The notes below the pieces were generated by a model, which saw only the letters and a list, made by a program, of their open reading frames with translations, was not told the DNA's origin and did no database searches. The translations under genes and the position numbers were made by a program. Shown piece after piece: positions 1-64,000 of a stretch of 64,000 nucleotides of DNA; the first letter of the stretch is position 1, and each line of letters opens with the position of its first letter. Source of the stretch: Antedon mediterranea (taxonomy: Eukaryota; Echinodermata; Crinoidea; Comatulida; Antedonidae); contig NC_092670.1 in NCBI RefSeq assembly GCF_964355755.1, positions 9,361,201 to 9,425,200 of the forward strand, written 5' to 3'.

Positions 1-1444
1 AAAGATTAAGATGCAATTTTATTTGCCGGAGCGAGCTGAACCGGTGGTAATCAAGAATAATTGATGCATTCATGAAAATTAAAGAAATGCAGACTTAACA
101 TAATATGTAAACATACATAGTATGTAAACAGTACACACAAAATAAAACGAGAAATGAAAAATAACTAAACATTCCTTTGATCTTATGGTTGGCTGCGACA
201 AATCCATAGTCGCTGTTACGAATTCTGTGACCATGTTTTATGGTGTTTATTTTTATTTTTTTATTTATTCGGATATAAAACTTACAACAAGTAGTCGCAA
301 GGCTAAAAAAATACTGCACAATTTACTTACATAACAATAAAAAGGATGTAATAAAAATGAAATAAAAGGTACAAAAATATCACTCTGTCTCTTTGGCTCA
401 TGAACTATTGTTTAGCATATTAATTATTGTAGGGATGGGTGAATTTTTTAATCTTTCAGTTCTCGGTTTGAATTGTTGATATTGACCTTGCCATTGCTTC
501 GGAGCACATGAGGAATACTACGGATAGGGGGAGCAAATAACTGAACTTGTCCGAGTTCGACAGCTTCTTGCCAAAAGTCAGTATTAGATTATCACGTCTG
601 ACTTTTAGCAAATGTAAATTTAAAAAATCTAAAACTAATTTATATAAAATGGTAATTGAGGCCTAGAATGTTACATTTTCTGTTTTATTATGACACTTCA
701 ATTTATTTTTTTATTTTATTTCATTTATTTTAATATATCCACAAATCACAGAAAAGAAACTGAATTGCTTGCGATTTACATAACAATAAAAATTGCACAG
801 ATCAATATAGGCCTACACATATAAAGACAAAAACAAATTAACCAATTAGATATCAAAAATATATTGGCCTACACATATAAAGACAAAAACAAATTAACCA
901 ATTAGATATAAAAAATATATTGCTGAAAAATTATTTTTAAATTACTAATTATAAAAATTACGGTACGGATATGCACTTATAAATATATATATATATAAAA
1001 AAACTCATTAACAAAATAAAAATATGGGATTGCACTATTATGATAACGGCTGACTTTGGCTAATGGCTAAACATTTTTTGGGGATTTCGAAGAACCATAT
1101 TGTGAGCTGTGTTATTTCTATTGAACCACCATGAAAAGCGATCGTCTTTTGCGCAAGTTTCGGCAAGTTTAAGGCACAGCTTTGTTCTACGTTCTGATAA
1201 GGTTAGGAGGAATGCTCTCTTCTGTATTTTCTCAATAGCATTGCTCTGTTCGTTAGTTATAGGCCTACCTGAGCAATGCTCAACTGATTTTTTACGAACA
1301 TGACGTTCTAATAGATATGTTTATTTTATCACAATAGAGACAATATGTGCGTTATGAAACAAATAATTATATTCGTGCAATGGAACAAATAATTTCATTC
1401 GATGAATAATGAATCATTCCTTTGTAAATAGCCGTAGTTAATGC
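1..1444. other. gene-free AT-rich spacer
   Basis: No reading frame with recognisable protein similarity is seen. The stretch is AT-rich, with poly-A/T runs and scattered TAGGCCTA-type motifs. The only clear internal structure is the 56-bp tandem duplication at 809-920, listed separately. Confidence 0.6.
809..920. repeat. tandem duplication of a 56-bp AT-rich unit
   Basis: Two adjacent, almost identical copies (about 809-864 and 865-920) start with GGCCTACACATATAAAGAC and end with AAAATATATT. They differ by about one base, so the duplication looks recent. No coding content. Confidence 0.85.
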
Positions 1445-1768
1445 TTGGTTCCACTATAGAAACGCGACGCAAGGGATGTAAGCGCAACCAAATTTACCAT
1501 TTATAATTCGAACTGTTGCTTATCGTTGGTAAACTCACTTGCGTTGCGTTTTACATCCATGCGTTGCGTTTCACATCCATGCGTTGCGTTTCACATCCAT
1601 GCGTTGCGTTTAACATCCATGCGTTGCGTTTCACATCCATGCGTTGCGTTTCACATGCATGCGTTGCGTTTCACATGCATGCGTTGCTTTTCACATGCAT
1701 GCGTTGCGTTTCACATGCATGCGTTGCGTTTCACATGCATGCATGCGTTGCGTTTCTAGTGGAGCCAA
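1445..1768. mobile_element. palindromic MITE with an internally expanded 20-bp tandem repeat
   Basis: The left end (GGTTCCACTATAGAAACGC) and right end (GCGTTTCTAGTGGAGCC) are inverted copies, so this is a short terminal-inverted-repeat element without coding capacity. The same family is seen at 6190-6352 and 58247-58384. In this copy the right arm is expanded: a 20-bp unit, GCGTTGCGTTTCACATCCAT, is repeated about ten times between 1550 and 1745, with a switch from CATCCAT to CATGCAT in the later units. The repeat is open in more than one frame, but those frames only translate the repeat and are not genes. Confidence 0.85.
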
Positions 1769-4700
1769 TCATTTACGGCAATACTAGTTTCAGTGTGCCC
1801 AAATATGGTAGTGATATGACGTCATCATATATCCATATATGGGCACATCATATGTTTTTGTAACACAAAAATGACTTAACGCTATTGCAACAGTACTATA
1901 ACGAAAGTTTTAAATAAAGGACCAACTGCCAGTTGTTAAGGCCAAATTACACAGCGGTCTGTGTAAATTGGACTTCTGTGCACATTTTGTGATGTATAGG
2001 CCTATTTTTGTTCGAGCGCCACAAGCACCATACTGGTTGCCTTTATTATTTATATCCTTATTGTTTTTTTGTTGTTATGTCAATGACCTGCAACAAATTA
2101 AGTTACTAATTACTTCTACTGGGGGCCTAACTTTTTGAAAAGGCGTGAATCACTTGGGTTCTTGTGGGCCAGCAATTTAGAAACTTAAGTGCAAGGACGC
2201 CTGGCGTCGGGCGACACCCACAACGTACTTATATAGCAACAAAGGCCAAGGAAACGAGAAAATGTAACTAGAAATTAATATGATTCATATTCTGAAGTTT
2301 GATGCTACAGCATCAGAAATAACGCACGTTCTGTGACGTCAAGTGATTATGAAACAGTGATTTTCATGGAAAGCTGAACTGAAGTGAGAACTCATATTCT
2401 GCAACACATAGCCTTAATTAGAATAAAATCGCAAACAAATTTGAAAAAAAAATTATAACTAGTGTAGTCCATATTAGCTAAAGTACGGATAGGATTATCG
2501 CACAAATAAACTGGTTGATGATTATAGCGACAGTCAGTGAGTAGGCAAATTATGTACAAAATACGGTAACATTTTTAGAAGCTCTGGGATAGTGGGATAA
2601 CTGTAATTGGAAACAAGCTACAATGAGGTGAGCCAGGGACAAGACTAAACTATTAAGGTCTCCTTATCAGCTTTATCATATAATAATAAGCGATGGATCA
2701 TTATTCGCTTGTGAATTGGTCAATTTGCATCGCGTCCTAGTTTAAACTTAAGGACGAAGTGGTGGTTAACGCCACAAAAGAGAAAAAAAACTTAAGGACG
2801 AAGTTCTTAACGGCGTAACTTACGCTCAATTAATATAGCGTTCTGAAACAACGTTTAGGTAAAACAATTCCAGTTGACATTATGTCAGTCAGTTACAGAT
2901 TAATTGTCCAGTGACCGGGTGTGGTCTTTAGAGTCGATTAGCAACATTTCACAAATTTCTTCCACATTTGCCAACATCTGTGTTTACGTTTCTGAGCAAG
3001 ATTTTTCATTCCATAATTATTCGGTGATGTTATCTTATTTTTGTCTGATTCTTCTTGTTTTTTTTTACAGTCGTCATGCAATCTTCGATCGTCTGATGAT
3101 ATTATGCATTGTTTCTATAGCCTAGTCTGTAGTATCTCCTTTCCAGGGCCTGGAGTTTTCGTTGTCCAGGTTTCGCATGCATCACGATTGAGACAGTCAT
3201 TGTGCAGAGTAATCTGATATTGTTCAGGCTAATGCTTTTGTATCTTCAATAATGTTTGGTTTTACGACAGCAACGGTTGCGCAAATTAAGGGCTGGCAAG
3301 CCAATATAAAAATCCGTAATAAACATTTGAGTCAATAAGAAAAAAAACAATAATGATAATAAACACAACTTACTATGACCTGTCAATCTAATTTACACGT
3401 GTTTTTGACATTGAATTCGCGTTACTATTGAAGAAGGAAATTCATGGAAATCGAATATTTCCCGCAGTTCTATTAAATAATTACAGAACTTCCGCGCAGA
3501 CTTACCTAGCGCCTACAGTGTTGTTATCAAACGCATTTTGTTGAGATGAGGGTTCGCAAACAATAAAATAAATAAAACGGACAAAAAGATCATTTAAGCG
3601 CTCAAAACTGAGTGAAACACTTGGGCAGGTTGCAGAGAGTGACAGAGGGCGTGCTACTTAATGTTTAAACACATATTGAAGATACAGATAACTCGAGATT
3701 TTGATCAGCTTTCGTGACATCACCCATCACTAATCAATAGGCATGATCTGTTGTTATTAGGTATTTAAAAAAAATCAGGATGATATGATAAATTAGAAAT
3801 TGTGGATATTATCATCATACAAACAAACATACGGTATGCATACAAAGTGATAGACTTGTGGTCAATGCTTTGCAAGTATCTTGCTAAACATCGAAACATG
3901 TCGTCGTCGGATCTATCTCACTTCAGAACTCGGAACGGAAATCAGCAAAGTCTAAATAATCTGTGACTGAGCAAAAAGGATGGTTCGTGCTGTGCCTTTC
4001 TAAATGTCAGTAATACCGCATGCTAAATTCAAAATTACTTAGGTCTATATGTCATGTCAAATAGGCCTACTACATGATAAATCCAATGCTATAGGGGCCT
4101 ATGTATGAAATGCCGCATGATAAAATCATCATCATCATCATTTTACTTTTATTTGGGATACGCACGTCCATAGGTACAAAATTATTTGTATCACATAAAA
4201 ACGTCAAACACACACACACACACACAAAGACACCGGTATCAGATCATCTCAGGATCTCCATCATTTTGTTATGGAGCCTGGTTGATTCAAATGATGATAC
4301 CATAATACATTCTATCATTTCGTTTTTGCTAGCAGACATTCTATGTAACAATGAAAAGACAGATTTCCTTTGATATTCCCCAAAATAATAACAAACGTGT
4401 CACTAGCACTGCAGTGTCTAGGCATATGTGTCAAACTGCATGATATTTCAAAAGATGCCATGCTTCGGCATATTTCAAAAATACCGCATGATAAATTCAG
4501 AAGATTCAACGCTTGTGAACCGCATTATAACAAAACATTTCCTTCAATTTGTAAAAACAGTAATTCGCGCCTTTTAGATTATTTCTTCGTCGTTGAGTTT
4601 GTTATTCTTTAACAAGTTTCTTTCAGTTCCAAAGGAAGTTCCAAAATAAATTAAATCAGTGAATTAAATTATTACGGGGGAGAATGATTCATCCTTAAAG

Positions 4701-6189
4701 AATAGAAAACTGACTGTCCGGTATCTAAAATCTGAGGATTAATAAGCTTTCCCAAGCGACGGAAGCCTCATCATACTGTGTATGAAAGCATAGCCTAAGA
4801 ACTTTGACAGTCACGCCACCAAGTCATCTGCTTTTCATAGTGGAGATGAGTATTCTGTTTTTCATCCAACCCTCTGTAATCGGAGCCCTTCTAATCATCA
4901 TGGTCTTATTTCTCATCAAAGAGTATTGCTATTTATTATTAAATTTTTTTGTATACCGTAATTGATTGACATTTTGATTTTATTAAATAATTACATTAAA
5001 TGACCATCCAACTGTCATTTAACATTTAACTAGTCTTTAACATTAAACCTAGTTAACACCTACTAACTACCTATTACCTATATGTAACTGTTAAGTTGAA
5101 ACATATTTAATTTTAAAATAAATGTATACCCATAAAAATATGTTGGGAACATTGATTGAAAAAAATACAATGTTATTAGCAAAATAATTAAAAAGAAAAT
5201 GTGTTAAAAGAGAAGTGTAAAAAAATGAATACAAAATAATATATAAATATGGAAATAAAAGTGGGACAAACAAACTTACCTGGTTGTTTAACAGTTAACT
5301 ACTGTATTCGTTAACTTTTAACTAGTGAAATATTTGATTAACAGTTAATGTCATTAGACAGTTCGGCCTAACTTTTTGTAATAGTTACTTGTCGTTTAAA
5401 ACTATACTAGTCGTTTAACAGTTAATTAGTTGTTTAAACAGTAATTAACTAGTTGTTTAATAGTTAACTATTTTAACAATATTATACGAGTAAACAACAA
5501 TTTAACTAGTTTTCTAACACTAGTCATTTAACAGGTAGTTGTTTAACAGTTTTAAACTAGTCATTTAACAGCTAGGTGTTTAACAGTTAACTAGTCATTT
5601 AACAGCAATTAACCAGTCGTTAGGTTTTTAGTGGTTTAACAGTAAACTACCACCCTAGTCGTCCAACAGTTAAAAGTTGGTTTAAACTTGCTGTGTTTTA
5701 TTTTTCAAAATTGAATTTTCAACTAAATACAAAATCTAGCCTATTATTGTTTTCATTATTATGGATGATCTGAAACACGAAATGTCCAACTAAGAGTGAA
5801 TGTAGTATAGTAGGCCTACATTATGTGTTTATAATTTACCCGTTATTCAAACATAGAAATGTAATGGCTAAACAAATTTGAAATGAATAAATACAATTAC
5901 ATAAATGTCTACGATTTTGATTGAAATAAATTATGTTAACCTTGTCAAAAGTACTGTACTCTATAAGTGACAGTTGATGATTGATTGATTACATTGCATT
6001 TGTAAAAATTAATTATCAATAAACAGGTTTTATAATTCAGATATTTTGGCAGGTTATCAAGTAACATAATGACTAAACATTTTCCTGACGTATAGCAAAT
6101 CAGCAAATCCACCACGGTATATTATGTTCAGTCAAAATCATCAAATTCCATACAGCACATTTGTGCACACATATGGCGACTATACCATA
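1769..6189. other. gene-free spacer
   Basis: No convincing gene on either strand. Visible items are a fragment of the 57.6/60.9-kb MITE type near 1795-1860 (motif TGCCCAAATATGG and its inverse), a fragment of the GGTTCCCACTAG MITE near 2685-2745 (AGCGATGGATCATTATTCGC), a short CA run at 4207-4228 and a TTAAC-rich degenerate repeat at 5020-5670. Confidence 0.55.
5020..5670. repeat. degenerate GTTTAACAGTTAACTAG repeat field
   Basis: Short words such as TTTAACAGTTAACTAG and ACTAGTCATTTAACAG recur irregularly from about 5020 to 5090 and 5270 to 5670. Spacing is not constant, so this is a degenerate satellite or simple-sequence field, not a clean tandem array. Nothing coding overlaps it. Confidence 0.65.
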
Positions 6190-6352
6190 AGCTTTGGTTC
6201 CCACTAGAGACGTAACGCAAAGACGTAAGCGCAACGCAAAGTGAGTTGAACAACCACAAGCGATGGATCTCCGAAATGTCGCTTGTGAATGGTCAACTCG
6301 CTTGAGTTGCGTACTACGTGCTTGCGTTGCGTTTCTAGTGGGAACCAAAGCT
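6190..6352. mobile_element. complete palindromic MITE (GGTTCCCACTAG family)
   Basis: The ends are perfect inverted copies over AGCTTTGGTTCCCACTAG and its complement. The inner parts are also palindromic (ACAAGCGATGGATC against TGTCGCTTGTGAATGG), so the 163-bp element could fold into a long hairpin. It has no coding capacity. It is the cleanest of three copies in the window (others at 1445-1768 and 58247-58384). Confidence 0.9.
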
Positions 6353-7996
6353 ATGGCTCTACTAACCAGTGGGACTAGGCTTAACCTTCTAGGATAGAGC
6401 CAAAACATGATATAAATGGGTTTTTCTTTTGTATCAAACCGTGATTATAATATTAGAATATAATGCGTGTGAAACAACATTAGCGTAGTAGTAATTAACC
6501 CGTTCGACAATCAGCAACATGCAGTCATAGTGAATTTATGTTGTTCACACACGGTCTCATCACAGAATATTTGTAAATGTTCCAATTATTGTAGTTGTCG
6601 ATCGCGAATCAAATCACAATTAACTCATTATCAGAAACAGACCGCTCAGTAAAATAAGTGTTCAATAAAAGACAACGCCTTGTTTTGATTTTTAGTATTC
6701 AAGCGTCCGTAGAGACTTACTCACTCAATTTCCCCGAAGAGTTAAGTTATCGTTATTGAATATACAAAGATGCGTCAACAAAGGGAAACATTTAGTTTGA
6801 TGCTTTGCTTAACAAACAAAGCAAGTTTTCAGATGCGTTTTTAATGAAGACATTCCAATAGCACAATTGCATTATAATTATCCCGTATAGAACACGCGTT
6901 CCGTTCCCAATTTGAGTTCATCGGATACACCCGTATCGTGCCCGGTCCAAAAAAAAAACTCGCACGCACGCGAGTGTACGTCATACACAAATGACCTGAT
7001 TCTATTGCACTTTGAAAAGCTGTTTAAATTAAAGATCAATTTCCAGTTGGAATTCTGAACGAATCTTTTTTGGAGAATTAAAGTAAGGTCATGTCTGGGA
7101 ACAAGAATTACGAAAGATTGCACGGAAAGAATATCGCTGGTTTTGAAAATTACGAGGCACTGCGTTAAATTTGTTGAAAAATTCTTTCAATTTTAAATTA
7201 TAACGCGATGATGGCTATGGTTCCCAAAGTACATTAAGATCAGAAAGTATATAAACGAACTGCCACGGCATCTGGTGCGGTTCTGTATATGACAGTGGGT
7301 GCTTAAACTTCCGCGGCGCCTAATTTCTATAACAAAAATGATGCTATGATAATATTTTATTTAAAAAATCAACAAGGAGCAAACAAAAAATATATTTTGA
7401 TGATTTAAAGCACTCATAATACTGCGACTTAATGACGCAGATGAATTAATAATACACATCCTTTTGGGCAGACAAACGGGTTATTCCATGGTCCCGTCGA
7501 ATAGCCCCTCGAGCGGCCTTGTACATTATATTTAGCCCACGCATACAATTATCACTTCAGTAGGCCTACCGAGTTTGTTTTTAATCTATATGTATCTGGT
7601 TTTATCCCATGGGTACCTCATGGTTTGTATTTAATCAAATAATTATTTTCTAGGTAAATGCCAAGGTCGACAAAAAAAAATTATATTTTCTACTTTGGAA
7701 ATAAAATATCGTTCAATCATGAAGCTAATTGTTTAGCTCCATGGTCCAATGCATCCTTCACACTAATTAGTAATGGTTTAGGAATCTGACTGGTTCTAAT
7801 TGTTAAATAGGTACAAAAAACATAAAAACAAAATTATTGCACCACTGGTCAAATGCTATTTAATAGTAGTTTATAGATTAACGTAAGTGTTTTCTTCCGG
7901 TAGAGGATTCCGGAACATAATGAGGGAGGTATAAAAATAATTGCATACTGTATTACTATAATAATTATAGTAGTTTTATGTATTTGAATATTATTC
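6353..7996. other. gene-free spacer
   Basis: AT-rich sequence with no recognisable protein, RNA gene or tandem repeat. Small open frames here show no family features. Confidence 0.5.
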
Positions 7997-8149
7997 AAAT
8001 CGGAGGACGGAAAGGTTCATTTTATTACAACCGTATTTGAATATTTGATTATTGGTTTTCATTTTAAACATTTCAAATTAATAGAATCCTCAGACAATGT
8101 AATGTTCAAATACGGTTGTAATAAAATGAACCTTTCCGTCCTCCGATTT
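7997..8149. repeat. perfect inverted repeat, 45-bp arms, 63-bp loop
   Basis: Left arm 7997-8041 (begins AAATCGGAGGACGGAAAGG) and right arm 8105-8149 (ends CCGTCCTCCGATTT) are exact reverse complements. The AT-rich loop of 63 bp has no open frame of note. It looks like a young foldback/MITE-type insertion; no coding region is disrupted. Confidence 0.92.
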
Positions 8150-8706
8150 TGATGAAATTAAAAAGGATTGTTCAGCAACATATTTTTGTTGCTAATTAAT
8201 CATCGGCGCAGACATATAAATAGAGCAATAAGACTGCGCATACGATTGAGTATGTTTTGTTGTTGACACTGATTTTAAAAATGAATAGTTGATTTCTATA
8301 GAGGGCAGTGGCAATAGACAGTGTGTTCAAAAAGCTGTTTTCTGATTTAGTGCTGTTGCAACGGCTGTTGCAATTCCTTGTAGCCTAGGCCTAATTACTT
8401 CTTGCCTTTTGAGCGCACACTTTAAAAGCGTGTAAATTTAAATCAATCAATAAATTAAACTTGAAACGTTTTTTTTTTATTTGTTATTTTATTACATATT
8501 TTTTTTAATTTTTGAACACTACACACATACAGCGTTATAAATTTTTCGATTTAAAAAAAGCTAAGGCCGCGCCAAGCACTTTATATTCATTTTTGCTGCC
8601 GTTTTATTTATTAAACTATATTGCGCCCTCTATACCTACTATGGATCGGATCTCGGAGAAAGCGATTGTGTTGTAAATTAAAAAGAGGAAAAAAATAAAC
8701 AAAAAC
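8150..8706. other. upstream region of RBM48
   Basis: Non-coding sequence upstream of the RBM48 start codon. No TATA box at a convincing distance was identified. It presumably contains the 5' UTR and promoter, but the transcription start cannot be placed from sequence alone. Confidence 0.4.
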
Positions 8707-11700
8707 ATGTCGACTTTGCCAAAAAAGCACCATGAACGTAGTAAAATTGCAGTAGATCGTCCTAAGTATAGAGAAGGCAACCGTGATCGAGCTGTCAAAG
8801 TAATAATCGGATCGATCCTTATAATCCATATCAAATTTAGAATTCCATGTAGGGGCCTATGCAATCGTCTCTGTCTGACTCTGTATGTACGTGTGTGCAT
8901 GATGCTGTAGGGCTAGCCTAGGCCTAGAGGCCCTATAGGTAGAGGCTAGTTAGTAGGCCTCTACTAGTCTAGGCCTGGCCTAGCCTAGGCCTACACAGTA
9001 CGCTAGCTAGGCTAGGCCTATATATGACGGATAGGCCTAGCTAGATAAAGAAGAAGCCGACCGAGCCGAGGCTTTTCCAGCTAACTAGGCCCTACTAGCT
9101 TAGCCTAACCTAGGCTAGAATAGAGAGAAAAGAGTGTGACCCGCTTCTACAATACTAGTTAGTAGTACACTAACTTGACTGGTCTAGCCTAGCTGGTAGA
9201 CTAACTTGACTAGTCTGGAGTGAGTGGCCGAGCGGTTAAGACAGTGGAACCGTAATTACGTAGCCATAACATCGGCAGGGTTCGGGGCTCACTCATTCGT
9301 CACTCCATGGTTCTGGTGGTAGAACGAGTCTTCTCTGATAAGGACTATAAACTGTAGGTCCAGTGTACACAACTAGCTCGTGTGCACTTTAAAGAACCTA
9401 GTACATCTTTCGAGACGAGTAGGGGGTTACCCTGGTGTATTAGTACATCACAGCCACTGATCAACAACTGGGCCATCTGGGAAGAGGTCACCTAGTATAA
9501 AAATAAACAAACAAACCAGGAGGCCTAGCTAGGTTTGGCTACCAACAAGGTTATATATACTACTACTACTAGCCTACCACCTAGAACTAGGGAGGGCTCC
9601 ATCATCTAGGCTAGGCAGGTCCTCCTACATTAATATGCCTAGCTAGCTCAGTTAATATAAAGGCGCTGAATATATTAATTAATATATTAATAAGAGGATT
9701 TTTTCTGTTCCTACAAAATGTTTTTCATTTCAGGTATTTACTATCAACAAAGAATCAGTGTATCTTTTGATACAAGGTGTACCTGACGTAAAGATCACCA
9801 GAGAGTTATTAGAACTGTGTTCTCTCTATGGTACAATAGATGAGTATCGAATACTAGACGATTACCCAACAGAACAATTTACCAAAGTATATTGGATAAA
9901 ATACCAACAACTTCAAGCAGCGAGGTACTGTGCTGTACAGTTAAGGGGAAATTATCAGTCAGGTGGGCAGGGGAACATATGATTGAGGACCATAGATTTT
10001 TGGTCCCAGTTTTATGGGCCAGGGTTAGGTGCAGCCGGGCTTGTGAAAAGTGTTTGATAAGCCGTGCCCATTTAAATATCCCTGAATAGACTTCCATAAA
10101 TGTAATAAGAAGCTCCCTATCTATTCAAATATCCTCCCCCCCCCCCCCCACCCACCCACCCCCACTTTCTAACTATTTTGTAGACTAAAACAAATGCTTT
10201 AAATACCAGAGTTGCAAAGCGTAAACTTGATGACCAATCATTCTATGGTGGTGTACTTCATGTTTGCTATGCTCCAGAGTATGAAACGGTGTCTGATACA
10301 CGACTAAAGTTACAAGAGCGAAGAAAGACTATTGCAAGAAGGACACGCCAAATCCAACTAGAAGGTTAGAAATTTACTAAATATTTATATATAAATCCAA
10401 AGGCAAATTACTGAAAATTATGACAATGCTGTGGGTATCAGTGGCTGTATCTCAATGGAGATACAAAATAAAATATGCAATAGCTAAATGAAAACGATAA
10501 AGTAAATCTGCCAGAAATATTAGCAGAGCTTTCAGGCAACACTAGCCCTTTATCAGTGCAAGTATAAATATTACTTACTTTTCTTATTTGTGCTCCATTA
10601 GAAATCAATTTACCAAAAGCATTAGCCGCTCTCTCCAAGACTCCCTCTAATTACTGAGACCATTTGGGTGGACCCAGCTGAACAGTTTCCTTCAAATTTT
10701 CCCTCCAATTAAAGACCACGTTTTAAATGATAAAATAAAATTTATGAATTTTTAGGGAAGGTGGACAGAAGAACAGACAAACCAACCTGATTACATTTAC
10801 CCTTACCCTTCAGGGAGCAAGATATTTGATTTTTAATTTTATGTAGTTAAGTTCTTCTGGGGCCCCAGACATTTCATGTTATGGTGACTCTGTTGCCTTT
10901 GGGGTCCCAGGACATGATTTCGAATAAATAAATAAAATGAAATAACTATTCTCACATTTAATTTCCCTCTGAATTTAAAGACCACTTCTAGTGCCTGTCT
11001 TTAGTTATAGAGATTCTAATTAAAATTAAAGACCACTAAAGCTCTGTCTACACTATCAAACTTGATGTGACAAAAAATGTGATGTGCCCATATATGGACA
11101 CAATGGTGTCATATCACTACCATATTTGGACACATCACATTCAGGGATGTCACCACGCTGGTCGGCGCTGGTCGGCCCCGACCAGCACTCAACATTTCCG
11201 ACCAGGATTCACAGGCTGCCGACCACCACTATTATTTATTAATAATTACGATATTTATATTAGGCCTAGGCCTAACTAAAATTCGTACTAAAACATTTTA
11301 CCTAGCACATCGTTAATAACAGACAAGCTAGCCTCATATAGATAAGACAAAAGACTACAGCAAATGTTTCCGTGGTTACGTACGTTACTTTATTTGTAAC
11401 ACAATACCAGGCCTACTCTGCCCTGGTATTCATTGTTACAGCTTGTGAGTCATGGCGAACAACAAGCAGCTAGCACAGTGTACAAGTTTAAAGTTCACAT
11501 AGCGACCATTCAAGCGTTTTATTTTGCACAGATTAAAAATACAAACAAGTACGCAGTAATTAAAAAAATGTACAACTACATAGACCCAAACAAAATCATT
11601 TTTAATTGCTGAATGTTTTGTCACCCTGCTTTAATTATATTATGTTACTAGGTAGTTTTACATTTTTTTACTCTACGAACTATTAAAAAAAAATAAAAAA

Positions 11701-14695
11701 ACATGCGCATGGTTCAGCAGTGAGACCGGGCAAGTTCGTTCGTTTATGATCGCCGAGCATGGTACAATAATTACACGTCCCTGGGATAACTTCAGGTTGC
11801 TGAACTTCAGTTAACCCATAAACACGTGTCTGTTCTTGCCGGCCATGCACTACATGCTTGCCGCACAGTTGTGAAACAAAAAATCCGGAATTCACGAATA
11901 CGCTCAAAAACTCTCGCGCAAAAGAACACGAACATTATATCGAGCAACAAGTAGTAAGGTCTAGGCTAATAATTTATCTACAGTATTTGATTGGGGATAA
12001 TAGGCCTAAATAAGGAAGCGCCAGTTTTTGTGGAATTCAGATTTTGGGGCATCTATCTAAGCCTTGGCTAGGCCTAGTGGTCGTAGTGTCTACAAGGCTA
12101 GGCCTAAGCCTGACGCGATCTATTGCTATTCATTTCGTAAGCGTTTTTTTGTTTTCGCGAATAATAACGGCGACTCCCCGGTGGTACAAGGTTAGGCCTA
12201 GACCTGACGCAATTTGTTGTTATTTATTTTCATAATTCTTTATGTTTCGCTAAAATAACGACAAACCCCCCCCCCCCCCCCCCCGGGATGAACACCGGGG
12301 TTATTTTAGCGACCGGCACTCCAAAAAGCTGGTGACATCCCTGATATTGTTTGTCACATCAAGTTTGATAGTCTACCTAGAGCTTAAAACGTGGGTCCCA
12401 AAAGTGGTCTTTAATTGGAGGGAGACCTATCTGGTAAAATGATGCTGTTGACTACTTCTCGATTATACCATAAATCTTCTAATTGTAACCCTGGGTTATT
12501 ATTCTTTGATTGTTTTTTAGGGAGGGTTACTATTAGAAGAAGGGTTACTATTAGAGTAGTGGGTTACTATTACTAATTTTGAAAATAGTAACCCACCCCA
12601 ACATTTCCAGTCAGCAAATCATAGCAACATTATAAAACAGTACGAATAAACAAATTTGTTTGAACTTTATTTTATAAACTCAAAAACACTCAACCCTCCC
12701 CCACTCCCAAGATCAACATGCATTGTCTCCTTATTTTCAAATACGGCTGCATCATAAACGACCAGTCTTCATAATGTCATTTTGCCAATAGTTTTTTGAC
12801 TCTATTATTAACCCCCATGGGTTACTATTAGAGTAGTGGGTTATTATTATAGATTGGCTTATAAGGTGGGTTACTATTAGAAGGGTGGTTACTAATAGAG
12901 TGTGGGTTACTATTAGAGTGTGGGTTACTATTAGAGTGTGGGTTGTTATTAGATTTACGGTATCATCGATTTGTCAATGTTTTATTTATAGATGCTCATA
13001 CTTCTAATGATGGACATCAAAATGACGAGCAGATACTTAGCACGTCTAAAAGTCAGCCATCAGGTTTAATACAAGATGAAAAAGAAGTCTCAAAAAGGAA
13101 TGAAATATCATCTGATAGTCAAATTTACACTAAAGATAAACAAACATATGACAGTTTTCCTCCAGCGTTGCCAGATCCACCAAAGCAACTACCATTTGAA
13201 AAATGGAAACGTTCAAAATATGATGGCGATCAACCACCATTACCAAGTGCTCACTCTACGCTACCCCCTCAGTTCAATCCATATCCTGCAGGGTATAGAC
13301 ACCCTGGCCCACCACAATCGCGTTGGCCTAGACTTAGAAAAAAAACGCAATACACTGATGACTATTATCGGCCTTCAGGCCAATTTAAAGAGCATTTACA
13401 AGAAGAGGCTAGGCATCCAAAGCTATCAAAAGAGGTAAATCTCATTAAATCATGTCTCAATTTAGAACAATACAGGGATTATTGTCCATCTCAAAGGCCT
13501 AGGCACCGAGAACAATTTGACTTTAGGCATCACAAACCACCAAGGCAATTTCAAAATAGCATGCATACTGTTGCATCAATTTCTGATTCCCAACATGTAA
13601 ACACAAAGAAGAATCAAGATGGTATAAAGTTTGTCCCACCAAGTGTAACAAGAAAACGTACATCATCTCAAGCTAATTTAAATACTACACCAAATGAGTG
13701 CGAGAAGAGAGTATACGAAGGGCAAATGACGTCACCCTCAAAACCAGGAATTACGTTATACAGACAAGGCAATAATTCAGTTGAGTATGAACAGCCACCA
13801 GGGCCAAAACAGATATCCACGGAAAGCTGCTCATTTAGAAGGACAGTTGAAAGTATTAGAAGTAAAATGAAAATGGTAAGTTCACAGTGGCGCAACAGCT
13901 ATGAGTGCTCACTGGCTAAATCCAGTGGCCTCGGAGCTTATGGTGGTCCCTGAGCAGTGCCCAGAGGAAAAAACAGGCATTAAAATATGTCTAAGGCTAA
14001 AAACGGCCAAGGCCCCTCCAGTGTTGGAGGGCCATTGTAGTCCAGGGGCTTCAGGTCTCTGCGTTACACCACTGTCATTTTGTAAATACAGTAGAACCAA
14101 CCCTCTTAGGACACGCCTATTAAGAGGACACCTTCGAAGGGCAAAACAATGGCCAACCCTATTAAGGGGACACCTTCGAAGGGCAAAAAAATGGCCAACC
14201 CTATTAAGGGGACACCTTCTAAGGGCAAAACAATGGCCAACCCTATTAAGGGGACACCTTCGAAAGGCAAAAAAATGGCCAACCCTATTAAGGGGACACC
14301 TTCTAAGGGCAAAACAATGGCCAACCCTATTAAGGGGACACCTCGAAGGGCAAAACAATGGCCAATCCTATTAAGGGGACACCTTTGAAGGGCAAAACAA
14401 TGGCCAACCCTATTAAGGGGATTCTATTTTATCAAGTAAATTCAAATAAATTTATTTGCCAATATCTAGATATTACGATACTAATATTCAGTCACAAGTG
14501 GTTCTTGATTTAAAGAGTTAAACTATGACCTCTTGTCAATTCAATGCTTGAAAACCTTTTTAGATTTTTATACTTTCAAAATATCATTTTTACAGATTTC
14601 TTTATTTTCTTTGGTAGGTTTCAAAAGTACCACACTTACCTGAAGCATCAACAGTGCCACCAGCTATTTCAAGTACAGAACGAATACGCATTTGA
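8707..14695 (+). CDS. RBM48: RNA-binding protein 48 (RBM48), five exons, complete
   Basis: RBM48 is an RRM protein that works with ARMC7 in the minor (U12-type) spliceosome. Exons read from splice sites: 8707-8799, 9734-9924, 10210-10364, 12992-13875, 14618-14695. The join is 1401 nt, 466 residues plus TGA, with consistent phases. Residues 1-31 carry the PKYREGNRDRAVK stretch typical of the family. The RRM spans about 32-110 with RNP2-like YLLIQGVP and RNP1-like KVYWIKYQ, followed by AKRKLDDQSFYGG and LHVCYAPEYETV. Exon 4 encodes a long polar, proline/arginine-rich, probably disordered region. The last exon ends in RIRI, close to the RRRI end of vertebrate RBM48. Exon 3 is entered at the AG at 10208-10209; an AG about 25 bases upstream would break the frame. 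All introns are GT-AG and are heavily loaded with repeats. Confidence 0.93.
8894..9130. repeat. CTAG/AGGCCT-rich low-complexity tract in RBM48 intron 1
   Basis: TAGGCCTA, CTAGGCCTAG and GCTAGCTAGG words overlap almost continuously. The words are self-complementary, so many short pairings are possible. The same words recur at 31560-31960 and across the window at lower density. No gene is seen in it. Confidence 0.75.
9219..9510 (+). mobile_element. tRNA-derived SINE in RBM48 intron 1
   Basis: A Pol III A box (TGGCCGAGCGG, about 9225-9235) and a B-box-like GGTTCGGGGCT (about 9279-9289) sit about 45 bp apart, as in a tRNA. The head resembles Ser/Leu-type tRNAs (GTGGCCGAGCGGTTAAG). A conserved-looking body follows (GATAAGGACTATAAACTG, GTGCACTTTAAAGAACC, GAGTAGGGGGTTACCCTGG) and an A-rich tail with ATAAACAAAC. 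I associate this kind of body with invertebrate SINEs. It is not a functional tRNA gene because the acceptor stem does not pair cleanly. Confidence 0.75.
10136..10166. repeat. poly-C / CCCA tract in RBM48 intron 2
   Basis: A run of C with interspersed A lies about 40 bases upstream of the RBM48 exon 3 acceptor. It may serve as part of a pyrimidine-rich stretch, but it is also a sequence-length-variable homopolymer. Confidence 0.7.
10385..10540 (-). repeat. interspersed repeat copy (inverted partner at 55195-55345)
   Basis: The reverse complement of this stretch matches 55195-55345. Shared blocks include ATCCAAAGGCAAATTACTGA, CAATGCTGTGGGTATCAGTGGC and CAATGGAGATACAAA in the orientation seen here. 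It lies in RBM48 intron 3. No coding capacity is seen, so it is a fragment of an unidentified dispersed element. Confidence 0.75.
11038..12385. mobile_element. palindromic MITE, split by a 1.2-kb insertion
   Basis: The left end CTCTGTCTACACTATCAAAC (from about 11042) and right end GTTTGATAGTCTACCTAGAG (to about 12384) are inverted copies. Inner parts (GATGTGCCCATATATGG and its inverse) match another member at 60893-61036 and fragments at 1795-1860 and 57575-57625. Without the insertion the element would be about 145 bp. It lies in RBM48 intron 3. Confidence 0.8.
11142..12343. mobile_element. non-autonomous hAT-like element nested in the MITE
   Basis: It starts CAGGGATGTCACCA and ends with the inverted sequence TGGTGACATCCCTG; such CAGGG ends are typical of hAT elements. 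The 1.2-kb interior has no transposase frame. It includes CGACCAGC-rich ends, a poly-C run (about 12267-12285) and a small stem formed by CGCTAAAATAAC and GTTATTTTAGCG around that run. A clean 8-bp target duplication is not seen, so class assignment rests on the ends alone. Confidence 0.65.
12480..12960. repeat. GGGTTACTATTAGAGTGT minisatellite next to RBM48 exon 4
   Basis: About a dozen degenerate copies of an 18-19 bp unit, GGGTTACTATTAGAGTGT, lie in two blocks (12485-12600 and 12815-12955). One inverted copy, AATAGTAACCCACCC, lies near 12583. The array ends only about 35 bp before the exon 4 acceptor at 12990-12991. The GGGTTA core looks telomere-like, but the unit length and the ATTAG spacer do not fit a telomere repeat. 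Confidence 0.8.
13885..14074. mobile_element. short hAT-like MITE in RBM48 intron 4
   Basis: It starts CAGTGGCGCAAC and ends GTTACACCACTG, near-perfect inverted ends of a type common in non-autonomous hAT elements. It is 190 bp long and non-coding, and begins 9 bp after the exon 4 splice donor. An 8-bp target duplication is not evident, so the call is tentative. Confidence 0.5.
14103..14421. repeat. 42-bp minisatellite in RBM48 intron 4
   Basis: About 7.5 copies of a 42-bp unit built around GGGGACACCTTCGAAGGGC and AATGGCCAACCCTATTAA. Because 42 is a multiple of three, the array is open in several frames on both strands; these are artefacts of the repeat. Units alternate between CAATGG and AAATGG variants, which suggests a two-unit higher-order duplication. 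It ends about 200 bp before the last RBM48 exon. Confidence 0.9.
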
Positions 14696-14944
14696 CATAC
14701 GTACAATATTCTCAACAATTTATGTTTATCCTTTTTTTTTATGGATTTAATATATCAATCGATCTGTATTTTACAAAATAGATTAAAAAACATTAAAAAA
14801 TTATTTCTACGTGTACTGTACATGTATTTCTATACAGCATGTCGAAAAATTAAAATGAAATTGCATGGAAATTGATTTTTTTTTAATTTAAAAAAATCCA
14901 TCTACAATTATTTATTAAATAGTACATATTATATATTTAGATTT
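14696..14944. other. 3' flank of RBM48
   Basis: AT-rich sequence after the RBM48 stop codon that should hold the 3' UTR. No canonical AATAAA at an obvious position was singled out; several A/T-rich candidates exist. Confidence 0.4.
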
Positions 14945-16787
14945 ATTTATTTTTTGACATAACTAGTTACTATAGCTCTATAAGATGATAACACAATATT
15001 TGTGCATATATGACAATATTATCGCATAATTATTGAATTTTAAAAAGTGTATATTTTGACCATTTTTCGAAAAAGGCCAAATTTCGACCCTTTAGTTTTT
15101 GACATAACTAGTTACTATAGCTCTATAAGATGATGATAACACAATATATGCGCATATATGGCAATATTATCGCATAATTATTGAATTTTAAAAAGTAGAT
15201 ATCTTGGCCATTTTTCGAAAATATCCCTTATGTACAGGGAAATTTTATAAAAATAGCCAATTTTCGACCATTTTATTTTTTGACATAAATGTTTACTATT
15301 GCATAATAAACATGCGCAGAGTCGAATAATGGGTTCTGCGCATGTTTATTATGCTTTAGTAACCATTCATGTCAAAAAATAAAAGTGTCGAAAATTGGCT
15401 ATTTTTCGAAAATTTCCCTGTAACTATAGGACAGGGATTTTTTCCAAAAATTGCCAACTTTCGCATAATAAACATGCGCAGAGTCGAATAATGGGTTCTG
15501 CGCTTGTCAATTATGCTATACTAACAAGTTATTTGGCGATTTTTTTACAAAATCCCTTTTATTTTTTGACATAAATGGTTACTATAGCATAATAAACATG
15601 CGCAGAGTCCAATAATGGGTTCTGCGCATGTCAATTATGATATAGTAACCAGTTATATCAAAAAATAAAATGGTCGAAATTTGGCCATTTTTGGAAAAAA
15701 TCACTGTACTATATTACAGGGAAATTTTCGATAAAGAGCCAATTTTCGACCCTTTTATTTTTGACATAAATGATTACTATAGCATAATAAACATGCGCAG
15801 AGTCGAATGATGGGTTCTGCGCATGTCAATTATGCTATAGTAACCTGTTATGTCAGATAATAAAATGTTCGAAAATTATTTTTAGACATAAATGCTTACT
15901 ATCACATAATAAACATGCGCAGAGTCGAATAATGGGTTCTGCGCATGTCAATTATGCTATAGTAACCAGTTATGTCAGATAATATATGCGCAGAGTCGAA
16001 TAATGGGTTCTGCAGATGTCAATTATGCTATAGTAACCAGTTATGTCAAAAAATAAAATTGTCGAAAATTATTTTTAAACATAAATGTTTACTATTGCAT
16101 AATAAACATGCGCAGAGTCCAATAATGGGTTCTGCGCATGTCAATTATGATATAGTAACCAGTTATATCAAAAAATAAAATGGTCGAAATTTGGCCATTT
16201 TTGGAAAAAATCACTGTACTATATTACAGGGAAATTTTCGAAAAAGAGCCAATTTTCGACCCTTTTATTTTTGACATAAATGATTACTATAGCATAATAA
16301 ACATGCGCAGAGTCGAATGATGGGTTCTGTGCATGTCAATTATGCTATAGTAACCAGTTATGTCAGAAAATAAAATAGTCGAAAATTATTTTTAGACATA
16401 AATGTTTACTATCGCATAATAAACATGCGCAGAGTCGAATAATGGGTTCTGCGCATGTCAATTATGATATAGTAACCAGTTATATCAAAAAATAAAATGG
16501 TCGAAATGTGGCCATTTTTGGAAAAAAATCCCTGTACTGTAGTACAGGGAAATTTTCGAAAAAGAGCCAATTTTCGACCCTTTTATTTGTTGACATAAAT
16601 GATTACTATAGCATAATAAACATGCGCAGAGTCGAATGATGGGTTCTGCGCATGTCAATTATGCTATAGTAACCAGTTATGTCAGAAAATAAAATAGTCG
16701 AAAATTATTTTTAGACATAAATGTTTACTATCGCATAATAAACATGCGCAGAGTCGAATAATGGGTTCTGTGCATGTAGGGTACAAC
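14945..16787. repeat. palindromic satellite, array 1 (about 11 hairpin units)
   Basis: Each unit carries two arms that are inverted copies, ACATAAATGGTTACTATAGC ... ACATGCGCAGA and TCTGCGCATGT ... GCTATAGTAACCAGTTATGT, around a short centre (GTCGAATAATGGG). Some units are joined by a second palindrome, with TGGTCGAAATTTGGCC, AATCCCTGTAC and GTACAGGGAAATTTTCGA. The first part (14945-15240) is a more diverged version with CTCTATAAGATGATAAC. The array ends abruptly where the duplicated gene segment begins. Confidence 0.9.
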
Positions 16788-18011
16788 TCAATCTTCTCAC
16801 TCGAAACGGTAAAGAACGCAAAAATAAATGGACAAGAAATGGACAGAGCCATGTGGGGTCATTAAAACTGAATTGGACTGGGTCATTAGATAATGAGGAA
16901 ACTAGACAATTGGCCAATGGGACCCAAGAATCTAGGAGGTTGTTTTGAATACCGGCATACTAAAAACTGTCAATTTTAGGGGTTTATCACATGATCGATG
17001 TATTAAATGAATAAAAATATTAAATAATAGAATAATAAGACTTAAATTTTTTGTTAAAAGTTGAGAAAGTCGACATTTTTTTCATCCAATTTTCGAAAAA
17101 TCCTTGTACTACAGTACATGAATTTTGTTTTTTAAAACACGGTAAATTCGACTACAATATGTATGTTGTATTAATCGTTAGTTCTTTTAATATGACGAGA
17201 CGTTTTTTGTTGTGTTTTTAGGGTGTGAACAATTGTCAATCAAAATTGTATATATATGTTAAATACTATGTAACTATTTAAAAAACCCACCCTGACTTCT
17301 GATTGGCCAACCATATTCCAAGTAGTTTGTCAGTCAGCCTTTTTCAAAAATGTAGACAAAATTACCGTTAGCTTTGTCTGGGGCTTTTTTTCTAGGCCAC
17401 ATGGTATCATAGGATATGTGTAACTGTAAGAGGAGTAACTGAAGGTTACTGGATAATAACCTCTATAGTATGAGTTATTATCAAAATATATTATTAGAAT
17501 TGGTGGAATGAATTATTTGATTCACATCAAAATGAATTGTAGTGGAATTGCTCTTGAAATAAATATAAAATAGTTGAGAATTTACACTACTAAGGAAATA
17601 GTCTTGACAAGAATATAGAATTCACCATTTAATGTACACTCAACTGCAAAAGTTTCCCCCTCTGCTTTTTTTGTAAGGGCTTGGGACCTTCAAATACAAA
17701 GTGCAATGAATGATATAATGTAAATTATAATGTAATAATTAAAACTGAATGTAATTTATAAAAATTACAAAATAATTTACAACATTAATCATTGCTCTTT
17801 GGATTTGGCAGCATTAAAAACTTTTTTTTTTTATTATTATTATTAACTTTACTGCACATTCAGAATACCATTAGATATGGTGGCCCAATGGCCAAATTGC
17901 ATAAAATACAAATATTTTGTAAAGAGTGAATATAAAATCACAGAACAAATAAAAATTGAAGATATACGAAACAGTATAAAAACTATCCATGGCTACAACA
18001 ATCATTTGGAA
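16788..18011. other. 3' flank of gene copy A
   Basis: No gene is seen. It contains sequence shared by all three gene copies, such as GTAAGGGCTTGGGACCTTC near 17675 and GGCAGCATTAAAAACTTTT near 17807. The same blocks lie downstream of copies B and C, so they belong to the ancestral gene unit. Confidence 0.6.
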
Positions 18012-21000
18012 TCATTCTTTTTGCTGCTTTTTTTTCCTCTCTTGACGAAGGCGACGGATGGCAACCATAGCCGATTTCCATTCTTTAAAAGTCACATCAG
18101 ATGTTGCAGCACAATACCAATTTCCATAGTACTGAGTGTGGTTCTTATTTAATCTTGGTTGCTTACACTTTGAGCACACAATCGCAGACGTTCTTGGTTT
18201 GTATATTTTGATCGGTTTCCCTTCCGATATGTCTTTAGCCACTCGTTTTCTGTACAAGAGGGTAGTTCTAGGAATACGAGTACTGCTAGCCTCAGGGACT
18301 GATGGTGGTGGTCTGTTTCTTAGAGTCGCTAGGCCGGAAGTGTTTTTCGGTAGGACAAATGTGAAAGATGGAGCGCTTGTATGAACGTTTAGCACCGCTG
18401 GCTTGGTTAAAGGTTCAAGTAGGGTTTTATCAGAGACAAGTTTGGGTATTGTTGCCGAGATGCCAGATTCCAACACTTGCCGCTCTTGCTTCTTTGACGT
18501 TCTGTTGTACCTGTTGAAAATAAATCAAACACAGTATTTAAAAACTTTAATGTATTTACTGTAGCGTAAAATAACAATCAATAACAAGTAAAAACTCACC
18601 ACTGGATGAGTGTCGTACGATTTATCTCCATCAACTGAAGCTTAGCAAACAACATCAGGTGTCCATTCGATAGCACTTTCCGACGAATGTTCTTGTAGCC
18701 TTTGGTAATGAGCGGCCAGCGCTGGAAACGTTTACCTTCGATAGATACGGTAGATGGATACGCTTCACATAGTTTTGTAATAATGCACTCCATATATCGA
18801 TTGCAGTCCGGCCACTGAGCTGGCCCGGTGTTCTGACCTAAGAAGCATCTTTTAAAAAAAAAACCAAAGAAACAAGTTAGATTTAAGACACATAATGCAA
18901 CAAAGTAAAAAAACGCTGGAAACTGCCTTACCGTCGAGTGCTTTCGACACCAGGTATTACGGAAGTAGTTTTACTTTTCTTGAACCTGCCTTTCGTCAGG
19001 TAATCTTGATGCCGTGCTTTGCGCTTAATGGTTTTGTCATAAGCATCCAGGTTGTTCCACAACTTTGCGACATGTTCAGCATGACTTTGACTTATCACTC
19101 CACTGTCTTCCTTAAACTGCATAAGGTAGTCTGCCAGGGCTTCAACTTTGGCGTAGCCTGGAATGTTGTCCGGTCCAGTGGAATCCTCAAGTTCCTAAAT
19201 TGTAAAATATGAAAACAAAATATATAATCAGACTCGTGCATTGTATTTCAAAACAGAAACAAAATTTGTGAGGTAGAAGCTAATGATACAAATTTAACTC
19301 ACTGTGTCAAAAAGGGCTGCTTTTCCTTCACCATCATCATCATTATCGTCACATGAAGGCAAGGGCTCCAGCTGGGGTGGTGAGGGTTCTTTAGCATTTC
19401 GAGGTTTAAAACAACGCTTAGGTGGTTTGTAGTCTGGTTGAGTCTTGTCATCATACCCTTCATCAACATCAAAAGTGTAAATTTCTTCATCAAAGTCTTC
19501 ATCATAAATGGTATCTGTTTTGACAGGAAATTGAGTTTCGAGCACTTTGTTCGACTGGTTGTACAGGTACTCCACTCCGATGAGTTCTCCAGTGTACTTG
19601 TTTGGAATGATAAAACTTTTGTACACTTTTTTGCCAATCACTTGCTCTGCCAGTATGTTGAGAGCATGCTGATGCAGTCCACTATATGTACTGGAGATGG
19701 GTCCTCCAGACTGGGTAGCGGCTAGTGCACGGTTTGCATTCCATCGAACAAGTCCATCCATCAGGTAAGCTTGGAAATGTAAGTCGCTAGCACGCTCACC
19801 TGAGAAAAAAATAAAACATCCATAATAATGAAATAATACAAAAATCTGTAGATCGGTTTGAAGATTTGGTAGATACCAAATAAAAAGTAATACTGTACCT
19901 GGAATAAACCTGTTAAGGTGAAGATGAAACGATTCCAAAGAAGTGGAGCCTCTTGCGCAACGATATACTGGCAAGGTAACTCCACCCTTAAGCATCTCAC
20001 TGGTTTTTGTGTAGAGCGGGATGCCTTCTGGATCCTGGATGCAGGCGATGTGTCGCTCTTGTGAGCTCCAGATATCCCAGGTCTGTTCAGAGTCTAAGAG
20101 TGGGACGCCCATTGTGTCACGGCCTTCTTCACCATCGAGGGAAGTCAGCAGCTCTCGGATTAGGTTGGCAGTCTCGCGAGTCCCTCGTGTTGTCCTGCGA
20201 CAATGTAAAGCATACTCCTTCTTGCTGATGTTTTTCAATATGATGTCGTCTGTTGGGTTGGAATGCTTCTTGCTTGCAATGAGCTGTTCACGCTTGGCGA
20301 GCTTCAGACGTTCAACATCGTCAGCGCTCCACTCAAAAATGCAAGCGGAAAGACGTTTGAGAAATATCGGATACAACTGATGTGATTCTGTTGAACAAGC
20401 TGCAGCAATTCTCCTCATGAAGTGCCAGATGTCCAGACGAATTTTCATGTCAGGCCAGGCGCTGAACATCTTCCTTATGCTTGAATGACCGCAGCAGTCA
20501 CGGTCGACGTAGAGAATCTCGGGAGGAGGTACGCCTGCCAAAGCATATCGGTTAATGATGCCGTTTGTCATGTTGTTTAAGCCACATCCTTCTGCAGCAG
20601 TCAGGACTGTAATGAGCACCTGGCCGTACTCATTTCCGACGTTTGTTGCCCACACTCCTGTTCCACATGCACGACCGGCTAGCTTCCTTACAATCTGCAA
20701 AAAAACCCAAACAAATTTATTAGGAAGAAAGCTTCCCCACAATCTGCAAAAAAAAAAAAATTCAAATAATTAAAAGTAAATTGCAGAAATAGTATTGTTT
20801 ATAAATTATTTACCCTTTTGGTCGAGTCAATCTTCAACACTCTTCCGAACGTCGATGTGATAGAAGCCTTGAGTTCGTCGATTCTTCCCATTACTTCGTT
20901 GCAGTAGATGGTAAGGAACCATTGGACAGAGGGAACAGGAATCATTTTAGACACCTCATCAAATTTAGAAGCAGCAATGACATAATCATCACGAGAACCA

Positions 21001-21082
21001 CAGAACTTCTTGCAATTTTCTAAGTAGAGAGCCACTCTCTCATTCCACCGCCTTGTGTGTTGTTCTAAGACTTGTTGGCGAA
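18012..21082 (-). pseudogene. transposase-like gene copy A, 5'-truncated
   Basis: The 3' part of the gene family described at copy C. Exons, 5' to 3' on the minus strand: part of exon 5 (20814-21082), exon 6 (19899-20694), 7 (19303-19799), 8 (18932-19194), 9 (18600-18848), 10 (18012-18510). Phases agree with B and C, and no stop interrupts the remaining exons. The DDE-like core is incomplete only on its 5' side: KIDSTKR, YVDRDCC and TSLESFHLHLNRF are all present, but the N-terminal Cys-rich domain is gone. Relative to B and C it lacks 11 residues in exon 10 (between LRNRP and PPSVP) and one aspartate in exon 7. With no promoter or first exons it is probably not expressed as a full protein. 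Confidence 0.85.
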
Positions 21083-21199
21083 TTCATTTCAGTCTTACAT
21101 AGTAATGTGAAAATACAAAGTGTTGTACATTTCGGAGTAAAAATCTAAATATTGCTATCGTAGATGAAAAACTTGTTTCCTGATGCACTGTATGTGACT

Positions 21200-21607
21200 C
21201 ATCTGTATACAAAGAAAAGAAAACATTGAAAAATTTACGGTAAAAGGCTGGCAGCAGTTTTGCCAAGGAAAAACCGTAAAATACATGGTTATTTTTGGAA
21301 AACCGTAAATTCTTTAACAGTTCACTGTAATTTAATTTACGGGAAACTGTTTTAATACAGTCTACTGTAAATTATTTTAAATTTCAATGTAATTTTGTTT
21401 ACAAAATCCTGTAAATTGAAAATTTTTTTTACAGTATATTGTAGAACAAAATACAATTAACCGTAAAATAAATTACAAACAAATGTTAGTTTTGCGGTTT
21501 TTGACCGTTACACAATTTACAGTTTAACCGTAAATTTTACGGGTTTTCCTTGGCAAAACTGCTGCCAGCTTTTTACCGTAAATTTAACAATTTTTTTTTA
21601 CAGTGTA
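21200..21607. mobile_element. palindromic MITE at the truncation point of copy A
   Basis: Arms of about 50 bp, left 21231-21281 (AAATTTACGGTAAAAGGCTGG, GCAGTTTTGCCAAGG) and right about 21531-21585 (inverse), enclose an interior rich in ACCGTAAA and TTTACGG. The right end is TTTACAGTGTAA. It is non-coding. It lies about 120 bp beyond the break that truncates gene copy A. Confidence 0.8.
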
Positions 21608-22224
21608 AGCGTCCAAATCTTCAAGCGGTAAACAACTGCGTACGAAGTCTGCAGTGAAATTACTGTAGCGTGAAAGCTGCGAACACTGCAGTTTGTGCAC
21701 TGAATTAAACTGTATAGTGTACCTCTTATTAAGCTAGGGATTATCATACAGTTTACTAAATATTTAGGGCTAATCATTGGTTGCGGTGTTAAAATTCCTG
21801 GAAACATTTGTGTGAACAAAACTAGATCGAATTGCTGTCATGAGTACTGATTTGTTGGGCCGTGATTTCAGACGCCTAAGTTATCTATCTAGACTTATTT
21901 TTTCGAATAAATGTACGTACCTATCAGATACACTTGTCTTGTGTCGTATAACAAATAAATACTGTAATAGTTACTGAAGTTACTATTACAACCTCGTCAA
22001 TAAAAAAACAAATATGTACTGTATATGTTTATTCACCTATTTTTGAAAACGCATACTATAAAGTTTCCTTTGTCTATAAAATGACGTAATCATCATAATG
22101 CACATTGTTTACAGGAGTAATTAAAAACCAAATTGTAGTTGGAGAAAAGAAACTACGAAGCATGTTTATGTTATGTTGTGTGCCGTTATGTTTTCACCAT
22201 TGACAGCCATTGGAGTAGAGCTGT
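21608..22224. other. gene-free spacer
   Basis: No protein or RNA gene was recognised. Ordinary AT-rich sequence between the MITE and the tRNA-like fragment. Confidence 0.5.
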
Positions 22225-22285
22225 ATCATAGAGGTTGGTGTTTGCCTTCCAATCCTAAGGTCCGTGGTTCAATCCTGATTTAGTG
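22225..22285 (+). repeat. tRNA-like SINE fragment
   Basis: CCTTCCAATCCTAAGGTCC followed by a B-box match, GTGGTTCAATCC, resembles the 3' half of a tRNA. The A-box side is degenerate and no tRNA acceptor stem closes. Best read as a fragment of a tRNA-derived SINE, not a working tRNA gene. Confidence 0.5.
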
Positions 22286-22289
22286 CCGC

Positions 22290-22855
22290 CATATCAGTGG
22301 TGGCGCCAGCGGGGGGGGAAAGCTGCCCCCCCCCCCCCCCCCCCCCCGTCGGGGAGTATTGGCCATATTTGTCGGGGAGAAAAATATGATCATTTCTTTT
22401 CTGGTAAAAAATAAAACCATATTAAGTGTACTACTATATATTTTAAGTAACTGCGGCATTCCATTTTTGACGTACGTACGATATACTGACAGCGAAGTAA
22501 ACAGTATGACGTGGTACGCATTTGTCTGGCGGTGTCTCTTTGTACGAATCTTTCATGGCTCACTGCGGTATACGCGTCGACATATCTGGGCTGTATCATA
22601 TTACATCCAGGGACCAAAATGTTTATTTTTCAGATTCCAGGCGAAAATCGAAAATTCATTTGCAACTACGCATCGACGTACGTTCATACAGGGATAAAGG
22701 TACTAGTTATGTTCTCACGGTTGAGTTTACGAATTGTTTCAATTTACCAATTACCCTTGGTGTACCGCGTATATATGTTCGCTGTCGATTAAAGGCGTTT
22801 GGGTGGGGGTTCGATTGGGAAAAGGAAGCGGTTGGCCCGAACCATAAAACAGGGT
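22290..22855. mobile_element. partial relative of the 1.8-kb hAT-like element
   Basis: It begins near CAGTGGTGGCGCCAGCGG with poly-G and poly-C runs. From about 22505 it matches the right part of the element at 24998-26824: TGTCTGGCGGTGTC, CAGGGACCAAA, TTTATTTTTCAG, CTCATACAGGGA-like and GCCCGAACCATAAA. The three 375-bp repeats of that element are absent. The ends are not clearly paired, so it is probably a diverged or truncated copy. Confidence 0.6.
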
Positions 22856-23385
22856 CTGGTCACGTTTCTTTTCGCGCATAAATCTCGATCTAGGGTAGAT
22901 GGGTGAATAGGGTGTCTAGGGAAAAAAAAGATGCACCAACCGGATTCGACGCACTTGACTCTTTTAATTAAGAAGAGTAGGCTAGAGCTATAGTTGTGTA
23001 AATAGGCCTACATAGTGAAAGAACTATTTATGAATTCAAGAGTTTAAAAAGAAAACGCAATTTAAAATCTTCGGAAAATACCCACAACTGAGTTATTTTT
23101 AAAACACATGCACTCCCACTACCAGCATCACGTTGTCTTAGCTCGCTCCTCGTGTGAATGCTGACGTCATCACTCTCCAAAAATACACCATTTTCCGCCC
23201 TGGTCCGTGCGCAAAGGGTACAGCTCAATCTTCTCACTCGAAACGGTAAAGAACGCAAAAATAAATGGACAAGAAATGGACAGAGCCATGTGGGGTCATT
23301 AAAACTGAATTGGACTGGGTCATTAGATAATGAGGAAACTAGACAATTGGCCAATGGGACCCAAGAATCTAGGAGGTTGTTTTGA

Positions 23386-24447
23386 ATACCGGCATACTAA
23401 AAACTGTCAATTTTAGGGGTTTATCACATGATCGATGTATTAAATGAATAAAAATATTAAATAATAGAATAATAAGACTTACATTTTTTGTTAAAAGTTG
23501 AGAAAGTCGACATTTTTTTTATCCAATTTTCGAAAAATCCTTGTACTACAGTACATGAATTTTGTTTTTTAAAACACGGTAAATTCGACTACAATATGTA
23601 TGTTGTATTAATTGTTAGTTCTTTTAATATGACGAGACGTTTTTTGTTGTGTTTTTAGGGTGTGAATAATTGTCAATCAAAATTGTATATATATGTTAAA
23701 TACTATGTAACTATTTAAAAAACCCACCCTGACTTCTGATTGGCCAACCATATTCCAAGTAGTTTGATAAGTTAGCCTTTTTCAAAAATTTAGACAAAAT
23801 TACCGTTAACTTTGTCTGGGGCTTTTTTTCTAGGCCACATGGTATCAAAGATTTGTGTAACTGTAAGAGGAGTAACTGAAGGTTACTGGATAATAACCTC
23901 TATAGTATGAGCTATTATCAAAATATATTATTAGAATTGGTGGAATGAATTATTTGATTCACATCAAAATGAATTGTAGTGGAATTGCTCTTGAAATAAA
24001 TATAAAATAGTTGAGAATTTACACTACTAAGGAAATAGTCTTGACAAGAATATAGAATTCACCATTTAATGTACACTCAACTGCAAAAGTTTCCCCTCTG
24101 CTTTTTTTGTAAGGGCTTGGGACCTTCAAATACAAAGTGCAATGAATGATATAATGTAAATTATAATGTAATAATTAAAACTGAATGTAATTTATAAAAA
24201 TTACAAAATAATTTACAACATTAATCATTGCTCTTTGGATTTGGCAGCATTAAAAACTTTTTTTTTTTATTATTATTATTAACTTTACTGCACATTCAGA
24301 ATACCATTAGATATGGTGGCCCAATGGCCAAATTGCATAAAATACAAATATTTTGTAAAAAGTGAATATAAAATCACAGAACAAATAAAAATTGAAGATA
24401 TACGAAACAGTATAAAAACTATCCATGGCTACAACAATCATTTGGAA
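23386..24447. other. 3' flank of gene copy B
   Basis: No gene seen. Nearly identical to 16960-18011. A long run of T followed by ATTATTATTATTAAC (about 24259) and shared blocks such as GTAAGGGCTTGGGACCTTC are present. Confidence 0.6.
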
Positions 24448-24997
24448 TCATTCTTTTTGCTGCTTTTTTTTCCTCTCTTGACGAAGGCGACGGATGGCAA
24501 CCATAGCCGATTTCCATTCTTTAAAAGTCACATCAGATGTTGCAGCACAATACCAATTTCCATAGTACTGAGTGTGGTTCTTATTTAATCTTGATTGCTT
24601 ACACTTTGAGCACACAATCGCAGACGTTCTTGGTTTGTATATTTTGATCGGTTTCCCTTCCGATATGTCTTTAGCCACTCGTTTTCTGTACAAGAGGGTA
24701 GTTCTAGGAATACGAGTACTGCTAGCCTCAGGGACTGACGGTGGTGGTTTTGCTATCTCGCCAGGAACTGGGATCGACGGTCTGTTTCCTAGAGTCGCTA
24801 GGCCGGAAGTGTTTTTTGGTAGGACAAATGTGAAAGATGGAGCGCTTGTATGAACGTTTAGCACCGCTGGCTTGGTTAAAGGTTCAAGTAGGGTTTTATC
24901 AGAGACAAGTTTGGGTATTGTTGCCGAGATGCCAGATTCCAACACTTGCCGCTCTTGCTTCTTTGACGTTCTGTTGTACCTGTTGAAAATAAATCAA

Positions 24998-26824
24998 CAG
25001 GGCCGTAGCCAGGATCTGTCAAGGGGGGGTTCGCACACTAAGTATTTGGGTCACCCCACCCCCATACCTACCCCCCCCCCCCTCCTGGGGTGGGGCCTGA
25101 GGCGAAGCAAATTTTGTTAAATGACACCCCTAGATGGCCGGAAAAGACACTCTCATGCAGCATGCTACCAATGATGAGCAAAACGATCGTACTTTGACTC
25201 GTGGACTATTTAAACGATAACATTTGTTGCCGTATGTTAGATGCGCGTGCTCTGTGCGGAACCGCCGATTGTTAGATCATTTACTCGATATTTTGTTTTG
25301 CGTTCAAGTTCAATGCGAACGTACGTCTAGGAGAAGCCCCAAAAAAAGCACACTGGGTGAAGGAAAATACAATTCTTATTATAGCTCTATCTATAATATT
25401 TATTTACAGCAATTTGTTGAGGAAATTAAATATGCCAATGTAAATAGGTGATATTGATACATTTGAGTACGTATCGGCGAAGCAAATTTTGTTAAATGAC
25501 ACCCCTAGATGGCCGGAAAAGACACTCTCATGCAGCATGCTACCAATGATGAGCAAAACGATCGTACTTTGACTCGTGGACTATTTAAACGATAACATTT
25601 GTTGCCGTATGTTAGATGCGCGTGCTCTGTGCGGAACCGCCGATTGTTAGATCATTTACTCGATATTTTGTTTTGCGTTCAAGTTCAATGCGAACGTACG
25701 TCTAGGAGAAGCCCCGAAAAAAGCACACTGGGTGAAGGCAAATGCAATTCTTATTATAGCTCTATCTATAATATTTATTTACAGCAATTTGTTGAGGAAA
25801 TTAAATATGCCAATGTAAATAGGTGATATTGATACATTTGAGTACGTATCGGCGAAGCAAATTTTGTTAAATGACACCCCTAGATGGCCGGAAAAGACAC
25901 TCTCATGCAGCATGCTACCAATGATGAGCAAAACGATCGTACTTTGACTCGTGGACTATTTAAACGATAACATTTGTTGCCGTATGTTAGATGCGCGTGC
26001 TCTGTGCGGAACCGCCGATTGTTAGATCATTTTACTCGATATTTTGTTTTGCGTTCAAGTTCAATGCGAACGTACGTCTAGGAGAAACCCCAAAAAAAGC
26101 ACACTGGGTGAAGGAAAATGCAATTCTTATTATAGCTCTATCTATAATATTTATTTACAGCAATTTGTTGAGGAAATTAAATATGCCAATGTAAATAGGT
26201 GATATTGATACATTTGAGTACGTATCGGCTGGTGGTCTAGAAAAAAATAATCGGATGCCATAATGTGAACTACAGTACATGATACCATTATAGTGTAAAA
26301 TATTAATATTCACTATAATCCTCTATGATACATTATACTTCATAGCCACACATAAATACTGATGTATGTCGGAAGGCTATATACTTTATGCATGCTGCCT
26401 GACTGCCAGTGATCTAAACAATTGGTACGCAGTTGTCTGGCGGTGTCCTTTCCTTTGTACGAAACGTTCGTCCCCCAGCTCGCTGTGAGACGCGTCAATA
26501 TCATGTTGAATGCAGGGACCAAACATTTATTTTTCAGGTTAAAATCGGCAATTCATTTGCAACTCTTAGAAATTTACAGACTATATCGCTCGAAGTACGC
26601 TCATACAGGGAAGAAGGTACTGTATGAGTTATTCCGAACGAGTTTACGAATTTTTTAATTTACGAACAACTTTTTGTACTGTGGGGCACGTATTTGGACG
26701 ATTTTCGGAGATGAGGGTGAGGTATTGGGCATGTCGGGGATGGGGGTTCGCAGTCGGTTAAGGGGGGTTCGCTGTAAAGGGGGGTTCGCCCGAACCATAA
26801 ACACCCCCCCTGGCTACGGGCCTG
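24998..26824. mobile_element. 1.8-kb non-autonomous hAT-like element inside gene copy B
   Basis: The ends CAGGGCCGTAGCCAGG and CCTGGCTACGGGCCTG are near-perfect inverted repeats. Copy A supplies the empty site (AATAAATCAAACACAG). In B the flanks read AAATCAA on the left and ATATCAA on the right, a 7-8 bp target duplication with one mismatch, as expected for hAT. No transposase frame is present. The interior holds three 375-bp tandem repeats and ends rich in G or C. It lies in the last intron of gene B, leaving 18 nt of native intron before the final exon. Confidence 0.85.
25101..26226. repeat. three tandem copies of a 375-bp unit
   Basis: Units start at 25101, 25476 and 25851, each with GGCGAAGCAAATTTTG, GATGCGCGTGCTCTGTGCGG and ending near GAGTACGTATC. 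They differ at only a few positions. Each shows the same small open frame of about 75 codons, which has no recognisable family and is best regarded as chance. Confidence 0.93.
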
Positions 26825-29800
26825 ATATCAAACACAGTATTTAAAAACTTTAATGTATTTACTGTAGCGTAAAATAACAATCAATAACAAGTAAAAACTC
26901 ACCACTGGATGAGTGTCGTACGATTTATCTCCATCAACTGAAGCTTAGCAAACAACATCAGGTGTCCATTCGACAGCACTTTCCGACGAATGTTCTTGTA
27001 GCCTTTGGTAATGAGCGGCCAGCGCTGGAAACGTTTACCTTCGATAGATACGGTAGATGGATACGCTTCACATAGTTTTGTAATAATGCACTCCATACAT
27101 CGATTGCAGTCCGGCCACTGAGCTGGCCCGGTGTTCTGACCTAAGAAGCATCTTTTTTAAAAAAAACCAAAGAAACAAGTTAGATTTAAGACACATCATG
27201 CAACAAAGTAAAAAACGCTGGAAACTGCCTTACCGTCGAGTGCTTTCGACACCAGGTATTACGGAAGTAGTTTTACTTTTCTTGAACCTGCCTTTCGTCA
27301 GGTAATCTTGATGCCGTGCTTTGCGCTTAATGGTTTTGTCATAAGCATCCAGGTTGTTCCACAACTTTGCGACATGTTCAGCATGACTTTGACTTATCAC
27401 TCCACTGTCTTCCTTAAACTGCATAAGGTAGTCTGCCAGGGCTTCAACTTTGGCGTAGCCTGGAATGTTGTCCGGTCCAGTGGAATCCTCAAGTTCCTAA
27501 ATTGTAAAATATGAAAACAAAATATATAATCAGACTCGTGCATTGTATTTCAAAACAGAAACAAAATTTGTGAGGTAGAAGCTAATGATACAAATTTAAC
27601 TCACTGTGTCAAAAAGGGCTGCTTTTCCTTCACCATCATCATCATCATTATCGTCACATGAAGGCAAGGGCTCCAGCTGGGGTGGTGAGGGTTCTTTAGC
27701 ATTTCGAGGTTTAAAACAACGCTTAGGTGGTTTGTAGTCTGGTTGAGTCTTGTCATCATACCCTTCATCAACATCAAAAGTGTAAATTTCTTCATCAAAG
27801 TCTTCATCATAAATGGTATCTGTTTTGACAGGAAATTGAGTTTCGAGCACTTTGTTCGACTGGTTGTACAGGTACTCCACTCCGATGAGTTCTCCAGTGT
27901 ACTTGTTTGGAATGATAAAACTTTTGTACACTTTTTTGCCAATCACTTGCTCTGACAGTATGTTGAGAGCATGCTGATGCAGTCCACTATATGTACTGGA
28001 GATGGGTCCTCCAGACTGGGTAGCGGCTAGTGCACGGTTTGCATTCCATCGAACAAGTCCATCCATCAGGTAAGCTTGGAAATGTAAGTCGCTAGAACGC
28101 TCACCTGAGAAAAAAATAAAACATCCATAATAATGAAATAATACAAAAATCTGTAGATCGGTTTGAAGATTTGGTAGATACCAAATAAAAAGTAATACTG
28201 TACCTGGAATAAACCTGTTAAGGTGAAGATGAAACGATTCCAAAGAAGTGGAGCCTCTTGCGCAACGATATACTGGCAAGGTAACTCCACCCTTAAGCAT
28301 CTCACTGGTTTTTGTGTAGAGCGGGATGCCTTCTGGATCCTGGATGCAGGCGATGTGTCGCTCTTGTGAGCTCCAGATATCCCAGGTCTGTTCAGAGTCT
28401 AAGAGTGGGACGCCCATTGTGTCACGGCCTTCTTCACCATCGAGGGAAGTCAGCAGCTCTCGGATTAGGTTGGCAGTCTCGCGAGTCCCTCGTGTTGTCC
28501 TGCGACAATGTAAAGCATACTCCTTCTAGCTGATGTTTTTCAATATGATGTCGTCTGTTGGGTTGGAATGCTTCTTGCTTGCAATGAGCTGTTCACGCTT
28601 GGCGAGCTTCAGAAGTTCAACATCGTCAGCGCTCCACTCAAAAATGCAAGCGGAAAGACGTTTGAGAAATATCGGATACAACTGATGTGATTCTGTTGAA
28701 CAAGCTGCAGCAATTCTCCTCATGAAGTGCCAGATGTCCAGACGAATTTTCATGTCAGGCCAGGCGCTGAACATCTTCCTTATGCTTGAATGACCGCAGC
28801 AGTCACGGTCGACGTAGAGAATCTCGGGAGGAGGTACGCCTGCCAAAGCATATCGGTTAATGATGCCGTTTGTCATGTTGTTTAAGCCACATCCTTCTGC
28901 AGCAGTCAGGACTGTAATGAGCACCTGGCCGTACTCATTTCCGACGTTTGTTGCCCACGCTCCTGTTCCACATGCACGACCGGCTAGCTTCCTTACAATC
29001 TGCAAAAAAACCCAAACAAATTTATTAGGAAGAAAGCTTCCCCACAATCTGCAAAAAAAAAAAAATTCAAATAATTAAAAGTAAATTGCAGAAATAGTAT
29101 TGTTTATAAATTATTTACCCTTTTGGTCGAGTCAATCTTCAACACTCTTCCGAACGTCGATGTGATAGAAGCCTTGAGTTCGTCGATTCTTCCCATTACT
29201 TCGTTGCAGTAGATGGTAAGGAACCATTGGACAGAGGGAACAGGAATCATTTTAGACACCTCATCAAATTTAGAAGCAGCAATGACATAATCATCACGAG
29301 AACCACAGAACTTCTTGCAATTTTCTAAGTAGAGAGCCACTCTCTCATTCCACCGCCTTGTGTGTTGTTCTAAGACTTGTTGGCGAAGCTGTGATGGACT
29401 GTTACCGAGACCGCGGTACTTTAGAAGCTGCAGGACCCGGTTGTCGCAGGCCAAGTGATACGAAAGTACAACAGGAAACTGAAGGCGATGTGCTAAATCA
29501 AGTTGCTTTAAAATGTTTTCACTCCAGCCAATTTGTCTTTGTTTGCAATTAGAGCACCTCAGTTGCTCTGTTGCAAGAAAGTAGTGGCAGTCTAAATCCA
29601 GGACCGGACGAACGATTCCATGGAGGCCGCCTGATGTTAGTGGATAGCTCTTGCATTCTGGCCGAGGGCAGACCAGCTTGACCTGCCAAGTCTTGCGGGG
29701 CAACCAAAGAAGAAGACGATGACCGAAGTAACTGTTGGCCATGGGTATGTTTTTGTTGAGCGGATCCGGTTGAGGTGGATAATACCAAAGTTGTTTGAGT

Positions 29801-31014
29801 TTAGTTGAATCCAACTCTGCAGTCCCCTTCTTCGATTTCTTGAATAAGGTTTTTGAAATCCACTGCTGATCGATCTCGGGCAAGTTCTTCTTCCATTTAT
29901 CTGGTATGAGACAATCTGCAAGAAAAACCAAAACAAAATTGTATAATTAATGAAACTACATTATGTAATTTTCATTTTCTAGTTTTAAAAATCAAACAAA
30001 ATAATTAAAATTACACTGAAATAAACTACCTTCACTCTGTTTGATAGTTATTGTAGTGGATGGCATAGTACTAACAGGTTCATAAGATGTATTTGGTTGA
30101 GCTGTAAGACGGAAAATTAAAGAATATTTAGCAGTAAACTACTTTCATTCGCTATCTACAGTATGCTATAAAGCAATGTATTTAAACAACACGATTTTAT
30201 GATTGAGTATAAATGAATGCATAAAAAAAAACGTAAACCCAGCAAGCCTACAACATACACAGGCACTAAAAATGCAAAACCTAAAATTATTAATTTAGAA
30301 AATGCACAAAAAACACAAATATGGAATAAGTCTTACCTGGTGCATATGAGGTTGATGGTTGCAAAGAAGCATCAAAGACATCAGTACCAGAAAGTGTTTC
30401 ATCTGTGACATCCTCAACCTTTTGTAGCTTAATACCAACAGGTATGTACGATGTCTGTCTAGTTGGGCATTTCCTGCGGCGTTTTATTTCTTTCATTGCT
30501 ATGGCTTCTTTGCCTTCTGGGAAAGACTCCAAGTACCTCTTAAAGTTGAATTTGTTAATACTAAGTGAACTTGTACTTGGAATTTCATTAGCCATTTTAA
30601 TAACAAAACATACTGCATATTCCAGTACATTTTCGACCATCCACTTGAATGTTTGTCCACTGTATTTACAATGCTGAAACTTGTAGCAGCCCAACACATC
30701 ACATTCATCTTTGGTGTTTCCACCCAGCCTGCACACCTCCTTCAAGGCATCTTGCCGTACATCAGGAGTTAGACACTTGCCAGTTGGTCGTTTTCTCAAG
30801 CTGTTAAATACTACAGCAGCAGATGTATCTTCAAGAATTAAGGCACCCTCTTCACTGCGCCGAAAAGTTGGTCTGAACATACTGTACTGTCTATTGAACA
30901 CCTGCAAAACTAAAAAACCTGATCAAAGGCAAAAATATATGTAAGTAAAGTATGTGAAAAAAGAAAATTTTACCCGTATAATGCCACTGTGCACCGTGCA
31001 GTTGTAGTAAATGG

Positions 31015-32103
31015 CTGTAAATAAAAGAAATCAAATCTAAATAAAATAAAATATCTGTGGGTTAAAATTTCTCAAGTAATAATTAATAGTAGACCAAGAC
31101 TTTAAATGTAAAATATTAATAAAATGAATTACATATAGCATTAAAACATATCTACTAAGAACAAACTATTTTATCTAAATTAAATTAAGAAAATATTACA
31201 TATGAATAATTATGTTTTTTTTTCAATTAAAAAAAACTATATAAAGAATTACAACATAAATTAGAGTAAATTGAATAATCTTTGTTTATTAAACAGTGTA
31301 TGTATCAACTCTTTGATCCCTGAGCACTTCCTTTAATGCAATCAAATTATTTGAGAATCTTATCTAAATCCACAAATACAGTTGATTGCCTAATTAAACG
31401 AATGCTTTAGATCAAAGAGTTGAAGCCTACACTTAATTAAACAATCATTATAATAAAAGTTAAATTGTTTATCTATCAATTAAAAGGGTTGACATGTGAA
31501 CAAGGCTTTAGTCTGTTTCCCATGGATGCTATTCTGATACAGCACACATTTAGTTTTTTATAGTTTAAAATTATGTTTAGGCCTAAAATCTATTACAGGG
31601 TACATAGGCTAGTCTAACTAGTAGTAGGATTGTTAAAATATTAAATAAATTAAACTTTAAAGAATAGCTTAATTACTTTAAACTAAATTTATTTACTATG
31701 GGATGGTTCTACGATAAATACTAATCTAAGCCTAGGCCTAGTCTAAACTACTGTAGTAAGTTTTGAAGAAAAAAAATAACAGAGAGCCCTAAGTAGGTAG
31801 CGTCTTACTAGGGCCTAGCCCTTACAGGCCCATGGTTTGACTTACAATTCATGGCAACCAAAAAAGATCTAGGCCTACCTAGTCCTAGAGGTCTTTCTAT
31901 CTAGCCTACTAGCTAGGCCTAGGCTATATAGTAAAGGCATGCGTTATTGTTAATACTTTATGAAATATATGAAGGCCTATTGGTAATTAGGGGGATAAGT
32001 AATAATAGCAAATGCATTTTACCAAACACAGAGCAGACTACCGCCAACAAGAATTAGCGTCGGCACCCATACAAACACATTTGCTAGGCCATGGCATAGT
32101 TTC
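31015..32103. other. intron-like region upstream of gene copy B exons
   Basis: AT-rich, with a TAGGCCTA-rich stretch at 31560-31960. No coding exon is recognised. If the 5' UTR exon ending at 34390 is used, this is the first intron of gene B. Confidence 0.5.
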
Positions 32104-34300
32104 TACGCCGTGGTTAGGATTCCGGCACCGGAACTCAACTGCCCAGCGTTAGGGAATCCGACACGCTATTGCGCATGCCCAGATCGAGGTAATCGGCGAC
32201 TCTATACCAAAGATTGTATAGCGGCGCGCGATTTTTTTTTCCGTACGAGAGTTCCTCCATCGGTTCGTTTCGGACTCAATCGACTCTTCGGTAAGCCACC
32301 GATGCGTGACAGCAACCACAAGACAAAACGTGAGCAGCTTTTTTGCACGAGTGACAGATTTATACATACTAGAGGCCTAATACTATACTCACTGTAAATA
32401 TAATAATAAATATTAATAGTAGTACTGAACGTCATTGTAATAATAATAATATGCCTAGAATTTTAATAATGTAATACTGTATAGGCAGCCACAAACCAAT
32501 GTATGTACCATCAGATTCACAAACAGTAACACACACACAGCAGCAGCACTTTGTTGGTCGTCACAAGCAAGGCCTAGCTAGCCTAGCCCTACGTACGTGT
32601 GCTTCAATGTAGTACATTTCCATCTACTGTACTATTTTTTATTTTAATAAAATGAAGTAGTAGGTTAGAAATTATATGTACAAAAGTAACACTAGCAGAT
32701 GTTTTTATCAAGAAAATTACAATTTTCTTCAGGTTTTTAAGTGTAACATTTGAAAAATTGTATACAGGCCTAGTATTTAGTAACATGTATTCTTGTAAGT
32801 TGATGTATAGAAACACATGCTTGCTTATAAATATAATAATTGATGATAGTATCACATATAATTATAAGCTTCCTGGAAAATGTGTTATTATTAAATGTAT
32901 TTGTACTATTGCAGTCGTGTCAGTAACGTAATTGAATGTTTTTTACTTTGCATGTATTTTTTATGATTTTCCAAATTACATATACACATAATAAACAATA
33001 ATATTAGTTGTAGGTCTATAACTTAATTAAAACTCCAAAATTGCCTATTATTAAAAGTCTGAACTTCTTTTTTTCAAGATTGGGGATAATTAATACGTAC
33101 ACCTTTAACGTAAAATTTCCATTACCTTACAATATAAATATTAATTTAATAATATTATTTTAAAAGGTATAAAAAACATACACTGTGCATAGGAATTCCT
33201 TAATACCTTGCATATAGGCTTACACAAGCTTGGCTAGGCTAGCTACAGGCTAGCTACAATACCATAAACGATAAAAGAGCCTCTCTACTCGTTCGTGACA
33301 AAAGGTCGTTGGAACAACTTCAAAAAATAATATCTGATACGACCTACTATTGGGTCGTAGACCTAAATATCTCCAATATGCTATTGGGTTCTTAATGTAA
33401 TTACTAAGTAGGCCTAGTATTTATTAATTAATGTCATCAAAACACGTATTAGTGTAGATTCATTTTACTATTGTGAGAGCCTGTGTGAAAGTAAGCTCGC
33501 GGTTTGTAAATGTAAATTGTATTATGTTGTCACGCATCAGTGAGCTGACTTTACCGAATACCGAAGAGAGTCGATTGAGTCCGAAACGAACCGATGGAGG
33601 AACTCTCGTACGGAAAAAAAAATCGCTAGCGGCGCTATTATAATCTTTGTCTATACTTTTCAACAGCGATGGATCATTTCATAGCTACTAGCCTAGATGC
33701 CTATAATACGGGATCCACTAATCTAGGATAGGGCTACCAGTTAGACGTGACCAGTGGGGCCTATTTATTTTGTAATTAAAAAGTGGTTGCTTCATTCATA
33801 TATAAACTTCATATCATTATGAATTATATAATTACATGACTAGTTTATGATTTTTCATAACGCATTATACTGTATACGGTACATAACAACATGCAATCAC
33901 AAGTTGATTTGTTGACGGCAGCAACCGCGTGGATGTGAAAAAACTGTTCGGGAAGTCAGGGTCGCAACGCTAAAAACAGCATTACGATTCTTAGATAGAT
34001 ACTGATACTTATTAATATCATTATGATTATTTTAACGCGTGGCGTAGTATTATTTTAATTATTAATTCATTCATTCATGTATGGCATAGGCCAAGTTTCA
34101 TCCATCGCTCTCTCCCCCGCGCAACGACTATCTAGGCTACAGTAAATCCCTATAACACTCCGACTCTCGGCGGTGGTGTGGTGTGTGTGTGGCAAGCAGC
34201 TATAATTCACTTCCCAGAGCTCTGGGCATGCGCAATAGCGTGTCGGATTCCCTAACGGTGGGCAGTTGAGTTCCGGTGCCGGAATCCTAACCACGGCGTA
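32104..34300. mobile_element. 2.2-kb foldback element with two nested inverted arms
   Basis: Outer arms 32104-32181 and 34222-34300 are inverted copies (TACGCCGTGGTTAGGATTCC and its inverse; AATCCGACACGCTATTGCGC and its inverse). Inner arms 32228-32294 and 33551-33626 are a second inverted pair (CCGTACGAGAGTTCCTCC and inverse). The interior has no recognisable transposase. It occupies the probable first intron of gene copy B and ends about 90 bp from its first splice donor. Confidence 0.78.
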
Positions 34301-34389
34301 GTTTCTATTGACTATGGCTAGGCCTAGGCCAAACAAGTTATCAACACTTTAAATGCCGATTTCAAGCATGAAATCAATTTCGCTCTTAC

Positions 34390-34500
34390 CTTTAATGCAA
34401 GTACACGTTCGAGTTGAATACAGCTACTACCAGAATTCGCCTTGAAATTAATAATAATAAGTCTAGAGGATTTGTAAAAAGATGTTGTCGCATGTAAGTC
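34390..34500 (-). other. probable 5' UTR exon of gene copy B
   Basis: On the minus strand the exon ends TTGCATTAAAG followed by GTAAGAGC, a good donor. It is similar to a stretch ending at 42688 upstream of gene copy C, including the shared blocks GAGATTTTG and GACAACATCT. There is no in-frame ATG that fits the downstream exons, so it would be untranslated. The 5' limit is a guess. Confidence 0.5.
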
Positions 34501-34765
34501 TCTGGACAAAATCTCATCATTGTTTGTGTTGTGAAAAACTTGTTGAAGTCACATATTAATTACGTCACTTTTCAGTGTTCTGATTGGTCAAAATGACAAA
34601 TTTGGAACAATTTTTCTAATGCTCTGATTACGTCACTTTTCAGTGCTCTGATTGTTCAACTTTTGGAACGCTTTCCGCTGCTCTGATTGGTCAATCAGTT
34701 GTTCAATTCATTGTCCAATTCTACAGCACATATTGGGTTATTTGTAGCGCAAATCCACGGCCCGA
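34500..34765 (-). promoter_or_regulatory. probable promoter of gene copy B: repeated CRE-like and CCAAT modules
   Basis: TTACGTCACTTTTCAGTG followed by a TCTGATTGGTC-type word occurs twice in a row (about 34559-34590 and 34627-34652). A further GATTGGTCAA is at 34684-34693. On the minus strand, in the direction of the gene, these read as CCAAT boxes and a TGACGTAA half-CRE. Copy C has the equivalent at 42860-42990. The element pairs with gene position, but activity is inferred only. Confidence 0.5.
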
Positions 34766-35924
34766 TCTTCTCTGTCAAAAAAACAAAAAAACGCAAAAGA
34801 AATTGGAACGGTCCGCGTGGGGTCATTAAAAAGTCGTGTGGGGTAATTAAATTTTCATGAATAAACATGAGCAATGTCTGTGAGGGGCCCCGTTGCAGGG
34901 AAATGCTCGAAAATAATTCCCTGTTAGCTAAACTTTAAGAAAAGTTTTTACTTTTGAAAAAAAGAGAGGGCGGGCTTTACACTGCTTTTGCTAATAATTC
35001 TTTTTGATAGGTTTATTGTGTAACAGGATTTATTTATTTAAACAACAAAACATACCCTGTGTACTACGGTACAAAGATTTTTTGTTGGAAAAATGTGTTG
35101 TAACTAGGATTTTTTAATATAATCAACAAAAATCATACAGTTATTATTAATAATTATTTATTTTTATTTAAGAAAAGTTTTAACATTTAAAAAAATATAT
35201 ATATATATATACTATACACTGCTTTTATTAATTGTTTGGTAGGAATATTATGTAACCAGGATTTATTTAAACAACAAAACATACCCTGTACTATAGTACA
35301 AAGATTTTTTGTTGAAAATGTGTTGTAACATACAGTATTTATTAATTTATTTTTATTCTAAAAAGTTTTCCCTCTGCTTTTTTGTAAGGGCTTGGGACCT
35401 TCAAATACAAAGAGCAATGATTTGAGAGTAAATTATTGTTAATCATTTAAAAGGTAATTATTTTCCCTCTGCTTTTTTGTAAGGGCTTGGGACCTTCAAA
35501 TACAAAGAGCAATGATTTGAGAGTAAATTATTGTTAATCATTTAAAAGGTAATTATAATAATAAACTTTAATTATTTTCTTACAAATTACAGAATTCACT
35601 ACTTTAATCATTGCTCTTTGCATTCGGCAGCATTAAAAACTTTTTTTTAGTGTCGTGCAGTGACTGGACATCAATTCCGCAGAATCAATTCCAAGTTTTG
35701 ATGGCATTTCCTCCACCAAGGGTATTACAGACACGATATACCCAAATTCGGGTGTACGGGGGACACCCATTCCAGGTTTTTATACACCGCCCAGTATTCG
35801 GTGTTGGCGATAGCTGGCTGTACTGTCCGACACCCGAAGATGCCACGCCACAGTAGCAACAAAGTTGGCCAGACACTCGGCTAAATTCTGTCACATACAC
35901 ACACTATTTCCGCAAAGTCAGAAT
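34766..35924. other. 3' flank of gene copy C
   Basis: It begins with a diverged version of the start of the A/B unit (GATCTTCTCTGTC, GTGGGGTCATTAAAA). It contains a duplicated block of about 107 bp (35355-35461 and 35462-35567; CCTCTGCTTTTTTGTAAGGG, GGGACCTTCAAATACAAAGA). The 35650-35900 part has no counterpart in A or B. No gene recognised. Confidence 0.6.
35355..35567. repeat. tandem duplication of a 107-bp block downstream of gene C
   Basis: Two near-identical adjacent copies begin TTTTCCCTCTGCTTTTTTG. The single-copy version lies downstream of genes A (about 17655) and B (about 24090). Confidence 0.85.
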
Positions 35925-38900
35925 TTATTTCTTCTGCTGTTTACGGAGGCGACGTTGAGCAGCCATAGCAGTTTTCCACTCTTCCATGGTTTGATTTGAC
36001 TTAGCAGCACAATACCAAGTCCCGTAATACTGAGCGTGGTTTTCCATCAGTCTCGGTTGTTTGCACTGAGAACACACACTCACTGATGTTCTTGGCTTGT
36101 AGCGTTTTACTTGTTTACCTTCAGCTATTCTGTTCGCTGCTTGTTTCCTGTAGTAGGCGACGCTTCTAGGTATCGGTGTCTCTACAGGAAGGCTGCTGCT
36201 GCTACTGGCTGCAGGGGCAGATGACGTAGAAGGTAGTGGTGGTATTGCCATCTTACCCGGTGGAACTGGAATTGACGTTTTGTTCCTTACTGTCGCTTGC
36301 CCAACAGTGCTCTCTGGCAGGACAAATGTGAATGATGGAGCGATCGTCGACGTGTATAGCACTGCTGGCTTGATCAAAGGTTCGGGCAAGGCTCTAGAGG
36401 TGACAAGCTTGGGTTTGATTGCAGATATGCCAGATTCCAAGACTTGCCGCTCTTGCTTCTTCGATGTTCTGTTGTACCTGTTGAAAATAAGCAAAATAAT
36501 TGAAAATGAGATTGTATTTATAGCAAAAACACCACCACCACCACAGAAACAGAAAGTAAGAAACTTACCACTGTATCAGTGTGGTACGGTTTATTTCCAT
36601 CAACTGAAGCGGAGCAAACGACGAAAGGTGTCCGTTCGTTAGCACTTTGCGACGGATGTTCTTGTAACCCTTGACGATGAGGGGCCAGCGCTGCGATCGG
36701 TTGCCTCCGACTGAGATGACGGTAGATGGGTAGGCTTCACACAGTTTTGTTATAAGGCACTCCATGTACCGATTGCAGTCTGGCCATTGGGCTGGTCCGG
36801 TGTTTTGACCCAAGAAGCATCTGTAATATTTAAAAAGAATATTGTATTAACATTTGATTACATTAACATCAACTCGCATCCATCACATCAACCAACAAAT
36901 TGAACAAAAAGTAGGAAACTGTCTTACCGTCTAGTGCTTTCGACACCTGGGATTACTGTCGTTTTACTCCTTTTGAACCTGCCCTTGGACAGGTAATCTT
37001 GATGTCGTGATTGGCGTTTGATGATTTTGTCAAAAGGGTCGAGGTTGTTCCATAGCTGTGTAATCTGCTCGGCTTGAGTTTTACTTATGACCCCACTGTC
37101 TTCTTTGAACTGGAATAGACAGTCGGCCAGGGCTTCTACCTTTGCATACCCTGAGATGTTGTCCGGTCCTGCAGAATCCTCGAGCTCCTGTAATTGTTTT
37201 GAATGTGAATTTTTTAAATGTTTTCCGTATATTTATGACACTCAAAGGGAAGAGGGAAAAACCAAAAAAAAAGTAAAAGAACAGAACAAACTCATTGTCA
37301 ACAGTCATTCATTAAAAATATTAGGGTTATATAAGAGACAAGTTCCTTAAAAAATGAAGAGACAAACAAAATATATGTATATACACAATATAATAATATT
37401 GATTAAAAAAAAACTACTTACAGTGTCGATAGGAGCTGCGTCTTCTTCAGCATCACTACCATCATGTGATGATGGAGGCTGCTGCGGGATCGGCGAGGGT
37501 TGCCTAACTTCCGGAGGCGCACGATGATGACGTCCACCCAATCGGCGAAGTGATGGAGGTTCGTAGTCCGGTTGAGTTTTGTCATCATACCCTTCGTCAA
37601 CATCGAAAGTGTACACTTCTTCGTCAAAGTCTGCATCGTCACTTTCATCATCTGAAAAGTGAGTTTCGAGTACTTTGTTCGTTTGGTTGTACAAGTACTC
37701 GACTCCGATGAGCTCCCCGGTGTACTTGATCGGAAGGACGAAACTGTTGTACAACTTCTTACCAAACACTTGCTCTGCCAGTGTGTTCAGGCCATGCTGG
37801 TGTAGCCCACTGTATGTGTTGGGATGTGGGGCTCCAGACTGTGTGGCAGCTACTGCCCGATTTGTGTTCCATCGCACAAGTCCATCCATCAGGTAAGCCT
37901 GAAAGTGAACGTCGCTAGCACGCTCACCTGTAAAGCAAAACCAAAAATGATTGTTAAAAAACAATAAGTAGTTCCATCGTACAAGTCCATCCATCAGCTT
38001 GGAAATGAAAATCAACCTGTTAAAAAAAATTATTGTTAAAACAGCAGTTACAGTTTCATCACACAAGTCCATAAATCAGGAGGCTTGGAAATAAAATTGT
38101 CAGCATGCTCACCTGTTAAGTAAAGTGGAAAATAAGTAGATATCAAATAATAATGAATACCTGGAATGAACCTGTTGAGGTGAAGATGGAACGATTCCAA
38201 GGAAGTGGAGCCTCTTGCACAACGGTAGACTGGTAAGGTGACTCCACCCTTGATCATCTCACTGGTTTTAACATAGAGCTGAATGCCTTCTGGGTCCTGA
38301 ATGCAGGCAACGTGTCGCTCTTGCGAGTTCCAGATCTCCCAGGTACGGTCAGAGTCCAAGAGTGGGACGCCCAACGTGTCGCGGCCTTCTTCACCATCGA
38401 GCGAAGTGAGGAGTTCTCGGATCAGGTTAGCTGTCTCCCGAGTTCCTCGTGTAGTTCTGCGACAATGCAAAGCAAACTCCCTCTTGCTGATGTTTTGCAA
38501 GATGATGTCATCTGTCGGGTCGGAGTGAGCTTTGCTGGCGATGAGCTGTCCACGCTTGGCACGCTTCAGGCGCTCAACATCTTCAGCGCTCCACTCAAAA
38601 ATGCAAGCGGATAGACGCTTGAGAAATATTGGGTACAGCTGGTGCGATTCTGTTGCACAGGCTGCAGCAATTTTTCTCATGAAGTGCCAGATGTCCAGGC
38701 GAATATGCATGTCGGGCCAGACGCTGAACATCTTGGTCATGGTTGAACGTCCACAGCAGTCACGATCAACATACAGAATCTCTGCGGGAGGTACGCCAGC
38801 CGAGGCATATCGGTCGATGATGCCTTGGATCATTTTTTCCACACCACATCCTTCTGCAGCAGTCAGGACCGAAATGAGCACCTGGCCGTGCTCATTTCCA

Positions 38901-40083
38901 ACGTTTGTTGCCCATGCCGCTGTTCCAGAAGCGTAGCCGGCTAGCTTTTTGACAATCTGTTAAAAAAAAAAAAAAAGGCTTATATATTTAATAAGTGAAT
39001 AAACAGAAATATTAAATCTTCTTGACCACAAATCTGAGAAGGAAAAAAAATGATTAACAAGTAATGAAAGGAATGTTAAAGCTTCAACACAGCACATCTG
39101 CAGAAAAAAATAGTGAATTGAATAAACAAAACAAGAAATGTAATGTAGAAGACAAAAAATGCATTGTTAATGAAATGGTATGTTTCTACTGTGTTGCTTA
39201 CTTTTTTGGTCGAGTCAATCTTTAACACTCTCCCAAATGTTGACGTGATTGAAGCCTTGAGCTCGTCGATTCTTCGCATTACATCGTTGGAGTAAATGGT
39301 GAGGAACCACTTGACAGAGGGCACTGGGATCATTTCTGATACCTGGTCGAATTTTGGTGCAGTAATAAGACCACTGTCACGAGCATCACAGAACTTCTTG
39401 CAATCTTGCAAATAGAGAGCCACTCTCTCGTTCCACCGTCTTGCATGTTGCTCCAAGACTTGTTGGCGAAGCTGCGAAGGGCTGTTGCCAAATCCGCGGT
39501 ACTTGAGGAGCTGCAGCACCCGGTTGTCGCATGCTAGGCGGTACGAAAGTACAGCGGGGAACTGGAGTCGATGTGGTAAATCAAGTTGTTCCAATATGTT
39601 GTTGCTCCAGCCGATTTGTTTTGCGTGGCAATTAGGGCACTCCAGGTACTCCGTTGCGAGTATGTAGTGGCAGTCTAAGTCCAGGACCAGACGAACGTGT
39701 CTGTAGAGACCGGCAGATGTGAGTGGCCGGTTCTTGCATCCTGGTCGAGTGCAGACTAGCTTGATTAGCCAGATCTTGCGTGGCATCCAAAGAAGGAGAC
39801 GATGGCCGAAGTAGCTTCTGGCTTTTGGTATGTTCTTGCAGAGCAAATCCGGTTTTGGTGGGTCGAACCACATTTGCTTGAGTTTGGTAGAATCCAACTC
39901 TGCAGTCCCCTTCTTTGATTCCTTGAATAAGGCTTTGGAAATCCACTCTTGGTCAATCTCGGACAAAGTCTGTTTCCATCCTTCTGGTACAAGGCAGTCT
40001 GAAATAAAATTTGACACTATAATTTATACAATAAAATCAAATAAATTCTTTAACCAAATTAAATAACATTAAATGGTTAGTCA

Positions 40084-40124
<41 letters not shown>

Positions 40125-40363
40125 TCAGTCAGTCAGTCAGTCAGTCAGTCAGTCAGTCAGTCAGTCAGTCAGTCAGTCAGTCAGTCAGTCAGTCAGTCAG
40201 TCAGTCAGTCAGTCAGCCAGTCAGTCAGTCAGTCAGTCAGTCAGTCAGCCAGCAACTGAATTATACACTATTCATACATTAAACTGAATTGTTGGTTTCA
40301 AAATAAACAAAACATAAATAAATAATTACCTTGCCCCTTTGACCAAGAGACTGTCGTAGGCAT
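35925..40363 (-). CDS. transposase-like multi-exon protein, copy C (open frame)
   Basis: Exons: 40330-40363 (from an ATG, MPTTVSWSKGQ), 39202-39998, 38161-38956, 37422-37927, 36928-37187, 36569-36820, 35925-36477; 3198 nt, 1065 residues plus stop, phases consistent and no internal stop. Order of parts: YFGHRLLLWMPRK and a Cys-rich segment (CTRPGC, CPNC); RNase H/DDE-like residues Asp in KIDSTKK (about 273), Asp in YVDRDCC (about 341) followed by DIWHFMRKI, and Glu in TSLESFHLHLNRF (about 531); an acidic linker (SDDESDDADFDEE); a Pro-rich tail; and a C-terminal CSQC...H...YC ribbon with a basic KQQKK end. I associate the N-terminal part with the uncharacterised family DUF6729, from memory only. 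Many introns and an intact frame suggest a host gene of transposon origin, but an intron-bearing transposon is possible. The start is uncertain because the large N-terminal exon of B is reduced here to 40915-40952. Confidence 0.7.
37971..38117 (-). repeat. two degenerate partial copies of exon 7 inside the adjacent intron of gene C
   Basis: The start of exon 7 (37862-37927) is echoed at about 37971-38018 (AAGTCCATCCATCAGCTTGG) and 38059-38117 (CACAAGTCCATAAATCAGG, GCATGCTCACCTGTTAAG). The second copy retains an acceptor-like end. They look like local tandem duplication of exon plus intron that has decayed; neither keeps the full exon. Confidence 0.7.
40078..40252. repeat. (CAGT)n / (CAGC)n microsatellite
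   Basis: A run of CAGC tetramers (about 40086-40117) passes into a long run of CAGT, broken by occasional CAGC. It lies in the intron between exons 4 and 5 of gene copy C. The Ser/Gln-only open frame across it is a repeat artefact. Confidence 0.97.
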
Positions 40364-40914
40364 AGTATTAGCAGGTTCTGTAGATGCACTTGGTTGGGCT
40401 AGGTTAATCAATTTGTCAAAGAAAATTTGTCAAAGAAATGTGTTAACAACATTAATAAATCTACAGAAATACCTGTTCTTTACACAGATAGCAGATAGCA
40501 TTTTTTTATATTAAAACAAAAATACATATAGCAGTATATATAATGCATCAGTAGCCGAATGTTAATAAAGGTGCAGGTAAAGCTTACAGTGAATAATGAA
40601 AAAAAAACAAAACAAAAACATTTTCAGACAAGATGAACACATGACAAAACAAGTATAAATACATAATACATATATGACAAAATAAGTAAACATACATACA
40701 AAACAAAACAAGTATAAATACATGAGAAATGATGTAGTTTTTAATAGGCATAATAGCATGTTGTTTTTAATTTGTTTTTTAATGCAAAAAGTACTTTAAT
40801 GAATAAATCAAAAGAAAATAAAAAACATGGCAAGTAGACAGGGTTTTGTCTAACTACAAGAGATACTGCAAACAAAGCATATTTTCTATTTTGTTTTCTA
40901 CCACATATACTTAC

Positions 40915-40952
40915 CAATGCAAAATGAAAGATTGGTCGCAACATCTCCAAAC
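40915..40952 (-). other. remnant or mini-exon matching the N-terminal exon of gene B
   Basis: After an acceptor (TTTTGCAG) the sequence encodes MLRPIFHFAL and then meets a good donor (GTAAGTA). It aligns with the start of B's large exon (MFRPTFRRS) but the remaining 170 or so codons are absent. Joined directly to the next exon it would be out of frame with the core, so it may act as 5' UTR or be skipped. Confidence 0.55.
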
Positions 40953-41030
40953 CTGCAAAACTTAAAAAAAAAACAGATCACGTGCAAAAATGTATGTGAA
41001 CAAAGTAAGTATAAACAAAAGAAATGTTAC

Positions 41031-41073
41031 CGTAAATATTGATGACTCGGTGAAAAGCCAGTTGAAGTGAATG
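41031..41073 (-). other. probable second 5' UTR exon of gene copy C
   Basis: Bounded by CCACTTAG and GTAACATT on the minus strand. It occupies the same relative place as 30974-31014 in gene B. No ATG in a useful frame. Confidence 0.45.
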
Positions 41074-42687
41074 CTAAGTGGTAAAAAGAGAAAATATAGA
41101 TTACTTTTAGAGCTACCACATAATTTATAGCTCTAGCTTAAATGAAAAATTGTAAGTAATTTAAAAATAAACTACTTTCTTTTGTCATTGTTGGTGCACC
41201 ATGAATTTGGGTGCAATAAACTCTGGTAATAATTATTATATGTGTGACCTTGATATAAAAACACATTGAATATTTATTCAATTATTATTATGTTACTAAT
41301 ACTAATTAAATTATTACATAAAGCTACTTCTATTCTAAAACATATTTATAAAAGGTTAATAATTGTATAAATTGATTCTACCTTACAGTCACTAAATTAG
41401 ATATTAGTAATGTTATATAAACTTTGCAGAAAAAAAATGGTGTTTACAAGACTTATGTGATAGTAATTAGAATTAAATTCTAGGGATTATAACTTGATAC
41501 ATGACAGCTGTCTTTGTTTACATACCTTGCCTAGCCTATGCCCAAAGTTTATGAGGTGTAGGTATATAAGACCTTGATATAAAAACACATTGAATATTCA
41601 TTTAATTGTAAAATGTTAATAATACTAATAAAATCATTACATTAAAAGCTACTTCTATTCTAAAACATAATTCTAAAAGGTTAATTAATTGTAGCCTAAA
41701 ATTGATTGTACTTACAGTCACTAAATTAGATGTTAGTAATGTTATATAAACTTTGCAGAAAAAATGGTGTTTACAAGACTTATGTGATAGTAATTAGAAT
41801 TAAATTCTAGGGATTAAGATAACTTAATACAGGACAGCTGTCTTTGTTTATATTCCCAAAAGTTTATGAGGTGTAGTCATGAGATAAGACCTTGAATATT
41901 TAACTAACTGCATTTACTTAATAAACTACATTCAGATATTCAGATAAGATAATATTTATTTAGACAATAATGAATGAATATATACAAAATAGAAAAAAGA
42001 TATTAAAGTGAACACATAGATAGATAAAGCAGTAATTGATAGTCATTATTATCATGGATCCCTTATAGAAGTTAAAAACTTGTCTCGTAGGGACCCACAA
42101 CAAAACACATTACTATAAAAAAATAAATAAACCTAGAATATATAATTATATAATTTAGGATAAAAAATTACAGTATAATAACATAACTAACATCTTCTTT
42201 ATAAAAATTATTTAAATTATATTTCAATAGTTTCATATAAATGAAATAAATTACATTAAAAACAAATTAATAAACAAAAACTAAATAAACAATAACAGGA
42301 GAAGAACACTTTCAGTCTGTCACATATAGACTAGGCCTAACTTCTATCTATTCTAGCCTAGCTAGGCCTCTTTTCCTCCTAGCAGCTAACTAAGAAAAAC
42401 GGCCTATTTTATCATTTTAATTTAATTGAATTTGTAGGCAAACAAAAATATGACAAAAAATACACTAACAGAAAACAATTAACAGAAAACAACGCCCACA
42501 ATGTATTCATTTTTTTTAAATTAACTAATTAAGGCGACGAACTCGGCCGTACTAGGCCTGGGCGCGGCCGACAGCCAGGCCGCGAACGTGCATCGGGACC
42601 GATAACACGTCTCTCGCGGAGCTGATCATATATTTGGCCATACTTTAAACGCCCGTTTTTTGACTAAAATCAATTTTTTTTTCCTAC
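41074..42687. other. probable first intron of gene copy C
   Basis: AT-rich, no coding exon recognised. It contains a direct duplication of about 290 bp, seen as ACACATTGAATATT, CTACTTCTATTCTAAAACATA and TTTGCAGAAAAAATGGTGTTTAC blocks at about 41255-41570 and again at about 41578-41880. Confidence 0.55.
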
Positions 42688-42835
42688 CTTGAATACAAGC
42701 AAACGGTTGCAGGATACTACAGCTTCTAGATGATGACCTCAAATAGGATTGCGCTTAGAAAAACGATTGAATTTAGAGAGCGTTTAGAACGAGATGTTGT
42801 CACAGATAAATCTGATCAAAATCTCAAAGAAAAAC
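42688..42835 (-). other. probable 5' UTR exon of gene copy C
   Basis: Ends with CTTGTATTCAAG and a GTAGGAAA donor on the minus strand. Similar to the exon ending at 34390 in gene B. The upstream limit is not defined by sequence. Confidence 0.5.
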
Positions 42836-42859
42836 CTCGCGGTCCCCTCAATCTCAACT

Positions 42860-42995
42860 TTCTAGTTGCATTACGTCACTCTTCAGCGCTCCGATAGGTT
42901 AACAATTGAAACACTGACTTTCCATGATCGTGATCTGATTGGTCAATAACCTGTTCAATTTGCCGTGAACGTCTGCGATTGGTTAACAATTGAAA
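42860..42995 (-). promoter_or_regulatory. probable promoter of gene copy C: CRE-like and CCAAT modules
   Basis: TTACGTCACTCTTCAGCGC is followed by a degenerate GATAGGTTAAC and two inverted CCAAT boxes (GATTGG at about 42937-42942 and 42977-42982). The order matches the region upstream of gene B (34559-34693), which supports conservation of a promoter module across copies. Confidence 0.5.
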
Positions 42996-43029
42996 CATGA
43001 ATTGAAACAATAAACCTTGCATAATGGGT

Positions 43030-46000
43030 TAAAGTGAGCGCAATAGTACAGGGAAATTTTCGGAAAAGAGCCAATTTTCGACCCTTTTATTTTTGACATA
43101 AATGATTACTATAGCATAATAAACATGCGCAGAGTCGAATGATGGGTTCTGCGCATGTCAATTATGCTATAGTAACCAGTTATGTCAGAAAATAAAATAG
43201 TCGAAAATTATTTTTAGACATAAATGTTTACTATCGCATAATAAACATGCGCAGAGTCGAATAATGGGTTCTGTGCATGTCAATTATGATTTAGTAACCA
43301 GTTATATCAAAAAATAAAATAGTCGAAAATTATTTTTAGACATAAATGTTTACTATCGCATAATAAAAATGCGCAGAGTCGAATAATGGGTTCTGCGCAT
43401 GTCAATTATGCTATAGTAACCAGTTATGTCAGAAAATAAAATAGTCAAATTATTTTTAGACATAAATGTTTACTATCGCATAATAAACATGCGCAGAGTC
43501 AAATAATGGGTTCTGCGCATGTCAATTATGCTATAGTAACCTGTTATGTCAGATAATAAAATGGTCGAAAATTATTTTTATACATAAATGTTTACTATCG
43601 CATAATAAAGATGCGCAGAGTCGAATAATGGGTTCTGCGCATGTCAATTATGCTATCCAGTTATGTCAGATAATAAAATGGTCAAAAATTATTTTTAGAC
43701 ATAAATGTTTACTATCGCATAATAAACATGCGCAGAGTCGAATAATGGGTTCTGCGCATGTCAATTATGATATAGTAACCAGTTATATCAAAAAATAAAA
43801 TGGTCGAAATTTGGCCATTTTTGGAAAAAATCCCTGTACTATAGTACAGGGAAATTTTCGGAAAAGAGCCAATTTTCGACCCTTTTATTTTTGACATAAA
43901 TGATTACTATAGCATAATAAACATGCGCAGAGTCGAATAATGGGTTCTGCGCATGTCAATTATGCTATAGTAACCAGTTATGTCAGATAATAAAATGGTC
44001 GAAAATTATTTTTAGACATAAATGTTTACTATCGCCTAATAAACATGCGCAGAGTCGAATAATGTGTTCTGCGCATGTCAATTATTCTATAGTAACCAGT
44101 TATGTCATAAAATAAAACTGTCGAAAATTATTTTTAGACCTAAATGTTTACTATTGCATAATAAACATGCGCAGAGTCGAATAATGGACTCTGCGCATGT
44201 CAATTATGATATAGTAACCAGTTATATCAAAAAATGAAATGATCGAAATTTGGCCATTTTTCGAAAAAATCACTGTACTATATTACAGGGAAATTTTCGA
44301 AAAAGAGCCAATTTTCGACCCTTTTATTTTTGACATAAATGATTACTATAGCATAATAAACATGCGCAGAGTCGAATTATGGGTTCTGCGCATGTCAATT
44401 ATGCTATAGTAACCAGTTATGTCAGAAAATAAAATAGTCGAAAATTATTTTTAGACATAAATGTTTACTATCGCATAATAAACATGCGCAGAGTCGAATA
44501 ATGGGTTCTGCGCATGTCAATTGTGATTTAGTAACCAGTTATATCAAAAAATAAAATAGTCGAAAATTATTTTTAGACATAAATCTTTACTATCGCATAA
44601 TCAACATGCGCAGAGTCGAATAATGGGTTCTGCGCATGTCAATTATGCTATAGTAACCAGTTATGTCAGAAAATAAAATAGTCGAAAATTATTTTTAGAC
44701 ATAAATGTTTACTATCGCATAATAAACATGCGCAGAGTCAAATAATGGGTTCTGCGCATGTCAATTATGCTATAGTAAGATAAGATAAGATAATATAAAA
44801 ACAAATATAGCATAAAACCATTCATATAAAAACATCTAAAAAATTACAATATAAAATTATCTTCTTGACTTCCTGTTGTACTGGATGATACCTGTTATGT
44901 CAGATAATAAAATGGTCGAAAATTATTTTTACACATAAATGTTTACTATCGCATAATAAAGATGCGCAGAGTCGAATAATGGGTTCTGCGCATGTCAATT
45001 ATGCTATAGTAACCAGTTATGTCAGATAATAAAATGGTCGAAAAATATTTTTAGACATAAATGTTTACTATCGCATAATAAACATGCGCAGAGTCGAATA
45101 ATGGGTTCTGCGCATGTTAATTATGATATAGTAACCAGTTATATCAAAAAATAAAATGGTCGAAATTTGGCCATTTTTGGAAAAAATCCCTGTACTATAG
45201 TACAGGGAAATTTTCGAAAAAGAGCCAATTTTCGACCTTTTTATTTTTGACATAAATGATTACTATAGCATAATAAACATGCGCAGAGTCGAATGATGGG
45301 TTCTGCGCATGTCAATTATGCTATAGTAATCAGTTATGTCAGATAATAAAATGGTCGAAAATTATTTTAGATATAAATGTTTACTATCGCATAATAAACA
45401 TGCGCAGAGTCAAATAATGGGTTCTGCGCATGTCAATTATGATATAGTAACCAGTTATATCAAAAAATAAAATGGTCGAAATGTGGCCATTTTTGGAAAA
45501 AATCCCTGTACTATAGTACAGGGAAATTTTCGAAAAAGAGCCAATTTTCGACCCTTTTATTTGTTGACATAAATGGTTACCATAGCATAATAAACATGCG
45601 CAGAGTCGAATAATGGGTTCTGCGCATGTCAATTATGCTATAGTAACCAGTTATGTCAGATAATAAAATGGTCGAAAATTATTTTTAGACATAAATGTTT
45701 ACAATCGCATAATAAAGATGCGCAGAGTCGAATAATGGGTTCTGCGCATGTCAATTAAGCTATAGCATACCAGTTATGTCAGATAATAAAATGGTCGAAA
45801 ATTATTTTTAGACATAAATGTTTACTATCGCATAATAAACATGCGCAGAGTCGAATAATGGGTTCTGCGCATGTCAATTATGATATAGTAACCAGTTATA
45901 TCAAAAAATAAAATGGTCGAAATTTGGCCATTTTTGGAAAAAAATCCCTGTACTAAAGTACAGGGAAATTTTCGGAAAAGAACCAATTTTCGACCCTTTT

Positions 46001-48466
46001 ATTTTTTGACATAACTGGTTACTATAGCATGATAAACATGCGCAGAGTCGAATAATGGATTCTGCGCATGTCAATTATGCTATAGTAACCAGTTATGTCA
46101 GGTAATAAAATGTTTACTATTGCATAATAAACATGCGCAGAGTCGAATAATGGGTTCTGCACATGTCAATTATGCTATAGTAACCAGTTATGTCAGATAA
46201 TAAAATTGTCGAAAATTATTTTTAGACAAATGTTTACTATCGCATAATAAACATGCGCAGAATCGAATAATGTGTTCTGCGCATGTCAATTATGCTATAG
46301 TAACCAGTTATGTCAGATAATAAAATGGTCGAAAATTATTTTTAGACATAAATGTTTACTATCGCATAATAAACATGCGCAGAGTCGAATAATTGGTTCT
46401 GCGTATGTCAATTATGATATAGTAACCAGTTATATCAAAAAATAAAATGGTCGAAATTTGGCCATTTTCGGAAAAGAACCAATTTTCGACCCTTTTATTT
46501 TTTGACATAACTGGTTACTATAGCATAATAAACATGCGCAGAGTCGAATAATGGGTTCTGCGCATGTCAATTATGCTATTGTAACCAGTTATGTCAGATA
46601 ATAAAATGTTTACTATTGCATAATAAACATGCGCAGAGTCGAATAATGGGTTCTGCGCATGTCAATTATGCTATAGTAACCAGTTATGTCAGATAATAAA
46701 ATTGTCGAAAATTATTTTTAGACAAATGTTTACTATCGCATAATAAACATGCGCAGAATCGAATAATGTGTTCTGCGCATGTCAATTATGCTATAGTAAC
46801 CAGTTATGTCAGATAATAAAATGGTCGAAAATTGGCCATTTTCGGAAAAGAACCAATTTTCGACCCTTTTATTTTTTGACATAACTGGTTACTATAGCAT
46901 AATAAACATGCGCAGAGTCGAATAATGGGTTCTGCGCATGTCAATTATGCTATTGTAACCAGTTATGTCAGATAATAAAATGTTTACTATTGCATAATAA
47001 ACATGCACAGAGTCGAATAATGGGTTCTGTGCATGTCACTTATGCTATAGTAACCAGTTATGTCAGATAATAAAATGGTCGAAAATTATTTTTAGACATA
47101 AATGTTTACTATCGCCTAATAAACATGCGCAGAGTCGAATAATGTGTTCTGCGCATGTCAATTATTCTATAGTAACCAGTTATGTCATAAAATAAAATTG
47201 TCGAAAATTATTTTTAGACCTAAATGTTTACTATTGCATAATAAACATGCGCAGAGTCGAATAATGGACTCTGCGCATGTCAATTATGATATAGTAACCA
47301 GTTATATCAAAAAATGAAATGGTCGAAATTTGGCCATTTTTCGAAAAAATCACTTTACTATATTACAGGGAAATTTTCGAAAAAGAGCCAATTTTCGACC
47401 CTTTTATTTTTTGACATAAATGGTTACTATAGCATAATAAACATGCGCAGAGTCAAATAATGGGTTCTGCGCATGTCAATTATGCTATAGTAACCAGTTA
47501 TGTCAGATAATAAAATGTTTACTATTGCATAATAAACATGTGCAGAGTCGAATAATGGGTTCTGCACATGTCAATTATGCTATAGTAACCAGTTATGTCA
47601 TAAAATAAAATTGTCGAAAATTATTTTTAGACATAAATGTTTACAATCGCATAATAAACATGCGCAGAGTCGAATAATGGGTTCTGCACATGTCAATTAA
47701 GCTATAGCATACCAGAATATGTCAGATAATAAAATGGTCGAAAATTATTTTTAGACATAAATGTTTACTATCGCATAATAAACATGCGCAGAGTCGAATA
47801 ATGGGTTCTGCGCATGTCAATTATGCTATAGTAACCAGTCATGTCAGATAATAAAATTGTCGAAAATTATTTTTAGACAAATGTTTACTATCGCATAATA
47901 AACATGCGCAGAATCGAATAATGTGGTCTGCGCATGTCAATTATGCTATAGTAACCAGTTATGTCAGATAATAAAATGGTCGAAAATTATTTTTAGACAT
48001 AAATGTTTACTATCGCATAATAAACATGCGCAGAGTCGAATAATTGGTTCTGCGCATGTCAATTATGATATAGTAACCAGTTATATCAAAAAATAAAATG
48101 GTCGAAATGTGGTCATTTTTGGAAAAAATCCCTGTACTATATAGTACAGGGAAATTTTCGAAAAAGAGCCAATTTTCGACCCTTTTATTTGTTGACATAA
48201 ATGGTTACTATAGCATAATAAACATGCGCAGAGTCGAATAATGGGTTCTGCGCATGTCAATTATGCTATAGTAACCAGTTATGTCAGATAATAAAATGGT
48301 CGAAAATTATTTTTAGACATAAATGTTTACAATCGCATAATAAACATTCGCAGAGTCGAATAATGGGTTCTGCGCATGTCAATTAAGCTATAGCATACCA
48401 GTTATGTCAGATAATAAAATGGTCGAAAATTATTTTTAGACATAAATGTTTACTATCGCATAATAA
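43030..48466. repeat. palindromic satellite, array 2 (about 39 hairpin units)
   Basis: Same unit as array 1. Short units recur about every 120 bp: a hairpin with ACATGCGCAGAGTCGAATAA and GGTTCTGCGCATGTCAATTA arms, plus linker TAAAATGGTCGAAAATTATT. Every few units a long form of about 196 bp adds a second palindrome (GGTCGAAATTTGGCC, CCCTGTAC/GTACAGGG, TTCGACCCTTTTATT). A 115-bp foreign stretch interrupts it near 44777-44890 (AAGATAAGATAAGATAATAT). Small frames reading through it are artefacts. The array abuts the upstream region of gene C. Confidence 0.93.
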
Positions 48467-51014
48467 ATTTTATTTTATTTTTTTATTTTATTCAATCAAA
48501 ACCAACAGCGATAAATACCGCCACTAACAGGTTTGAAACATAAAACAATACAACATCAAAAACGGTTAACAATAAAATACAGATAAAATATATATATATA
48601 TATATATAAAACATAGATTGGCATGCCATAAACAATTTCAATTAAACAGGTTATGCAGGCTGTTCAAGAAGTGAACACATCATCGTCCTCTTAAAATAAC
48701 CAAGTCTATCATTAAAAATATCGATATGATTGCTATTTAGATTATTAAATGTATAAGGTAGTCTATGAAAAAGTCCCCTCTTAGTACAGTCGACACGGCT
48801 AAAAGGAATATGCAATAAATGTCTATTTCGTGTACGACCAGGAACATTTAAACTAAATAGTGAAATTAATGAACAGTCATATTTAGAATTTAAAATATTA
48901 TATAAAAAAACCATATCAGATATCGTTCGACGATTGCTGACAGAATCAATGGAAAAGGCAAAATTAACACAGTTATAAGACAGGAATCGAACAAACTTCC
49001 GTTGAACAGTGTCGATTCGACGGGCCTGACATGGAGAAATTGAATTGAAAATTGCGGAACAATATTCAAGGTGAGGACGTATAATAGATTTGTATAAAGA
49101 TAAAAGTGCCCTGCCGTCGTTCATAAACCTACAATTTCTCCATATTAAGCCCATCATTCTATTAGCTTTTGACAACACATGATTAATATGTGAACAAAAA
49201 TTTAATTTACTATCAATAAAAATACCTAAATCTTTCCATACATAAACCATCTCAAGATCATGTCCACTCAGATTATAATTGAAGAGCACAGGCCTTTTTT
49301 TAAGTGTTATAGATAAATATTTGCATTTATTAGCATTAAGTTTTATCCCCCACTTCTCCGTCCATTCCACGAGACCATCCAGATCCTCCTGCAGTGAAAA
49401 AGCATCCTGTGGAGTGGTAATCACTTTAAACAATTTCAGATCGTCAGCAAATAAAAGAGACTCGGAATGATTAAATTTTAAAGGAAGATCGTTGATAAAT
49501 AAATTAAACAAAAGCGGGCCCAGGATCGAGCCCTGCGGAACGCCCGATAACACAGGGAGCCAATCAGATGTCTCTCCCCCAATGACAACACGCTGTTGTC
49601 TATTAGTTAAATAGCTTTTAAACCAACTTAACAGTGAACCGGATAAACCAAATTTTGAAAGTTTAAAAATAAGCAAATCATGGGAAACGGAATCAAAAGC
49701 CTTAGAGAAATCAGTGTAAATCACATCGCACTGCTTCTTGCTGTTAATTGCATCGTATGATGTAGCAAGAAGCAGTGCGAGGTTGGTTTGACATGATCTC
49801 CCAGAGACAAAACCATGCTGCCTAGGACTTAAAGCATTAGCAACATGTGATGACAAACCATCATGCACAATGCGCTCAAAAATCTTAGACATAGTAGGCA
49901 ATAACGAAATAGGACGATAGTTACAGATTAGTTTTTTGGGACCACTCTTGTGAATTTGGACAATATTAGCGTGTTTCCAAGATGAAGGAAAAACCCCAGA
50001 ATTAATAGATAGCTGAAACAATTTGCAAAGCGGATAAGAGAGTGAGGAGGAGGCACCCTTTAAGACAACGTTACTAATCTGATCAATGCCAGTAGCTTTA
50101 TTGATATCAATGTTACTAAGTGCCTTTTCCACAGAATGCTGATTCACAGACAGAGAACTTAAGTTATCCACCGCATAGTCAGGAAGACCTGGATAGTCCC
50201 GGGGAACGTCCGGAGAAGGCTCACTGAAAAAAGAATGAAAATAAGAATTAAATGTGGTAGCTTTATCATAATTAGACTGGAATGAAATGTTATCGTGACT
50301 CATGACAGAAGGAAGATTATTTGACTTGTATTTAGTTTTCATCCAGCTCCAGAATCTTTTACTGTTAGTGACAATTTGCTTAGCCAAAGAGTCCAAGTAA
50401 TCTTTGTACTTTTTATTGCACATTTTTTTTAAAGACGCGCGAGCAAATTTGAAATTACTTTGGGCTAACCGATTATTATTTTTTTTCAGATATCTATAAT
50501 ACTTTTCTTTGAGTTGAAGCGCACTTCTCAACTCATTGTCAAACCACGGAGGAAGCTTTCTGCGCTTTCTAATTTTAGGCACTGTGTCATTGACGGCAGC
50601 ATTTAACAAATTATAAAACATATCCAAAGCTTCATTTAAATCACCTTCAAAATCAATTAAGACACTCCATGGAACACAGTTAAGAGTATTACATAGATTA
50701 TTGACATCAAGTGCTTTAAAATTGTAAATTATACTTTTACGATTCAAATTATCATTACTACAATTAACATCAAAATTTAAACGGAAATCAATTCTCAAAG
50801 ATGAGTGGTCAGATAAAAAAATATCGTTAGCAGTATAGACTTTGTCGGAAATGTTTTTACTACAAATAACAAGATCAAGCATTTTATCCATTCTTGTACA
50901 GTACGTATTGCATTGAAATAGGCCACAGCTAGAAAGCAATACATCAAGTAAGTGTTCTGCCATGGACTGAGCTGGAGCAGAATAAGGGTTGCTACTCCAA
51001 TTAATTTCGGGCAT
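48467..51014 (-). mobile_element. 5'-truncated CR1/Jockey-type non-LTR retrotransposon
   Basis: A LINE inserted within a unit of the palindromic satellite: the unit stops at GCATAATAAA (48466) and resumes with CGCAGAGTCGAATAATGG at 51015. The 3' end (left side) is an A-rich tail, AATAAAATAAAAAAATAAAA on the minus strand. The 5' end is cut within the endonuclease domain. A poly-AT microsatellite (about 48589-48606) lies in the 3' UTR. Confidence 0.92.
48651..51014 (-). CDS. endonuclease (partial) / reverse transcriptase of the LINE
   Basis: About 787 codons without a stop. It starts within the AP-endonuclease domain at MPEINW, which normally follows a GDFN motif that is missing here. The endonuclease ends with the conserved LSDHSSL. 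A reverse transcriptase follows: NYRPISLLPTMSKIFERI, DFSKAFDSVSHDLL, SGVPQGSILGPLLFNLFIND and catalytic FADDLKLF, then a thumb/C-terminal part (LGIFIDSKLNF, RPHLEYCSAIF, RTRNRHLLHIP). The open frame suggests a young copy. The frame continues upstream into satellite sequence, which is not part of the protein. The clade (CR1/Crack/Jockey side) is my best judgement; it cannot retrotranspose alone because the 5' part is lost. Confidence 0.9.
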   Translation of the reverse strand: MPEINWSSNPYSAPAQSMAEHLLDVLLSSCGLFQCNTYCTRMDKMLDLVICSKNISDKVYTANDIFLSDHSSLRIDFRLNFDVNCSNDNLNRKSIIYNFKALDVNNLCNTLNCVPWSVLIDFEGDLNEALDMFYNLLNAAVNDTVPKIRKRRKLPPWFDNELRSALQLKEKYYRYLKKNNNRLAQSNFKFARASLKKMCNKKYKDYLDSLAKQIVTNSKRFWSWMKTKYKSNNLPSVMSHDNISFQSNYDKATTFNSYFHSFFSEPSPDVPRDYPGLPDYAVDNLSSLSVNQHSVEKALSNIDINKATGIDQISNVVLKGASSSLSYPLCKLFQLSINSGVFPSSWKHANIVQIHKSGPKKLICNYRPISLLPTMSKIFERIVHDGLSSHVANALSPRQHGFVSGRSCQTNLALLLATSYDAINSKKQCDVIYTDFSKAFDSVSHDLLIFKLSKFGLSGSLLSWFKSYLTNRQQRVVIGGETSDWLPVLSGVPQGSILGPLLFNLFINDLPLKFNHSESLLFADDLKLFKVITTPQDAFSLQEDLDGLVEWTEKWGIKLNANKCKYLSITLKKRPVLFNYNLSGHDLEMVYVWKDLGIFIDSKLNFCSHINHVLSKANRMMGLIWRNCRFMNDGRALLSLYKSIIRPHLEYCSAIFNSISPCQARRIDTVQRKFVRFLSYNCVNFAFSIDSVSNRRTISDMVFLYNILNSKYDCSLISLFSLNVPGRTRNRHLLHIPFSRVDCTKRGLFHRLPYTFNNLNSNHIDIFNDRLGYFKRTMMCSLLEQPA

Positions 51015-51524
51015 ACGCAGAGTCGAATAATGGGTTCTGCGCATGTCAATTATGATATAGTAACCAGTTATATCAAAAAATAAAATGGTCGAAATTTGGC
51101 CATTTTCGGAAAAGAACCAATTTTCGACCCTTTTATTTTTTGACATAATTGGTTACTATAGCATATTAAACATGCTCAGAGTCGAATAATGGGTTCTGCG
51201 CATGTCAATTATGATATAGTAACCAGTTATATCAAAAAATAAAATGGTCAAAATTTATTTTTAGACATAAATGTTTACTATCATGCGCAGAGTCGAATAA
51301 TGAGTTCTGCGCATGTCAATTATGCTATAGTAACCAGTTATATCGAAAAATAAAAAGGTCGAAAGTTGGCCATTTTTGGAAAAAATCCCTGTACTATTAT
51401 AGTACAGGGACATTTACGAAAAATGGGAAAATTTCTACCCTTTTAGTTTTTGACATAACTAGTTACTATAGCTCTATAACATGATGATAACACAATATAT
51501 GGCAATATTAATATAGCTCTATAA
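51015..51524. repeat. palindromic satellite, continuation beyond the LINE
   Basis: Three more hairpin units, one with the second palindrome (CCCTGTACTATTATAGTACAGGG at about 51386). It ends with the diverged CTCTATAACATGATGATAAC type also seen at the start of array 1. Confidence 0.9.
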
Positions 51525-53520
51525 AAAAACTTGGTCTACAATTAGAAATGTACTTCATACTACTCCCAGCAAAAGCAACAATGTAAAACGTATTAATTTT
51601 AATGGTACCTTAACTAGCGCTCCAAAGATTATTGCTAATAGCTTCAATGACGTTTTTGTTGACATTGGACCCAAACTTGCCAGTAAAATTCCACATGATC
51701 GCAATATTAGTATTACTGACTATTTACCCAATTCCGTTGCGCAGTCTCTATTTATAAACCCAGTTGATGAAAATGAAATTCTCAAAATTATTTCCTCATT
51801 TGGCAACAACAAAGCTCCTGGTTTAGATGGATTTAATACTTTTGTTATTAAACAATCTGCATATTTTATTTCCAAACCCCTTTGTCATATCTTTAATTCT
51901 TCGATTTCATGCGGTATTTTTCCAGACAAATTAAAGCGCGCTATTGTAACTCCCGTCTTTAAATCAGCAACTACCGCCCTATTTCTATTCTCTCTATTTT
52001 TTCGAAATTATTTGAACGCATTATATATGATCGAACTTATTCCTTTCTTCAAAAGAATAATGTCCTCTTTCAGCATCAGTTTGGATTTAGAAAAGGCTAC
52101 TCCACCTCAATGGCACTTATTGAGCTGACTAACTATATTTTAGATGCTTTTGAAGAAAATAAATTATCCATGGGAATTTTGATTGATTTATCGAAAGCTT
52201 TTGACACCATTGACCACAACATCTTGTTATCTAGGCTTTCTCACTATGGCGTTAGAGGGATTGCACTTGATTTATTCAAGAGCTATCTTCTTGACCGCAC
52301 TCAGTGCACAAAATTCAATAATAATACATCGGATTTCCGATCCATCTCGTGTGGCGTTCCAAAAGGGTCATTGCTTGGCCCTCTATTATTCATAATTTAT
52401 ATTAATGATTTTTATAATTCCTCCATTCTCTCGTCTTTCTTATATGCTGATGACACCACTATTTTATATTCGCATAGTGACATTAATACACTATTTGATG
52501 TTGTTAACAACGAACTTAAGTCCGTTTTAAAATATTTTTCAGCTAATAAACTTTCGGTAAACTTTAAAAAATGCAGTGCTATTATTTTTCACAGTCCTAA
52601 CAAATCCTTCATTCTTGGAAATAACTTAATTTTGTTAAATAATATTAATATTCCGCTCACTGATAGCGTCCAGTTTCTTGGAGTTTTCCTTGACTCTAAA
52701 TTAACATGGAAATGTCATATTGATTCGGTTGCTTCGAAGGTTTAAAAAAATATAGGAATTATCTATAGGCTTTCTCATTATATCCCTTTAACAATTTTGC
52801 GTTTATTATATTGTTCTCTTATTTTGCCCTACCTAAATTATTGCAATATTGTTTGGGCTAATAATTACAAGACATCTATTGATAGACTTATTATTTTACA
52901 AAAAAGGCCATTAGGCTTATTACCCATTCGAATCGTCTTTCTCATACTTCCCCTATTTTTTCCGTACATAATTTTCTTAAATTAGCTGATATCAATCTTT
53001 CTCAACAAATGTCATTTATTTATGACTCTTTGACAGCTGATTCTCCTTCATCTCATCTTTTCAAATTTAATCACGAAGTTCATAATTATAATACTCGTAT
53101 TGCACAAGACCTACATTTGCCAAAACCAAGACTCACTGCCTTTAAACATTCAATCAGATATACTGGTCCCATGAATTGGAATAAAATTCCTTTTCAAATT
53201 AAACATTCGGCTACTAAATTTTTATTTAATAAAACATTCAAATCTTTCCTCATTTCTAAATATTAATGTTTTCCCCTGGTGATGTGTGTACGGGTGTGTC
53301 TGTGCATGTTCTGTTTGTTGATGTCTGTTTGTGTTGTGATTCGTGTCCTGTAAGTTTGTTCTGTACCTGTGTGTTTGTTGTTCTGTCTAACTTATTTATT
53401 ACTTCATTGTGTGGGCTTCCACATCACAGGCTTGCCTTTCGTGGATTGCCATCTTTTTTTCCACATGTTGCAGTTCTTTTTATATAAGGTATTATTTGAT
53501 GTTATCAATATATTAAAAAA
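51525..53520 (+). pseudogene. decayed non-LTR retrotransposon (reverse transcriptase part)
   Basis: Reading starts in the fingers region (KTWSTIRNVLHTTPSKSN) and runs through NKAPGLDGFNTFVIKQ, NYRPISILSIFSKLFERI, GFRKGYSTSMALIEL, DLSKAFDTIDHNILL, CGVPKGSLLGPLLFIIYIND, FLYADDTTILYSHS and QFLGVFLDSKLTW, to a C-terminal GPMNWNKIPFQIKHS. It is broken by a deletion before NYRP (about 51965), a frameshift and stop at about 52743 and another frameshift near 52905. It differs from the LINE at 48-51 kb (YADD against FADD), so it is a separate family. The longest open part is 52110-52745. Confidence 0.85.
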
Positions 53521-53547
53521 ATAAAATTATTTATTTATTTATATATA

Positions 53548-53584
53548 CTAGATGGCACGCTCGCTTCGCTCGCGTACCATCTAG
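53548..53584. repeat. 37-bp palindrome
   Basis: CTAGATGGCACGCTCGCTTC followed by GCTCGCGTACCATCTAG folds on itself. It lies just past the 3' tail of the decayed LINE. The core CGCTCGCTTCGCTCGCG is strikingly GC-rich for the region. Confidence 0.8.
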
Positions 53585-54124
53585 GTCGTGCCCACAGATG
53601 GTTCTCGAATACACAGTATTTCCAGCGAGAAAAAAATGGAGATTTCAAATGTACGTACCGCAGGACTATAATACATTGTCGTTTACAGAAACGAATAAAT
53701 ATACACAATGATTTATGTAGTCAACCAAAATTAGCACCCTGGGAATTACTTCCGAGAGAGAAACAAAATGAGTCAAATTTTTTTATTTGGACTCATTTAA
53801 ACAAACCCAATTTGTGTTTTGTATGTAACATTAAGGGTTGAGGGATGGGGGAAGAAGATAGGTACAAAGAGGAAACATTTTAAAATATATTCTTATCCAC
53901 TCAGTAACGAAATATTGTTTTTAATGTTTTATAGGCCTATAAATAATATACCACTAAATACAGTAAAACATTTACGATTTAATACGGTACTTTGTTAAAA
54001 CTCTCACTGTCATAGTCGATTGAAATAGTAAAGTACATGTAACGATACACCACTACGACGTTTATATATTTTTAAATTATTAATTAATACAAACGTTGAG
54101 AAGCAACTGTCAGTAATAACGTTT
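53585..54124. other. gene-free spacer
   Basis: AT-rich sequence without recognisable genes between the palindrome and the duplicated block. Confidence 0.5.
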
Positions 54125-54682
54125 ATTTATTTGTATATTATATGTTTATAATCTAACAGTAGGGCCTACCCACACTCACAGTAATAAAGTTTATTTGTAT
54201 ATATTTTTATATTACATCTAACAGTACCAACACTCACAGTAAGAAATTTGCGATTCAAATTGCGATCAAAAGTGGTTAATACCTTAACAGTATTGTACAG
54301 CATTGCAATACTATTTATGTTTATTCTCCAAGGGGGCCCATAAATCTAAATCTATACCTCTATGGTTAAACCAAATAATTTGGAATGTTTATTTGTATAT
54401 TATATGTTTATAATCTAACAGTAGGGCCTACCCACACTCACAGTAATAAAGTTTATTTGTATATATTTTTATATTACATCTAACAGTACCAACACTCACA
54501 GTAAGAAATTTGCGATTCAAATTGCGATCAAAAGTGGTTTTAACCATTAAAATACCTTAACAGTATTGTACAGCCAGGGAACTCCCTGGTACAGCATTGC
54601 AATACTATTTATGTTTATTCTCCAAGGGGGCCCATAAATCTAAATCTATACCTGTATGGTTAAACCAAATAATTTGGAATGT
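54125..54682. repeat. tandem duplication of a 265-290 bp block
   Basis: Copy 1 about 54125-54388, copy 2 about 54389-54682. Shared words include TCTAACAGTAGGGCCTACCC, CAAGGGGGCCCATAAATC and AAATAATTTGGAATGTT. Copy 2 has two small extra pieces (TTAACCATTAAAAT and CCAGGGAACTCCCTGG). Non-coding. Confidence 0.88.
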
Positions 54683-55194
54683 TCCATTCATCACAAATCA
54701 ATACATTTGTAAAAACGTATATTAAATGTATCAAAATAGTATTTTTTAAAGAAAATCAGCCTGTCTTCAACATTATGATGCTGTACTCGAACTGTTCAAC
54801 CGGTTTTCAGCTATTAAAAACAATTATCGTAGGAGGAGATAGGAAAATGCGAAGCCTCCTCGCATTTTTGTGGCGGGTATTTTTCAAGATGGACATCCAT
54901 TAGACAGTGTATACCACGATCGGAAAACACCCCTATTTGGGGCAAATCGTTGAACCTAAATTCGTTTTAATCGTCAATAACTAATTATCTAACTTAATTT
55001 AATTAGTAAACAGGGTTACATCAGGTGGTTAAAATCAGTACCGAAAGTACGAACCAACTTTATATACCATCGAGTAAAAATTCTAGAAGTAAGGCGCGAT
55101 TTACCGAATTTTGCCCTTACGTAAATTTATATATAGATTTACACAGTGCTATGCAACACAATTGATTTGTATATATGTATGTGTGTGTGTGTAT
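54683..55194. other. gene-free spacer
   Basis: AT-rich sequence after the duplicated block. No protein or RNA gene is recognised. Confidence 0.45.
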
Positions 55195-55345
55195 GTATAT
55201 AGCTCTGCTAACTTTTCTGGCTGTTTACTTTATCGTTTTGATTTAGTTTTTCGCTTTTTTTGTATCTCCATTGAGATCCAGCCACTGATACCCACAGCAT
55301 TGTCATTTTTTCAGTAATTTGCCTTTGGATTTATATATATTTGTA
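55195..55345 (+). repeat. interspersed repeat copy (inverted partner in RBM48 intron 3)
   Basis: Matches the reverse complement of 10385-10540: TGTATCTCCATTGAGAT, GCCACTGATACCCACAGC and TTGCCTTTGGATTTATATA. Fragment of an unidentified dispersed element. Confidence 0.75.
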
Positions 55346-55591
55346 TATATATATTTATATATTCTTTGCCTGATTTGTTTATATATAAATATTGTATATT
55401 TATATATATATATATATGTAACTGAAAATAGTCTATATAGGCTATATATTTATATTATATTTCCTCATCTTTATCGTTTCAAATTAATTAATTAACATTT
55501 CAGTATATCGCCGGGCTGTTTAGAATTAATGTTTATTGTCTGATGAGTTAGTGTGTGTATATATGTATTATACAGATATTGACTGCTTAGA

Positions 55592-55736
55592 GGTTAAATA
55601 TAAGATTTGACATCCCCGAGGGAATGATATTAAGTTCGAGGGAATATATATTTCCCGAAGCGCCAGCTGAGGGAAATATATATTCCCCGAGAACTTAATA
55701 TCATTCCCGAGGGGATGTCAAATCTTATATTTAACC
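55592..55736. repeat. long imperfect hairpin, arms of about 65 bp
   Basis: Left arm 55592-55655 and right arm 55669-55736 pair almost fully (GGTTAAATATAAGATTTGAC against its inverse; GGAATGATATTAAGTTC; GGGAATATATATTTCCC) around a 13-base loop. CCCGAGGGAA words at inner borders differ slightly between arms. Foldback element; no coding region. Confidence 0.92.
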
Positions 55737-56202
55737 GATATAAAAGGCAATATCTGTTATATTATATAGCCAAGAACAAGTCTGCTGGGTTGGGTGAAGC
55801 TAGGCTAGCTAGGGCCTAGTAGGCCTCCTTATTGTATTGTACTGCCTAGACACCTTACCTTGCGAAGAATAATATACAGATAATTACTAATTAATGATTC
55901 CTTGGCAATAAAATATTCACTTAGGCCTAGGTCGTTTAAATTAACAGAAGAATTTCCATCAATAAGCCTATTAATAATAATATTATAATCAGGTAGGCCG
56001 AATAAACAATTCGTCGTCTTCTCGATCTTCGAGGAGCCGAATCACCGGATGTTCAGCGCGTACTAGTTACTAGGTTACTACCGTGAGTATTGACCAATCA
56101 TAAACGGTGTTTCATCACATTTAGGGTGGACTTATAACAAATGAGGGCGCTATGTATGCATAGCTTAAATAGTTTAGAAGATTAATTTCCTCAAGCAACT
56201 TC

Positions 56203-56270
56203 CGTGGCCCAGCGGTTGAAGCGTTGTCTTGCGATGGAGTGACAATTCCACCCGAGTTCAAGATCGAGTA
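56203..56270 (+). repeat. tRNA-like Pol III promoter sequence (SINE head or degenerate tRNA)
   Basis: A box TGGCCCAGCGG (about 56205-56215) and B-box-like GAGTTCAAGATC (about 56254-56265) are at tRNA spacing. The anticodon arm does not fold convincingly, and no typical acceptor stem closes, so a SINE head is more likely than a working tRNA. Confidence 0.5.
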
Positions 56271-56313
56271 GATGACTTTTGTTTATTTATCGGCAACGCG
56301 AGTGTTGGCACAC

Positions 56314-56420
56314 GAAAATTACACAGTCAATATCATCGTACTCGAGAATCTATATGTTTAATGACAGGGGACACGATAATTACGCGAAAATTACACAGTC
56401 AATATCATCGTTCTCGAGGA
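56314..56420. repeat. direct repeat of about 35 bp
   Basis: GAAAATTACACAGTCAATATCATCGT followed by (A/T)CTCGAG occurs at about 56314 and again at about 56384, about 70 bp apart. Non-coding. Confidence 0.8.
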
Positions 56421-56884
56421 TATATACGATTTACGATCCTCGCAGCGGTAGTCATGTGATGCAGTTTCAACCAATCACGTTCGCGTATTTACATAGGCTA
56501 TGTAATATATATACATACATATAGGTGTGTGTGTACATATATACATATATATACAAATAAATAAAATAATTAAATTAATGTTAATGTTCTTTGCCTGATT
56601 TGTTTATATATATAAATATGTATATTTATATATGTGTGTAACTAAAAATAGTCTATATAGGCTATATATTTATATTATATTTCCTCATCTTTATCGTTTC
56701 AAATCAATTAATTAAAATTTCAGTATATCACTGGGCGGTTTAGAACTAATGTTCTTTGCCTGTCGTGTTTATATATTATGTTAATGAAATGTATTGTTTG
56801 TAACTCGTACTTACTTTTTTTAATACCTTATTCATTTGTTTTATTATTGAATGAAAGAAAGAAAATAAATGTTTACGTTGAGTT

Positions 56885-57095
56885 GAGCTCTATAATTATG
56901 CGCATATACGGCAATTTTATCGCATAATTATTGAATTTTAAAAAGTGGATATTTTGGCCATTTTTCGAAAATGTGCCTGTACAGGGAGTTTTTCGAGAAA
57001 AAAAATATTTATGTACTATCTATTACAGGGAAATTTTTCGAAAAAAAGACATGCGCAGAATCACATAATCTGTTCTGCGCATGCTACCTCCATTC
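56885..57095. repeat. isolated relic of the palindromic satellite
   Basis: It contains CTCTATAATTATGCGCATAT, TTGGCCATTTTTCGAAAA, ACAGGGAAATTTTTCG and a small hairpin ACATGCGCAGAATCACATAA/TCTGCGCATG. These are the parts found in the arrays, in the same order, but only one diverged copy. It may show what a single dispersed element looked like before amplification. Confidence 0.8.
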
Positions 57096-59175
57096 AAGTT
57101 AATATTTTTGTCATTTTTTTACAATGACTTTTAATTCAATCCAAATGGGTAGTCACCATTTAGTCAGCTATCGGCAAGAAAATCAAGAATAAGCAATATA
57201 ACTGAGCTGTTGTATCATTTATTTTGAAAATACCAGTATTAGCCTACTCTTCATCAAATACAGTCAGTGTAATATTATACTGTTTTAAAGTTACAAAAAA
57301 CGAATATCCCATTACATGAGCTACATAACTTTTTTGTTAAATATTATCATTAAAAAATAGAAATAAAATATTCATTTCAGTGTTCATAAAAAAACATTAA
57401 TAGTCAATCAAAAAGCATAGTTATCTAAATACCAGTAAATAAATTGATTTTCATGGAAATTTATTAAATTGCCATAATTTTAGGCCTCAAAATGTTCTTT
57501 TCTTCATATTTTAATCAATTATTGCGTGCATTCTGTATTACAAATTTACCATACAGTAGTACTTCAATATATTTGACAAAAAAGTGTGATGTACCCATAT
57601 ATGGACACGATGACATCACATTAATGGGTAGACTACCACTCTTCTATATTTTAATTAATCTGTTCTACAGATAAAATTGAATTGTATTTGGTGGGAGACT
57701 ACAACAGCGAGCACTTTAAAATTTGTAATTTTTATTTACTGTAGTCGAATTGTTCTCAGATGTTGACTTGCATCGACTTTTTTGTATTGTAATTGTTGTT
57801 TACTATATCATATTTTTGTTGTGTACATTTCTTATGGATGCACCTTCCACTTGGTCGAGTGCCACTGTTGTAAAAGTGTAAACTCCAAATAAATTATTAG
57901 TATTATTATATCATTAATAAGCAATTCCAAACAGGAGGTGGCTGCTCTCTGGTGGTAAAATTCATTGCTCTAGTAGGCATCTGGTGGTGTTTAGTAGGAC
58001 CCCTATATTCAGGTTACAAATGCATTTCATAGTCCGGGTGCAATTCTGTGGGCTACAACAAATTGGATTAGGAACACTAGAAACTTTATCTCAACTCTGA
58101 TGAACATGACAGTGCACATTCTTCAAACACTATGTAATTAATAAAATTTCAAATACATTTCGTGAAGTTTCATCCACTGAAGTTTGTTATTGGGTTCAAA
58201 CATCATTTCTCATGGCATATCCAATTATTGTTCTTATAGATCGAATGCTTGGTTCCCACTAAAGAAGCAACGCAATCGAGTCGACCGATCACAAGCGAGG
58301 GAATATTCGAAGAGTCGCTTGTCATTGGTCAACTCGCTTGCGTTGTTTGTACATCCTAGCGTTGCGTCCTAGTTGGAACCAAGCTCTATTGGGACAATCA
58401 AATTTACTAAAAACATAAACAAAACCTGGGGATTTTTTTTGTTATGCAGGCTAATTCTACTAATCATATATCGTTAAAATAGTACTAAACAAAATGTGTG
58501 AAGCACATCTGTGTATTTAAATATCCTATTGCATATTCATATTATTTCTTAAACATATAAATATTATGCTGTAAATGGTGAATACAAAACATGTCAGAGA
58601 GCACCAAACAAAATTGTAATGATAAAATTCAACCAATGACTTTTTAATGGATTTTGTTGGTTATTGGGTTTAAACCTCATCCAATCAATTCTCACAGCAA
58701 AACAAGTCCATCACACAAAATTATTTTTCTTGTGAATAAATTTGGACAATTACATTTGGTGGATACACAACAGCAACTAAATCTGCCAAATCTCAGAATA
58801 TTTGTGAGAGTTTTGATGTCTGTAAGTAGAATAACCAAAAATGGCAATCTCAGCTGTATCATCTCTTTTTAATTCGGCCGACAAAAAGAGGTACTTTACG
58901 AGGTATTTGATGGAAATAAAATACAAATTAAAAATTGTTCTCTATAGAAATTCGGCAGAAAACATTCAGTACTTTTTTTTTGTGCACTGGCTCTTTTACC
59001 ATTTTCTTCTCACTTTCATGAGAAAGACACATTCCACTGTTTTCATCTACATTTTTGCATAATGATAAATATAAATATGATACAGCTATTTTACTGTATA
59101 GATGGATGCTATTTCTGTGACTATGTTTACAGCTCATCGTGTTGTAAAGAGTAAATTGCATTCATCTTTAGGATT
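57096..59175. other. gene-free region and probable 3' UTR of NMT
   Basis: No separate gene is recognised. It contains a fragment of the TGCCC-type MITE (about 57575-57625), a MITE (58247-58384) and, next to 59176, sequence that should be the NMT 3' UTR on the minus strand. The polyadenylation site was not placed. Confidence 0.5.
58247..58384. mobile_element. palindromic MITE (GGTTCCCACTAG family), third copy
   Basis: Ends GCTTGGTTCCCACTAAAG and CCTAGTTGGAACCAAGC are inverted. The middle (CACAAGCGAGGG, GTCGCTTGTCATTGGTCAAC) matches the copy at 6190-6352. Non-coding, 138 bp, more diverged at the ends than the 6.2-kb copy. Confidence 0.87.
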
Positions 59176-62100
59176 TCACTGGAGTACAAGCCCAACCTGT
59201 GAATTTAAATAAAATAATCTATTATAAATACTATACTATAAAGCACAGTTTGAAAATGTGCTCTAAAGACATGATGTGGTTAAATACATATTATACTAAG
59301 AAAGTTAATTCTACCTCCACTTGCACAAATAATGGCAGATAAGGAACTAACCGAGATATTTATTGCAAATTATTTAGAAATAAATAATAATATTTCAGAT
59401 ACGTTTATGAGATTCCAAATTAAAGTTATTTCCCATCTGTCTATGGAATAATGGCAACAGTGTTTTCCAGTTGGGTTGTTCCCCCTGTTTACCATATTCA
59501 TTTGTTTCGAGTAGATTAGCAATTACCTTTTGTTTTTAATTTGTTTATACAAATGTATAAGTAAATAATTCAATAAATAAGTTCTAAATGAATAACTCAT
59601 TGTGATAATGTCTTAACAGAGAAGAAACGTTTGAGAAAAAACAAATGATTAAAAATAAATTGTTATTACTTTTTCTGGCGGCATATCTGGACATATCCAA
59701 TTATATAGATAGTATTGTAGATTTCCATCACCCATGCCAAATTTCAGTTCTTCTAGAAATTCTCTGTTGTCCATTAAATCCAAAGCATTGAAGACATCAA
59801 ATCCTTGCTATTATATTAAAGAGTTTTTAAAAAAGTATAAAACCTCTCTTCACCAATGTGTTGATATGGTTACTTGTAACAAAAAATAACAACTAGATGC
59901 TGAAATCCAACACAATTACAGCTCAAGAAGTTTATTCACCATAAAGGGACTCGGCAAACTGGCCCACCATGCACCAGTCCCACCTACTCATGCACACGCT
60001 ACTACTGTATTAAGCTTGTTGAGCGCTTCAATGCGAGAATGTTTTAATATCCAAGAAATTAATAATTTTATTGCTATTGCAGTAGTTAATTTTATAAAAA
60101 TTATTATATATTCTTTTTCAATATATGCCTCGATTTATGTGGTTCTTAAAACCGATAAACGGCAGCCATTTGAATAGTCTGCACATGCATCATCTTATTC
60201 ATGACGACTGTGTGAAATACAATCAGTGGTATAATAAACACCTTCGCTACCTATCAGAAAATAACCACTAGAACCATGTAAGCAAATCAGCAGCAGATGT
60301 GCTGAAAAGGAATTTAATTAAGCACTGCAATAATAACCAATCGACTATCTCGGAATAGGTAATAATATTACAATAGGATAGACAGATGCCTTTTTCACTT
60401 GAGCTCCTGTGAATACTGTTCTGGCGAGCTCTCATATGGGAGCTTCAAAGTGCTGAGAATGGAGCGGGATCTTATCTTAGCATATTTATGGATCATTTTT
60501 GTGTGTATTGGATGTGATAGGGAGTAACCACACACTGTTGTACATCTGAAAGTGTCAAATAAAAACTACTTACATTTTTTGCCATGATTAGGGCATCTTG
60601 CATTAGTTGCGTCATGGACACGCTTGAGTTCACGTTGTAGAAAGAGTAAGCTGCGTGTAGTACATTGTGTACAGAGTGGTGCATTATGGATGATGACAAT
60701 GTATAATAACTAATCAAATCGGTGATTTTCCCATCAGCCTGTAAACAGTGTTCAAATAACCAAATATTAAACAATGTATGGAGTAATCTTTGCCCAACCT
60801 AATGCGGAGATGTTAGTTAATCCTCTTTCGTACCACTGGGTTTCCGCAGTGAAGTAATTGAATTGGAAGGGTTGTTGATTAATGATTAATTGATCTGTCT
60901 GCACTATCAAACTAGTTTGACCAAAAAGTGTAATGTGCCCAAATATGGTGGTGATATGCGAAAAAATGGGTAGTGATATGACATCATCATGTCGATATTG
61001 GGCACATAAAAGTTTAACAGTGTAGACAGAACTTTAAATGCACAATAGCCAAAGACTAGTTGTGTGTACTTATCGGAGAAGACTTCTTTTAACACAAGAA
61101 CAATGGCAGCGGAATGCTTAGAACCTGTGACAATATAGTGTCCTGTTTTCTGTGGTGGTAGACAATTGAATAATAGAAACAAGGCATAGATGCACGGTCG
61201 CCTGCGCACATAGAAAACAATAACTTGATGCAGTTGCCCATGCCAATAGCCTAAAGAAAAAATATTAACTGACGACATAATCAACCATGCTAATAGAAAA
61301 TACTAAATTAACAGTCGACTGTTAAAATAGAAAACTTTAACTTCAATGCACTCGTACGGGTACAAGTAGCTTATATATTAAAACACAGGACGATTTAAAA
61401 TCTGAAAACTACAATTCAACCTACCGATTCAACGACATACGTATTTACAATTCCTTCTCTAGGAGTAAACCAATGCTGAAATTCTTCCTTCAATATCAAA
61501 TACAAATTCATAATTATTATTATTATTTTTAATTATTATCATTTTTTAACTATCTTTTTATTTGATTACATACATTTGATGATGCATATCAATATAATTG
61601 ATAATATGGACTATATTTAAAATTATCAACGTTTTTTTGTTCTACTTATTTTATAACAAACAGAAATTCATATAATTATTATTTTATTTATATTATTTCT
61701 GAACTATAATTCCCTTTTTTTTATATGACTATATAATTATTATAATATGGAATATATTTAAAATTATTTCAAATAGTTTTTTCTGTTTTACTTATTTTAT
61801 AACGTTATATATACATACCTCCGTAAACTTGGGATAGAGATCAAATTTTTTCATATATTCTGTAAAGATTTTGAGACAACCAGGACCATCCTTTGCTTCA
61901 TAAACCCTAAGTCCTGGAGTTATTGGTTCCTGCAACGACAACAAAACACACAATTAATTTAAAAGAATAATCTATTTTTGCAAACTCCACAAACGTTTTG
62001 TGTGTTGTGCTTTAACAAGGTTTTATACTTGATTTATTTATACTTGATGTTAAGACTTACAAAGCCGTAGATTGTGTGTCCCTCCACATATTTCTATATA

Positions 62101-63778
62101 TCATCTTGTCTATTTAAAATATCTTTTCAGTGTCATATTGATAACACTGCTCATGGCAAGTACCTTAACTTATCAAACTTGTTAAAACTACCTTTGCCAA
62201 AACCAGAATATAAAAGACGTAGTTTGTCCTAAAGGAGCACTAGAATAATTTTGATTCTGATCCAAACTGCTTCAACTCTCTACTCTTTTAAAAATAGATT
62301 AAACAATAAGTAGAATTATATTTGTACTTTTTTTTCAAATGGAAACATAGTGTATATATTGAACGATTTATATATTACATATTGTATTTTAGTTTGTTAA
62401 TTTGAGAAGAACAACCCTGTGTTATTATTATCCATGGATAAATAAAGTTAAACTTGAACATACTGTAATGTGACCGACCTAAGAATTGCAATAGAAAAAA
62501 TAAACGAATGGGGTAATTTCCCCACTGCAAAACTTAACTTAATTTGGAATACTGGAAGAAAAGGGGACAAATGAATTTTATTAAAAGATTCAAAGTAAAC
62601 CCATTATTATCTGAATCCTGATTGGTGGATACTATCTGAATCCTGATTAGTGGATACTATCTAAATCCAGATTGGTGGATATTACCTGGATCCTGATTGG
62701 TGGATACTTACAGGTGGGAGTTTGTAAAGTTTTATTGTTCTAGACATCGTCATGTTGCGGCCGATGTGTGAAAACTTCACATCTACCAACTTTTTTGGAT
62801 TCAGTGATCTATGCCAATATCTGCAAAACAAGCAATAATATGGCTTAAATGAAAAATAAGAATTTTTCAAATGTAAATAAAGAATTTGAACTTTTAAATC
62901 TTAACATCTTATCAAAGCAATACACATAACAAAAACAAAGAGTACAAACTTAAATAAGATAAAAAGGACCTCCAATATATTATTTTGTATGTTTAAAAAT
63001 GAATAGCAAATTGACTTTTTAATAGAGGAGTTAAATTTGTCATGATTTTCTTGACTTGAAAAGTATTTAAGTAAAAATATTTTCCAGTTTAATTTGATTA
63101 ATTTAATAGGCTACATTCATTACCTGCAAGTTGCGACAGGTTTAGGAAGCACAATGCCAGCTGTAAACACTGCTTGAAATATATCCTCCATATTAACACG
63201 CCTTGTGATCTCACGTATCAAGACCGGCGCTACACGTTTGTTTCGTAGCTTTTTATGCACGCACAGAAAATTGATTTCTACCATTGTTTGTTCTCTGAAA
63301 AGAAAATTCAAGAAATATTAAATGAGAACGGTACTGGGTTTGGTGAACAAGTTTCCAGGCCAGACATCCAATCTAAATAGTCGGCCTACTGGCATTAGTA
63401 TAGGGGAAATTGTGATAAAATTATAAAAATTGAGTGAAAATCACATTAAATCGGGTGAACTAGAGATTGGTTATAAAATTGGAGGAACCCCAACAAAATC
63501 AGAGGAGTTGGCAGGTTTGCAATATTAATTTATTTATTTAAGTCTTTTTCAAGCTGTTACTAGGGAAATTGGCTAGTTTCCTATTGCACATGAATATTAT
63601 TATACTATAAAAAGTAACAATACAATAAATTATATAAGATATAAAGATATAGTTCACTTACACATCATAAATATTAATGTGAGCCGTTACTGCACTAATA
63701 AATCCCACCAGTTTGTTATTTCCAACAACCCGCACCGCACAATGCCACTGAGGACGCCAGCCAGGTGGAGTTAATGCC
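59176..63778 (-). CDS. NMT: glycylpeptide N-tetradecanoyltransferase (NMT), 3' eight exons, 5' end outside window
   Basis: NMT moves myristate from myristoyl-CoA to the N-terminal glycine of many cytosolic proteins. Exons, 5' to 3': 63662-63778, 63124-63294, 62712-62820, 61819-61929, 61425-61487, 60574-60738, 59670-59807, 59176-59196; phases agree throughout, giving about 297 residues of the C-terminal part of a roughly 500-residue protein. Signatures seen: [14 protein letters not shown]; the [12 protein letters not shown] signature followed by [45 protein letters not shown]; and the terminal VGLVLQ, whose free carboxylate is the catalytic base in characterised NMTs. The last coding exon is only 21 nt. 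Exon phases and motif order match a single NMT1/NMT2-type gene, and I cannot tell which vertebrate paralogue it corresponds to. The upstream exon (with the FRFDYSPEF region) is not found before the window end. Confidence 0.95.
60893..61036. mobile_element. palindromic MITE in an NMT intron
   Basis: Left end GTCTGCACTATCAAACTAG and right end AGTTTAACAGTGTAGACAG are inverted, with TGTGCCCAAATATGG and ATTGGGCACA inside. Same family as the split element at 11038-12385. It is non-coding. A small frame across it (60907-61284) is not an NMT exon. Confidence 0.82.
62120..62460 (+). mobile_element. relic of the 3' end of a non-LTR retrotransposon in an NMT intron
   Basis: In broken frames it reads [18 protein letters not shown], a pattern usual at the C terminus of LINE ORF2, followed by an A-rich 3' end (GGATAAATAAAGTTAAAC). 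Too decayed to assign a family. Confidence 0.6.
62600..62711. repeat. 27-bp minisatellite abutting an NMT splice donor
   Basis: Four degenerate copies of CTGAATCCTGATTGGTGG plus ATACTAT end exactly at the donor of the exon at 62712-62820. In gene orientation the unit next to the exon reads GTAAGTATCCACCAATCAGG, and the following unit has AG GTAATATCC. The array therefore duplicates the donor-proximal intron sequence. Confidence 0.85.
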
Positions 63779-64000
63779 CTGCAAGAATAATCGAAAAGAT
63801 TTTCACAATACCATCTATTTAATTTAATAATATTGGATAATATAATTATGTCGAGTTTAAAGATATATTATATTTTATAACTTTTACCAAAAATTGGATC
63901 ACAAAAACATTTTTTTTTACCTGAAAAAATTGCAATTAGACAGACAGACAATGACTTTTTGTTAAATTTATCCATATTTTGTCTTTTTTTTGTTTCATTC
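63779..64000. other. NMT intron, continuing beyond the window
   Basis: AT-rich, no exon recognised. A CAG/GT pair near 63918 does not encode the expected upstream NMT residues and is not taken as an exon. Confidence 0.5.

Follow-up and report, generated by a model that had tools for sequence, protein, structure and literature searches.

Transposons of the Dada superfamily are the closest described systems, and, as far as the available text of two papers on them goes, their targets are snRNA, tRNA and 5S rRNA genes, with single copies elsewhere mentioned and changes of target inferred by comparing families (PMC3706591, PMC8869645). The available part of a further paper names a Dada family in a table row without target information (PMC6027319). 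The elements described here resemble published Dada-U6 (Kojima and Jurka 2013, PMC3706591, available text) in their 6-bp GCGCAA flanks, the lack of terminal inverted repeats, the presence of introns, the sequence CAGAGAAGA near the 3' end (exact in our element C), the zinc and DDE+DxxH spacing, and the U6 target, which is occupied by one copy of C. Unlike Dada-U6, our elements A and B and their dispersed copies insert in a palindromic satellite and carry the 3'-end motif GTGAGAAGATT. Tandem copies split by a 6-mer have been reported for Dada-U1 (PMC3706591, available text). Dada-tA shares with our elements the replacement of the target 6-mer by TTGCGC, but its target, in the text available, is tRNA-Ala, whereas here it is a non-genic satellite (PMC3706591, PMC8869645). 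Outside the superfamily, the foldback transposon Tetris and the satellite TIR-220 of Drosophila likewise associate a transposon with kilobase arrays; there, however, the available account has the satellite arising from the repeats of the transposon, while here the satellite is the insertion target (PMC4079207). Repeat-targeted non-LTR retrotransposons, and CryptonV elements in microsatellites, also use a fixed kind of repetitive site (PMC8869645, available text), but with other enzymes than the DDE-type DNA transposon considered here. We did not find satellite targeting by Dada in the open-licence literature, and the term 'satellite DNA' is absent from the available text of the two Dada papers (PMC3706591, PMC8869645). 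The superfamily is a known one, and its kind of target here is apparently new.

We propose, with a probability of roughly 0.88, that the cluster consists of three Dada copies that entered a single satellite array in head-to-tail orientation, and that A, B and the dispersed copies form a Dada family which targets this satellite, in most cases at the centre of the dyad in palindrome P2 (CCCTGTACTA^TAGTACAGGG), instead of a small-RNA gene. The original prediction described genes A, B and C as lying head to tail, with an array of the same palindromic satellite immediately at each outer border. This arrangement (genes at 16778-43037) is confirmed in the window, that is, in the whole 64,000-nucleotide stretch of Antedon mediterranea DNA analysed (Table 1).

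Table 1. Coordinates of satellite arrays, element copies and border words in the window; copies are named by their assignment to the Dada superfamily.
Feature	Position	Strand	Remark
Satellite array 1	14946-16777	+	11 P1 palindrome monomers, mostly 122- and 195-bp steps
Dada copy A	16778-21082	-	5'-truncated; 3' end CCCT abuts P1 monomer
Copy A exons	20694-19899, 19799-19303, 19194-18932, 18848-18600, 18510-18013	-	
GCGCAA flank, 3' end of B	23209-23214		
Dada copy B, satellite-targeting family	23215-34746	-	one in-frame stop
B exon with DUF6729 and first presumed catalytic D	29119-29915	-	DUF6729 E 6.5e-81
GCGCAA 6-mer between B and C	34747-34752		sole sequence between the two elements
Dada copy C, Dada-U6 type	34753-43037	-	six exons, open over 1053 codons
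Copy C exons	39998-39202, 38956-38161, 37927-37422, 37187-36928, 36820-36569, 36477-35925	-	
P2-like palindrome TGTACTACAGTACA, 3' subterminal	A 17105-17118; B 23542-23555; C 35060-35073, 35287-35300		
GCGCAA 6-mer, 5' end of C	43038-43043		
Satellite array 2	43044-48467	+	begins exactly at dyad centre of palindrome P2 (TAGTACAGGG)
Array 2 continuation past retrotransposon	51012-51524	+	outer edge again 148-bp variant

The satellite is composed of palindrome P1, with palindrome P2 (core CCCTGTACTATAGTACAGGG) added in the longer spacers, and both fold as single strands far better than shuffled sequence (200 shuffles; z -10.6 for P1 and -6.7 for P2). Counted by their core at up to four substitutions, the P1 monomers number 53, 11 in array 1 and 42 in array 2/3. 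Both arrays have the same orientation; array 1 terminates within a P1 monomer at copy A, and its outer edge is a diverged 148-bp variant. The two monomers adjoining the cluster (16539-16777 and 43047-43280) are 99.1% alike, a value marginal against that of other monomers, and have in common a variant pair that occurs nowhere else in the window. Within a monomer of array 2 lies a non-LTR retrotransposon (48468-51011) that is truncated at its 5' end and has a long open frame for reverse transcriptase, and a second reverse-transcriptase remnant (51530-53500, plus strand) starts approximately where the 148-bp variant breaks off. Diverged satellite appears again at about 56885-57083, and the window also holds two minisatellites, at 1540-1742 (20 bp, 96% between copies) and 14116-14421 (42 bp, 93%).

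The genes are present as originally described, but had to be corrected to spliced genes of six exons; B has the same exons as C with one stop, and we infer at least one additional small 5' exon. A and B are 97-99.5% identical, whereas C matches them at about 70-84% in aligned blocks. Between B and C, dS is about 0.85-0.86 and dN/dS is 0.157, a ratio that points to purifying selection; between A and B, dS is 0.006 and dN/dS 0.68 on 10 changes. Copy B contains two insertions, one in an intron (24998-26826) with inverted ends CAGGGCCGTAGCCAGG and three internal 375-bp tandem repeats, the other in its 5' part (about 32103-34301) with 81-bp inverted ends that are 98.8% alike. The 3' subterminal region of the element holds a 14-bp palindrome core nearly that of the satellite target.

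By motif, spacing, flanks and target, rather than by alignment, A, B and C can be assigned to the DNA transposons of the Dada superfamily. DUF6729 is the only Pfam match of the genes (E 6.5e-81 and 2.2e-82). The N-terminal CCCC zinc motif (C82, C87, C120, C123) has steps of 5/33/3 compared with 5/35/3 in the reference, and the C-terminal CCHC motif (C-x2-C-x8-H-x8-C) steps of 3/9/9 compared with 3/10/9, the reference values being those in the available text of PMC3706591. D261 and D329 are 68 residues apart, exactly as D567 and D635 in zebrafish Dada-U6 (Dada-U6_DR; PMC3706591, available text); DxxH occurs as DIWH at 353, past the second D, and the candidate E519 lies 190 residues from the second D, against 176 in the same reference, all catalytic residues being assigned by motif. 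At the unit borders, three alignments of an end with the reversed other end did not rise above shuffles, so no terminal inverted repeats were found there. Equal 6-mers, corresponding to the 6-7 bp target site duplication of Dada, flank the element at four of the seven loci with both flanks read, and unequal 6-mers have been published, in the text available, for Dada families that replace the target 6-mer (PMC3706591, PMC8869645). As to the fixed small-RNA-gene site typical of Dada, one C-family copy occupies such a site (U6, on C10), and only the B family departs from it: no Rfam family reached the cut-off in the window or in 12 loci around B-type copies. The sub-terminal inverted repeats of Dada-U6 are TCTTCTCTG and CAGAGAAGA, of which CAGAGAAGA stands exactly at the 3' end of C and as GTGAGAAGA in B; the repeat was seen at this one end, and by eye no 5' partner was seen. 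Structure prediction for two exons failed, with pLDDT values of 35 and 37, a PDB sequence search returned no match below E 0.5, and IMG/VR and GTDB contigs yielded no sequence matches, the satellite patterns likewise being absent from IMG/VR.

Relatives of B occur on seven contigs (C1, C3, C4, C5, C8, C10 and C11) of the 354-Mb, 18-contig genome. The compared copies, which make up 15 of the 28 DUF6729 profile matches in the genome, have common ends, 5'-TACAAATAACCC...GTACCCT-3', with C3 and window A having no 5' end. They diverge between loci by 0.15-0.94%, with locus C10b at about 3% (6% against window B, unlike insertions included). Near-identical copies with one pair of ends, dispersed over contigs, argue for mobility and hence for a transposon. 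The other 13 DUF6729 matches (C8:14.998M-15.041M, C3:36.53M, C9:21.75M, C2:14.32M and C10:11.2M), which are absent from the 5'-end search, are perhaps other Dada families or remnants.

The surroundings of these copies identify the satellite as the insertion target. A search for the 5' end returned 21 places; these reduce to 13 loci and a 46-bp fragment on C9, the latter outside the counts. Satellite adjoins the 5' side at nine of the 13 loci (C10b, C11, C1b, C4, C5, C8, C2, C5:17.12M and C5:17.57M; BLAST to the window arrays, E 8e-20 or better), and at two more, window B and C4:31.83M, the 5' side is a U6-type Dada end. C8:26.28M has a 16-bp satellite-like stub as its only likeness, without BLAST support, and the truncated C3 copy has no satellite on either side. 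Six of the nine satellite junctions fall at the left half of P2, at CCCTGTACTA^TAGTACAGGG (C10b, C1b, C4, C5, C8 and C2); C11 meets a piece of P1, and the two remaining C5 loci meet the 148-bp variant. The 3' sides, known from the fetched loci, lie in satellite at seven of the eight loci read outside the window (C10b, C11, C1b, C4, C5, C8 and C5:17.12M), the exception being C3. Within the window, element C, of the U6 type, adjoins the satellite at the dyad centre of P2 (43044), A ends in P1 at its 3' side and B ends in DNA that matches no satellite. As a control, the copy in a U6 gene has no satellite match on either side. With satellite at 9/13 5' sides and 7/8 3' sides, the satellite is best understood as the insertion target. 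We suggest that a DDE transposase would cut the palindrome. In the window, the 3' end of the truncated copy A falls within a P1 palindrome of array 1, and the U6-type C has the satellite on one side and B on the other, each across a GCGCAA.

An association of gene unit and satellite had been predicted from the window, and it is borne out by the 13 B-type loci (nine satellite-flanked on the 5' side, two more Dada-flanked) together with the seven of eight 3' sides. Among the copies examined, which account for 15 of the 28 DUF6729 matches, it is not the case that most lie far from the satellite. The accompanying suggestion that unit and satellite spread together stands in that the two belong together, but it is not quite right, because the satellite is dozens of times commoner than the transposon: at least 779 genomic matches to one satellite query, and 696 + 740 strand matches to the palindrome pattern CCCTGTACTANNNNNCAGGG, which allows any 5-mer, face 28 matches to DUF6729. 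The palindromic site is counted on both strands in these 696 + 740 matches, and the pattern written backwards gave 0 + 3.

The abundance of the satellite also weighs against the idea that gene and satellite form one foldback-like element with the arrays as its long inverted repeats. Palindromic arrays do flank a transposase gene here, and there is a known case of a satellite seeded by a foldback element (PMC4079207, available text); the arrays, however, share one orientation and so are not long inverted terminal repeats, and the element ends are sharp. We regard this explanation as extremely improbable.

A different origin, in which the satellite itself was built from Dada sequence so that the element inserts into a derivative of its own end, seems unlikely, although it has more in its favour. 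The P2 core TGTACTAYRGTACA has 24 strand matches in the window against 0.11 expected in all, and seven of them lie in the 3' subterminal regions of A, B and C; the alignment of the satellite with the 3' subterminal regions exceeded all 100 shuffles in each of six comparisons. On the other hand, similarity outside the core is weak, the internal palindrome copies fold no better than shuffles, and the Dada 5' end matches P1 no better than chance (158 and 455 of 1000 shuffles reach the score). For this last reason we rejected the idea that P1 is derived from the Dada 5' end.

The words at the unit borders stand where the original prediction placed them: GGGTTA(N6)GCGCAA occupies exactly 34735-34752 and 43026-43043, and GCGCAAA is found at 23209 and 34747. 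Neither is rarer than chance: at up to two mismatches the longer pattern has two matches against 3.2 in shuffles, and GCGCAAA occurs seven times in the window against 7.6. It is their position at the unit ends that counts, not rarity, and the GCGCAA border words are the 6-bp flanks of transposon insertions. Read on the other strand, GCGCAA, the Dada-U6 duplication, is TTGCGC, which stands next to most of the satellite insertions. Both flanks could be read at seven loci. They are equal at four, namely C1b, where a perfect duplication TAGTAC/TAGTAC in P2 is the palindrome's own sequence, and C5, C11 and C5:17.12M, which have TTGCGC on both sides; they are unequal at three (C4, TAGTAC and TTGCGC; C8, ATGCGC and TTGCGC; C10b, CTGTAC and TAGCGC). 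The target's own 6-mer is thus found on both sides at C1b only. Among the CCCTGTACTANNNNNCAGGG matches listed, all on C1, the 5-mer is TAGTA or a near variant and in no case TTGCG, and CTGTACTATTGCGCAGGG at up to one mismatch has a single genome match, which is outside the satellite. A possible empty TTGCGC site at C8:3.236M was rejected, as it is not satellite. Since no empty satellite palindrome with TTGCGC was found, the 6-mer seems to travel with the element. The family would accordingly carry the U6-type TTGCGC along, replacing the target's TAGTAC on one or both sides. For Dada-tA, the exchange of the target 6-mer for TTGCGC, at one flank or at both, has likewise been described, and inheritance from an ancestor that targeted U6 has been suggested as its origin (PMC8869645, available text).

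The same 6-mer marks the joints of tandem arrays elsewhere in the genome. C8 carries four tandem units, of which three show no difference over 7525 bp and the fourth shows two; C4 carries two, identical over 7513 bp; and at C5:17.12M three starts lie 5206 bp apart. The unit fetched from C5:17.12M is without the DUF6729 exon and most of the next exon; over its last 3.3 kb it agrees with B-type copies at about 95-96%. One of the three tandem starts, C5:17121801-17127030, is apparently a relative of B that is non-autonomous and 5.2 kb long, shares the ends of B and is flanked by satellite. A search for the right end of the C5:17.57M array at its predicted place did not find it. At every joint read, the units are joined by a 6-mer equal to that at the left end of the array (C8 x4, C4 x2, C5 x3).

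The original prediction saw in the satellite a possible substrate for unequal exchange, and exchange between satellite arrays around a host gene would account for satellite at both outer borders of the cluster and for the 99.1% likeness, with its exclusive variant pair, of the array monomers that face the cluster from either side. That match, however, is only marginally better than those of other monomers and becomes a tie in the reverse direction, and the copies are dispersed at one kind of site. Exchange would moreover leave satellite between the units, and there is none at the B/C joint or at the joints read on C8, C4 (two loci) and C5, which carry the 6-bp word instead. Satellite-mediated exchange is rejected on this ground and we consider it very unlikely. 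The tandems of like units (C8 x4, C4 x2, C5 x3) might instead be local duplications of one insertion, by rolling circle or by exchange at the 6-mer. The identity of three of the four C8 units and of both C4 units, and inner 6-mers equal to the left one, agree with such duplication, and we hold it to be a realistic possibility at somewhat less than even odds. The same 6-mer, however, also joins C and B, which belong to different families (dS 0.86), and the joint of a C-type to a B-type 5' end recurs at C4:31.83M, which fits insertion better. We keep to insertion as the preferred reading, in which a tandem array would grow as a new copy enters the 6-bp flank of one already in place; this explains the joint of unlike C and B both here and at C4:31.83M.

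The sister family provides a link to the presumed ancestral type of target. In the genome, 3' ends of element C occur at three places, namely in the window, at C4:31.83M and at C10:15.95M, and the C-type copy on C10 is 98.7-99.3% identical to window C in the main aligned blocks. It lies between two parts of a U6 snRNA gene, with the direct repeat TCCTTGC on both sides; the 5' part of the gene was identified by Rfam (RF00026, positions 1-71, 64.8 bits) and the 3' part by eye. The B-type 3' end, GAGAAGATT(N8)CCCT, matches the U6 sequence GAGAAGATTAGCATGGCCCCT upstream of the insertion site in motif and spacing. The satellite-targeting family may then descend from a U6-targeting ancestor. We see an even chance that a lineage of DDE transposons exchanged U6 snRNA genes for a palindromic satellite as its dedicated target, taking the ancestral 6-bp flank with it in the manner of a coupling sequence and forming head-to-tail concatemers through insertion at this flank, with a sister family that has a U6 copy in the same genome and both families meeting at this locus.

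DUF6729 was not found named in the open-licence literature, and our data suggest a role for it as the N-terminal zinc region of Dada transposases. The U6 insertion, the satellite insertions of the sister family, the carried-over 6-mer and recent copies are all present within one genome, and transposase recognition and target change thereby become testable. The locus also illustrates how a DNA transposon can take refuge in satellite DNA.
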